This document shows, piece after piece, positions 1-64,000 of a stretch of DNA of 64,000 nt (position 1 is its first letter; each line of letters begins with the position of its first letter). The translations under genes were made by a program, and so were the position numbers. Location: assembly GCA_033439295.1 (NCBI GenBank), contig JAVTLE010000011.1, positions 868,082-932,081 of the forward strand, read 5' to 3'. The notes under the pieces were generated by a model. It worked only from the letters and a program-made list of their open reading frames with translations, had not been told where the DNA came from and ran no database searches. This DNA comes from Deuterostichococcus epilithicus. Taxonomy: Eukaryota; Chlorophyta; Trebouxiophyceae; Prasiolales; Stichococcaceae.

Positions 1-3000
1 CTGGCCTTCTTCGACGAGCTGGAGGCGGTGGGCAGCCGCTTCCACGGCTCCGCGGCGCCCTCGGTCGACTCTGACGCCTTCCTGCCGCTGCTGTCGCGCC
101 TGGACGACAGCCTCGCCTTCGTAGCGGCGCATCCGCAGTGAGCTCCTCTGATGCTGGCTAGCGGCGGGTACCTCGAAACTATGCGCATTTGTCGCACATT
201 TAGCCCTCACTCGGGAGCATCGCGGCATGTCATCTGCCTCTATGAAACTGCGGCGTGTGAGCCTCGGCTGGCTCGCGGCAGCAAGTGGGACTCAAAACGA
301 CTTCAAGCTGCCCGGAACAGGTGGTCTCAACCCGGTGATCGCTCAGAACGGTCTATGGGAACTGCATTCTGGCCGTAGGTACGCGGACGCGGGTGCGTAC
401 GCGGGCAAGTTCCGCGCGCTGCAGCAGCGGGCGCTGTCGGCGGTCCGCTCCCGCGTCTCGGCCGTGCTGCGGCACGCCTCGGAGCAGGTGCTTCTCCACA
501 ACAACTTCTGCAGGGCGCATCAGGGCAATCGGCAGTGACTGCTGTCTGACGAGCCGCACCCATATGGGACTCCGACCTGCCAAGGCCAGACTTTTGTTCA
601 CGCATGTATGCCGCCGGCACCGCCCAGGTCCCAGCAGACACTGAACGGTGGGTAAGCTGCCGAAAGCACACATGGACACGTTCTGCGCCCTTCGATCGAC
701 TCACAGGTGCAGCTGGCGATCCGAGAGGGGCGCGGCGCCGGCGGCGCGCAGCGGCCGGCGGCGGAGGCCAGCGGCGCAGGCGGCGCTGGCCCCGGGCGGC
801 GGGACCACCCTGCAGCGAACGGCGCGCTGCCGGTGCTGCCGGAGGGCGCCGAGGCGGCGCTGCTGTACGTGCGCTTCCGCGCCGCTGCTGAGCCCGGCCT
901 CAAAGGTGCACAGTCCAACAAACGGCTCATCTGCTTGGCCTGCGATGCTGGCTGCAAGCTGTGCTCGCAGCCGGGGCAAACCGACGACGTCGCCAGGTTC
1001 TCTGGAGACCAGACTGCCCCACGTGTTTGCACCTGTTGTAGAAAGGAGTTGCGACGAAGGCTGCTTGACGAAAGGCTGCTTGACGTTCTCACAAACTCCT
1101 GCCTCCCAGGGCTGCTACTGGACAAGGCGTGACGGGCAACACTGGGAAGAGCGACCACAAATCACATGCTGAGGCTGCATCCCTGACTCAAGGCTGCTGT
1201 GGGTTCGGCAGCGCGGGGCAAGGCGCCCGAGGGCGCGCACCTGCTGGGCCACTGCTGCGGGGCTGTACCGCAATGGAACCCCTGAGCTGAAATTCCGTCC
1301 ATTCCCCACAGGGCTGCTGTCAGGCGTGGCGTCGCGGGGCAAGGCGCCCGAGTATGCGCGGCTGCTGGGCGACTGCCGGGCGCTGTATTGCGAGACGCGG
1401 GTGGCACTGGTGGCGCCGGTCACCCGCTCACGCATCGCGGCAATGTCGGAGCAGCCGCTGCCGACGCTCACCCGCAGCGGCTGCGCCTACCTCATGCAGG
1501 TGTGCTCTGGCTGCCGGCAACACCTGCTGTGCTGACGCGCAATGTGCAGCCGCAACTGCCTGATGCAGAGCTGGCCTGAGAGTGCTGTGTGACTCCTGCA
1601 GGACGCGACAGGTTAATCGCTGCCTCATTCAGCGGCAACCAGGTTACACCCAACACATCTGACACGCGCCGCCTGGCTAGTATCCGCAGGCGTGCCAGAT
1701 GGAGCACCAGCTGTACGAGCACTTTTTCCCAGGCGCCGACGGCGGCGGCGGCGGCGGCGACGGCGGCAGCGGCGGCGGCAGCCTGGAGGCACTGATGGAG
1801 CCGCTGTGCACGGCGCTGTACGACGCGCTGCGCCCCCGCTTCATCCTGCTCCAGCGCCTGGACGACTTGTGCGAGCTGGTCGACATCCTGAAGCACGAGG
1901 TGCGCGTGTGTTGTTGTGTGTGCGCTTGTTGTCATTCGATTTGAATGCATCTCATCCTGATGCACACCATGTACGTTGGGCGAGGCGCCCGGCACAAAGG
2001 CTCGGGGCCCGGGGGGAGGGGGGGGGGCNNCAGTCCGGGGCAACTGGCAAGCCGGCTGTCGCATCCGTGGCTGCAGGTGCTGGGGGAGCAGCTGGGGCGG
2101 CGGGGCGATGCGGTGGCGCCGCTGCGCCCCATGCTGGGCCGCACGCTGGCGGATGTGCGCCACCGCCTCGTCTTCCGCGCCCACACCTTCATCAAGGTGG
2201 CTCCCTGGCAGCAGCCAATCGCGCGCAGCAAGTGGCCCGACCGCAGCGCGTGTGCGCATGCCAGTCGCTTCGTTGGTCGCGGCAGCATGGGCGACAGGCG
2301 GACACACTGCTTCGTGCATCGCTGGCCCGCGCCGCTGTGCAAACCGCTGCAAAGTGGCCCCAGGGCGGCCAGCTGAGCCCTGCGTCACGCTGTGAAGTCG
2401 CGCCTCATGCCGCCAGAGCTCTCGCGGTTTGAGCATGCTCCCATTGATGCATGGCTGGTCAAACCCTGCAGGAGGAGGTGGTGGGCTATCAGCCGAAGCC
2501 CGAGGACCTGGACTACCCGGGCAAGCTGCAGCGGCGGGCGGCCGCCGCAGCGCAGGGTGCGCCGCCGCCGGCGCCACCTGCCGCCGGCGAGCTGCCCAAC
2601 GCCGCGCTCGACGACCCTGAGGCGCGCGCAGCGGCCTCGGCCTGCTTATCATGCTCGATACTGCCTACATGCAAAATCGACGCTGGTGACAGAGCGCCTC
2701 GTGGTGAAGACAGCCCTGTAACACGTCCGGCAAGCAGCCGGCAGGGGCGCCATCCGACTGCAAATGCTTGCCCTGCGACAGAGTCACCGCCGCTTTGCTG
2801 CTCCTCCGCCTTCATGCGAGGGTATTCCCTGTCAATACTCGCCATGTCAATCGATTACCGCATCGTCCTCGGCGCCAGGCGGACGAAAACGCAACGGCCA
2901 TGGAGGCCTGGTGGTGCCGCTGGCGAGTCCTGCCCTTCTGAGACCCAACACCCGTCACCTCGTTCCTCAAGCCCAATGCCCGAGTCTTCACGTGCAAAAG

Positions 3001-5168
3001 ATCCATACGGGTTGTTTATTGTCAATGATGATTCAGGCGGAGGGCGACGCGGCGGCCATGGAGACCTGGTGGCCGCCTGCTGCGGCGGCGTTGCGGGCGT
3101 TGGGCCAGCTGTACGGCGCCCTCGACGGCCGCACCTTTGGCGGCCTGGCGCAGGACGCCGTCGCTGCCGCGACCGCCTCCGTGCAGAACGCCTCGCGTGC
3201 CGTCGCCAAGCGTGAGTCGTGCGTCAAGCAGAGCTCGTACGGAGCACGCCTTTGGAAGTCACAGGACAAGCGCTGGCACCAGCTTTGCACCGGACCGTAT
3301 CCCGCAGATCATGGTTGAATCGTGCTCAGCAGCTGAGTGAGTATTTGCAGGTGGGCACGCCTCCAAGCCCGATGGCCCGAAACTGGCACATGCAAAAGCG
3401 TCTCATCAGACGTCGCCATGGTCTCGCCTAAACTGGTGCACGATGCGCAGGGAGCGGGCCCATGGACGGGCAGCTGTTCATGATCAAGCAGCTGCTGGTC
3501 CTGCGCGAGCAGATTGCGCCCTTCCAGGTATGCCATCTTGGGCGTCCCTCGATCACCTGCTGGCCTGGCGGCCTTGTGCTGCTTTGCACTCTGCGCACGA
3601 AGCGGTGCTCAAAGTTGAAGGTCAGAACAGCGGGGTGCCAGAGCCTTGCCTGGATGCCAAGCTCCCCGTCTCGTTGTGCATTCGCCTTGCAGGCGGACTT
3701 TGCGGTGACGGACAAGCAGCTGGACTTCAGCCACATGCGGGACCACCTGAGGCGCATCGCCGGCGGGCCTGGCCAGCTGTTCAGCCTGGGCGCTGACAAC
3801 GCCATGCTGCAGCTCGTCAGCCGCGGCGGGCCGCGCGTGCTGGAGTCTCAGGTGTGTGCCTTTCGTCTGGATTGCAGATAGTGCATGGTGTGCTGCCACC
3901 GCCATGCTGCAGGTTGTCAGCCGCGGCAGATGTGTCATCCTTGAGTCCAGAGCCGCCCTGTTGTCTGTGTGGGATTGGATGCTGGGGGGCTGTGTCGCGT
4001 CTCTGGGAGGCTTTGGGATGCCTGCTGAGCCTTTGTCCAACAGAGGTCAGCACTTTCTCGTACTTCCCTGGACGTAACACGGTGATGAAGAGCGCTTGTG
4101 CAATGGCGGGCAACATAGCAGCTGTCTAGCACCGCTACGCTGTGCGATGCCACCAGCCGGCGCATGGCCTTGAAATTCGCCGTGCTCGCTGACCCGCAGC
4201 CACCGTCAGGTGGACTGCGAGCCAGCGCGCTCACGCTCAAACCTCATGGCCCACCAGCTATTACACAGCTATGGCTCTCTTGTCATGGTACCAGCGTCAG
4301 GTGAACTCCAAGAAGGAGCTGGAACAAGCACCAGACGCCTGCTGCGAGGTCTCATCATGCGCATCACCACGGCTACCTGCTGGCGAGGTGCTCTCGGCTT
4401 TACTGTAGCGCGTCTCTGGCTGCCAATGTCAGGTGGACAGCAAAAAGGAGCTGGAGAGGGCACTGAAGGCAGGGTGCGAGGCCTTCATCATGGGCGTCAC
4501 CAAGCTGACGGTGGACGATATGCTGTCCTTCATCACGAAAGTCACCGCCGTCAAGGTCGCGTCCTCCTCCAAGCCGCTGCGTGAGCAGGTGGGGCCTCCT
4601 GTCAAGCACGTGCGTCTTGCCCCGGTGCTCCTGCGGCACTCCTGTGCATCCCTGGGTGTAGTCGGAGGGTCGCCGCCCACTCAGCTGCGTGCCGAGGGAC
4701 CGGGCACGGAGGAGCGTGAGACAGTGTGATCCAGCAAGGCTGCATGCTGCAGGCATTCGCCTCGCCGGCGCGTCTGTCCGAGATGGTTGCCCGGGTGAAG
4801 ACGGCGATGGCCGGCCCGCTGCCCGCCGCCGTCGCCAAGATGCGGCTGTACATGGCAAATCCTGGCACGCACACGGTGCTGCTGAAGGTGTGGTTATGCT
4901 TGTGGAATCAGCCTGCAAGTCGGCCTCTGCCGCACCCTCTTTCCTGCACTCACCACTCTGCGCTGCAGAGTCTAGCCATGATCATGATGGCCCACATACG
5001 CATGAAGCTTGTCGTTCCGTTTGTGCACAGCCGATCAAGGCCAACATTGCGGAGGCACACGGCCAGATAGCGTCGCTTCTGGAGGGGGAATATGAGGATG
5101 AGGAGCGCGTGGCCATCAGCCTAACGCCGCCGGAGGAGCTCGCCAAGATCCTCGACGGCTTGGGCTGA
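1..5168 (+). CDS. COG3: Conserved oligomeric Golgi complex subunit 3 (COG3/Sec34), 5' end outside window
   Basis: COG3 is a lobe A subunit of the COG tethering complex, which captures retrograde vesicles at the Golgi. Modelled exons: 1-137, 379-487, 707-905, 1324-1499, 1690-1899, 2077-2196, 2472-about 2640, 3037-3211, 3451-3527, 3693-3851, 4433-4588, 4753-4887, 5031-5168. Diagnostic segments are [14 protein letters not shown] in the first exon, [13 protein letters not shown] followed by [42 protein letters not shown], and the ending [13 protein letters not shown]. These follow the order and wording of plant and animal COG3. Phases join cleanly at most junctions; the 3' end of the seventh exon is unclear. 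A poly-glycine insert follows the EHFFPG segment, and an alanine/proline-rich insert follows DYPGKLQ. The N-terminus lies left of the window. Several introns contain partial copies of the adjacent exon (see findings). The identity is firm; exact splice sites are inferred. Confidence 0.93.
4206..4369 (+). repeat. Two decayed copies of the COG3 exon at 4433, in the preceding intron
   Basis: Copies at about 4206-4255 and 4297-4369 each start with TCAGGTG and match the exon beginning at 4433 (coding [18 protein letters not shown]). The second includes AAGAAGGAGCTGGA, then GCGAGGT, CTCATCATGCGCATCACCA in the exon's order. The copies include the acceptor AG. Confidence 0.85.
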
Positions 5169-5675
5169 CGGGCGGTCTGTGCGGGTGAATGCTGCGGCGG
5201 AAGATGCTGTGTGGGATCAGTTCATGGTCTGCTGTCGGTGCAGCTGCGGTCAGCCACACCCCCTAATAATTGATTGGACAGGCACCTCAATTGGTGAATG
5301 CTTGTCCGCCGATGGTTCCTGATTTTATATCGGCGGCGCCTGTAGTCCGTCTGACTCACGCCACAAATTCGCGCAAGTGTAGCAGCCCAGTCGCGTCATT
5401 GCTTCACTTTCAACTCTGAGTTTTTCCGCGAAGAAGATATTCCAGTCTCTTGCATATGCGCGCCGTTGCTCGGCACTCTTGACCTTCTCGAGACATCCGG
5501 CAAATCAGTCGTTCACGTTCGTTGGTCAGCGACATCACGTGCGCAGCAACTTCGTTTGCGCTGCAGGCTTTGCGTGGCCCATTGTTTCTCGAAATTCGAC
5601 AGCCGCTGTAGCATTTGCCAGATTTGGGCGCAACTCCCGTGACACTCCGCTGGCCGCTGGCCGGCTGTGGCCAGC
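5169..5675. other. Intergenic region COG3 / tafazzin-like gene
   Basis: About 500 bases between two genes in the same direction. It should hold the COG3 3' UTR and the promoter and 5' UTR of the next gene. A stretch near 5260-5330 is more AT-rich than the coding DNA. I see no open frame with family signatures, no RNA gene and no repeat. Confidence 0.6.
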
Positions 5676-8600
5676 ATGCCGTCGCAAGAGATGGCGATGG
5701 TGGGCGTGTCAGCGTACCGCCAGCTGTTGCGGAAGATGCGCACTGCGGGCGGCGCTGCACCGACAGAAGACTCTGCCGCCGCCCTACAGCAGGTCGAGTT
5801 CGCTGCCAACTTGCTATGCTGACATTTTGTAAACTCTGCGATGTGCGTGACTGCCTTGACAGATCCGAACACTTTACAGAATCATACGTGCATCTGGGTC
5901 GCAGGCGAAGCAGCGCGTCATGCTGCGCCTGACAAGTGCCCATGCAGACCGCGTGCAGCGGGACCCTCGGCGCGCTTTTGCCCGCATGCGCAACCAGGCA
6001 AGCGGTCATACATTGTGGGTTCCATTCACAGTCGAATAGCGGCGCAGCTGCACGCCCGACCGGCCTCAAAACTTGTCGGGCGTGCACAGCAGCCAGCGGT
6101 GGCCTGGCAAGGCTGTCTCTGCACCAGGCAGCAGCTCAAGACATTGGGCTCTGAATCGATTATTACTATCTGACACAGGTGGCACGGCTGCGCGAGGTCA
6201 AGGACAGCGCAAAGGACAGCATTAAAGAGCTGGGCTCCGCCCGCGCCGCACGGCTGCGCTCGGCGTATGACAGCCTGAAGCAGCGCAGCCTGCGGGCGGT
6301 GGGCGCCCGCGGCGGCCGCAACGATGTCGAGGTCCTTGGCACCAACGGCCCGCTGCGGGTGCGTCAGTGCATGCCCCTGTTCATGTCCTGTGCATGCGGG
6401 ATCGGTGCAAGGTACATTGATGAGGTAGTGCGCTGTGCGGATGACTGTGTAAACAATGTGAGGCCGTTCAGGCGCCGATGGCCATCGGCGCCATGCTCGT
6501 ATTGCGTCTCCTGTGCAAAGCCTCGGGTCAGAGGTCGGCGTTTGCTTGCCTCTGCAGATGCTGGTGCTGGGCAGCGTGGCGGCGGCCTCCAAGCTGTTCA
6601 TGCAGGGCCTGTCGACCACCACTGTCGAGGGCGGCGCGGTGCTCACCGCGGCACAGGTTAGTCCCTGCCTGGAGGGTTATCTTTGCTGTGTGGTCCGATG
6701 CTGCGGTGACGCTCTGCAAGAAGCACTGGAAAACTTGCACGCTGACGACCTGGCAGCATGTCCACGTATAGTGCGCACCGCTTACAGCACGAGCGTGAGC
6801 AAACCCTGCACACACGCAGGCGCGGCCGCAGGGGCAGCCGCTCATCACGGTCAGCAACCACGTGGCGGCGATGGACGACCCGCTGCTGCTGGCGGCGCTG
6901 ACGCCCTTCCAAAACGTCTTCGAGGCCGGTGGCATGCGCTGGTCCCTGTGCGCCACGGACCGCTGCTTCAAGGGCCCGCTCATGGCCGCCTTCTTCCGTG
7001 CCGGCCAGGTGCGCAAGCCAGTCTCGAGCTGTGCTGGGTATGCACGGGTATGTACGGTGCGGCGGTGGCGTCTGCTGCTGAATGCTTCGTCAGCGCGTTG
7101 GTAAGGGCACAGAAATTGCCGGGATGAAATTAGCTTCTTAATAGTAGCCTGCCTCGCTGCCTGCTCACATGTCATACACTCGTCTTTCGTCTCGTCAGCC
7201 GCTTTCATGCGTTGCAGGTGCTGCCCGTGGAGCGGGGCAAGGGCTTGGACCAGCCGGGCATGCGGGCGGCAGAAAGCCGCCTGGCCGCCGGTGACTGGGT
7301 GCACATCTTCCCAGAGGGCACCCGCTCTCCCAACGGCAGCGCCATGGGCCCGCTGCGGTGAGGGCCCGACGGCTCTGTCACACTGGGCTGAATGGCACGT
7401 TAGCAGGTCGCCATCGTGCAGCGCGTGCCATGCTGCAAGCCAGGCCGGGCCGGTCTGGGCCCGCTGCAAGACTGGACCCGCCACAGCTGAAGGCGCTGCA
7501 TGTCAGAGGCTTCCTTGCTTGTCACAGACGTTCTACGAATGTGGTTCCCATGGACAACGATAGTGATTCCGGGTGCTCCCTGTTCATCCCCGCAGCTCCG
7601 GCGTGGGTCGGCTAGTGGCGGCGTGCGAGTCGCCCCCGCTGGTGGTGCCCATAGTGCACGCAGGCATGGAGGCTGTCATGCCGCGCGGCCATAGCCTGCC
7701 AGTGCCCGGCCAGCAGGTACAGCATTTGCGCTCACCTGCCTGGGTAAGAAACACACTGTTGGTGCTCCGGACTCCGTGAACACTCCACAGCTTGGTACGA
7801 GGCAAGCCCGGGCTGTCAGCTCTCATGCTGCCGGCGACCTGTGAATGGCAATGGACATGCCTCGTAACTTTGTCGAGGTCGTTCACAGAGGCGCAGTCCT
7901 GCTTGACATCCTTTGTGTCTAGAAGGTTTGCATGCGCCTGTGTTTGTGCGGCAGTGGCTCGACGCGTGAGATCTGAGTTTTTCCTGGTTTAAAGCTGTGC
8001 TGACTCTCGCGGGCGCATGTGCTGGTGAGCGAACCCATTTCGGTGGACATGGTGTTTTGGTGGCCGCGGCCGCACACACGTGTTGATCCTTTGAGTGCAG
8101 AACCTGAGTTGGGCACCTGTCTTCGTTCACCTTTCCTGCAGGTGCGGGTGCTGGTGGGCGACCCGATCCCGGTGGACGACCTGATGGCGGCGGCGGACGC
8201 GCAGGCATGGCCGGACGCGCGGCTGTACCGCGCCGTAGCCGCCCGCATCTCCGAATCCATGATCGCGCTCAAGGTGCCCGCCTGATGCTTGCCCTTGCTG
8301 CTACTTTGATGACCAGTAGACGCCCGCGCCTCGTGGGTCTTCCTGCCGCCTCGATTGATCTGCCATGTACGACTCGGGCAGCCAGACTGGTACCCTGCTG
8401 AGCGCTTGACGGGGACCTGCGGCGAGGCACTTAGACCCGTGAAGGAACACACCAAGGGTCTCATCATTTGTGTGTCCCTGTCTCAACAGGCGCGGCTGGA
8501 TGGCGTGCCGGTTCCCGCGGCGGCCGCGGCGGTGCTGGACGACCAGCAGATGCTGCCGATGATCGAGGACGAGCTGGATGCGGGCAGCCACTCCTGGCTG

Positions 8601-8936
8601 GGCAGCCTGCGCCAGTCAGCGGGCCTGCCGTCTGTCAGCTCGCAGGCGCAGAACGCAGCAGCCGCCGCGGGTGGTGGCGGCAACGTCCTGGGTTCTCTGC
8701 CGGGCACAGTGCCTGCTGGCCTGCCGGCGAGCCTATGCGACATGTTGCTGGCGAGCCCGCTCGACGGCGTGGCCACCATTGGCGGCGGCGGCGGCGGCAC
8801 CGTCCGCCGCTCAATGGGTGCGGAGTGGCAGTCGCTGGCGGGTCCGGCAGCCGCGTACGGGCAGGAACGCGTGCGGCACATGGCAGCAATGCTCGCGCAA
8901 GCGGCTCGTGGCCGGCAGCCGGCGCTCGGCTTGTAA
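5676..8936 (+). CDS. Tafazzin-like lysophospholipid acyltransferase (PlsC/AGPAT fold)
   Basis: A membrane-associated acyltransferase of the tafazzin / At1g78690 type, which reacylates lysophospholipids such as monolysocardiolipin or N-acyl-PE. The start is the ATG at 5676 (MPSQEMAMVGVSAYRQ). Exons: 5676-about 5800, a probable exon near 5911-5997 with a GC donor, 6179-6358, 6558-6656, 6832-7008, 7218-7357, 7596-7716, 8142-8273, 8490-8936. Motif I is SNHVAAMDDP (HX4D catalytic pair), followed by MRWSLCATDRCFKGP, VLPVERGKGLDQPGM and the motif III segment WVHIFPEGTRSPNG, then GVGRLVAACESPPLVVPIVHAG and VRVLVGDPIPVDDL; all match plant tafazzin-like proteins in order. The C-terminal exon adds a low-complexity tail after the acyltransferase core, ending LGL. 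The first two exons are the least certain part. An echo of the exon at 8142 lies in the intron before it. Confidence 0.9.
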
Positions 8937-9611
8937 CATTAACACCAGTCTTAAGGAGCAGCTGTGTTGCAAGCTAGTGCAGAAACGACCTGCGCCGCTG
9001 CAAATACATGTGTGTTTTGAGTTGAGAGCAGGACATATGTCTAGTCTGACAGCCGCGAGCCGGTACTCAATGCCAAACAGTGAGTCATACAGCGGTTCTC
9101 GTGTGCTAGGCGTGAGCCATTAGATCGTCGAAGGACCTGTGTGCTTTGTCCAGCTCAAGTAAGTGTTTGCCGCTCCCTTTTTGCGGCGCCAGTAGCAATC
9201 GTAGCCTTCCGCAATTTCAGCAGTGCCTCGTTTGTGACTTCGGGTCAAGCGGCCTTCCACAACCCACCAGCTGCAGCATGTGCACATATTGGCAGCAGCG
9301 CATGCGCTTGGCTGTTCCTTCCAGCTGCCGCCGGGGCACATCAAATCATCAATGCTGCCATCTGCCACTTCGACTGCAACAAAACTGCGTGCATTGCGTA
9401 ACGTCTGCCAGTACAGGGCTCAAAGCACACGCCTGCGGCGATAACCTTTCAGCAATCTAACATTTCTGTAGGCCAAACCCACATGTTCACAGGACCTGCT
9501 CGTGCAGAAACTCTAGACTCCGAGCGACTGCAGTCATCATTTGACACATACCGTCCTCCCCTGTCCGCCCCTGTTGCTTGAACCCAGAAGATCAGGGGTG
9601 ACTGGGCCGTA
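8937..9611. other. Intergenic region tafazzin-like / RRP4
   Basis: About 675 bases separating two genes on the same strand. The stop TAA of the upstream gene overlaps a TGTAA, the usual green-algal polyadenylation signal, but it sits at the stop itself, so it may be coincidence. Small open frames here show no recognisable protein and no RNA gene was seen. Confidence 0.55.
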
Positions 9612-11524
9612 ATGCCTGTGCCCACAGTCCTGGTCGTGCAAGCCGGGGTGGAACCGATGGTCATCACCGCAAACGCCCTAGCTGCAGAAAATGTGCCAGA
9701 AATGCTGCCGGACACCGCCTTCGCCTGCGTAGGCGACACCATCGATGTCAGCATGCAGGATGGCTTTCTACGGTGCGGCGGCCATTCAAGCCTTCGTGGT
9801 GACCAAGTGTGCAATGGGTAGAAGCGAATGCCATGTACTAAATATGAATGTTTGATCGCAGGGGCCATGGCACTCAGGTGGTTGACGGCAAGCTCATGGC
9901 GACGCTGTGTGGCGTGGTCGAGGTGCGGTGGTTGCCTGAAGTGAGGGATTGTGCTCAGCCTGAAACTGACACGCTTGCAAGTAGCTGACCCTTGAATGCC
10001 ATCCGTGCTCTGCGTCATCTCGCTGACTGCCTGAACCACCCAAGACATGTCCGGCTTACAGCTGGTGTCAGAATCGATCCGTGTGGATCTAACGGTGCGT
10101 GTGACCTGACAGCGTGTGAACAAGTTGGTGTCGGTGCGGCCGCTGGCGAGCCGCTATGTGGCAGAATTGGGCGACGTGGTGGTGGGTCGCGTGACAGACG
10201 TCGCGGGCAAGCGCTGGAGGGTGGATGTCGGCGCGCAGCAGCAGGCCATCCTGCAGCTGTCCGCAGTCAACCTGCCCGGCGGCATCCAGGCAAGGTTCTC
10301 TTCAAGATCTCAGCCCTGAAAGCCAGCATCAGCTGCCCGGCGGCATCCAAGCGAGTGCGTCACTGCTGGTGCCATGACCAGCGTGCCGACCCACTCGGGG
10401 GCGAGTGCCGGGCATGGAATGTCAAGGGTGTTGATGGTGGTGACGCGCCAGCATGTCGCCCTGCAGCTGCCGTGTCATGGTGCTACAGCTTGGCCGGATG
10501 AGAGCGGGGAGCACGCCAGTGGTAAGCGGGAGACTTGCAGCACCCGTTGTCGGTGTATCAGCACTATGCGGTGTGTCATGGGATGTCAGGAGGGTAGGCC
10601 TGAGTCCATGCTGCAGCAGTAAAGACGAGGAGTCACTTCTTTGGGTGGATATTACTGACAGCTTTTGCGCTCAATGGTCTTTGCAGTGGCAATGATGGCG
10701 GAGCACCAGCTGAACCTGCGATCGCGCATGACTGGCTCGCTGGTATCGGACGAGCTCCTGAAACTGCCGATATGTTTGTGCGCACCTGCAGCGGCGGCGC
10801 ACAGCAGAGGACGAGCTCAACATGCGGTCGCTGTACGGGGAGGGGGACCTCATCAGCGCGGAGGTGCAGTCCTTTTATGCCGACGGCGCCGTGGCGCTGC
10901 ACACCCGCAGCCTGAAGTACGGCAAGGTGCGCCGCGCAGAGGTTGTCGCACCGAGACGTTGCTGTAAGGTCCAGGATGGCATCCTCATCTCATCATGCCA
11001 TGCGATAACATACTGGTTGTGTCCCCTCGTCCTGTAGCGCGGCAATACACGATGGCTCCCGGTGCATTCTGCAGTCGACTGAAGTGCCGATCTCGTGCCC
11101 GCAGCTGGTTGGCGGGCAGCTGGTGAGGGTGCAGCACAACCTCATCAAGCGGCAGAAGATGCACTTCACGTCGCTGGAGGCCATCGGCGTGGACATCATC
11201 TTTGGCGTCAATGGCAGCGTGTGGGTGAAGCCCTGGGTGCCCAAGCCGCTGACAACCGCCCTGGCACAGCAGCAGCAGCAGCAACAACCGGCGGACTCAG
11301 CGCCAGAGCTTGCGGCCACCATGGAGCAGCGGCGGGATGTCTGCCGAGCGGCGAACGCGGTCAGGGTGCTGGCCGCGTTGCAGCTGCCGGTCCATGCGGA
11401 CGCGGTGGCAGCGATTGTTGGTCTGGCGGCGCAGGAGGAGGTGTCGCTGGCGCACATGCTGCAGACGCCGTTCCTGTCATTGGTGGCGGCCCAGGAGGCG
11501 CAGCAACGCATGCAAACAATGTAG
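9612..11524 (+). CDS. RRP4: Exosome complex component RRP4 (EXOSC2)
   Basis: A cap subunit of the RNA exosome, which threads RNA into the 3'-5' decay machinery in nucleus and cytoplasm. Exons: 9612-9772, 9862-9922, 10113-10289, 10792-10926, 11105-11524; phases join exactly. The N-terminal domain ends GDTIDVSMQDGFLRGHGT, the RRP4 hallmark. The S1 domain follows (VERVNKLVSVRPL, ELGDVVVGRVTDV, KRWRVDVGAQQQ, LSAVNLPGG), then RRRTAEDELNMRSLYGEGD, ISAEVQSF and LHTRSLKYGK. The KH-like region begins LVRVQHNLIKRQKMHF and runs through GVDIIFGVNGSVWVKPW. The third intron starts GC rather than GT (GCAAGG at 10290). A glutamine run follows the KH domain. The C-terminal tail of about 85 residues is longer than usual and poorly conserved. 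Start chosen as the only ATG giving an uninterrupted first exon. Confidence 0.95.
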
Positions 11525-11800
11525 GGTCAATGGTTTGATTCATCAGAAGTGAAGTGGCTTTGGACGGTCCTGTTGTGTTTTGGTGGTCATCATGGCGTCG
11601 CCGCGCTGGGCTGACGGTAGCATCCCTCAGAGCTGCTGGAGCCGAGCAGGCTGTGTCTCAGAGACCATGTCTCAGATCTCAGTTGTCAGTTCGGAAGGTG
11701 TGTCGACGTGGAGCAACGCCGGCACACTTGACACGGCACCGTGCGGAGGCCAGTAGCGCTCAGTTCGCGCAAATTTGAACCACCAGTCTGATCTCGCAAC

Positions 11801-14281
11801 ATGGTAGCATCCCTGTCCAATGAGGCCGCCGTGCTGAACGAGCTCAAAGGCATCTTTCCCCAGCACAACCAATCCCTCCTGCATGCAGTTGCGAAGCAGC
11901 ACAATTTTGACCTGGAACTGGCAGTAACGAATGTCTTGGCTGGCGGAAACGACGCGGAAAAGCCCATCAAGGTGCGGGCACTGCCATCCGCATAGATCCG
12001 CAGTCGTTTCCACCGTCCGGCTGCGGCGCCGGCCTGCATTGCCGCATGCCTGCAGGCTGAATGGCGTGCCGGCTGTGCAGGTGCCACAGCTGCAGCAGCC
12101 CAAGGACTGGCTGCGAAAGGGCAAGCCTAAGGTCGCAACAGGCGGCTGGCACGCGCTCACAAGCAGGAGCTCGGGCAAGGCAGCCACCCAGCAGCCGCAA
12201 CACCGCCCGGCATCTGCGCCGAATGTGCACCGGCCGCGCCACGACGACAGCGGCGAGTTTCCCAGCCTGGACGGAACCAGCAGAAATCAGCATGGAGCCG
12301 CCGCGCCATCCCAGCCGGGCGGTGCGAGGGGTGGTGGCGGCGAGGCAAGCAAGGCGCGGCCGGCGTCTGCCAACGCTCCTGGCGGTCGCGGGGGCACAGG
12401 CGGGGCCAGCGTCGCCGGCAGGCTCGCCGCCAGGCGCAGCAGCCAGGCGGCAGGCGGCGTGGCTACCGATTCTGGCGACCTTACGGAGCTCAGCCACGAT
12501 TTTGCGCGGGCGGTGGGCCGCAGCGACTCTGCCAAGCAGGAGGCGGAGAACGAGGCGCACGAGCAGCGGCAGCTGGGAGAGGCGGAGCTGCTGTCGTTGC
12601 ACCCCTGGGCGGGTGGCGACCTAGTGCAGGTGATGACACAGCTCTGAACAAGATGTTTCGTGCCTTCGGGTTTGCTACTGCTCAGTCACAGCTGTCTCTG
12701 CTGGCGTGCCTGCCCGCTGCCTATTGGGCTGCGACTGTTGTCGGCTGGATGTTTAACCAGCAAACCGCCCTAACTGAGCGCCGAAACAGCCGGTTTGAGA
12801 CTGGGAACATCGATGCATGTCGCGCCGCAGGCAGTGGTTGCAGGCGTCAGCGGCGACAAGCCGGCGGCGGCGCAAGTGCTGGACGAGATGTTTGCGGCGC
12901 GGCTGCACCAGCAGCGGCGGAGCAGCGACAGCGGGGCGCGCTGCAGCGGCGGCGACGGCACCACGGCACCGTCGCCGCCGCCGGCCCACGCGCCGGATGC
13001 GGACCTGCGGGATGCCAATGGCAGTGCGGGTGCCGGCGGCGGCGCAGGTGTCGGCAGCGGCGGTGCTGGCAGCGGCAGCGCTGGCAGCGGCGGCGGCGTG
13101 GCAGCATTAGAGCGGTGGCCGAATGGCTACCCAGCAGAGCCGGCGGACGACCACGAGCTGGCTGCTGACTTGGCGGAGGAGCCTTACAGGTGTGCTATCA
13201 GACACGATGCAGCAGCCACGACAGCTGTTCGACCATTTTGCAGCGCCCAGCACTCCCCCAACACCATAGAATCGTCCACCAGCTGATCTCATGGTTCTCT
13301 GATCTTGTTCGCACTGGCACTTTATGTCGTTGTTGCCATGCTCAATCAAAATGGATGTCCCTATGGTCTTTGCTGGCCCTCACGCAGGCACCATCGTGGA
13401 GAGGCCATCAGGCTGACGCACACGTGGCAGCGCGGCATGCACAGGGCGGCGGCCGCTTTTGCGGCCGGCGACAAGGCAGCAGCCAGCCGCATTGCGCAGG
13501 CAGCACGCAGGAAAAGGTGCCGGTGCTGGCCTCTCTGAGATAGGCCCTCTCAATCTTGGATGCAGCGGTTGCACTGATCGATCTGCCAGCAACAGGTTGC
13601 GCCTATTGGCGCCAGGAGGAACCTTCTCACCCTGCAAGCTAGCCTTCACCCTCCCTTCTCGGCCCGGCTGCAGGGAGGAGGCGCTGGCGGCCCACAGTGC
13701 GGCTGCGGTTAAGATCCTCCACGACAATAACGCCGGTAAGGGGCGCAGCGCTGCGGAGCTGGACCTACATGGCCTGCACACCTCCGAGGCTGTCGCCGCC
13801 CTGGACCGCCACCTGCGAGGTACATGGAGCGTGTACTATCATGGAGCGTGTTCCGTTGCTGTTACCTCCCCGCACCTTGACTGGCTGTGTGCATTCCACC
13901 TCCAGCTGGACTAGCGTATTGCGGGGTGCTGGCGACGCGATTGGTGGGCGTGCCGGCCCGCGCCGCCCCCCACACAGCTGCCAAACCCCACCACCGAGCT
14001 CGAGCGTGGTCTAGTGCACCAGCTTTTGCGGACGACACCCCATACATGGCTTTGCTGCAGGGCTGGAGGCGGAGGCCGCCACCGGCCCATCGGGTGTCGA
14101 CCGGGTGCGCGCCATTGTGGGCCGCGGGCGGCACAGCGCTGCCGGAGAGGCGTCTCTGCCGGGGGCGGTGGAGTCCTACCTGCTGGACGAGGGCCGCAGG
14201 TTCACCGCCAAGCGCGGCGCCCTCGAGGTGGCGCTGCGGCGCGGCGCCCGGCCCGCGGCCACTGCTGCTGCCGCGCGGTGA
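11801..14281 (+). CDS. CUE-DUF1771-Smr domain protein
   Basis: A three-domain protein like plant At5g58720 / SDE5-type proteins: an N-terminal CUE ubiquitin-binding helical domain, a DUF1771 helix and a C-terminal Smr (small MutS-related) nuclease or RNA-binding domain. Exons: 11801-11971, 12081-12629, 12831-13189, 13388-13516, 13674-13819, 14061-14281, with consistent phases. CUE: LNELKGIFPQHNQSLLHAV (IFP motif) at residues about 10-50. The middle is long and disordered and contains GEFPSLDGTS and glycine/alanine runs. DUF1771: HTWQRGMHRAAAAFAAGDKA. Smr: AELDLHGLHTSEAVAALDRHL carries the LDxH motif, and VGRGRHS carries the GxGxH loop expected for an active-type Smr fold. It ends ALEVALRRGARPA and an alanine tail. 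The ATG at 11801 directly precedes the CUE domain. RNA cleavage and ubiquitin binding are inferred from family only. Confidence 0.86.
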
Positions 14282-14779
14282 CGGGCTGTTTCTTGTGTCT
14301 TCATCCCGGCTGAACGGCTGCGGCGCGCGTGCCAATGCGTGACGCGTCAGCTGCGAGGCGCAGCGCAGCGGCGCTCCGAAAAGGTCATCTTGAGAGATAT
14401 GGACGTGGTGCGGAGCGACACATGACTGGGCTGGCGTTTATTGCGGTGGACACACCGCTCTCACAGCACTCTGGCTGCCACAGCTCGTGCTAAGGGAAGC
14501 AACAACAAGCACTCGGACAACGTGATTTCAGTTGTGTTCTTGCTCCATCGTTGAGGCCTTTGGTTTGCCTTGCAATAATGCGAGGCCATTGTTGAAACAT
14601 CGGTTGCTGTGACGATAATGCGCATGTTGTTGTACTACAGATCTGCAATCATCCGACCTGGAAGCCACGGCCGTTCCGCACTCCAGAGTCAGCCACCTGA
14701 TGCTACTATGCTGGTACTTGGGGCACGACTACATCCACTGCCATGACGCCAAGTGGCTGACGGCAATGCGCCACAGCTG
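14282..14779. other. Convergent intergenic region
   Basis: About 500 bases between the 3' ends of the Smr gene (+) and a coiled-coil gene (-). It is AT-richer than the flanks, for example around 14500-14650, as expected of facing 3' UTRs. I see no coding signature or repeat. Confidence 0.5.
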
Positions 14780-15431
14780 TCATACGGCAACGCCATTGCT
14801 TGGCAGCTGCCCTTGTTGCCTCGGCCGCATCACAGCTGCAACCTCCTGCAGCATGGCGATCATCTCCCGCTGCATCTCCTCTAGCCGCCGCTCGTGGCCG
14901 GCCGCTAGCGTCGTCGCGTGCGCCTTTTGCGCCGCCAGCTCTGCCTGCAGGCGGGCCGCGTCCGCGCGAGGCCAGCCGCGCAGACGCGGCTGGCCTCGAA
15001 CATGGCCGCCGGGTCTCGGTGCAGCTTCTCCAGCACCAGCAGCCGGGCGGCCTTCTTCTGCTGCTGCTCCTTTGGCGCCGAAGTACCCAAGGTGTTTGCA
15101 TTGTTGCGTGCGCTGCATAGACAGAATTACAGACTAGATCGACAGATAGGCATGGCCATGGAACCCGCAAGAGCATTTTTGGGAGCCCTAAATATTGAAG
15201 TACCTGCGATTGCCGGTGGATGTCAGCAATGATGTCGTCTGTAGTTGTGCGCTGCTGCGAGAGCTCGTTGCGCACCGCCGACAGCTGCGCATGCAGATGT
15301 GCGATCGTGTTGCTGGCTTCCAAAGCCTGCCTTTATTGCAGAACCTCGGTCAATATGCTTACACCTTCCGCACATCTGCTGTCATCTGCTCATCAGAGGT
15401 GAGCGTCGAGTTGTGCCGCAATGGTGCTGTG
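14780..15431 (-). CDS. Unrecognised coiled-coil protein fragment(s)
   Basis: I do not recognise the family. On the minus strand three pieces read like one coiled-coil protein: 15431-15365 (ends TSDEQMTADVRK), 15326-15204 (LEASNTIAHLHAQLSAVRN, then TTDDIIADIHRQSQ) and about 15076-14780 (EQQQKKAARLLVLEKLHRDP, then ARLQAELAAQKAHATTLAAG and EEMQREMIAMLQEVAAV). Between EASR and ADAARLQ the reading frame changes inside a perfect 14-base inverted repeat (14967-14980 / 14985-14998, 4-base spacer). A 20-base fold-back insertion would explain the change, either a real mutation or a sequencing/assembly artefact. The 5' end was not found: an ORF at 16047-15832 (-) could be the first exon but has no supporting motif. 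The coiled coil is visible; gene limits are weak. Confidence 0.4.
14967..14998. repeat. Perfect 14-base inverted repeat breaking a coiled-coil frame
   Basis: CGAGGCCAGCCGCG at 14967-14980 is followed by a 4-base spacer and its exact reverse complement at 14985-14998. The arrangement is a fold-back of coding DNA, and the minus-strand frame shifts across it. Confidence 0.9.
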
Positions 15432-16401
15432 CTGCGAAGATCAGGTGGGTGGTGGAGCAGCCAAGAAACAAAGCGAACTGCGCAGATACAAATGTAGTAG
15501 CAAAACAGACTATTCTATTCTGAGTACTCCCGCGCACCGCCTGCTTTTGTACGGCAAGGTGTAGCTGCAGCGCCTCTGTCGTTGATGCGCCTTGCGGATG
15601 CGTGTCTTTCTTGACGGTGCTAGCCTTCGTTATGATGTCCGTTCCCAGATGCTAGGATCTCTGACTGGCTATAACGCCCAGCTCGAGCATTTTACCGCCG
15701 CGACGCTATAGTAATACAAGAATCCTGGAGACCGCGTCCAGTGGGCGAAGGTCAAAAGAAACTGAAGGGGCGGCGCGCACACCTATGCAGATCATCTAGG
15801 ATGATTCGTGTTGACATTTTATGTATCTGCGTTATCGCTGTTTGCAGGTCCTTTCCGTCGGCCCAGCGACAAAACACGTTCCGTCGGACAGGGCAAAACA
15901 CAAACCCCGCATAGCCTGATAGGCAAATGGGCCAAGCGATGATCGGGAAGTCTGAACGGCAGCTTCTGATAGGCTCCCTTTCCTCACGTTGGACGAGCCA
16001 CGAAATCGCCGCTGCAACACGGCAGCAGACGGCAGTTGCGACCGCACCTCATTGTTGAATTCTTCTTAGACGTTCTCAAGGACAGCCAAAGGCCGTCACG
16101 CGCATCTTGCAGCCAAGCCCTCGTTCGTGCTGTCACGTCGGAAGGCCCCGTGCTATTATGTTGTAATATGCCTCTGCTCAACGTCGGGCTGCCTCTGCTG
16201 CACATGCATACCGACAAGTGCCTCTGCCCGGAGCTGGCGGCTTCCAGTCGCCTCCCTGCGCAGCATCGCTGCCGCTGAGCTATCAAGGCAAGGCTCCGCG
16301 AGCGTCTCTGTGAGCGAATTGCTTCTGTTGGCCTGCTTGACGCCCTGCGCATTCAGTACGCTTCCAAATCCAACGCGCTTGCTGCTCACGCAGGTATCTC
16401 G
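15432..16401. other. Divergent upstream region of SIZ1
   Basis: Nearly 1 kb between the minus-strand coiled-coil pieces and the SIZ1 start. It should carry the SIZ1 promoter and 5' UTR and perhaps the missing 5' exons of the minus-strand gene. The minus ORF 16047-15832 is the only candidate, with no family signature. No repeat or RNA gene seen. Confidence 0.4.
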
Positions 16402-19400
16402 ATGAATGAGACGGTGAAGAGTTACATCTCTCACTTTCGGGTCAGAGAGCTGCAGAGCGTGCTAGAGCAGCTCGGGCTCCCAAAATCCGGCCGCAAGTCG
16501 GACCTGGTGGCACGAATCTTCGCCTTCTTTGGCGAGGAGCCCCCGACCGGCATACGGTGCGGGCTTTACCGGCGTGCGGGTTCAGTTGGGTCCGCTGCCA
16601 TACCTCACATGCTCACCAATGATTAAACGAAAGCTGAGCTGACCCCTTTCACATGCAGCATGCAGTGTCATACACACCGTGACATAAGTCGATGTCTGCA
16701 GGCATGACATCCAGCCGCGGGAGCAGTGGCGCCTTGAGGCTGCTGAGCGCGCCATCACAGCCACCTACAGGTCGATGATGGGCTTGCTGCCGGGCAGCGC
16801 CTCCACCAGCGGTGCGACCAGTGTCCCAGCCGCGTCGGGCGCAGTACAGATGGGTCAGCACACCGTGCCGGGGGCGCTCACGCCAGCACAGGCAGCCGCG
16901 GCGCAGCAGTCCGCGCAGCAGCTGGCGGCGGCCGCCGCCGTCAATAGCGCCCTGCGGTGGGTTTTTTCGCATGCTCCAGTTCTGAGGGTGCTGCCCCCTG
17001 AAGGAGTTTTGCATCTTGATGTCCCCTTTGGGCCTCCTAAATTGACGGTGGATGTCCCTCCAGCGTGTGTCGCATGCGGTGACTGCATAGTCGTCGGACC
17101 TCCCCAGAGTTTGGTCCAGGCTCGAGGCAGCGTTGAGGCGGGCTGTTCACTACCAGTGTCGCTGGAACGATCCCTGCATGGCTTACACCTTACCATCCTT
17201 GCGCTGCAGGCCATCGCCCGCCAAGCGGCCGGCCCAAAACAGCCAATTTTACCTGAAGCTCAACAGCGACCAGTTCACAAATGCGCGGTCGACAACGATC
17301 CGCTGTGTGTGCGGTGATAATGCCGATCGCGGCCACATGATCCAGTGCGAGGTGACTGACATGATTCGGTCACAGCCTGCCGCCCTGCTCGACTGTGTCC
17401 TCTTCCATGTTGGCATTGGCCCAGGGCGCATGACGACAAACGCCATAGCACACCGAATGGCAGCGACAATGAAGGCGGAACCAACGGTCAGGCCCCTGCG
17501 CTGCATGTGCAGGGCGACAAGTGCGGCGTGTGGCAGCACAGTGCATGCGTGGGCGTTAGCGCCGCCGAGCCGCCGGAGCACTTCTTCTGCGAGTGGTGTC
17601 GCATAAGCCTGGCGGACCCCTTCTGGGAGCCGCTGCAGCGGTCCTTCTTCCCGCCCGCTGCACTGCGCCATGCCAAGGCGCCACCGCCGGCATACCTCAT
17701 TCCGGGCGAGCGGGTGCGGACTGTGCAATGGCAGCAGCACATGCATCGGCAGCTTCCAAAGACGTGCCGCACATTGCTCAAGCGGGAGGGCGCTGCACAG
17801 CACGGCGGCAGAGGTCGCCACGACAGGCCACACGTCATGCACTGCATCGTGGCGCACTTGTTGCTTGGGGTCTGCATGCAAGCTAGGACTGCTTCCATGC
17901 TCAGAGCCCTGAGGCGCTGCTGCCATTTCTCGATGCGAAGATCGCTGACTTGCATAGTAGTCAAAGCCCTGCTGCATCTTGAACGCCAGTGCCTGACACC
18001 GGGACACTCGTGCCTGCGACCAACAGCCGCAGCCAATGCAGAGCGTGGACCGCTCCTTCATGGTCAAGGCGCCGGACGCGGCGACCTTTCGCACCAAGCC
18101 GGACCACCAGCTGCAGGCGGTGCGCCCCCAACCCTCGAAGCAAGGTTTTAGTCCTGAGCACCGCACCAAGCCGGACTACCAGCTGCAGGCAGCGAATTCT
18201 CACCCATAAGATCACTGCGGCTCCAAGCACCCTGCTGCAGGCTAGTGTCCGGCTGGACAGATTGCGTCTGACGGTCATGGCTAGCCCATGAGACGACCTC
18301 GTGCCAACCTCAGTCGTGCGCCGGGAGCTGCATAACAACATGCTGCGGGGGTCGACACCGACTGACTGCTGCGCGGCCTCTGGTGCAAGCCGGAGACGGA
18401 GGCAGGAGAGCGCGAGCAAATGCCAGGTTGTGTCCATGCAGCTGGGTCTGAAAGGCAGGCCAAGATAAACAGCAGTCTGGGGATGTAGGGCAACTCAGGA
18501 GAGCAGACAGCTGGGAAAAAGTATTGCTGTGGCATGGCAGGTGTGCGTGCAGCTGGGGGACGCGGTGCCATTCCGCTTCCACTGGCCGCGTGCGGCAGAC
18601 CTGCGCGTCAACGCCATGGCGTATCGCCCCTACGGCCGCAATCCCTCCTCGAAACTCGGCAACAACGCCCGCGACGAGCCCGCCAGCGTTGGTGCGCTCG
18701 CGCCCCCGCTCAATTGCTGCTTCCTGTGCTGCTGCTGCTTCCTGTGCTGCTGCCTGCCGTGCTGCTGTCCGTGCTGCTGTCGTACCTTGGGGAAGGACTT
18801 CAAGGCCTGTGTGACAAATGGCAATGCACGTTGCGACTCGTGCATGAGGTGAAGCGTCAAGCCGTTGTTGAGAGCTCGCGTCTGATAAGGAGTGTTTTTG
18901 CAAGGCGCTATGGGCATGGACTGGACTGGTTTGCACATGGTGTGTGGCGGTGGACCGCTGCCGCTTCACGCACGACGTCGTCCCATCTCACGCAGTCTGC
19001 ACGTTCATGGTCTGCTGACCTTCGAAGACAGTGGCTGCGATAGAGCGTGTCTCCCGCTGCTGCAGGTGCGATGTGCTTCACTGGGAAGAACCGCATCACG
19101 CTCGCGGCCTACGACGAGACTCGCTACGCCGTGGGCGTGCAGCTGGTGCGGCACCGCTCACAGGCAGAGGTGAGGAATGAGAGGCTGCCCAGTCAGGCTG
19201 TCCCCTGACCTTCTACTCTTGAGTTGGCGACTCAGGAAGCCGCTGTGATTGCTGCTGGTGCTGTCACCGCTCGCAGGCAGCGGTGAGGAACGCGCGACAC
19301 ACTTCCATGAGGACTGTCCAACGATCTTTAGGTCTTCTGCGCTATTGTTGGGCGCAACTGCACCACTGCTTCGGTCATCCTTGGGTTACCATGTGAGGAC

Positions 19401-22400
19401 CGGGCCGCGCACATTTCCAGGCGCCAACACTCACAGGGTGTCTGCTTGTGCCAATGCGCACAGCACACTGCTGACAGGGTGGAGGCGTCAGGCACCTGTT
19501 AAGCCCTTAGGGTTTAAGCCGCCATGTACGTCTGTGTGTCCAAGGTGCGGGCCATGATGGCGTCGCCGCTGGACCTGGCTGCGGCGGTCGCGGCGGTGCG
19601 GCGCGCGGTCTCGGGCGCGGATGCGGGCGGCAGCGCGGGCGGCGTGGCGGGCGCTGGCAGCGACAGCGACGACTTCGTGGCGACCTCCATGATTATCTCG
19701 CTGCGCTGCCCGCTGTCGGGCGGCCGCATCGTCACGCCCGCCAGGTGGGGCTCGGGTCTGTGGCTGCATCCTGCAGCCCGGGCCTGGAACATCAATCGGT
19801 GTCGTATACAATATTGCGCTGCCGGCTGTTGAACTGTGATGTCACTTTACCGCGGCAGCCATCCTGCAGCGAGGCGGCTTCCACGATACCGAACAATTTG
19901 CACGGAGAACTGACCGGCGCCGCGCTCATCAGGAACTGTGATGTGCCCAGGCCGCGCCGGCAGATGCCGATCGTCATTAGACGAATGCTGCTCACTGCAG
20001 TTTGCTGTCTGATACCCTCAGGGATCAACAGGATTTTCACGCACCCCTGACCTCATCCACCTGCCGCTGTGACAAGTCGCGCAGAGCAGAGGCGAGCCCA
20101 GGCTGTTGTGGTGTTGACCCCTGAGATGATCACCTGATCCCCCTACTGCCACTGTTGCGCCGCGCAGGTTTGTGGGCGTGCCAGGGCTGTCGTGCTTCGA
20201 CCTGGGCACCTTCTTGGAGATGGTGCAGCGCAGCCGCAAGTGGCAGTGCCCACACTCCATGCGCAACCTCACCATCCGCGAGTTGCACGTAGACACCTTT
20301 GTCAGCCGCCTGCTCAAGTTCCTCGAGGTGGGTGCCCTTGGGTCACATGCAGGGTTTACCGTTTCGGGCACCCACTTGCCGCGTCTGCATGTCCCTGCAG
20401 CCCTGCGACGAAATGCAAAAGTGCCGCCGTGCGGGCTCAGAAGTATCCGCACTCGCCAAGCAGGCATGGGTGGCCAGCTGCCGACGGTGCCATGGGGTGA
20501 AACTGCGCTGGGGAGGCCTGCTGCTGGAGGTACCACAATGCATGCACCAGTTTCACTTGCGCCCGCGAAGCGCACTGCTATGAACAGCCACTGGGCATGT
20601 CTTCGCAGGCGCAACCGGATGTGCTGGAGGTCGAGGTGAATGACCAGGGGCAGTGGCGCCGGGTGGCCGCCGACGGCCCATGGACCGCCATCGATGCGGA
20701 CCCGGCCTCTGTGCCGGTGGCGCCCGCCGTGAAGGTCGACCCGGACGCAGCGGAGGCGAGTTGCCGAAGTTTCTCGACCCTCAGCCTGGGCTGCTGCTCC
20801 CGCTATGCACAATGAGAGCGGACCATGTCAGGACAGTACCGGTCAGGAAGCCGTAGCCTCCTTGGGGCCGGGTGCTGGGCGGTGCCCAGCTGGCTTCCGT
20901 CCCCGCGCATCGACGCACCCAGCAGAGCGTGCTCTTCGGTGTCGATGGTCAGCTGGTTTTTCAGGATCAGTTTTCACCTTTTTTGAACTGGGCCGGAACG
21001 CGTGCAGGCGCAGGCGCTGAGCAGCGACGACAGCGACGAGGAGAGCGAGGGCGCGGAGCTTCGCGCCGCCGCCGCGGCCTATGCCGCCAGCGCCAAGCGG
21101 TGCGGTCCTGCCTCGCCAGTCGCTCTGCCCATGACCCACAAGATGACCCTAGACCTGCAAACCGCTGCTGTCGATGCGTCAGACTCTCCCACGTCCGAGT
21201 GTTGGGCCGCGAACTTTGGGCATGCGCTCCAGATACTGCAGGCCATGAGAGCATGGACGAAGCACGGATTCGGCTGGCCCCACAATTCAATTGTTGGCGT
21301 GCGATTCGCATGCGCAGTGCATGGCGAGGCTCATTTCGTGCACGATCCTGCAGGAAGCGGGAGCCCGAGCCCCGTCCAGACGAGGTCATCGTGCTGTCCA
21401 GCGACTCTGACGAGGAGTCGTCCCGCCCGGCGCAGCGGCACCAGGTGTGTCCAGGATTTACGTCTGCAGCACGGCTGGGCGAATGCTGTGATGGCCGCAG
21501 CTGGTATTGGCCATCGTGCTATGAGTCATGTGTTCTACTGGCTTGAGATCGCTGCATCTGCATGTGCAGACGGCGCCGCCCAGCGCCATGCAGAATGGCA
21601 CTCCGCAGAACAGCCTGCTGCGAATCCGGCTGCCGCAGCGGGACCAGCAGCCGCACTCGATGCAGCCGCAGGTGGGACTCTGCTGGTGCCTGCGTGTTAC
21701 GTTGTTGGCTCATCTGCGCACCGGCAGCCTGTGCTGCTTGAACCCTCTCGTCGTGGCAGAGTTCCATTCAATTGACACAGGCGGAAGAGCAGCCTGACGG
21801 CATGATTATGCCACTGCAGAGCGCCTCGCAGCCGTCGTCGCAGTTGCGCTCGCGTCAGCAGCAGCAGACGGTGGCGCAGGCCTTCAGCCGTGCCACGCAG
21901 CAGCAGCAGCAGCAGCAGCAGCCTCAGGCGCAGGCGCAGGCGCGGCAGGCCAATGGCTCTGCAGCTCCCTCTGCCGGTCATGCGCAGCGGCTGCCCAGCG
22001 GCGGCGGCGACTCCAGCAGCCTGCCGCAGCCAGGCTGTGCAACTTGGCCGGCTCCTGGACAGGCGCAGCTGACCAGGCAGCAGCAGGTGACAGGTGGCTA
22101 TCCGGCCGCATCAGCCGCGCCGCCGGGGGGCGTGCCGCAGCGGCTGATGCCGCAGATCCCGGCCGTGACGCAGCCCCACGGCGCCGCACCGTGTGCTGCG
22201 CGGCCGTCTCTGGCACAGCAGCTGCACCTGCAGCGGCAGCGGCAGCAGCAGCCGGGTTACCAGCAGCCGAACATGCAGCCGGTCTACTCACAGCCAACGC
22301 AGGAGCCGCCACCCGGCTTCCAGCAGCAGCTGTCGATGCCGGTCACTTCGCAGGCGCCCTTTGGCCCAGCAATGAGGCAGCCGTGGGCGCCCAACGCGCC

Positions 22401-22784
22401 GGCATCTGCACCCGCATGGGTGCCGCAGGGGTCCGCCAACATGGCGCCACAGCCATACTACGTGCCGCCGCCACAGCAGCAGCAGCAGCCACAGCAGCAG
22501 CGGCAGCAGCAGCCTGTATACCTGTCGGCCAGCGCTCCGCTAGGAACATGGCAGCAGCCGACGCATGTGGCATCTGCAGTGGCGCCGACGTCGGCGCCCG
22601 CTGCTTCGTGGCGGCAAGCTCCTGCCGCAGCCAGTGCGCCTTCAGGGGTGTCAGCGGCGCCATCACAGCAAGCGCAGGCAGCGCTGCCGCAGCAGCAGGA
22701 CCAGCAGCAGCAGCAGTGGGCGGTCCCGCCGCCCCTTACATCTCATCTGCCCATGACACAGCCGCCTGCGCAGCCCGCAGTTTC

Positions 22785-22820
<36 letters not shown>

Positions 22821-23199
22821 AGCGCCGCCGCCGCCGCCACTGCCGCACAGGCCGCCGCCCCCGCTGCCTGCCGCAGAGGCGCAGCAGCCGCTGTCGCAGG
22901 CTGGCGCCGGCCCCTCGTCAGTGTCGGCGCAGGAGCTTGCGGAAGCAGAGGCGCTTGCTTCACTTCCCAGCGATCTTTTCGATGATTTCTTCGTCGATTC
23001 CGGCGACATCTTCAGTGATGAGGGAACGTCGGCTTCAGCAACACAGCCTACTCCTCCAGCACGGGAAGGCGGCGGCAACAGCGGCGGCGGCAGCGGCGGA
23101 ACTGGCGGACAGGCTGCTATGCCGTCAGGACCGCCCGAGCAATTGCTGGGTGGTGTGCTGCCGCATTCCGGCATCCAGCTGGCGGGCAGTCAATTGTGA
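16402..23199 (+). CDS. SIZ1: SIZ1/PIAS-type SUMO E3 ligase homologue with degenerate SP-RING
   Basis: SIZ1 proteins transfer SUMO from the E2 to nuclear substrates. Exons: 16402-16556, 16702-16956, 17210-17351, 17513-about 17712, 18042-18119, 18541-about 18689, 19067-19168, about 19545-19742, 20169-20326, 20609-about 20757, 21008-21098, 21352-21444, 21570-21671, 21781-23199. Domains in order: SAP (FRVRELQSVLEQLGLPKSGR), a helix with EQWRLEAAERAITATYR, a plant-specific PHD (IRCVCG, HMIQCE, GDKCGVWQHSACVG, FFCEWC; all eight ligands visible), PINIT (VPFRFHWPRAADLRVNAMAY, GKNRITLAAYDETRYAVGV), SP-RING (SLRCPLSGGRI, then FVGVPGLSCFDL and RSRKWQCPHSMRN), the EVEVNDQGQWRR segment, and a SUMO-interacting motif EVIVLSSDSDEES. 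The last exon is a 473-residue glutamine/proline-rich tail. Oddity: in the SP-RING the zinc ligands of the usual PCxHxGC and CPIC positions read V, G and S; only one of four remains. Exon phases are clean there, so this is not a misread frame. Confidence 0.92.
21898..21921 (+). repeat. (CAG)8 microsatellite coding poly-glutamine
   Basis: Eight perfect CAG units in the last SIZ1 exon, read as glutamine. Confidence 0.95.
22786..22818 (+). repeat. (CAG)11 microsatellite coding poly-glutamine
   Basis: Eleven perfect CAG units in the SIZ1 tail, followed directly by a proline run coded by CCG/CCA repeats. Confidence 0.95.
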
Positions 23200-24202
23200 C
23201 AAGGCTCCTATCGACATTGCAGCAAGGGTTGCCGAAGATCTGAGGAAACGTGAGGTGTCGCACCGCTTGTTGGGCATTTGTACCCTTGCCAAGTCACTCC
23301 AGTTTAGGTCACGTTTAGTTGTTGACCCTGCCACCTGTCACCTGCGACTCCAACAAGGCCAAGTGCTGCAAGTTCGTCAACTCTGAAGTTGCAGGCCCCA
23401 CGCACGCTGATTGGTAGAGCAGCCAAGCTGACCTGCCGCGCCTGCTCACTGTGTCGCCGTGGAAGGCCCGACCAAGTCTCCGACTCTGCTGAATAGTGGT
23501 GTGAGAGCTGATACCGGCAGACAGAGACTCTGCCTGGAACCACTGTCGAAATCGCACCTCCTGAAGCTCATTTGATTTGTTTTGTTTGCGCACAATCATT
23601 GTCTTGCAGCGTGGGTATTCGCAGCTTGCCCCCGCTGGCAGGTACAGCAATGCATTAGAAACTGACTTCGCGGACGCACCTGCGTACTGCCCGGCGCATG
23701 TTCAGGCATTTGACGGCAATACCGGATGGAGGCAGACCGGCTGCCGGATGCCAGAGCAAGCCGCTGCGCGGCGGGTTTAGCTTGACCCCGGGCACTGGTA
23801 GTGGAGCGACGTCGCGGAGTCCTACCGGCAATGAGCACGGTGCATGTTCATCATGATCCCTTCAGAGGGCATCAGCCTGGATCCTCATTCTCCAGGTGCG
23901 CCATTGCACGCACAGACCGGTTTCAGCTGTGGCACACAGCATGGACTTGATTTCTGAATCCGCGACCCGTGGCGGATCTGGCGAGAGCCTCTCATGTTGA
24001 GCTGCCTTGTCGATGGTGTGTGTGACTGCTGAACGTTGACGGCAGACGGTGCTGCAGCTGCATGCACGTTTGCACAAGTTTTTGTGTCAGACAAGCACAC
24101 CTGGTGTGCACCTCCGGTTATTGGACATGAGTCAGGGAGTGCTGCAAGGAACGCACGACGTCTCTGATGTGACGCGGTCCCGCACGGCGCAGGAGGCTGC
24201 AG
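23200..24202. other. Intergenic region, may hold the unassigned first exon of the next gene
   Basis: About 1 kb. A possible short first exon of the following gene is at 23831-23895 (MSTVHVHHDPFRGHQPGSS, followed by a GT), but its phase does not join the exon at 24203 without another piece. Otherwise I see no coding signature, RNA gene or repeat. Confidence 0.35.
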
Positions 24203-27200
24203 GCGTGGTCCCGCGACAGACTTCTGCTGGCCATCTTTATTTGTCAGCTGCTCTTCTTTGGAGCGCTGGTGGGCTTCGCCTGGAAGGTCGGCAGCCATCG
24301 GCCGAGCAGAGTCGACGGCGTGAATCACAGGTGAGTGACAGCGTCACGCATGTTGTGCATGGGCAGAGCACCTGGGCCGCACCTGGCGCTCTTCTGCTGT
24401 GCATGATGCCACCTGGACATCCGACTGCAGCAGACTGCTGGCCGGCGCTCGGTGCCAGTGCACACGACTGATGCGGACGGGTTTATGGATCGCAGCGCGC
24501 TGCATGACGACCCCGTCAGTGCTGCACGGCACAGCGTGCGCCGCAGCGTGCATGACCCGCAGTCGCTGACGGTCAGCGAGTTCTCGGCGGCATCAGCGGC
24601 GACACAGCAGCAGCACCAGCAGCAGCAGCAGCAGGCGCTGCAGCACGCGGGCACGGCAGCAGCAGACCTCAGCACGCTGGTCCTTTACATCTTCTCGCCC
24701 ACAGACCCTGGTGAGCTGGGCGGCAACACGCGTGGGCACATGCACACGCACATTTAAATGTGACGAGCGCGCCATGGGCTGCACTGCCGTTCAAGGGAAA
24801 GGGGCGGAGAGAATGCAGGGGTGCAGATCCGTGTTCTGCGCCCCTCGCAAGAAACAGCCGGCACAGCTCCTGCAGGACAGCAGCCCGGTGCGCGGTTTTG
24901 CAGGATTGGCTCTGAGCGTGATGCCACAGACCTGCACTGCTTTGACTCCCGCACACATGGTCGCCACCCACCGCACGGACACCAGCTGATGAATGGCATC
25001 GGGTTTTCAGATGAAGGTCCCAATGTGGTGAAGTTGCCTTGCAATGAAATTTCCAACGACATGGAGTTCACAATCTCATCAAGACTGCCCGCATGCGCAG
25101 AGTACCTGAACAACCTGCTCTTCTTCATACGGGACGGCATCAAGCCCAATGACGGCTGTGACTATGTTATGGTCGTCAATCAGGTTGGCTACCGGCCGCG
25201 CATGCTTGACACCCTCTGAATATGTTTCCGGACTTTGCTGAGCGGTGGGTGGTGACCTGGGGCTTGTGGAGTTGCAGGCACTAGCTTCATGTAATCATGT
25301 TTGATAGTGCCCCAAGTCTCTGCACATCTGGATGCAGCTCTGCACCCTCACAGAGTCTGTCTGGTCCTGTAATGCTTTGCCTTGAGCTGGGGCCTGGAGG
25401 ATTTGTGCAAAGTGTTGACAGTCGGACCCCTGCTGGCGATAGGAAGAAGAAGAAAGTTTGATGTGAATGGTCCCTTGCTCTGCAGGCGATGGGGGAGGAG
25501 ATGGCAAGTTTCAGTGCCATGGCGCACATGGCGGGCAGCCTGCCGCCCAATGCGCGCTATGTCACGCACCGCAACGAGTGCTACGACTGGGGCACCCTCG
25601 GCTGGCTGCTCGTACAGAAGAAGGTGGGATTCGCAGGGCTGCTTGCTCCTTCCTACGGAGAGCGAGTTGTGAGTGCAGAGCACGGGGCCTGCATGCGCTG
25701 GTGGGTGGCCATGGCTGCTGATGCGGGTTTTGTAGAATGACTGCGACCAGTTTAGCCTAGTGAAGCATGTAACAGTGCAGCAGCGCCTGCTGTGATGCCC
25801 TGCCGAGGGCCCCGTCACCCAGCCCAGGCGCTAGCCCAGGCGGAAAAGCCGTGCCTCTCTTGCTCCGGGTTGCCAACCACCATGTGAATCTGGTGTTGAC
25901 ATGGAAACGCCACTGCCCGCAGGTGGACACGTCACGCTACAAGTACGTGATCTTCCTCAACAGCAGCGTGCGGGGCCCTTTCCTGCCGTCCTATTGGCCG
26001 GCATCGGTGCACTGGACCCGCATCTTCACGGACCGCATCACCAGCAGCGTCAAGCTGGTCGGGCCCACCATCAGCTGCGAAGGTGGGTCTCTGCTTCCGC
26101 TGAACCTGCTGGTGCTGGGCTGGGATGCTGTCGACCGGTGTGCGGGCGGCGCGCCAGCTGCACTCGGGGCTGGCGCAGTGCCAGCCGCGCAGTGCTAGCG
26201 GCGCGTCGCCAGCTGTGCTTTGTGCGAGCAGGCAAGACAGCGCGGCGATGCCAGGGCGTGCATGTTCCCGACTGATGTGTGGCTTGGCGCAATGCTCTGT
26301 GCAGGCATCGAGCCAATGGGCATGCCGAAGCGCAAGAACCCGCACGTGCAGTCCTACGCTGTGGCAACAGACCAGGTGAGGTTCCAACCTGCTCTGCACA
26401 GTCACATTCGCAGCTGCTGTGGCTGGTCAGAGCTGCTGGCTGGGCGAGGCAGGTACCATAGAGAGCGAGGCTGCTGGCAACACTCCATGGCGCTTCGAGG
26501 CTGCAGTTTTGGGGCGCGAGCACGGCAGAGAGTGTCTGGTTGGGGCCAACGCTGCAGCAGAGCCTGCTGTGAAGCGGACGCTCCGGCCACCCGCATCGTC
26601 TGACAGGACTCGCCTGACACTCTTTCCTGCCCGGCCCTTTGCTATCATTTTTCAATCGGACGATGCAGGTCGGGCTGGGGCTGCTGCTTCGGGACGGCAA
26701 CGTGTTCCGCTGCTACAACCACATCCACCTGACCATGTTCCACAGCGAGGTGGGCGCCAGCAAGGTCATTCTGGACGCCGGCTACAACATCGACAGCCTC
26801 ATGCTCCGGTGCGGCCCTGCAGCGCCCCAACCCCTTTCCTTCACAGCGCCGTGCACTCTTTCGTCACCCCTCATGCACGCACAGCTCCCCGGCCCGCCCG
26901 GGGGGGGGCATCCGANGANAGGGGTNGGGGGGATGCCCCGCCCTCGAGCAGCGCTGGACAGCGGGGGGCTGCCGGCCACCGGAGGGCGCCCATATGTCTA
27001 CGTTCTCATGCCTGCCATACACACGTGGCTTTTGACCCTACCCCCACGGCCCGACGCCCTGCAACGGGGGGGCGCGCTGGCGCCCATGCACCTCTCCATC
27101 CAGGCCTTGGGTTCCGCGGTCGAGCCCCTCGCCGAGGCACACCCCCCCCTGGCTGCCCGCAGGTACCAGGGCGTCAACTGGCTGGACAAGGCGCAGTGGA

Positions 27201-28560
27201 ACTGCAATGCCAACGAGAGTCCCTACAAGGAGTCCCACTACGACGGCATCAATGTGGACCCGCTGGAAGTCATCTTCGTCAAGGTGCGTCCTCTCTCGGC
27301 AGGCCTGAGCGGCAGCTTGGGACGGACAGGGTTTAGGGGGATGCCTTACCAGAGGTAAGGTATCAATCTGGACCGGCTGGAGGTAGGTGAATCCTCGTCA
27401 AGGTGCGCCGTGGAAACGGATGGGGAAAAATGGATGCAGTGTATCGTGACACCGATGTGGAGCCGCTGGAGGACATCTTCGTGAAGGTGCGCCCAGCGCA
27501 AACCAGGGGAAGTGGGGCAGCAGCGATGGCCCCTGTGTCTAGGCCCTCGGCTGCAGGGCATGTGTCCTGCAGAACCCAAGCAGCAGCAGCACCTCATCTG
27601 TGGCTGTGCCATCTGGATGCTGGTGCCGCCACACATTCGGCACGGTATGGAGGCCCAAACAATGCACGGGCGTACGCAGCCAGTAGAGCAACGATTGCCT
27701 TGGGCATATGGAAAATCGTAGCCCACTGCCTCCAGGCACACCACTTTTAAGATCTCGCTGCAGAGCAACTCACGAGGATCAGGGCAGCGTCGCGCCTGCA
27801 GCGCTCGAGCCGGCGCCCTCATTGTAGCGTGATTAAGCAATGATCTTGCGCATGGCCCAGCCCATCGTCCACCAGCCCAAAACCCTTCCATTAACCTCGC
27901 CGCAGGTCAAAGAGCCGCTTCTGGAGCTGCGCTACAGCGCGTCGCTCAAGGCCGAAAAGTACGACGCCTGGTCCGCCAACGCGGCGGCGGCGGCGGCGGC
28001 GGCGCACCCCCAGCAGCGCGACGTGTCTTCCAACGCCTTCCAGCACCTGCCGGCCGACTTTCGACCGGTGGTGCTTACTGCGGACGGCCGCTCCGCAAGC
28101 GGCAAGTGCTTCGACGTGCCCTTCTACAAACAGGTGAGCCCTGCCACACAACCCCTCCCCTTTTCCCCTGGCGACACGCGGCCCGCTTGGCGGCACAGCC
28201 CTGACAACGATTGCTGCACACTTTGGCGCCGGACGCATTGAGAGTCCACCGGATGTCGACGGCTGCCCTGCCGCCCACAGCGCTCAAAGAGCACGTATGG
28301 GCTTGGCGCCTCCCGGCGGTGCAGCCTTTGCGCCGGCAGCGCATCCCTGCCGGCTGCTGCCGTGAGCCAGAATTGCCCACCAACGGCTGCCGTGCTTTAC
28401 GCGTTGAAGTGGGGCTTCACATAGCTAAACCCTAGGCTTTCGTCCCCCGTAGATGAGCCCGGATCTCATGGGGCTAGACGACCGCATCACGATGCAGCAC
28501 TTTGCGGCGGAGGGCCAGTTTGAGGGGCGCCACTTCCGTTTCGTGCCGTGCCCCCGGTGA
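24203..28560 (+). CDS. Predicted type II membrane protein, glycosyltransferase-like
   Basis: Exons: 24203-24330, 24434-24710, 25101-25193, 25486-25623, 25923-26082, 26305-26375, 26669-26808, 27163-27283, 27906-28133, 28453-28560; nearly all phases join. The start codon was not located. The first exon reads WSRDRLLLAIFICQLLFFGA and then continues hydrophobic: a short basic segment then one membrane anchor, typical of Golgi type II enzymes. A poly-Q stem follows. The lumenal part includes TLVLYIFSPTDPEYLNNLLF, DYVMVVNQ, NECYDWGTLGWLL, KYVIFLNSSVRGPFLPSYWP, VKLVGPTISCEG, PHVQSYAVATDQ and WNCNANESPYKESHYDGINV. I recall similar algal and bacterial proteins carrying the FLNSSVRGPFLP segment that are annotated as glycosyltransferase-like; no donor or acceptor can be named. 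The C-terminus (DRITMQHFAAEGQFEGRHF) resembles repeats seen beside bacterial glycosyltransferases. The gene is clear; the function is tentative. Confidence 0.65.
27361..27494 (+). repeat. Two decayed copies of an exon end plus donor, downstream of the real donor
   Basis: The exon ending at 27283 (coding NVDPLEVIFVK, then GTGCGT) is echoed at 27361-27408 and 27448-27494. Both copies keep the CCGCTGGA-like core and end in a donor (GTCAAGGTGCG and GTGAAGGTGCG). The second copy still reads VEPLEDIFVK. Confidence 0.88.
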
Positions 28561-29540
28561 CGAGTGGCACGGCGGCACGTATTCCGAGCTTGGCGGCGGC
28601 TGCAGGCGAGCCCGGCTGTCGTTTGCAGCCAACGGCGGGCAGCGCTCGCTCTTTGGGCCTCGTCGGCATGTGGGCCGACCGGCGCCTGCGCTGCAGCAGC
28701 CAATCGAGCCGGCTCTGCGGCTGCGGGGCCGGGCGGCTGGCTCTCTGGCGGCACGGAAGTCCACCCTGCCGCTGGATGCACACGGGATCAGAACACCAGG
28801 TGTCCCACGACTACCATTCTTTGCTCGGCACCACATGGGCAGTACTTCTCAGTTCCAGGGCTTGGACAAGGGTGCAGCGGCTGAGACGCCGCGCTGCCAG
28901 TGATTTAGTTGCTCATGCAGACTTGATTGAAGGCAGGCGCAATCCTGGCGCTTCCTGGCAGCCACTTTGTTATAGCTAGCTATCGCTTCAGTCTCCAACG
29001 GCAGCGGGCAGACGATTCATCTGAGGTCGTGCAGCGTCTCAGATGCAGCACGGCAGTGTTGATTGAGGAGCATCCGTACCCCCAAAAACTGGCGGTGCAA
29101 ACACCTAGCAGGCACCAAACAGCCTGTGCCAAAATGCGACTTTGTTTCGACCATCTTCATCTGTGTGTGCACACAGGCTTGAAAGGTTTCTCTTGGATCG
29201 ACCAGCCTTTTGAGCCAACCAGCCTTTTGAGCCAACCAGCCACAGCTGTTTGCACATCGGATGCTGCAGGTATTGAGGCACGCCTGCTCGCCTCATTCCC
29301 AGCAGGTTGCACGCACCCCAAGGCCCACCCATGTCCCAGCAATCGCAAAAGGCAGGGTGTCCAAGCCTGGCCCCGCCCAGGCACGCCGACCAGCCAAGCG
29401 CCGGCAGACGGCCGGCCTGGCCGCGGCGCCGCCAGGATCGACGCGCCCGTCCCTGCAGCATGTGTCAGTCGCCAGCCGACCGAACCGCCGCGGGCCGCAT
29501 GCATCTTCGTCTTCCGGGGGGTTTCCACATGACCCGCCGT
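28561..29540. other. Convergent intergenic region
   Basis: About 1 kb between two facing 3' ends. It contains a short tandem repeat at about 29205-29241 (two copies of a 17-base unit with AGCCTTTTGAGCCA). No gene or RNA was recognised. Confidence 0.5.
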
Positions 29541-32310
29541 TCACTGCAGCACGCGCAGCGTGACGGGCGTGTTGAGCAGGTACGTGGCCTGCAGCTCGCG
29601 CACCGCCCGGTGCGCCTCCTCGGTGCGCGTGAACCGCACCAGCGCCCGCAGCACCGCCGGGTTGGCGCGGCTGCCCTGGCTGCCCTGGCCGGGCGTGAAG
29701 CTCTTGTGCTCGTTCTGCGAGCGCGTAGCGGTGGGAACATGGAGAGTGCGCGCAAACAAGCGATTGTGAGGATGCGTGCAACACCGTGCGTGTGCACTTG
29801 CCGCAAAAGAGAGAAATCGTCAGCAGTCGGTCACACGCAGGTCCTGCGAACACGGACGGCGCAACGCCGAGGCGCGTCACAACCGCTGCTTGTGCTGCAC
29901 GCTGAACAGGGTAAAGGGTTGCTGCACGCTGAACAGGGTGAAGGACTCCTGGTGCAGTAGCAGCTGGCGCGCGGACGTGCGCCGCACAGGGCGATGTTGG
30001 GCAGCCGGGCAACGTGTACGCATGCAACCATGATGCAGGCGATGGCTCAGGGAACCGTCCGGAAGGCCCGCGACGCCAGCGCAGCGGACTCTCAGGGGCA
30101 AACCCTAGACCCCAGACTTCAACTCCAGCAAGTTCAGCCACACCTGCTTGAGGACGGTGACCGGGTTGCCCATCAGCTCGAAGCCCTCGAAGAATCGCAC
30201 GATGTCCTCCAGGTTGGCATTTTCCTGCACCAGGTAAATACACAATTCAAAGTTGCAGGGATCATTGAGGCTGATAAGAAACACAACACGATGTCCTCGA
30301 GGTTGGCAACCTCCTGCGAACCAGGTTCACTTGGCTTTTGCAAGCGTTCATGAGTGTGCGACATGGCAATTCGAGCACGACGTGGGTCCCAGTGTTGGGG
30401 CGGGATGATGGGTGCGAAACGAGCTAAAGTTGACCGCAGACGCCAGGACCAATCATCGCTTTTCGCATCAGACCGGCACGGCAGCCAGGCGCCTGTATAG
30501 TCGAATGACAAGCCAATGGATGAGCAGTCGAGGCACGGCACCTGGACGCCGGTGACGATGATGTAGCGGCCGCGACTGCCCATGCTGAGCGGGTTGAGGA
30601 TCGCGCGCCGCATCGCCATTGGGTCACCACGCACCACGGTGATCGGCCGCCCGGCCTGCCACACGCACAGCAGAGCCCATCAGCCCAGGAGAGTTGCAGG
30701 GTATCCCAGCACTGGCGAACGGATATCGCGGGGCAAGGATTACAAGCCGCAGGCTCAGACATGGGCTGCATGCCCGGTGCGTCGACACGGGGCAGCGTCT
30801 GCAGTCGGGGACTGTGCTTCCTCTGCATGCGACAGGCTGGAGAGGCCGGCAACAAATCCGTACACTGGCCAGGCAGTACTAGTCCGGCCGTTGTCGCCAG
30901 GACCAGCATGCGATGATTCGCTACACACGACACGTTCCCTTGATCGGACGCACCATGACGGCGCCATCCCAGCCGAGCGCGCGCTGCTGCAGCTCCTTCG
31001 TTCCCAGGTTGGCCCAGAAGCCCTTGGGGTTCAGCGAGTCCGTGTCATACTCCACCCTGCAGCACAGCTAGGTGGAGATCAAAATCTCCAGTGGCTTCCG
31101 GGCTGACGCCGGGCCTTCGTACAAAGATTCGTGGTACCTTGCACCCACATCTCTGCGGGGGGACAGCGCCACGCGAGCAGCCTCGAGCTGCAGCCCTGGA
31201 AACGGGGCCTGTGCCAAAGACATGCAAAGGGAGGCAGCAATGCACGGGGGCGCGCCTGATGTCGTCGGGCGGGAGGTTGCAGTCCACGAGCAGCCGCTGC
31301 ACGTCCCGCCGCGTGGCCAGGCGCCCAAAGCCAGACAGCCTGACCGGGAAATCAACCTGCGTCGAATGGCGAGCGCCCTTTACAGCACAGTGGCGCTCGC
31401 AATCGGTGACCAGCGACCTTGCGGTGGCACATGGACCAAAACAAGCATCATGGGTGGGAGGCAGGGCCCATGCAGGCTCGGGGCTTCATCCTCTGCCGGC
31501 ACTCCATGTGTGAGCAGTGAGTGTGAGCAGCAGCATTCCATGTGTGAGCGGTGATTGTGAGCAGCAGCATTGCGGCCTACCCTGATTCTCGCCAGCGGCT
31601 GGGCATCATCCTCGCTGAGACTGCCCATTGCGGAGCGCGCGCCACCGCGGCCCCCATGGCCCTGCGTGTCGGTGTTACACAGAACGGCTACCACGCTGCA
31701 GGCATTTCTGTGTAGCGCGACTCAGCCGTCAAGATTCACAGGAGGCCACGACTGCGGCATAAGCATCCCATGTCGCAGACATCGTCGAGCACAGGCCTGA
31801 CAGCATACGGCGTGTCTCCCAGTTCACCTGTTGGTTCCGGGACCCAAAGTTTTCTCGGCGTGGCTGCTGGCCCTCGCCCTCGCGACCACCATGCCTGCCG
31901 TGCGAAGACCTGCTGCGGTCCCCCTGTAAGGAGCGAGCCTCACCCGGCTGCTGCTGCTGCTGTTGCTGCTGCTGCGGCAGCGGCAGTCCGTCTGCTGCGA
32001 CTGCGCTGCCTGTGTCAGGCATTCTTGCATCTGTTTCCGCTGGCGATGGCGGCGGCGGCTCTGCCGTTGCTCTGGGCTGTGCGTCTGAAGCCAGAGACAG
32101 GAGGCGGGCGGCTGGTCGCAGGCCTCTGCTGCCCTGTATGGCAGAAAAATCTGAATATTGGTCCCCTGGCCTTTGTCGAAAATGCAGCATTGTGCTGGCG
32201 CCGCTCAAGGCGGCAAAGCGGTATCCGATGCTCGCCTCTGCGTGGGCCAGCGCCGGCACGAAATGCCTCAGGGACACGGCCACCGTGGTCGTCAATGCTC
32301 TCCACGCCAT
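29541..32310 (-). CDS. Probable organelle-targeted RNA-binding (RRM-like) protein
   Basis: I do not recognise an exact orthologue. The proposed start is the ATG at 32310 (MAWRALTTTVAVSLRHFVPA), a hydrophobic, basic, acid-free N-terminus that suggests mitochondrial targeting. It leads into a low-complexity linker with poly-Q. Later minus-strand exons (approximate): 31660-31579 (GSLSEDDAQPLARIR); about 31363-31262 (VRLSGFGRLATRRDVQRLLV, CNLPPDDIR); about 31057-30945 (LNPKGFWANLGTKELQQRAL); about 30665-30545 (AMRRAILNPLSMGSRGRYII, VTGVQ); about 30226-30145 (NANLEDIVRFFEGFELMGNP); about 29958-29925 (LHQESFTLFS); and 29721-29541 (ALVRFTRTEEAHRAVRELQ, ending TPVTLRVLQ). The order of beta-strand and helix segments resembles two RRM folds. 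Joining these exons into one gene is inference. Tandem repeats of exon pieces occur at 29885-29950 and 30264-30322. Confidence 0.5.
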
Positions 32311-32890
32311 GGCTGCGGCGCTTGCCGAGTGTCAGCCACGTCACGTGGAGAACGGCAAAATAGCAGACCCAACTTTGAATGCCAGGCAAGCGGAGGCTGT
32401 CAGTGCTGGATACAGTTGCAGCTACCACGTCTACTGGATCATGCAGGGTGATTGCTGATTGGCCTACATGTCGCAAGTACTCGGTTAGCATGGCAACGGA
32501 AGGCAAGGGGAATGAAAGAATTTCTTCCGGGAAGCGGCCGTTTCATGTCCCCTTGATCGAGCTGTCGCCAAATCAAAACTTCGAAGCTGAGTGCAGCACA
32601 CACAGCAGGCCGCTCAGCGCATGCAGTTCGTTGCAGTCTTTATCTGCGGTTCTTTCTCGGCAGCTTGATTACATCGGTGGTATGGGCAGCAGTTTCTGAC
32701 TCGCGTCAGTGGATCAATAACCACACAGCGACGTTCCTCCTGCTGCGTTGCATGACAGACTATATCTGAAGCCAACGAAACGAGACTTTGAACCAGTTTC
32801 AGAAGGTACTTGGCATGCGGCATCGTGTTGACAGCGCCAATAGCTGACTGCAGTGCCCAGACAGCTGCCAGCGAGCGGCAGTCGATAGTG
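32311..32890. promoter_or_regulatory. Shared upstream region of a head-to-head gene pair
   Basis: About 580 bases between the proposed start of the minus-strand RRM-like gene and the ATG at 32891 of the coiled-coil gene. It is less GC-rich than the flanks and has no open frame with family character, so it probably serves as a bidirectional promoter. No specific element was identified. Confidence 0.4.
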
Positions 32891-35800
32891 ATGGAGTCGC
32901 AACCCAGCAACGAACCCATGCCGCTTGAATCTCCAGACGCCTCGCCGTACGCGTCTGCCCAGGGATCTCCCGCTCGGGCGCCAAACAGCGGCCAGCACGA
33001 CGGCGGTCACATGCTGGCGACGACGCCAGACTCTGCGAAGCACAGTGGCCGGCGCCGCTTGGTCGACGACGGCACGCCCAACCCACTGTACGTGCTGGAC
33101 CAGGACGAGGCTTCGTCAGACGGCGACGACTGCGTCATCTCGCCGTCGCCGGATGGCGATAACCTGACGCCGCTGGGCGACAGCTGCCTGGAGGCTCCCA
33201 GTGACCAGGTGACTGGAAGTCCTCCCTCCCTCCTCATCACATGCTGTGCACTGGCAGGTGACTCTCTGTAGCACTGCCGCATTGTCATGAATTTTTTGTT
33301 CCCTTGATGCTTTCCTGCTCGTCTGCCGCTCTGACGCTGCCATGGGCACCTTGTGCCGCAGCTGCCGCTGACGGGCGGGGCGCCGCCGCTGCCCCGCGCT
33401 GTGCTGGAGCGCCAGAACGCGGAGCTGGAGGCGGAGCTGCTGCACATGCACACGCAGTGCGGGCAGCTGGGAGCGCGGCTCGATGCCTCGCAGGCGCTGT
33501 GCAATGAGTTGCAGCGCGCGCTCGTCGACGCGCACACGCCCCAGGTGGGATGCTGCCCAGCGTGTGCTGGCATTGATCACGTGGTCCTCAGCTGAGAGGT
33601 GGCATGACTTGCATCTAGGTATCAATGCCAATGCAGGACCAAGCCACGGGGCGTAGCAGGGCCGGCAGCTCGCCGGCGTTGCCCGTTATTGCCGAGCACG
33701 AGGGCGGCAGTGCGGTCATGCATGCATCGCCAGTGTCGCCATTTCCGACAGCAGACGTCGCCCGCCACCTGGCCAACACCACAAACCAGGTGTGCAACTG
33801 CTCGGTGCTGAACACACACACTCAGCCATGACATTCCGCAGAGCCTGCCATGCCCCGCCGGCAGATAGTGCCTGCACAACGGCAGGCACATGGTCGGCAT
33901 CGGCAGGCAAGCCCCTCGCTGTGCTTACAGCTCACGAAAAAATCCAGCGCAGACACTGCATCTATGTCGCAGTGATGATCGTTTGCTGTCCAGGTGCTGG
34001 AGCTGCAGAACCGGCTGCAGGACAGGGATACCCGGCTGGCTGAGCTTGCGGCGCAGCTGGCGGCGGCGCAGGCGCTGCAGGGCGGCGGCCGTGCCAGCCT
34101 GGCGGACATCAGCAACGGCGGCCCCGCGCAGCAGCAGCAGGCGCCCGCCTGCAAGGCCCCCGAGCAGGTGCCTCCGCGCCGTCCCGCCAATGATTGTCTG
34201 TGGACATTGCTGCCTGCAAGTGGCCCGACGGAACTGATCCATTTTCTGGGCGTTTTGGGATGCTGTGGTGAGGGCAGCGGAGTCGTCGATGCTGTGAGGC
34301 TGCGGCGAACGCAGGTGAGACGAGGCCCTCACAAGGACCCTCCTCGCCTGCAGGTAGCTTCCCTGGAGGCGCAGCTGGCGGATGCCACAGCGCAGCTCGC
34401 GGCGGAGCGGTCCAGGCGGCAGCGCCTGTCTGGCTGCCTGGCGGCGCTTGCGGCGGATCTGAACGCCCGCGACGAGCGCTTCGGCTGCCTGATGGCCTGC
34501 GCGGGCCCCCTCGCCGCCCTCCTGAAGCCGGCAGAAGCCGCTGCACCCGGCACGGCAGCAGAGGCCGGCGCCCCGCTGCCGGACGGGAACCTGACGCTGC
34601 TGGGCCGCGCAGCGGCGGCGCTGCTGGCGCAGCTGCGGGCGCAGGGCGCCGCGCTGCACGCCCTACAGGCGCAGTGCGCCGAAACTGAGGAGGCCGGCTG
34701 CCGTGCCGGGGGCAGCGCCGCCGCCTTTGACGCGGCGCTGCCGACGGCGGTGGCGACGGAGCAGTCTTCGGCCGCGCAGCCGCTGCGCGGCGACGGACTT
34801 GCCGACGGTTCTGCCGCCACCAGCAACGCATGTGGCGGCGCGAAGTCGGAGGCGGTCAACCAGGCGGCGCCGGGCAGCGACACGGCGCCGGACACAGGAC
34901 GCTCGCGGCGCGGCCAGGGCGACGCGGCCGGCCGGCAGTCCGAGCAGCTGGGCTCCGTCCAGCGCCTGAGCAAGCAGTTTGCCAAGCAGGTGAGAATCGA
35001 CACAGCCTGCATCATTTTATCGCACAATGCTGGCTTTTCTCCTTCATGTTGGGTCCACGTATCGAGTATGCAGGGGGCAACAAAGGTACCCGGCTGCTGA
35101 AGACACGTCTACTGCCATGACACCGCTGTTGAGGCTTTCAAACATGCAGGCTCATCTGACAGCATCTCCAACTGCCACAGGTCACTTCGCTCAAGCTGGA
35201 GTTCGGCATCCTGGAGCAAAAGCTGTTGGAGCGGGACGCGACGATCGCAAAGCTACACGCGGAAGCCCGCGCCGCATCAAAAGCCGCCAGGCAGGCGGCA
35301 GCAGCGCAGGACGCCCGTGTCGCATCGCTGCAGCAGCAGCTGGAAGCCGCAGCGGCGCCGCCCGGTCAGCAGGTGAGCGGTGTCGCGCGCCCTGCTGAAG
35401 TGCACAGCAGCAGTTCCGGCTGCACAATTTGATGACAGCATGGGAGCTGAGAGGGAATTGGCAGCACACATCGCCCGGTTGTCAAGCTGCTGGGTGCCTC
35501 GCAAGCACCTGCTGGCTCGTCCCTCCAACCCTGAAACCCCGTGCAGCCGACGTGCGCAGGAGCATGTTGCGATCTGAAGCATCGCACCGCAAAACTTGCA
35601 GGGCGGCGCGCTGGCGGCGGCGGGCAGCCTCAGCGTGGCCGGCGACCAAGGAGACAGGGCCGCAGTGGCGGCAGAGACGGAACTGGAGGACGTCCGGAAG
35701 GCGCTGCGAGCGGCGCAGCAGGCCTGCGAGGACGACCGGCGGAAGGCTGCGCGCACAGTCGCAGGTGACTCGTGTTCAAACTTTGCATTAAGTTCTTGGC

Positions 35801-36967
35801 CGTGCATGCGGGACGCCGCGGGGGCTTCCCCCTGAGCAGGTCTGGGGCAGGCGTACAAAGCCTGCACAGTGCTGACGAGTGGGATGTCTGAGGGGGTGGC
35901 GAGGAATGGCGTGTGTTTTACCCTGTCAAAGGCTGGAGGATCGCAACACAATGCCCGAGGCGGCGCAAATGTGCAAACCGTGGGATGGTGACGCGAGATG
36001 TGGGTTCCATGTGTGATCAGGGTTGCAGGACCGCACTGCTGCGGCCGAGGCCCGTGCCGCCGAGCTGCAGCGGCAGCTGGACGCCCAAGGCGGCGGCGGC
36101 GGAGGCACCCCAGGAGTGAGCCCCAGCAAGGCCTCTGCCCGCATCGCGCTGGTGAGGACCCGCATGCACAGCCGCAGCGAGTCTTGGCCTGACGTATGTC
36201 CGCTGCTGCATTGCAGCCTTCGTTCCGACTTTGGCAGGGGCTGGGGGACTGCGCTTGGTCTGCAATGCCCCTGATCGCTCAGAGTCCTGGGCGAGACGGC
36301 AACACACGAGGCTGCATAAGGAAATCCATGTCAGTGAAATTCTCTGTGCCTGGTGCAGCTGGAGGCCGACAGGAACCGCAAGGTGGGTTGGGTGTCCGTA
36401 GATGCTCCTGCATGCATGTCTGGTGATTGATATGCCCATCTGCCGGACACTCGGAGTGAGTGGTTTCTGATGATGCCTGCATGCGGTCACGGGATAGCCT
36501 GCACTCGTGCAGGTGAATGATTACATGGTGGTTCATGACTTGCAGGACCTGGGTCTGGTGCGAGAGCAGCTCGCCAAGAAGACCGAAAAGGTGCACCACG
36601 AGACCACCCTACTGTCTGGCACAGGATGCTTGAGGCCGCAAAGAGGCTGCTCTGTGCTCGCGCACTGCACGGCCGAACACGATGCGATCGCAGGCGGTTG
36701 AGCTGCCGGCGCGGCCCCACTGGAATGTGCCTTCCGCGTTGTCTGTCGCTCTACGCTCGCATCCTTGCAGCTACCTGAATTGTCGTGTGGCGCTTGGTGC
36801 AGCTTGACGCTGTGCTGCGGGACACGGCCGGCATGCAGCAGGCGCTGGCGGCCAAGGAGCAGTTCATCCTTGCATTGCGGGGCGAGCTGGCCGAGGCGCA
36901 CCGCGAATGCTCCGAGGCGAACCACAAGCTGCGTGCACAGCGCCGCCAAGCGGCACCCTGGCGGTAG
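32891..36967 (+). CDS. Long coiled-coil protein, family not recognised
   Basis: Eleven exons join in phase: 32891-33208, 33362-33544, 33619-33789, 33994-34167, 34354-34989, 35181-35372, 35602-35764, 36029-36151, 36359-36382, 36546-36590, 36803-36967. The N-terminal 120 residues are acidic, serine/proline-rich and disordered (PDSAKHSGRRRLVDDGTPNP). Coiled-coil stretches follow: LERQNAELEAELLHMHTQCG; VLELQNRLQDRDTRLAELAA; SLEAQLADATAQLAAERSRR; LEFGILEQKLLERDATIAKL; DLGLVREQLAKKTEK; and KEQFILALRGELAEAHRECS, ending RRQAAPWR. A disordered insert near 34620-34960 separates the coil segments. The domain plan (disordered head, broken long coil) resembles cytoskeletal, centriolar or Golgi scaffold proteins, but no motif names it. 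The ATG at 32891 is the first ATG in frame. The two shortest exons (24 and 45 bases) are the least certain. Confidence 0.72.
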
Positions 36968-37924
36968 TGTGCCTAAGTGTGCATGGTGGCGCGCCTCGCC
37001 CTGGCGAGCGAGCAAATCCCTCTGGCGGCGGCAGCCCGGACGCAGCAGCCTGGTCGGCGAGTGACTTGCCGCCGCAGAGGGCTGTTTGTTTCACAGCAGG
37101 TCGTCAGCTGCACAGCGTCTGGGCTATTGCCTTTGCTGTAAGGAAGAATAGGATGAAGAATCACGAATCAGAACAACTTCCCAGCACATGGCAAAGCATC
37201 GCTTCAGAGGCAATTTCGCGCCCAATAAAACCTGGGCACAATGACTGCAACGAGTCTTGCAATTCGGCATGCCCGAACAACGGTGAGGGCTTCTGGTTCG
37301 GAATCATCAGTTGCACTCAGACATCTTGCGACTGAGAGCAGATTCCTGTCAGATAGATGGGAACCCAAAGCACGCCACCGCCATTGGCGCTCGGGCAGTG
37401 TGGACAAGCTGCCTACCTGGCAGGGACCAGGCGTAATCAGCGTGCAACCAGCATTCGCTGCCTCGCAGCCCTGAACAGCCCTGCAGCCCTGAACAGGAAG
37501 ATATGGCGTGCTCATCTGCAGCTTTAATGAGCCCAGTAGGGTTTGGCAACTCGAATATCATGTAGTGCATCTTGACGCAGTCATAACGGCGGCACAAGGG
37601 GAGTTCGGCAGCAGCATTACCGAGCAGCAAATCCGCACATTCGCAAAGTGGATGGCCTTCTTGCTGATCACGCGCAAATTTCATAAGTACGCGGCGCTGA
37701 CCTTGAGCTGAGTGGTCACCAAAGTTGACAAAGGCGGTGTTGCAGGAGGTGCTGCACATGAGCGGTTTGTTCGGCGGATGCTCAGCTTGAGCAGCGAGTG
37801 ATCGCGATGAGAGTTTATGAAGACCTACTTGCCTGCCAGCAACAGCCTATGCAAGGATTGTGCACATGATCGACGCGCTGCTCGGCCTTCACCTCTCGCA
37901 GTATGCCAGCCTTTCTCTGTTGCA
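36968..37924. other. Intergenic region coiled-coil / PCNA-like
   Basis: About 950 bases. It includes a CCAATAAAA-like stretch near 37217 and an AT-richer zone at 37140-37330. The ORF at 37508-37711 (LDAVITAAQGEFGSS, FAKWMAFLLITRKFHKYA) is amphipathic but has no recognised family, and I cannot tell whether it is coding. No repeat or RNA gene seen. Confidence 0.45.
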
Positions 37925-40722
37925 TGAGAGACGTCGAGGGGCTGGCAGCGGTTCTCGAGCTGGTTGCCGCAGGTGAGAACGTGTACACGCTTGTCTGATT
38001 GCCCTGCACGAAGGCGCGAGCTCCTGCTGATGTTGATTGGTTCTGTCCTCGCAGAGTTCAACAAGGAGCACGGTGAGTGTATGTGTGTACCTGCCTGCTT
38101 CACATTGGCAAATCTGCACTTTGTGTTAAGTAGCACCGGCCATGCCACATGCCATAGTGCCGCAGCAGCTATCAGGTTGTTCCTACTCAGCAGTATGGGC
38201 ACGATGAGCTATTTCTGCGTCTCCCACCAGCATGTGACCCTCGAATGAGCTCCTGTGCAGTGCACATCCGCCTGTTCAGAGATCGCGGCCTCCAGATCCA
38301 GTGCATCGATCAGTCCCAGGTGAAAGCCGCTGCAGCGACAGAAGCATGGCCTGTTTCCCTCAGTTTTACTTCCCTCGAATGCAGTGTTTTCGTCACGAAC
38401 ATGTCCGATCTCTCACATCGTCAGTAGACGGCCGCATTACCGTGCTGTATATTATGAGTAGCACAGCAGACGACGACAGTGGACGAAAGTGCGTTCCTCG
38501 TTTATGCAGAGCTCCTTTGTTGACGCCTTCTTTGCGGCCCATGGCAGCAAGGCCATCTTCAGCAAGTTCGACTGCACAGAGGACGTCTACTCCCTGATGG
38601 TGGATCCCGGGCTGTGCGCGAAAGCGCTGAAAGCTGCAGGCGAGTGCCTGCCTGTCACCGGGTGGGGCATGCGCCAGACCCTGCAGCGACCCATTCTCTA
38701 CATGACATGTATGCTGCTGGCCGCATCGACACCGCAAATGTTCGTGGTGATGTCCACCGGCGCAGGAGGCTGCACGATGCTCAGCGGAAGCTGCGGACGG
38801 TGCATACACATTGGACGCACGGCAGCGTCCCGTGACACGAACTTCGCATCCATCATACCTTCTTGCAGCTAGCTCCCCTTCTGTACGATGTCTTGTTCCA
38901 CCCAATCATCTCGACAAAAGACACATGCACGAATATGGGAAGGTACCCATGACTTGACTCAATTGACTTGCTTTTGTGCAGGATGTGCACATGAGGCTGG
39001 CAGACAGCGGTGACAGGCTGGACTTTGAGTTTGACGCCGTAGCAGCCAGCGGCGTGCGCCGGCGCTCCAAGCACAGCATTGCGCTGTTCGACCCCTCAGT
39101 GCAAGGTCGAACCCTCTGCTGACGATACACGATCTAGTATATTCCTCTGCTACACGTTGTTCATAGCAGCCACGTCATGGCGAGCGCAGCCCTATCTCAT
39201 GCCAGTGTTGCGTCGAGTCCGTTGTCGACAGCAGCAGTGGAGACTGTTTCTCGCCTCGCCAAGGAGCAATCAGATCAGCGAGTGCAGTCGCTGTGTTGAC
39301 ATGCGCAGAAGATGATTTGAGTATAGGAATCTGAATGGCAGCAGGCGACGAGGCAGAGGTGGACGGCGCGGCCTTCCATTGGACAGCAGAAGTGTTCACC
39401 TCGACGCCCATGATCCTGCATGAGGTGCAAGCCGGCACCATGCACGCCTTGCATCTACATGGTGCAATGCTCGGATCCAGGTGGTGACCCAGCTGAAGGG
39501 TGCGGGGTCGTGTGCAGGGTGCGAGGAGTTGTTGCTGCAACTGCGCTTCCGTAATCACTCGGCTCCTGCGTCAACAGCGTCGTGCCTCCGTGCGCACCCA
39601 CCACGGTGGGACATGCGCTGCAGGTGGTGACCCAGCTGAAGGGCGCGGGCTGCGAGGAGCTCATGCTGCGCGCCGCTGCCAACACCGTCACCTACGCATG
39701 CAGCGCCAGCGCCAGCGGCATGATGGAGGTGCGGCGCGGCTTTCGATCAAGCAAGCCTTGGTTGAAGAACATAATTCTCTAGTATAACCTTCGAGCCTCG
39801 CTCAGGCAGCTGGGCGGCAGCATGCGCCATTACTTCATCAGCCTGTCGTATGCGACTTCACCCGCCTGTCTGCAGCAGGGTGTGTCCAGCACACGCAGCA
39901 GGCAGCAGAGGGCTCCTTGGAATGAGCTCTCTGTGCCCGCGTTGATTGCACTGCGCATTGACGTGCCTTGGCGGCGCTGCACGCACTGCAGGGTGGGTCC
40001 CGGCGTCCTGCTTCAAAAACCCGCAACTGTTCTGCACCACCATGCATGGCCAATGCGGCCAGGCACCGCCACATGGTGCAAGACGGCCGCGTGGCTGCAT
40101 TGGCACGCCCTGTCATGTTGCATCTCGTCACCTGCATGTTCCGGCGCAGGCCTCTGTCACAATGCACCAGGACGACAAGCTGGCCATTGCCTGTGAGGCA
40201 GACTACTGCGCCAGTTTCGCCTTCCGCTACTTCCTGCGCCTCGCCAAGCTGTGCAAGGCCTCCGACCGGCTGCTGCTGCAGGTGCGCCCGTCCGCCTGTT
40301 GACATCGAGTGATGTTGCCACCCCGGCGGGCAGGCCAACGGGTTCAATTCAGCAATGCAACAGCAGCTACTGCCGTGTTGTGCTGCATCATGTGGCAACC
40401 CTCCCGCATGCGTTCTGCACCGAGCTGGAGGCTATTCCTAGGCATCAGGTCACTGCCTCTTCGTATCTGTGCTCTGCGCGATGTGTGGCGCGTCACACAA
40501 CCGCTGGCCGATATTTGCAAGCCCAATCACGTCTTGATGCATGTTCAATCGAGAGTATAATGTTGGCATCTGTGGCGCAGCTGCTGATGACCACAAGGTG
40601 CCTTCCTGCAGATGGGCGCCGACTCGCCGCTCAGCGTGGTGGTAGACCTGACAGGCGGCGGCACATGTCAGATGTTCTTGGCGCCTCTGGTGGACGAAGG
40701 GAACGAGGGTGAGGACCAATAA
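37925..40722 (+). CDS. Divergent PCNA-fold sliding clamp (PCNA paralogue or 9-1-1 clamp subunit)
   Basis: Exons: 37925-37972, 38055-38072, 38261-38319, 38510-38639, 38982-about 39113, about 39357-39423, 39624-39728, 40150-40281, 40612-40722. Read in order they follow PCNA: MRDVEGLAAVLELVAAEFN (first helix), VHIRLFRDRGLQIQCIDQSQ (GLQxQxxD), AIFSKFDCTEDVYSLMVDPG, LCAKALKAA, RLADSGDRLDFEFDAV, VVTQLKGAGCEELMLRAAAN (the DLS-like helix and strand of domain 2), ASFAFRYFLRLAKLCKASDR (LTFALRYL counterpart) and the ending MGADSPLSVVVDL then CQMFLAPLVDEGNEGEDQ, matching the YLAPKIEDE tail of PCNA. Sequence identity is clearly far below that of normal plant/algal PCNA, so this is either a paralogue or RAD1/RAD9/HUS1. 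The PCNA-like tail favours a PCNA paralogue. The junction between 38639 and 38982 does not join in phase, so one small exon or a splice shift is missing from the model. Confidence 0.65.
39477..39545 (+). repeat. Decayed copy of the PCNA-like exon at 39624
   Basis: The intron repeats the acceptor and the first about 60 bases of the next exon: CAGGTGGTGACCCAGCTGAA is identical in both, offset 143 bases, then divergence and a small insertion. Confidence 0.9.
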
Positions 40723-41422
40723 TGCGCAACATGTTTGGCATTGTGTGCGCGTCTGTCAACAGGTGTGGCCAACAGCAGACCGGCTGCCCAGAAGGTACTG
40801 TAAACTTCGGTAAGCAAGATTGACTAGCTGATCCGGCAACCACAGCTGCGCACATCATCTTGGAGCCAATGATCGCGATGGAGCCTGAGGACTCGTTGTG
40901 ATAAGACGGATGACAGAGCAGCACACACGCGGATGGCGGCGATCCAACAAACCTCCAATTGACAGAGTGGCAAGTGCATGGTAACAATCTGTTGCGCCTT
41001 GGCATTTGGCTTCATGCACAGGATCGCTGTTGCGTTGTCATCACACCTCACAGCTCACACTGCAATTGCTGCCGCACAGTCGGCTTTGCTGCCACCACCC
41101 ATCTTTAAGCGGAGAAGAGTCTCGGCATGCAAGAGCCTTGCTCGAAAGACACAAGGTTTATGATAAACCCTGAAATGCTAGGCATTTCTGCGTGTAGTGC
41201 AGGCCGTAGGTGGCTCAGCGTTCTCAGATCAGCAAACCCACCGTAAGTGCCGCCGCACCTGGGCTTCGAAAGCGCATTCTCAATTCTCCATCCTCCGTCA
41301 GTTTCAACACAATGTATTTGTTGTCCTCGTTCGAAGCTCACCGGAACTGCTTGGATATGGCTGCAGTCCTTTGAAGTCTAAGTTGGTGGCGAATTGCCAG
41401 CGGGGTTTCACCCGAGCTCTGA
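40723..41422. other. Intergenic region PCNA-like / DHX35-like
   Basis: About 700 bases, moderately AT-rich around 41000-41200, with no coding signature or repeat that I recognise. It should contain the promoter of the helicase homologue. Confidence 0.5.
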
Positions 41423-43152
41423 ATGGCAGCGTTCCAGAGGCCGGGAGCGCGTTCCGCAAATGCATTTGGCATCGCGTTCAGCGCTGACCGCGACTCGGGG
41501 GTCGCAGCCATCAATGCCGGTGCGGCAGGCCAGCAACAGCGGCAATCGGCCGCGCAGCAGCGGGAGCCCAGCCTCCTTGCGCGGCACCAACGACAGGTCC
41601 TGCATGCGATCGAGACGCATGCAGTATCAATTATTGCGACGGACGACGCTGCAGGTGAATTGGCATACCCTGGGTATCACCATCACCCGCTCGGTGCCTC
41701 CAGCAGCTTTGCTGCAGAGCGACCTTCACCGATCCAGCATGTATCCGAGCTTCTCTGTGCGACTCGAAAGACGGAAACGTTCTGCCAACCGGGTGTCGGT
41801 ACGCGCGATCCATCTTGTGCCCCGCGCAGGCGTGTCGGCGCACATCCTGCAGTGCCTTCACAGGGCTGGCTGGACGGCGGCACAGCGGCAGCTGGCGTGC
41901 GCACACCCCCAGCGCGCCGCGGCGGTCACTGCGGCGGCGGCAGCGGCGGACGACATGGGCGTCAGCATCGGCAGCGGCATCGGCTACAGCATTCCCTTCG
42001 AGGAGATTGGCACCCCGGTGCGACCGCCTCCTCGAAGTCTGCCCTTGCCCAATCCTCGAGTCTTCCCGGTCCCGCTGTTCCACTTGGCGCCTGCACCATG
42101 CTGGCGGATGCTGGGTCTGCTGCCGGGCCTGCGCCTCACCACGCTGGACCATTGCCGATGTTTTGTGAGTGAAAGGACGATGTGTCGTGTGGTTTCCGCA
42201 GGGCCTGACGTGCATGCGGCACTGCACGGACGACATGCTCGTCCGGGAGGTGGCGACGGACCCCCTCCTGAGCCCCTATAGGTCTCCTGCATCCCCAGCC
42301 CTGCCGACCTACAACATCAAGGCTTGCCTCTGTGCTGCCGCACAGAAGACACTTCGTCCATGTTGGATGTATCTATTGCAACTCGTCCCAGCAAGTTCGC
42401 ACCTTGCGAGCAGGCTGTCACCATCCATCGCGAAGAGGGGCTGGATTTCCACACATGATGTGATCGATGCGGCGCAGTGTGATCGTGGTGTCGGATGCGC
42501 ATGAGCGCACGGTCAGCACCGACCTGCTGCTGGGGCTGCTGAAGAAGGTCCAGCGCGTGCGGCGGGACCTGCGGGTGGTCCTCATCACCACGCCGCCCAC
42601 CGCGGCCACCTTCAAGTGGGTCATTCTGTTAGCCAGACGCTTTCAGAACAGCACGTCGGTGTGTGTCCGGGTGTCCTTGATCCGCTGGCCTGAGCTGCGC
42701 AGTCAAGTTAGAGCAAGAGCGCCCACCTGCCCCATCGCTCTCGACCATGTGTTGTGCGCCATGAGCGCTGCAGGGCCTACTTCTCCGCTCGCACAACGCA
42801 CCTGGGCCAGCAGCCGGCGGCGAATGGGGCAGCAGACTGCTCACCGGAGCCGACGGTGGTGTCGGTGCAGGGGCCGCGGCACGCGGTGCAGGTGACCTCC
42901 CGCCTTCTGGACACTGGCACAGGCTTTCGTTGCAGGCTCAGACAGCCTTGCAGTCCTCACTCGTGCTGTATCATTTGCGGGTCGCATCAGCTGCCTCGGT
43001 GCAGTGATGCCCAGTGGCACTGCCCCGTCACAGGTGCACTATCTGGACGAGCCGGCGTCTGATTATGTGAGGTGCGCGGTGGACACGGCACTGAGCATCC
43101 ACCGAGACGGCACGCCTGGAGACATCCTGCTGCTCCTGCCAGGCGAGCGACG

Positions 43153-43184
<32 letters not shown>

Positions 43185-46100
43185 CAGATGCCTGCTTTAC
43201 TGAGGCTCCCCAAGTCTACCATGCCCGGTGCTCGCTGCTGCTGGCGCAACAGAGCTGTTCGCAACTGTCGAGCATGCTGGAGCCAGGCGCACACTGGCCA
43301 TTTCAGTGCATCAACGAAACTCAGTTTGTACGTTGCAGGGCACAAAGAGTGCAATGCCGCAGTGTCGTTGCTGGATGCGGAAGCCGCCGCGGCGCGCGGC
43401 CAGCGCAGCGGCCGCCTCAAGCTGCTGCCCGTGACGCTGCACGGCGGCATGTCCGCCGCGAGCCAGGCCGCCGCGCTGCAGCCCACCCCCCGCACCCACC
43501 GCAAGGTGCCGTCGTTTCTCTCCTGCCACTCACGCCTCAGTGCAGCCACTGTGCCAGAGCCCGCTGGGCAGCCGCAACATGGCTGGTGGCACCAAGTGTC
43601 ATGCGGCAAGGTTGCATGCCAACGATGCAGTCTGCTGCGCGTGCTGGGCGCCAGAGTCTGGGTTGCAAAGCGACAGCTTGGCGGTGCTGAAGCGGCAGAT
43701 CAGCCGGCGCAGCAGGAGTTATCAGACCACGGCGCTTGTTGTGCAGGGAGTGTCAACAGAGTATCGAAAGGCATCGCTGCTGGCGCAGGTGGTGGCAGTC
43801 GCAGATACAGGGGACACGGGCATTGCGCTGGAGGGAATCGCCTTCGTGGTGGACTCTCTGTTTGGGGCGCAGCCGGTGATGGACCCCTTCACGGGGCTGG
43901 AGGTAGCGGAGACATGCCCTGTCAGCCAGGAGGTGTGTATCTGCTGCGGTGTAAAACGTATGGCCAGCGACTGAATGTGGGCTGCCGTCATGTTACACGG
44001 GAGTCTTGCTGCCTTGAGTGCCCGGGGCGCAACAAAGCCACTTAGGCTGTCTCTATGATGGGGGTGCCAGCTGATACAGGTTCATGCTCGCACTATCCTC
44101 GAGCAGTCTGACTCAAAGCCAAGCAAGCAACTCTACGTGTCGCAGGCGGCAGCGCAGCGAGCAGCGTGCGCCGGCAGGCTGCGCGCGGGGCACTGCTTCC
44201 GGCTGTGCACTGAGGAGGCCTTCCAGCAGCTGCCCCAGCAGACGGTGCGGGCCCCTAGATGCATGCTCCTACTGCCCTGCCTGCCCTGGGCTATGAGAAA
44301 AACAGCTGTGCAGGCTGCACGGTGCATCACGACATAGTTGCGTTGTGGTCGGTGGGTCCAGTCTGGCTGCGCCGGCGCGCAGTGGTCCCATTCACGCAGT
44401 AAAGCGGCGACTGCCAGACTGGCCACGGGCGGCTCTGCCTGAGCATCGGTTCGTGCATCCTGGGCTGCCTGACGTGGCGGTGGCAGCTGTCAGGGTCCCT
44501 GGTGCACCTCGTGTGCCCTCGCTGGCCACTGCTGAGCTATCCGTGGTCCTCGCAACTGGGAATGCAACAGCAGACAGAGGAGGCACACGGCAGGAGCTGG
44601 CGGGCGAACTGCTGCACCTCACGACTTGCTGTCCGGTGTCTGTGTTCGAGCATCATCTAATGGACTGCCTGAGGTGGCGAGGCGGAAGCTTAAGCGTGCG
44701 CTGCTGCAGCTCGCAACACTGCTGGCCTGTGTTCCTTGGTGACCTGTCTCCGATGCTCCGCTGTTCCTGGACGCAACAGAAGCCAGAGATGGCGCGGCGG
44801 GAGCTGACGGGCGCGCTGCTGCAGCTCAAGGGCCTTGGTGTGGACTCGCTGGCCGAGTTTGACTTCCCGGCGCCGCCGCCCCCGGAGCTGGCTGCCAAGG
44901 CGGTGGAGGCGCTGCATGTGCTTGGCGCCCTGGACGCTGACGCCCGGTAATACAGGACATGAAAGGGAACGATATTTGAATGAACCACAGCATGCCAAGT
45001 GGACATGGGTGGCTGCTCTTGCTCTGCTCACATCAACCGCTCAAAGGCACCGGACACTTCAAGAAGGAATGCACGTCTGCAGACGGCGCTGCTGTTGCCG
45101 TCCGGCTGGCTGCCGAGGCGGCAGAGGGCCCCCTGCATGGGCCACGTGTCACAGGCAGCTCGACTTGCGGCTTCCAGGGGTCTAGATTGCAGCTTCCTCA
45201 GGCTGTGCCAGGTTACCTGCTACCTCTCGACCAGCCACGCGTGCTGGAGTGCTGCTGATTGAACGCTTTACCCAAGCTGCTGGCATGGAAGATGCAGATG
45301 CAATGCAATCCTTACATGCCAGCTCTGTTGCTCCACACTCCACAGGCTGACGCACCCTGTGGGCGAGGCCATGGCGGCGCTGCCGCTGGCGCCGCAGCTG
45401 GCACGAGCCATCGTGGCGTCCGGGCCTCTCGGCTGCGCGGAGGAGGTCATCACCATCGTGTCGCTGCTGGGCGTCGCCAGCCTGTGGGTGGGCGCCTCCA
45501 ACCGGCGGCGCGCTCTGGAGGAGGCAAAGCTGCGGTACGCCGAGCGACTCGGGCCGGCCACCGTCCTCATCCACCAGTGCCGTGCTCCTGCTGCCGCACG
45601 TGCATGGCCGCAGCCGATGCACAGCATGTGCGCTCCCCTCTGGGAGAGTTGCTCGGAGGGCTCCCGCGCCGCCGTCACAGCCTGGCTGTGAGTCTGCGTC
45701 GCCAGCGAAGTCGACGGCGGTTCGGGACTGACACATGGGCGACCTCCAGCTGACGTAATCTGACTCACTGCGGGTCAGAATTAGGCCTGATGCAGTGGCG
45801 GGGCCCGACCTGATACCTTGCCTGAGCGTGTGCAAGGCGTCAATCGATTGCGACACCTGGGCGACCTTGACCCCACTACGAACCAATCGCAGGTTTGCAG
45901 TGGCGGAGGAACTATTTGCAAGCTCTCACCGACCTCGCTAGTTCTGCGCATTCAGGTTTGCGGCGGTGGAGGGCGACCTGATAACCTACCTGAACGTGTG
46001 GAAGGCCTGGTGCGACGCCGGGCGCGACCGGCGCTGGGCGCACCGCTACTGCCTCAACCACCGCAACCTGCTGCGTGCCGCCGACATCCGCACCCAGCTG

Positions 46101-47085
46101 GAGTACCAGGCCAGGTTTGCGGGCGGTTCCAATCCGTCTGAAGTTGATCTTTCAGAATTTGTCTGGGCGACAAGTTATTGTGTTAGCAAACAAGTTGTGT
46201 GTGGTGGTGCTGCGCCCAGTGGGCCTGGAAGTCTAGCGGGTTGGGGCAACAGGCACCATCTCCGACAGTGCAACCGAGGCTGGGCTTACAATCTTGTGTG
46301 CGGCAGCGTCAGCGCCGCAAGAAGTTTTCTGGACCATCGTCCTGCCCTATCAGTGCTCAGGCGCAGGTACAAGGCACTGCAGCACCAGGCGGCACCTGGC
46401 CTCTGTTGTGATATGCTGAAAGCGGTCGGTCGTTACACCAGCGTCGTTGCGCAGGTCTCTGGGCGTGCAGTTGGAGTCGTGCGACGGCGACGTGGACCTT
46501 GTGCGCAAGGCGCTGGCGGCGGGCATGCTGTTGAACGCGGTGCGGCTGGCAGGCACCTCCGTCGCTGGCGACCGCGACGCCGGCACCCACGAGTATGAGC
46601 TGCTCCGCGGCTTGGGTGAGCAAAGTGAAGCCGCGCCCGCCGTGCCATGTGTTCTTGAACTTTGCTGGGCCGTGGGCATTGGAGTCTGGCTCTGTGCAGC
46701 GATAAGAGGTAGCATTGTGACCCGCTCACCTTTGCGCTCTGCTTCCGTATTGCTTCTGGTCTGATCCCGTGGAAGAGCTTTGCCGCCCAGAGTAACATCC
46801 AACCTGCTGGCAGCAACGGCGCGCGTCATGGATCTGACTTCAAGAAACGACCTTCTTCCTTGACCTTTGTCCGCCGTGATGCTATCGGCAGGCGGCAAGC
46901 TTATCCGGCTGCGGACGCACGCGTCGTCGGTTCTGCATCGCGTGCCGGCGCCGTGGCTGGTGTTCAACGGCGTGACGCGTGGCGCCGGCGGCTGGTTCGA
47001 CATGCGGGAGGTGTCCACAATCCAGCCGGAGTGGCTGCCGGAGCTGGCGCCGCAGATGTTCAGGGACACACGGCAAGGGCGGTGA
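41423..47085 (+). CDS. DHX35: DHX35-type DEAH-box RNA helicase homologue with degenerate catalytic motifs
   Basis: DHX35 is a spliceosome-associated DEAH helicase. Exons: 41423-41654, 41830-42017, 42202-42281, 42478-42615, 42774-42891, 43034-43142, 43339-43505, 43789-43932, 44146-44244, 44780-44946, 45346-45534, 45956-46114, 46455-46615, 46892-47085; phases join and no stop interrupts. The whole family plan is present: QQQRQ N-terminus, RecA1 (LHAIETHAVSIIATDD, GYSIPFEEIG, DDMLVREVATDPLLSPY), RecA2, winged helix and ratchet domain (LLQLKGLGVDSLAEFDFPAP, GPLGCAEEVITIVSLLGV), OB fold (LVFNGVTRGAGGWFDMREV, WLPELAP). But the motifs read: Walker A GETGCGKS becomes TDDAAGVS, DEAH becomes SDAH, SAT becomes TTP, motif V ATNVAETSITI becomes VADTGDTGIAL, and QRAGRAGR becomes QRAACAGR. 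The conserved fold without an ATPase site suggests a pseudo-helicase. The sixth intron has a GC donor at 43143. Confidence 0.9.
43153..43184 (+). repeat. (CCTG)8 tetranucleotide microsatellite in an intron
   Basis: Eight perfect CCTG units, starting a few bases after the GC donor of the sixth intron of the DHX35 homologue. Confidence 0.9.
45792..45840 (+). repeat. Decayed copy of the DHX35-like exon at 45956
   Basis: About 49 bases align with 45960-46009; shared landmarks are CGACCTGATA, CCTGA(A/G)CGTGTG and AAGGC. Offset about 168 bases. Confidence 0.88.
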
Positions 47086-47631
47086 CGAACGGGGCGGTGA
47101 CACCGCCGCCGCCGCCGGTGTCTGGCTGACAGCCCTTTTGCCGCTGCGAGCGGAAACCCTTTGCGATTCAGCGCGGTTAATTGCAAGTTGGTGGTTTGTG
47201 GTGATGATTAGGGAGGTGATTAGCTCTCCGAGTATAACTAACTGTGGGCCGCGCCTTCGAAATCGAATGTGCAGTAAAGCTGTCACAACTGCCTTGCAAC
47301 TTGCACCGTCCAAGTATCACGCTTCGGACGTCTTGCACCACTCAAAGCTTGCACTCAACGAGACGGGCAAAGGCAGCTTTTGGCAATATGGGATCTCTGC
47401 TGCAGCACCGTGGTTCAGCGCCGGCAGAGCAAGCTGTTGATCCGCAGCTTTGCCTCGGTGCGTGACAAGATCTTCCTTTCAGCGTCTGATCGTGCTTTCG
47501 AGCTCGCAGTGCTGTGCTGCATGACGCACACTGCCTTCCCAGCTCATCGCCTCGGCTAAGCTGTCGACACCTCGCATGCTGGCAGCAGTAAGCCACATCT
47601 GCAGCGACCACGACCAGTAGAGCTACCAAAG
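47086..47631. other. Intergenic region DHX35-like / SAM protein
   Basis: About 550 bases between two same-strand genes. No open frame with family character and no repeat seen. The end near 47600 should contain the 5' UTR of the SAM gene. Confidence 0.5.
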
Positions 47632-50600
47632 ATGGGCTGCGGCCACTCGAAGTCGCGCGGTGAGGATCTATCAATTTCAGATCATGTCAGCTGCCGAGAA
47701 TTTGGGAGTTTACGTGTGGTGCTGTGGCCCCAAAAATGAGCTTATGAAATGAATTCAATAGAAAACGCCTTGCGTACACAAGCAGTGCTGTACGCCCGCG
47801 TGTGGCTGCCACCCACCTCTCAGAGGCGCCGCTGCGTCTGCCGTGTGCAGACCCGGAGACGGTGGACGACTGGCTGGCGGGTCTGGGGCTACCGCAATAC
47901 ATTCCCGCCTTCCATGCCGCCGGCTACGACGACTTGGCCACCCTGGCGCACCTCAACCCGGTGGACTTGAACCTCATAGAACAGGCCGCGGGGTCGGCGG
48001 TGCTGCCAGGCCACCGCAAGCGCCTGCTGCTGGCTGCGCCGCAGCTGCAGGGGCTGAGGCCGCAGAGGCAGCGGCCCGACACGGGAAGGTGCGGCGGCGG
48101 CGGCATCGGTGCCATCAGCGGCGCCGGCGCCGCAATGCAGCCAGGGGCGTCACCGCGCAGCACCTCCGCAGACACGGCTAGCGCATCCAAGGTCAAATTT
48201 TCGACAGCCATCAGAAGCGAAGACCATTGACCAAGCTTTCTGGGAGCTGCGCCTGCTGAGACCCTTTTGCCCGAAGCTTGCTATCCGTCCGGTGGCACTC
48301 ACGTGACTGCTGCACTGCTGTTGGACACAAGATCTTTATGTCCACAAAGATCACTCTCACCTTTTGGGACGCGCTTGATGTGTAGGTGAATGGCAGCACT
48401 GCAGAGGTGCTCTCGCCGGCCGCTGCGCCTGCGCCTGACCAGCACGCAGAGCCGGCCGCCAAAGAGTCTCACAAGGTGCCTACGCCCGTGGGCGGCCGCA
48501 TTTGAAAGCGTCTCCAGCTGCCATGGTTGCTGGAAACCGCGCAACACCACCACCATGCAAACATGTCATCGCATGGCACACGTCGCCAGTGTCCACAGAT
48601 GGTGCATCGATGCAAGCAGCCCACTACCCCCCATTTGACTGCCTTTCGCCATTGCAACCGACCAGGCAGCGGCGCCCGGCGGGCGGCGGGCACCTGCCAT
48701 CCAGGCGCGCGCCCGCATGTGGAGCCCCAGCCCGGCGCCGGAGTCGCCGCCGGGCGCGACGGGCCCCGCCGCGGCAGCCGCCAGGGCCGCCGGCGCCACG
48801 CCCGCACCGGTGGTGCCGCCGGCGCCGCAGCCGGCGCCGCCGCCCCCCTTCCCCGGCGTCGTCTCCAGCGGCACCTTCGTCGTGGAGAGGTCCCACGACA
48901 GCGGCGCCCGCGGAACGGATGGCGCGGACGGTATGGGAAGCTTTGTCGGCGGCGGCGCCGCTGGCGCGGGGCGCCGCGCACGGAGCGCGTCCGTCACCTC
49001 GCACGCCTCCCACGAGTCCGCTGGCAGCAGGTGCAGGTCTTTGATGAGCTGATCTGCATCTTGAGCTTGCAAAAAGTCCAGCAGAACATGTCAATGACAA
49101 GGCGAGTGCCGCCATTCTGGGACTCGGAAATCAGTCGTTCGCACAACCTGCAAGAAGGAGATGGCAGGCTGCTGACAGCATATGTCGCTGCTTGCAATAT
49201 TTATTGCTGCTTCGACTCAGGGTGTCGTCTTCTTGCCATCTCCTTCGCCACCGCCTACTCGCCCCTCTCAAGCATGGGCAGGCTGTGTCGAGGGCATGCT
49301 CACGGAGCCGGAGCCCTAATCCGTCTCCCTGATCACGACCCCTCTTTGTACAGCCTGCCCATGCACAATCAACCGTGTCAATGCGGACCTTGTTTAGACA
49401 AGGGCTGAGGTACTGCAAGGCGACCATCGGCGCTGGGTAGCCCTGCAATGCATGCGCTGCAGCACAGCAGGCAGCACGGCTATTGCACTGCTGTGGATGG
49501 GCTGTGCCGCCAACCACGACATACAGAGTGCAAGGTGTCGTCACCGACACTCATGCACACAGCAAGCACCGCAGCTCTGGGCATGAAAGCGACCATCGTT
49601 CGCAACTCCTGGCGCCTGCCAAGGCTCCCGACTGTCGTGGCGCAGGGTCGCCACGCCGGCGGCGTCGGGCACCAGTTCAGCACAACAGGCAGGCGCCCCA
49701 GCTGCCAGGCCAGGTGCAGGGCGCGGACGGGGCCGCAGCCGCGGCCGTGGTCCCATGCAACAGCAGCCTGTCAACGGGGCCAATCGACCGCCGCCGCGCT
49801 GGTGTGTGGGTCACTGCCGATTGTACATGCATACGGAAACAATCTTGAGCAGGCTGTGATTGCAAAGCACCTGTAGGACACTCAGCCGCAGGTGGTTTGG
49901 TCGCCTTCTAGCGGCTGCCCAACAGGAATCGTGCCCAGATAAGAACGCCACTCGTTTTCTGGGGGCTGCCCAGCAGGAATTATGCCCAGACAACAACGTC
50001 ACTCGTCTTCTGGGGGCTGCCCAGCAGAAGCTCTGCGCAAACAGAAACGCCACCCAGAAGCACCAAATATTTTCAAGCAGCGTTAACTCATGTCATGATC
50101 ACGTCACCTTGCACTGCAGGACCAGCAGCATCAAGGGCGGCGGCTGGCAGGCGGACCCGCCTGCCAAGCCGCGCGGCAGCCGCTCCAGCAGCGGCGACGG
50201 CAACACCCGTAACCCGGAAGAGGTCAAGGTGGGGTGCCACCAGTATTGCTCTGCACGCAGCGGACTGTCACGCATATGCAAGGCGCACATCTGTGCGCCA
50301 GCAACACGCGGGATCAGGTGTCCCGCCTCTCGACAGCATTTGCAAGGCGCTCTCCATTGCTGGACTCGACTCTCGGGTCGCGGCAAGGCGTCTGAAAGGC
50401 AGGGCCGTGCGCCAGCACCTGTCAAGGGAAACATGTTTGCTCCATACCATATCTGCTGCCTGAGAATCACCCTGTTCACGTGCTGCAGGCTAAACTGGCG
50501 GCGCGCGCCGCGGCGCGAGAGCAGGCCAGCACGGGCCTGAGGGCGCACCTCAAGGCGATCCGCGGCGCCACGGCCGCCGCGAGCTCCTCCGGGCTGTCGG

Positions 50601-52607
50601 ACGACGGCTCCGCCGCAGCCGCCAGGCCCATCGGCCCCGAGTGGGATGCCGGCGACGAGCCACCGTCAGACACCACCGACGACAGGTTCGAGGACCACAA
50701 GTCGGGCGGCCCGGGCGGCGGCGACGGCAGCGATGTTGCTGACGGCGGCTCTGCCGAGCACAGCGGCGGCGGCGGCGACGGGGCGCCGCCGCGCCGCGCT
50801 GGGCACAGCAAGGATGGCGGCTTCGTGCAGATCCTCATCTCGCCGCCGCCCGCCGCTAGGGCAACCTCGCCCGCGGGGGCGGCGCCCGGCATCGCCTCCC
50901 CAGACGCTGGCGCCGGCTTCGGCTCTCCCGCGGAGCTGCCGCTGCCCAACGGCCACGCCGGCGCGCCGCCGCTCGAGCTGACGCTGGCGCGCGCCACCCT
51001 GCAGCAGTCCAGCACGCCGCAGCAGCCCAGCGGCGGCGGCGCGCACAATATGGAGCCCTCCTCTGGGGACGGCCGCCAGTCTGGCCCGGACTGGACGCCC
51101 TGGCCTGTTGGAGAGCCGCAGCGCGCCAGCGCCTCGCCCAGCACTCCCGTGCTGTTTGGCGGCGGCGGTAGCGGTGGCCCGGCCGGGTTCTCGCCGGTGG
51201 ACGCCTCGGCCGCGATGCCGCCGCCGCACTTTGCGCCCGCGGCCACCGTCGCAGAGGCCGCCGGCCTGTCCGCCGTCTCGAGGCTGGCTGTTGATGGCGA
51301 TCCGAGCGGGCGCGGAAACGGCGCCGGCTACCCCACGTCGCCACGCACCGCCCGCAGCCGCGATGCGGAGTCCGCTCTGCAGGTCTCCTTTCACATGTGT
51401 ATCAACCCTTTCACACGTGCACAAACGTGTTCTGCTTATACACGCACATAGCAGGCTGCATCTGGTAGCACATGGCCCAATCCGTAAGCACCAGGATGAG
51501 TTGAACCTACTCCACGGAAATGCAGGCGGCAGGGCGATCCGTGCGGGCGCGCTTGGCGGCGCGCTCTGCACGNCNNGCCTCCGCCCCGGCCCCCGCCTCC
51601 CCGGCCGCCTCGCGGCAGTCAGGTGCGGCGACTCGATGCGGGGCTTGGAGCGGGGTATGTAGCCGCTATTGGGGTCTGTAGCCGCTAGCATCCACACATG
51701 ATCCGCTATCGGATGCTGTTGCTCTATTGGTGCACATGGAACGACCAGCAATGTGTGCAACTGCCATGCAGATCACCTCGAAAACACGGTTCCACAGATC
51801 TGAGCTCCCTGAAGACTGCAGCTCCCCGACCGCAGATATCCTTTCCAGCGAGACCTGGCCGTGCTTGTTCCTACAGGTTACACGTCGGACGCCGGCTCGG
51901 TGGGCAGCACCGGCAGCGCCCCCTACGGCGCCCCGCAGGGCAGCACCAGCAGCGGCGGCTACGCTGGCGGCAGCATGCAGAACAACGCGCTGTACGACTC
52001 CAGCCCGCTGCCGCGGCCGGCCGGCCTGCGGATGTATGCGGTTCCGCCTGCGCTTCAGCAGCCCGAGGCCTTCGCCTCGCCGGCCGGCGGCGGCGCGGCG
52101 CGGCAGCTGCAGGGCGGCTTNCCGGCGGCTGCACAGGGCGGCGGCGGCGCCAGTGGCAGCGTCCCGAGCCCTGGCATGCGGCCGCCGGCAGTCAGTCCCA
52201 TGGTGCGCGGCGGGCCGCCCATCAATGCGCCCGGCTCACCCGCCGGCAGCGGCGCCAGCGCCTCGACCACGAGCAGCATCAGCAGCCCGCTGGTGCTCAT
52301 TTTGCCGCTGCAGTGTCTGAATCTTGCTTCGGCTGCTGTGCCTTGTCAAGGCTGGACGAGCCTTTTGGTTTGTGCATTGTAGCCTCCCTTGCCAGCTGTC
52401 AGATCGTGTCTGCGCTGTCGCAGCTGGTGCCTTGTGTGTTTCTCGGCTCGGTGACAAGTTTGAAGTGGCATCTGTATTGTGGCTCTTTGCCTTTGCCTAA
52501 TTCACGCATGTCGCTGAGTGCGATTCTCAATCGAGCAGGTGGTCCTGAGGGACGTGGACGAGCGCGTGCGGCGGCGCGTGCGAGAGCATGGCGTCAAGGC
52601 GCCCTGA
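47632..52607 (+). CDS. SAM-domain protein with N-terminal acylation signal and long disordered region
   Basis: The first exon is tiny (47632-47659, MGCGHSKSR) and joins in phase at 47824. Gly2 followed by Cys3 and Ser6 is a good N-myristoylation plus palmitoylation signal, implying membrane anchoring. Exon 47824-48191 codes EAPLRLPCADPETVDDWLAG and then a SAM domain (VDDWLAGLGLPQYIPAFHAA, GYDDLATLAHLNPVDL, LPGHRKRLLLA) of about 60 residues. Further exons: 48386-48475, 48705-about 49030, 50120-50228, 50489-51382, 51877-52292, 52539-52607. They are almost all glycine/alanine/proline/serine-rich and disordered. The last exon is compact and charged, ending RDVDERVRRRVREHGVKAP. SAM domains bind proteins or polymerise; no enzyme is visible. 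The link from SAM to the distal exons rests on phase and spacing. Unsequenced bases occur at 51573-51576 (intron) and 52121 (exon). Confidence 0.7.
49904..50057 (+). repeat. Three tandem 51-base units in or beside an exon of the SAM-protein gene
   Basis: GGCTGCCCAGCAG-type units recur with a 51-base (17-codon) period, with landmarks at about 49913, 49964 and 50015. On the plus strand they read RLLAAAQQESCPDKNAT, RFLGAAQQELCPDNNVT and RLLGAAQQKLCANRNAT, in the same open frame as the exon at 50120. They may be an extended coding exon or an intronic minisatellite. Confidence 0.85.
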
Positions 52608-53353
52608 AGCGTCTGGCCCCTGAGCAAAGGGGCTGTGGCAGATCAGTGATGTCTAAGAGTACCGAGGTATTCGGTGGTTTTCAAATAGTTGGTTCAATGT
52701 TCAGTAGCAAGCCTGGAACTTGGCAGCACAGCGCATGTGTAGGCATAAATCAGTGTCAGCGGCATTGGTGTAGTGGCTGTTTTGAGGAGCGTTTCTGTGA
52801 TTCGTTGCTGATGGGCGAAGTGCTTGTGCATCCTTTGCGCACGATCTAGTGAGGTCGAGTTGTCAGGATTTGTGATTGATGAGCAGCTGCAGTTAGGTTG
52901 AAAAGTCCTTATCTCTAGACCGGCATCGTACCCTTCAGGTCTCTTGCCGACGCAAGTGCTTTATCCTAGGTACCTAAAGGTTCTGCAATAAGTACACTGT
53001 TCCAATCACGGGCACCATCCGCTACCCAGGGATCTTTTGCACAAAACTCCCATTTGGCCGAGCTCTGACCTTTTCTCTGGATTTGCCACCACCATATATG
53101 CTGCCATGCCATCACCAACAGCGGGAAGCTGCCTAGGATACCCAATGGCCGCTCAATGTCACGTCCTGCGCTCGACCCCTCATGCTTCTGCAGCGCAAGC
53201 TGCTGCAGCTCTATCCCCTTAGGTGCAGCAGGCTTCGCGGCAAGCATGTCCCAGCGCCTTTGCCAACAAGTCTAGGCCTCGTTGGGCATCTAGCAGCACC
53301 GCACAAAGCACGGCGATGGGCCCACCGTGCGGGCTGAGTGGCTCCGGTTGCGC
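52608..53353. other. Convergent intergenic region SAM protein / BET protein
   Basis: About 750 bases between two 3' ends. AT content is higher than in the genes, notably 52650-53010. No gene, RNA or repeat recognised. Confidence 0.55.
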
Positions 53354-56300
53354 CTACTCCGCGATAGGAACAGCGGCGGCAGCATCCGTGCCCACAGCCA
53401 TGGCGCCAGAGTCCCGCAGGATGCTGCCGGGGCTGCTAGAGTCCCGCAACGCGTCCTGCAGCGTGCGAGGTCGCGGCGGCGGCGCCAATCCGAAAAGGTC
53501 GGGCCCCACAGCCGCCGCGACTGCGGCGGCTGGCGGCCNCAGCGAAGGCAGTGCCACTGGCTGCGGCGGCAGCGGCGCGACCGCGGGATGACGCGCCGCC
53601 GCAGCGACCACCGCATAGCGTGGCGAGGCGCTGGAGTCCTGGTGCTGGAGGTTGCACACCGCGAGCGGCTCCCCGTCTTCGTGCAGCATCGCCGCGCCGA
53701 TGTCTGCGCCCGGAAGACAACCCACCATGTTGCAGGCATTTGATGTGGAACATGCACATAACTCCCGGTGAAGCATGTGCTCCAGCACACTCTGTCATGC
53801 CTCTGCTGCCTGGCCTCACCATGCGGCAAGAACAGACCATGTCTGCGCAAGCCATCTTGCACGCGAACATGTGCCGTCGAGCGGGGGCGGGCCGCCGGTG
53901 TCACCTGCCGCTTGACGGGCGGCGTCCCCCAGGGCGCCAGACTGCTGCGTGGACAGCCGGCGATCCAGCCGCGCAGTTGGCGCCGGCGCCAGCGCCCCGT
54001 GCGCCAGGGTCCCTGCAATCGCTGACACATGGCCCCCTGGCGGCGCCGCTGCCTGCCCCAGCTGCGCTGTGCGCGCCGCGGGCTGTGCGTTGCTGCCGCC
54101 GGCGTCGCCGGCGGTGCCGCCAGCAGACGGCCGCTCGGCGGCCGCACCTGGCAGCTGCTGCTGCTGCGGCGCTGCGTCGGCCTGCGCGCCCGGCGCCGCA
54201 GCAGGCGCTGCTGTGGCTGCGGCGCCCCCCGGCCCTGGCTCAGACGGCGGCCGGTCAGCGGAGTCGCCGGACGCCAGCTCCGGCGCAACGCCGCCTCGGA
54301 ATCCGGGCACCCTGTAGCCGCGCAGGCCTGCGCAGGGCATCATCTATCGAAAGCAGACGACCGCCAGCACACCAGTCGGAACGTACACGCTGCCGTAGCG
54401 ACGGCGCGTCGACATCGCTAAGCTGGCATGCGGTCGGCCCTTGCAGCAGGACAGCGCAGCGACGTCCTGGCAAAAGAACTGCATGGCAGACGCACCGTTG
54501 CCGGCGAGGAGGCCTGGCCACACGAGGGACCCCTCTGCCGCCGATGCCGGCGCCGCGGACCCGCCGCCGCCCGGCGCCTCGCCGACCGGCACGGGCGCCG
54601 CGCCGCCGCCGGGCCCGTCGCCGGCGGCGGCGTCGGCGGTGGCCACGAAGTGCTGCAGCTGCCGCAGCGTGAGCGCGTCCAGGCGGTCCATGTCCACGAC
54701 CATGTCGCAGGCGCCGGGGTGCAGCTCCGGGGCGCGGCCGACCAGCAGCCCCATGGCGGTGCCGAAGGCCTCCTGACCCAGGCCCCCGATCGCGCGCGCC
54801 AGCTCGTCCTGTCCATTGCCGGACGTGCATGGCATCAGGCACGCATCGGGAGGCAGATAGGACGATAGCGAATGCGATTCTTGACACCAGCGCGACGCCA
54901 CGTTCACAGTGCCGGCGCGGTGGCCGGCGCGATGGCCGCTGCTCGCCACACGAAGCGGATGCAGAGACACAACCAGGACAGGGCAGCGGGGATGGCACCT
55001 TCTCCTGCAGCGACACGGGGTCGCACTGCGCGGCGGCCAGGCTCTGCGCGTCGGCAAGGCGGTGGCCCAGCGAGTCCAGCGCCGCCGTCAGCGCCTCCGC
55101 CCGGCTGGTCAGCCCCTCCGTCCGCGCCGACTGGCATTGAGCGAAAGCGCAACGGCGTCACGTGTTGGGTTACCCGTTGGACCATCTTTACTTTCAAGGG
55201 TTTCTAGACGACCCCTGACCTGGTGCCGGGCGCCCCTGTCCGGCAGTTGGCTTGTGGCGCCGGGGCGGTGACTGGTGTCTGCGCCAGCTGAGGCACATGC
55301 ATGCTCTTGCTGCCGCTTGTGTGCATCCTCATTCAAAGAATCCGTGCTGATAGATGAGCAAGAGCACAAACAGGTGGTGGAGATGCTACCAAGCGCCTTG
55401 TAGGGTTCAGGCACACCTGCGCCGCCTCACTGGCTGCCCTGATCGCCGCCGTCTCCTCAGCGCGCGTCGCCGCCGCGGCATCGAGCATCCGGTTCGCCAC
55501 TGAGCTCTGCCACCGGTCCTCAAACTTCTCCTGTTGCCACGAGACGAGGAGCCTTTCGAAACAGCAGAGTGGGATCTCCGATGAACATGCGGCAGAGCAG
55601 CTCTTGACTAGAAGCGTTTCCCTGCACTCCTGGCACCTGTCAAGCAATGCCTACACCGACAGCCAATGGCTTGTCCCATGCCACGCTGACAGCTGTCAGG
55701 CATAGATGTGAGCTGGCCCTGCCTGACTGAGCAGGCGCAGGCGCACCTGGAGAAAGGTCGCCATCACAGCGACGTTGGACGTCGGCGGGTTAAACAGGAA
55801 GGCATTGGTGAACACCTGATCACGCGACACACACGCCTAAGGTCACAGGCAGCAGCAAGCATGCTTATGTGAGCAGGTCGCAATACAACAGCGTGTGCAA
55901 AGCCGACTCTAGCGATGCAACACGAAAAGCCCCCACTGGATGCTGACGCTCACCCGAGCAAATGACAGACAGTCTGCCTTTCAGAGCCGCAGCGGAGCTA
56001 GACCGCCGCTGCGGCTCGCCACGCGATGGCTCTGCCCCCAGAACTGCCTTCGGAAGGCCCTCTAGGTGCCTCATGGTGCAGTCAAGCACGAGGTGTACCA
56101 GCAGGAGTCGAGCACAAGCACAAGTGCAGAATTGCAAAAATGTGACGGCTCCCACCTGCCGCACGTCGGCCAGTACCGCATTGGGCTCCTTGTAGTGCCC
56201 CCCCTCCAGCTGGCGTTTGATGGTGCTAAAGTCCATGGGGCGCGACACATAGGACAGGTAGTTGTCGTAGCGCTTTGTGTCCACCGGCTCGTTGAACGGG

Positions 56301-57831
56301 TACGCCCACTGCGGGCGGCCGAGTCACAACCCGTCACGCACGGACGAGACAGCAGCAGAGGCTGGACGAGCAGCAGAGCAGCAGCATGCCGCGCCGCAGG
56401 CCTGGCTCGTGGCTTCCCGCGGAGCCTGCCATGCGCAAGCGCCCGCCGCCGGCATGCTCACCGGCCGGGCGAATGCCTTCAGCCACCCCTCCAGCTGAGG
56501 AGGGACGCCGCACCAGACCCTGCTGCGGCGGCCTGAGGGTGCGGTGCCCAACAGGTGTTGGAGGGACAAAAAATGCTCGCAGAATGCTCGCCTTGTGGCT
56601 CATGACGGACTTGAGCGCCGCGGCGCAGGGCCGCGCCAGCAGGTCGGCGGTGCGGCGGGCGGCGCTGGCCGCCAGCTGCGCCCTGTCCGCGCCCGTCAGC
56701 GGCGCCTCCAGCGGAGGCGGCGGCTCCACCCACAGCGCCCGGATGTGGTGCACCTGTACAGGTGCGTATGCGTGTTGCATATTTTGCACCCTTCCCACCG
56801 AAGCCTCTGAGCTGCGTAGTCAGCAATGCCATGCAGCAGCGCCGCCTGGGGGACATGGCTGAGAGAGCGGTGTGCAAGCAGTGGGCGATCCGGTCCGCGC
56901 CTGCACACTGTGTCCTCACTGTTCACACTGTCGCCAAGCGCTGCGGCTGCATGCATGACGCCGCACTGCCATCGAGTCCAGCCATGGGCGACACTGCCCA
57001 AGGCGGCATTTTGTAAAACCGAAAAGAGAGCCCCTGGCGGCGACGACGTGCTGCTCGTCTCTGCCAGCAAACACTCAGCGATGTGCCCACCTCTTTCTGC
57101 AGCGCCTCAAACTCGGCCGTGATGTCGGCCACGCGGCGCCGCAGCTCGATGCGCCGCCACCGCGCAGCCTCCGCCTCATGCACCCGTCGCCGCTTGGCCC
57201 GCCGCTCGGCCTCCTCCGCGCTACGCGGCGGCCCCGACCGCCCGGCCTTGTGCGCGCCGCCGCCCTCGCTGCCCGCGGCCGCATTACCGCCGGCGTGCCG
57301 TTGCGGCAGCGGCGCCGAGCCGCTGGCAGCCTTGCCCGAGGAGCTCTGGGCCGCCGTCGCCTCTGCGGCGCGGCGGGCAAGGTCCGCGTGCCGCTGCTGC
57401 GCCGCCGCGGCCGCGCTGCTGCAGGGTTTTGCCGGCAGCGGCGGCACGGTGGCCTCCCCCTGCGTGGCCGGCACGCCTGCTGATGGCTTGCCGCCTCCTG
57501 GCGCAGCACCGCCTGCCTCAGGGTCGAGTTGCCCGGTAGCCGGCTGTGCGCCGCCGTTTGAGGGCCTCACGGCTGACCCCGCGACGCTGGGCAGCGCCAG
57601 GCTGGCAGGAGACTCCGTGTTGGCTGCGGTGCTGGCTGCGCCGCCCATGCCGGGGTCCAGCCGGCTGCTGGCTGGCAGGGGCGGCGTGCTGCTGCCGTTG
57701 GCCTGTGCTAGAACGGCGTCTGCCGAGGCTGTCATGCCGGTCGCCAGCGGCAATGGCGCGTGTCCGGCAATCCCCGGGCTCACCAGCCGCTTGGAAGCAG
57801 CAAATATTGTCTGCAGGGCTGGCTTCTGAGG
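53354..57831 (-). CDS. BET/GTE-type bromodomain protein (bromodomain plus NET domain)
   Basis: Plant GTE/BET proteins bind acetylated histones and recruit transcription factors. Minus-strand exons in reading order: 57831-57091, 56753-56592, 56309-56156, 55815-55747, 55530-55417, 55130-55001, 54808-54464, 54311-53905, 53703-53354. The first exon is a disordered head followed by a basic helix (AEEAERRAKRRRVHEAEAAR, ADITAEFEALQKE). Bromodomain: AAALKSVMSHKWAYPFNEPV, YVSRPMDFSTIKRQLEGGHY, VFTNAFLFNPPTSNVAVMAT, keeping the acetyl-lysine-contacting Asn in FNPP. Then EKFEDRWQSSVANRML and a coiled coil. NET: DELARAIGGLGQEAFGTAMG, VVDMDRLDALTLRQLQHFVA. The C-terminal exons are alanine/glutamine/proline-rich. 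Only one bromodomain is present, as in plants. The second intron has a GC donor. The ATG at 57831 is the likely start, with another in-frame ATG at 57858. One unsequenced base lies at 53539. Confidence 0.88.
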
Positions 57832-58953
57832 CATACCCCGCTTGCATCGCTGCGTCACATGCAGACGCGCCGACCCTCAGAGCCGCTGCCCGGCACTGGG
57901 CCGGGCTGCAAAGCACCTCTCTCACCAGGCCCTCGCGGCAGCACCGGGTTGCAGCAGGAATTTGTGCGCAGAGCGAGTATTCCCGCGTTGAGTGACCTGC
58001 AGGGCAATTGTGCGTGCACAGTCAGGCGCCCTGCCAGACGGCCGCTGTAGTTTCGCAGCTTGGGTTGGAAGTGGCTATGGCTGCGACAAGCAGGTGTCAA
58101 ACACGTCTGCCATACGAAACGGCAACACGAGTGGTCACCGCTGCAGGGACTGCCTGCACCCAAGACAGCAATACAGTACTCTGAGTGCCAGAAGGGTGCA
58201 GCCTGACCCTGAGCTGGCCCCCCTCAAGGCGACAAGAGAACCACAGCGAGACGTTACAGTACGCGTCCGTGACGTGTGGCCCCAAGGACGAGCTGTGGAC
58301 AGGCCCAGCTTCCGCTCAAATAGGATCCGACATACCCAGCGCGACTTTGGGTCAGCAACAACAGCACGGAGACCTCTTGCGGCGATCACCTGGTAAGTGA
58401 GTGCCCGACTGAGCCGCTGTCAAAGCTTCCAGCTGCACTACACAAGCGCCCGTCCTCGGGAGCAGAGAGATGACTGAGCAGATGACTGAGCGTTCGCAGT
58501 GAACATGCCACAGACGGCGGCGCCTCAGTTGCGGGACCGGAGGACAGTCAAGGCACCGCCGCTTTGTGAGGGCTGCTGTCCAAGGTCTCGAGTCCTCGAG
58601 ATATGCTGTCGTGCTGCGCAGCCATGTGTCAAGGGGGACTCAAAGCGAAGGACGTGCTGCGTTTACGGTACCTACGGGCGGCCTGCATACACGATGTCAT
58701 TGTTGCGCCCAGAGGTTCGATTGCTGCGCTCACACGTCTTGTTGGTTTGCACAGCTGCGCAGCCGCACCGGTACACGCCTCCGCATCTGGCTTTCGCCTT
58801 TCGGGCACACGCCGGCTTCCGTTTCGAGTCCGTAACCAGAAGACAAATATGAGCAGCGCTATAATGGGACACTCTTAAGTCTATGAGGATGCGTCTGGCC
58901 CCAATCACGTAGGCTGGGCAGTCGTTTCGCAAACCAGAGACTTGACCCTGACG
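57832..58953. promoter_or_regulatory. Shared upstream region of divergent BET and RRN3 genes
   Basis: About 1.1 kb between two divergent starts, expected to hold both promoters and 5' UTRs. I see open frames but none with a family signature, and no defined regulatory motif. Confidence 0.4.
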
Positions 58954-61900
58954 ATGGCTCGGCCGGCCCTCACAGCGGAGGAGGATGAGTCGAGCCTGGA
59001 GGTCACAGACCTGGGTGAGCTTATGGCAAAAGAAGTTTGCATGGCAACACTGCGTGTCGATCTGTATGCACATATCGAGTAGTGCTATGCTGGCGGCGGC
59101 CTGCACCTACCCTTTTCGCTGCCACAGGCGGGTCCGACGCCCAACACCTATTGCGGCAGTACATTCGGGAGGCTCTGCTGGCGCGCAGCCGCGGCGCCGA
59201 CACCGGCGCCTACACACAGTGAGCCGCGCATGATGTCGCCTGGCCAGTTTGCATGCTGCGTGCTTTCTGCAGCGGTTCAGCAGTTTATGCTTGGTAGCGA
59301 TAGAGATTCGTGCGAGCGTGCGACGTGGTGCTGTAGTTATGGCTCCCCTAAGGATGACACGCGTCCAGCAGCATGCGCGCCTTCGCGACTGCAGCCTGGT
59401 GCGGGAGGTCCGGCAGCTGAAGGAGCTGGTGGCCCTCGGCGCCGACGCCGGCGGCGGCACGGAGGCGGAGGCCGAGGAGGACCCGGAAGCGGCGCTGGCG
59501 GTGGCGCAGCTGGCCAACATGCTACGGGCGCTGTCGGGCCACGTATCGCTGCTGCACGAGCGCACGCATGAGGCGCTGCTGTCGCAGGTGCTAGGGCTCC
59601 AGCTGTGGACCGCACCCCAGGTGCGTCAGCTGCTAGGGTTCCGTGTTTCCCTGTCAGCATCCCGGCGTGCCTTGAGACCATGACAACGCTCTGCCACAGC
59701 GTGCATTGCATTGCATTGCGTCGTGTTGCATTGCATTGCATTGCTTTGCTTTGCTTCCTGCGGCATGGCACGGTCAGGATGGCTGCCAAGCCAGGGCATT
59801 GCACATGGTGCCTTAGTTTGGTGTCCGGCACCACCGTACCATGCCGTTGCATGCTACGCCGCGCCATGCCATGCAACGATGCAAGTGTCCAGTGGGTATG
59901 CCCCTGGCGCATTGGCGGAGGCAACCTGTCTTGTTTGCCCTCTCATGGCCGGCGTAAGCTGACTCATGGACGTGAGCGCATGTCTGACGCCGGCAACGTT
60001 CTTGTGCCCTCTCCACAGGAGTTGCGCATCGCGGCGCTGCAGCTGGTGCGGCACCTGATGCTGTGCAGGCGGGCCGCTGGTGCACCTGGCACTTCCGGAT
60101 GATGTGCCCAACGGCGCGTGCCACAACCTCATATTATGGTTTGCGTGCACCACAGGAGGTGCGCACCGCTGCGCTGCAGCTGGTGCAGCACCTGGTGCTG
60201 TGCAGCGGGCCGCTGGTACACCTGGCGCTGCGCATGCTGGTGCTGGGGCTGGCGCCGCCGCCGCGCCCCCCGGCGGCGTCGGCTGGCAGCCGGGGCCCGG
60301 CGGCTGGCGCCCGGCGCCGCACGCGACGCTGGTGCAGGACCAGGTCACCGGCGTGCTGCTCAAGGTGGGGCTGAATTGTATAACTTATAAGCCCCTGTTA
60401 AGACGTGACACTCTGGTGAAGCACAGCTTGCCCGTCAGCGTCTGGGCTGAGCTGCAACTGCGCCAAAGTCTGCCTGTCATCGAGTGTCAAACACCTTTTT
60501 GCCCAAGCCGAGAGTCTTCAAACTCAATTGTCAAATCCTGCTACAGGCCTGAACTCTACCGCCTTTCCTTGGCTGCATGCGCTAGCATGATGACTGTCGC
60601 CTGCAGCACAGCAGCTCGGCGTCGACTGGGCGCAACCAAACTCAGCCCGTGTTTCTCCTGGACGCCAGGTGCTGAAGCTGGTGCCGACGGCGCCGTCGCG
60701 GCTGCTGCCGGTGCTGGCGGTGGGGCTGCCGCACAAGAGCCGCGACCGCGACGCGCACTGCCTCGCGCTGCGCGGCGTGTTTGCGCTCGCTGCCTCGCCC
60801 GCGGGCGCCACCATCCGGGAGGGCCTGCTGGCGGCGGTCGTGGATCATCTTCTGGAACTGGACGTGGAGATCCGGTGGCAGGTGCGGCATTTTCCGACAA
60901 CCTGGCGGGGCAGTGGATCTGCGGTGGGTAGAGCTTGGTAGGCTCTTGTGCGTTGCAGGACAGGCTGAGCCACAGCTGGCCAGTGGTCATGCGCATAGCC
61001 ACAAACAAGGGAGCTGTGAGTTTGGCCGCGCACTGCAGAGTTCCATTCAGGGCTTGTGCATGGAAATTACATGGGAGGCTCGCCAACTGGCGCCGCCACC
61101 CCGCAGCTGGCAGCCGTCTCCACTGCCAGCGTGCGGAACAGCAACCTTACCTCACGCACCTCTCCAGCAGTGTTCTGCAGCCATGCCGTGCGTCCCAACT
61201 AAGCAGCAACTTCATCGTGGTCGACATTGATGCCGATGGTTCTCAAAATGGCCAGAACATCTTGGAGCGGCCGAGCGAGCCGGAGGAGGGGGAGGCGTAT
61301 GAGGCAGCGCGGCCTGGTTCCCGAGTCGCATTCCCGGTCCAGCAAAACGTTTCCATGATGTTGGTGGCAAACTCCTGTCTCCTTGCAGGACATCTCCGAG
61401 CGGCCGGACGAGCCGCAGGAGGAGGAGGACGAGGCAGCGCAGCAGGCGCAGCTGGACGCCGAGGTCGAAGACATCTTCGAGCTGGAAGGTGGGCCGCGCC
61501 CCGAGAGGGGGGAGGGAGTTGCCGGCCTTGCAGGGCCTGCACCGGCGTTGCAGCATGCATGGCCGGATGCCCAACGGATGCTGGCACACTCATCCGCCGC
61601 CCCTGCGCGCCCTTGCACGCCGTTGCGCAGAGGCTGCTGCAGCTTGCCTGGCACGGGCACGGCGACTTGTTCATGGTGGTGTGTGTACGTGGTGCAGGCA
61701 TGATGGAGCTGGGCATCGACGGTCACCCTGTGGGGCAGCCGGGCAGGCAACAGGACGGCAAGCTGCACCGGGGCGGCTGGGAAGGTGCACCGGCGCCTGC
61801 GCAGGTGAGCTGGGGAGCGCTTGCCCACTTCTGAGCCAGTTTGTCAGGCTATCGCACACACCTCATTCAGACACTGTTTCATGCCATACATGTTGTGTTA

Positions 61901-64000
61901 ACTCTTTAGATAATGGAAAAGTGCCCTCAATATTTTTCAGGGCGCCACGTGTTGTTCCATGCCATACATGACATTTCAGGGCGCCTCCTCTGGCGAGCCT
62001 CGGCTTCAAGCAGACTGAACCTAGTCTGAGCCCTGCGTTGTCAAACTGTAGCATCCGATGAACCGTCTGGGATCCTCATCTTCCATGTTCGTCTTGCCTC
62101 TGCATTCTCACATGGAAGGATCTTTCTACAAGCCACAACTTGGTCATGACACCAAGCATGGGCTTCGCATCCTGGCAATCACATCCAATTTTACAGTCTG
62201 CTAGCCCGCAGCATTGGCTCTGCCCGTTGCTGGTTCTCAATGCTGGCAGTAGTTCATGTTCGTCCATGCAAACGTGCCCTGCAGGATTGCTTCAGCTCCC
62301 TGTGTGCCGCCCAGCCGCTGGGAGCAAGTGTCTGAGACAGTTGCTTCAAGTCGAGTTATCGCCACACATCCAAGGCCGTCAGCGTTCCTGCAAGGTGGAC
62401 AGGCGGGGCGCATGCTCGCCATGAACATGCTGCACGCCTGCAGCGATACATGATAGTGCTGAGCGCAGTTGCCGACAATTTGCGGGTACACCTCGTGCCT
62501 CGCTGAGAACTATGTCACGCTGCAGGCTGCTGCAAACCATGTCAATATGGGGTTGCAACGAAACATTTCGAGTAAGTTCCGGCCATTCATCTAGCAAGCG
62601 AGCTGGTGCTGGGCACATCTGCCCTGCAGGATTGCTCCGCTCTGTCTGCAGTCGGAGGCACTGAAAACGGCTCTCCTCGGCGTGGTGGACACGAAACAAC
62701 TGCAGCAGCAGTCTGCGACCTTCCAAGGCATGCGTGCTGGGCGCATTCTAACAACGAGTTCACCCGCACACGCCTGCAGCGTGACATATGAGCGCTCATA
62801 GCGACTGGCGAGTCTTTGCGGCGCCATGTCAGCCCGGCCAGCTCGATGGCGCTTCCTCGTTCCAGCACCCCGCTGCATGGACCGAGGTACCGTTGATGTG
62901 CTCTGTGAGACGTCGGGACAGCAACAAGGTTCTCAGTCGTGCAAATTATACTCCTTGCTCGGTGTCCATTGCTTTTGCGAGCGTGGATGGACACCGCTTT
63001 AAACTGAACTATCGTTGGTGCAGCACCGCGGCACATCTTGATGTCGTAAAGTGCAATTGAACCAGCAACAAATACCTATTTGGCACATCATGGGTCGACC
63101 CTGTCGAACCCAGCAGTAGCTGCGTGGTCCACCGCCTGTCCGCAAACTTTGCAAGGCAAGTGTGCCTGCCGCAGTGCACTGCTACACCTGTAGGGTTCAG
63201 GGTTGTCCTTCGCGCTCTGACTGTGCCACAACCGCTCCCTCTCCCCGCGTCAGGTGCCGGCGGCGCAGCGGACAGCGGCGGACGAGCAGGCGGACAAACT
63301 GGACGCGATGATGGAGCTGACACTGGCGCACCTGCAGCAGCGGGGGGAGGCGGGGCAGGGTCTAGCCGCCTGGGCCACACTGCTCGCCGCGCTGGACCGG
63401 GCCCTGCTGCCGACGCAGCGCTCCAAGTTCACGCAGTTTCTGCTGTTCTACGCCGCCCGCCAGGTGTGCAAAACTCGGGACTGCAGCCTCAGGTCACACA
63501 AAGGCTTTGCTGCCGGCGCAGCGCTCTGATCCCGCGCAGCCTCCTGTTTCGCTGCGATACCCGCCTTGCTCCGTTGTGGTCTCATGCTGCCTTGGACTCA
63601 CTGTTTCTGCACCGCCTCTGCTCACGAACCTTCTGCGCAAGCCGTGCACTTCTGCTGGGTGTGCCGTCGGACGTGCAGTCGGCGGCAGCTGTAGCCGTAG
63701 AGTGTCGCAGCGGCGTCGCGGGCGGTGGCCGGACCGACATGAACTCCATGTCGCCTGCTCCGTCCGCCGACGGGTTGCGTTTGCCTTGCCTCCTCGAGCT
63801 GGAGCCATCGCAGTGCTCGCAGGAGATGTTGCAGCTGCCACTGCAGCTGCCGCTGGCGCGGGCGGGCGAGGTGCAATCAGCGAAACCGGCACGAACATGC
63901 TTGACGCTCGGTTTGACCGTCTGACGGCGCTTGTGGTCCCTGATGCGCGGCCAGGAGCCGGAGCAGTGCTCGCGGGAGATGCTGCAGGTGCTGCTAGCCC
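58954..64000 (+). CDS. RRN3: RNA polymerase I initiation factor RRN3/TIF-IA, 3' end outside window
   Basis: RRN3 bridges RNA polymerase I to promoter factors and is the growth-controlled step of rRNA synthesis. Exons: 58954-59014 (MARPALTAEEDESSLEVTDL), 59128-59218, 59395-59620, 60156-60364, 60669-60881, 61389-61488, 61697-61804, 63254-63463, and probably one starting near 63950 that runs off the edge. Hallmarks: EVRTAALQLVQHLVLCSGPL, VLKLVPTAPSRLLPVLAVGL then PHKSRDRDAH (usual FPHKS), HLLELDVEIRWQ (usual KLLKLDVEIPR), the acidic segment, ADEQADKLDAMMELTLAHLQ, and LPTQRSKFTQFLLFYAARQ (usual SRFTQFLLFYLC). In the exon at 60156 the frame that starts it (EVRTAAL) differs from the frame that ends it (TLVQDQVTGVLLK). 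The exon is 209 bases, and a shift at the C6 run near 60263-60268 would explain this: a sequencing indel or a true frameshift. The intron 61805-63253 is unusually long. Confidence 0.88.
59703..59755 (+). repeat. Degenerate (CATTG)n / (CTTTG)n pentanucleotide repeat in an RRN3 intron
   Basis: A run of imperfect ATTGC/TTTGC units just downstream of the exon ending at 59620. Confidence 0.85.
60013..60100 (+). repeat. Decayed tandem copy of the next RRN3 exon (acceptor plus about 80 bases)
   Basis: This intronic segment aligns with 60150-60236, offset about 137 bases. By hand I count about 8 mismatches and one single-base insertion over roughly 82 positions (about 90% identity). The copy includes the CCACAG acceptor. 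It would read GAG-TTG-CGC against the exon's GAG-GTG-CGC. The real exon is taken as the downstream one because it continues into conserved RRN3 sequence. Confidence 0.9.

Follow-up and report, generated by a model that had tools for sequence, protein, structure and literature searches.

The window, a 64,000-nucleotide stretch of the Deuterostichococcus epilithicus genome, contains a COG3 gene near its start and, further along, a probable acyltransferase-like gene, a glutamine-rich gene, an RRM-like gene, a helicase HA2_C gene and an RRN3-like gene. Introns in the window carry short, diverged copies of the adjacent exon edge, here called echoes, which are of acceptor type when they copy an exon head and of donor type when they copy an exon end. 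In the COG3 gene, an acceptor-type echo of the head of exon 1312-1499 occupies 1189-1267 (forward strand here and below unless the minus strand is named; blastn 79% identity over 80 bases, offset 120 bp), with its exon partner at 1309-1387 placed by the blastn pair and the gene model. This exon falls in a conserved, gap-free region of the COG3 alignment. The echo sits within intron 906-1311, distant from the donor, as read off these coordinates and not from a systematic count. Two further acceptor-type COG3 echoes keep their CAG, 2876-2914 from the head of exon 3037-3211 (82% over 39, offset 158) and 4296-4369 from the head of exon 4433-4588 (75% over 75, offset 132), while a donor-side echo of exon 3693-3851 lies at 3892-3927 (89% over 36, offset 100), its match stopping 24 nt before the end of that exon.

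Beyond COG3, a weaker echo at 8019-8048 copies the exon head at 8142 in what is probably the acyltransferase-like gene (83% over 30, p = 0.001). Segment 18162-18190 repeats 18090-18118 (97% over 29, offset 72), and the gene finder places both copies inside one exon; 19250-19290 repeats 19138-19177 (88% over 41, offset 112) at a site with no gene model, so that its donor type is the label of the original prediction. Exon 27163-27283 has two donor-type echoes with GT kept, at 27359-27407 (78% over 49, offset 114) and 27455-27494 (88% over 40, offset 203). On the minus strand, an acceptor-type echo of exon 30144-30224 in the RRM-like gene lies at 30287-30326 (85% over 40, offset 89, CAG kept), and on the forward strand 39478-39506 is an acceptor-type echo of exon 39624-39728 (97% over 29, offset 143, CAG kept). 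Two echoes precede a single exon of uncertain edge, a distal one at 44564-44621 (79% over 58, offset 209, exon at about 44773) and a proximal one at 44667-44712 (83% over 46, offset 115, exon at about 44782). The acceptor-type echo 45792-45838, from exon 45956-46114 of the helicase HA2_C gene (79% over 47, offset 171), has a similar intron flank as well (p = 0.02). In the RRN3-like gene, the acceptor-type echo 60013-60093 of the exon starting at 60156 (90% over 81, offset 137) keeps CCACAG with a 1-nt gap, and 61253-61313 copies exon 61389-61488 (acceptor type, 80% over 61, offset 133, CAG kept). Finally, 63801-63838 echoes 63954-63991 at the window end, where the gene model is uncertain (84% over 38, offset 153).

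The original prediction had listed 19 intervals as decayed partial copies of neighbouring exons. Each interval was aligned against the 400 bp on the side where its partner had been predicted and against 1000 random 400-bp pieces of the window more than 3 kb away. In 18 of the 19, the same-strand local partner beat all 1000 random pieces (p = 0.001, the permutation floor), with scores of 35-118 over 23-80 aligned bases and, in agreement with the varied divergence that had been predicted, identities of 75-97%. The interval 10305-10358 is short (23 bases, 91%), and 4206-4255 remained weak, with 13 aligned bases only (p = 0.009). Copies of exon edges in adjacent introns are thus a real observation. 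A scan of the whole window (score at least 40, offset 20-600) found 22 direct and 0 inverted local pairs. Six of these direct pairs are internal repeats of the glutamine-rich gene at 21.9-22.8 kb and not echoes.

The survey was widened to 294 kb, consisting of the window and 23 stretches of 10 kb at blind-chosen coordinates on 17 contigs (labelled L below). Local pairs numbered 64 direct against 1 inverted overall, and 42 against 1 in the 23 stretches outside the window, of which 16 had at least one direct pair and 7 had none. The positive stretches lie on 14 contigs besides the window's own, plus one on the window's contig, and a few of their direct pairs are simple repeats. A BLAST self-comparison is blind to offsets below about 50 bp, and for this reason an ungapped diagonal scan that includes short offsets was used for the size distribution; it gave 59 direct and 3 inverted pairs, both low-complexity filtered, and 0 in block-shuffled DNA. 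The genome is GC-rich and glutamine-codon repeats occur among the pairs (the glutamine-rich gene of the window, L006:1410, L014:6577/6590), as an explanation by chance, composition or simple repeats would have it, but controls with inverted, shuffled or re-paired sequence yield zero or close to it, and we take this explanation as refuted. An assembly or haplotype artefact, to which the 10 N bases in the window and the fact that the echoes are known from the assembly alone would point, is very improbable, as 75-97% identity with frame-breaking gaps is not allele-like and direct pairs recur on the 14 other contigs.

Introns were predicted with a purpose-built gene finder with a hand-set codon-usage table and minimum intron length, checked against orthologs for COG3 only; its models leave 154 of the 294 kb unassigned, with missed genes surely among them. 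A comparison of introns with their own and with re-paired exons had been called for in the original prediction. Run on the 294 kb, it showed 11 of 269 predicted introns matching their own flanking exon at a score of at least 40, against 0 of 2690 mismatched intron-exon pairings and 0 of 269 reverse-complement pairings. Introns holding exon sequence from their own gene, in the sense of Exonize (PMC12343006), number 11/269 against 0/2690. Echo-bearing predicted introns number 13 of 269, about 1 in 20, and the claim that echoes occur in nearly every gene was too strong at 11-13 of 269.

A search for exon-to-non-exon pairs returned 31, of which 30 were analysed after one L006 pair (offset 1119) was left out. 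In 24 of the 30, the match stops no more than 16 nt from an independently predicted exon edge, which together with the 64 direct pairs against 1 inverted upholds local same-strand duplication at exon edges. Echo offsets have a median of 123 bp (interquartile range 104-155 bp) and fall between 80 and 230 in 49 of 60 pairs. Echo-bearing introns are longer, with a median of 406 (n = 13) against 220 in the others (n = 256; P = 4e-6), and subtracting the offset(s) brings them to 228, against 220 in introns without an echo. The excess is about one unit, as in the remnant of a tandem duplication, with two caveats, the sample of 13 and the easier scoring of long introns. Longer introns also offer more room for finding an echo. 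At the three introns of COG3 that bear echoes, the gene model without echoes shows no insertion relative to seven orthologs; the alignment is gap-free around two of them, and the third (2622-3036) lies in a variable linker where the orthologs are longer. These data are consistent with the earlier proposal that the intron lengthens while the protein stays intact. If about 1 in 20 introns (13/269) bear exon-edge copies, splice-site duplications would be an appreciable source of intron lengthening. Extrapolated from this density, the whole genome would hold thousands of events.

The echoes, judged from their sequences, do not look coding. Differences between exon and echo in the 30 events are nearly flat across codon positions 1, 2 and 3 (63/486, 76/485 and 97/479, a third-position divergence of 0.20), and 24 of 27 gaps break the frame (19 of 22 when the polyglutamine pair L014:7084 is set aside), which makes them degenerate copies in the Exonize sense. 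An intact frame with a coding-type substitution pattern was not found in these 30 events, and the suggestion that echoes offer an alternative exon appears unsupported on the evidence of the gaps and codon positions. Functional alternative, decoy or poison exons maintained by selection would account for the scarcity of in-frame stops (1 of 30 echoes) and for the splice dinucleotides at mapped echo edges, where AG is kept in 11 of 16 and GT in 8 of 9. This retention is above the 54-57% in simulation, where the mapping of edges is stricter (P = 0.03 against 55%), and is near the 74% expected when echoes diverge by about 0.14 per site. Against selection stand the frame-breaking gaps and near-flat codon positions, and an age sufficient to saturate the intron flanks, described below, would imply a saturated exon third position where 0.20 is observed; selected exons therefore seem unlikely.

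The echoes are probably what remains of small duplications, tandem or nearly so, across exon edges. This reading draws on the local same-strand excess, the exon-edge placement, the non-coding decay, the longer introns and a young example in which the tandem is complete. A small local duplication would happen to straddle an exon edge, copying the splice site along with part of the exon. Splicing at the outer copy would for this reason still join the correct exon ends, while the inner copy would become intron and drift neutrally. The real exon would be held constant by selection, so that nearly all divergence between exon and echo accrues on a single side, and the pair would stay recognisable as the intron parts of the duplication fade. 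We infer local duplication as the origin of the echoes other than the young example and, for all of them, splicing at the outer copy, and break repair or replication slippage as the maker. The young example is the array L016:9205-9470, a tandem duplication with a unit of 133 bp (59 exon-like and 74 intron-like bases), where the exon is our reading of an open frame (65 codons, no Pfam match) with no gene model at the array. Its exon part is more diverged (6/59) than its intron part (3/74; Fisher P = 0.18), opposite to expectation. In-frame stops in just 1 of 30 echoes likewise weigh against the duplication reading. Repetition of the full unit including the intron part is seen there and in part at L018:3773/3880, where 42 nt of intron similarity are retained; flanks are detectable in 7 of 30 events overall.

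The original prediction missed that similarity stops abruptly at the splice site, so that the duplicated intron part of the presumed tandem duplication is mostly unrecognisable. The stop is unusually sharp. Intron flanks are detectably similar (p < 0.05) in 6 of the 25 events with a credible edge; the other five of the 30 were dropped from this set because the copy falls short of the predicted edge by over 12 nt. Among those dropped, the polyglutamine pair was kept in the 30-event flank and codon counts, and L014:8641 (minus-strand coordinates) is identical at 25/25 with a similar flank (p = 0.010). Neutral decay at equal rates predicts 16 of 25 detectable flanks against 6 observed (P = 5e-5), and only 1 of 25 echoes carries more than 16 nt of intron against 7.3 expected (P = 0.002). 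Even among five echoes with 91-96% exon-part identity, the flank is similar in one. From 9 nt inward, introns are about as identical as mismatched partners are, except at 41-60 nt, where they come out slightly higher (0.52, 0.51 against 0.46, 0.39). The simulations assume the observed echo/exon rates, indels at 1/8 of substitutions, ages uniform to 0.5 and our own gene models, and the one on the flanks varied only the intron/echo rate ratio (1, 1.5, 2, 3, 5); a ratio of 1.5 gave P = 0.02 on both measures, and the data fit from 2 upward. This mismatch between exon-side and intron-side similarity, a testable anomaly in the evolution of duplicated splice regions, would be explained if introns turned over at twice the rate, if the exon part were homogenised, or if copying left the intron out.

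Homogenisation would refine the duplication reading and does not exclude it. In this view the tandem duplication would be old and saturated in its intron parts, but the exon would have repeatedly renewed the exon part of its echo, either through gene conversion over short tracts or through template switching, acting on direct repeats that lie about 120 bp from each other. It accounts together for the recent exon-echo similarity at third positions, the unrelated intron flanks and the sharp stop, and it fits places with more than one echo (27.3 kb, 44.6 kb, L005:5.6-5.9 kb, L016:9.2-9.4 kb). However, its conversion tracts are hypothetical, classical conversion works poorly on substrates of 40-80 bp with 85% identity, and intron turnover at twice the echo rate fits too (P = 0.25), which leaves homogenisation doubtful. 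Similarly tentative is the proposal that exon edges re-imprint into the adjacent intron by copying or conversion whose tract stops at the splice site; if true, echoes would stay exon-like while the flanking intron has long turned over, and could in turn pass changes back to exon ends. RNA- or cDNA-templated copying of exon ends would likewise end sharply at splice sites, but the outer echo flank resembles the neighbouring exon in 0 of 25 events at p < 0.05, the splice dinucleotides of the intron often accompany the echo, and intron sequence is included at L016 and L018:3773, making such copying highly unlikely.

When three stretches containing echoes were searched against the genome, no dispersed family turned up, and the only matches of the echo portions were to themselves and to the adjacent exon, as expected from the earlier statement that these are neither one repeat family nor introners. 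In one of these searches, a microsatellite in the queried intron had further matches at six contig ends and at one place on C5. Introner elements share sequence between genes. Introners and echoes alike add sequence within introns, and unlike introners, the three echo queries matched the local exon alone. Echoes also resemble tandem exon duplication with mutually exclusive splicing (by its title, the topic of PMC9013439) in having duplicated exon sequence in the neighbouring intron, but they are partial and frame-broken. In intron gain by tandem duplication, splice sites are touched and one copy is intronised, as with echoes, but the new intron arises inside an exon, whereas echoes lengthen an existing intron.

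The earlier statement that no standard feature class exists went too far, as partial exon duplication into introns is, on the passages available, already catalogued by Exonize in inter-boundary and intronic classes (PMC12343006). There, exon sequence recurs in introns of the same gene, degenerate copies included; across 20 eukaryotes, genes with such events significantly outnumber those with full-exon duplications, and the events are scarcer in lower eukaryotes. Exonize, as described there, matches by translated exon coverage, whereas echoes are short edge fragments with a splice site and mostly without a recognisable intron part. A rice study, in the summary given by PMC7407515, attributes insertions of 10-1000 bp to inaccurate break repair, the insertions being tandem, partially tandem or sourced within 200 bp of the break; echoes are like these duplications, but their mutational origin is deduced here, and the passages available are silent on splice sites. 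Among top-ranked titles in a literature search that covers subscription papers poorly, none dealt specifically with partial exon copies in introns that are bounded by the splice site. Since exon and echo are identical at the start, echoes may serve as a clock in this compact, intron-rich alga. They are also able to mislead gene finders, and ours called exons inside echoes at 60019-60045 and 63823-63870.

Partial copies of exon edges, here termed echoes, lie in adjacent introns of the window, either upstream of the exon (acceptor type) or downstream of it (donor type). Of the 19 intervals listed in the original prediction, 18 match a same-strand sequence no more than 400 bp away with a score above that of all 1000 random pieces; the sole exception, 4206-4255, has a weak partner. 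At equal score, the window contains 22 direct local pairs and no inverted pair, and 23 stretches of 10 kb elsewhere in the genome (L003-L025, on 17 contigs, with coordinates picked blind) contain 42 direct versus 1 inverted, with no direct pair in 7 of the 23. A diagonal scan without the near-diagonal exclusion of BLAST found 59 direct and 3 inverted pairs, and none after shuffling in 50-bp blocks. Among the 269 introns with flanking exons of at least 30 bp, 11 reach a score of at least 40 against an own exon (acceptor side 9, donor side 3, one intron counted on both), versus 0/2690 mismatched pairings and 0/269 in reverse complement; at a score of at least 36 the figures are 13/269, 2/2690 and 0/269. 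Because of these inverted, shuffled and mismatched-pair controls, chance and composition were ruled out as the source of the copies. Genome searches with three echo-bearing stretches revealed no dispersed element, in line with the earlier view that no introner family is involved.

A purpose-written gene finder supplied the models, with 440 exons (median 130 bp) and 350 introns (median 206 bp). Thirty pairs (17 acceptor type, 13 donor type) connect a predicted exon with DNA no more than 600 bp away that is either predicted intron or unassigned; in 24 of them (acceptor 15/17, donor 9/13) the end of the match lies no more than 16 nt from the exon edge. Offsets between copies, taken over 60 pairs of all classes including glutamine-codon repeats and confined to offsets of 60-300 bp, have a median of 123 bp and an interquartile range of 104-155 bp. 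This clustering suggests a preferred duplication size, and since the peak is likewise seen in exon-exon pairs and in pairs without a gene model, mutation, and not splicing, may account for it. At L019:5027-5087 with 5155-5218, and at L016:5633-5675 with 5746-5788, both copies were called exons, and each pair may be a tandem exon duplication or an echo called as an exon. Within the window, a glutamine- and proline-rich coding region (21892-22835) has internal repeats that imitate echoes in a dot-plot, and in a predicted intron (49906-50053) a 51-bp unit is tandemly repeated about three times.

The best explanation for the echoes is that small duplications spanned exon edges while the outer splice site kept working. 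Such a duplication would straddle the exon edge, the outer splice site would stay in use, and the intron would lengthen by about one duplicated unit. Introns with an echo have a median length of 406 bp (n = 13) versus 220 bp without (n = 256; P = 4e-6), although part of this difference may reflect easier scoring of longer introns. Subtracting the offset(s) brings the median to 228 bp, and thus the excess is about one unit. The fresh state of a duplication is shown by L016:9205-9470, where a 133-bp unit (59 exon-like and 74 intron-like bases) is present twice, with differences at 3/74 positions of the intron part and 6/59 of the exon part. Its putative exon lies outside the gene-finder models and is our own reading from an acceptor and a 65-codon open frame, for which a Pfam match was not found. 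Visual inspection places an older third head, with its CAG, a short way upstream (near 9152), so that 9150-9480 comprises three exon-like heads and two near-identical 74-bp intron-like tails; by our reading, four amino acids distinguish the two younger heads. At L018:3773/3880, similarity of the intron part is retained over 42 nt. In rice, tandem and near-tandem insertions of 10-1000 bp are described in a review as a likely product of inaccurate break repair (PMC7407515), and we infer a similar cause here. Intron gain by tandem duplication (PMC2891723) is a related known outcome.

An anomaly is the abrupt end of similarity at the splice site. Most echoes lack a recognisable copy of the intron part, with flank similarity at p < 0.05 in 7/30. 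Across the 25 events whose edge is credible, the exon side (9-40 nt) shows 0.75-0.84 identity versus 0.52-0.60 for mismatched partners, while more than 8 nt into the intron the values, by bin, are about equal (0.43-0.58 versus 0.39-0.57), the farthest bin lying slightly above its mismatched counterpart. Neutral tandem duplication was simulated with detection identical to that on the real data. Flanks were detectable in 6/25 events versus 16.1/25 simulated (P = 5e-5), and matches reached past the first 16 nt of the intron in 1 versus 7.3 (P = 0.002); with intron turnover set to twice echo turnover, the simulation expects 8.1 and 3.1, values consistent with the data (P = 0.25 and 0.16). Therefore, either introns turn over faster than echoes, or conversion or slippage renews the exon part, or in many events nothing but the exon and splice dinucleotide was copied. 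Weak evidence against a generally fast intron rate comes from the L016 array, whose exon part has accumulated proportionally more differences than its intron part (Fisher P = 0.18). Copying from spliced RNA is excluded so far as outer flanks tell, as these match the neighbouring exon in 0/25 echoes.

There is little sign that the copies are coding. Exon-echo differences at codon positions 1, 2 and 3 number 63/486, 76/485 and 97/479, as expected of a free-drifting echo (about 0.14 per site) against a constrained exon with a small synonymous excess. Gaps are not a multiple of three in 24/27 cases (19/22 without one polyglutamine pair). An in-frame stop occurs in only 1/30 echoes, but the echoes are short and GC-rich. 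That the echoes are functional exons kept by selection seems very improbable to us, but the splice dinucleotide is retained at 19/25 mapped edges (AG 11/16, GT 8/9). A simple calculation from echo divergence predicts 74%, and the simulation, where edge mapping is stricter, 54-57%; there may therefore be a modest excess, and the simulated figure raises the odds of functional exons very slightly.

The first gene of the window encodes COG3, whose best named relatives are from the trebouxiophycean green algae Elliptochloris bilobata and [Myrmecia] bisecta (61% identity; 66% to one further relative), so the source is probably a trebouxiophyte whose genome lacks annotation. Modelled without echoes and compared with seven orthologs, the COG3 gene has no insertion at its three echo-bearing introns; two of these fall in conserved, gap-free alignment, and the third (2622-3036) in a variable linker that is longer in the orthologs. 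Pfam, run on seven proteins from the window models, matched four, and the other genes identified in this way are acyltransferase, RRN3, helicase HA2_C/OB fold and RRM.

The genome comprises 46.8 Mb in 21 contigs, the window occupies positions 868082-932081 of contig C10, and its GC content is 59-67% per 4-kb block. The observation of a TTGCA-type microsatellite in a window intron (59702-59754) also covers loci L026, L027 and L028. The microsatellite has matches at six contig ends (C7, C9, C10, C12, C14 and C19), no more than about 650 bp from the end, and at one internal position of C5. C7 and C12 are identical over their initial 600 bp, and the C19 end carries the TTGCA-type repeat with two TTTAGGG units, a shared subtelomeric sequence.
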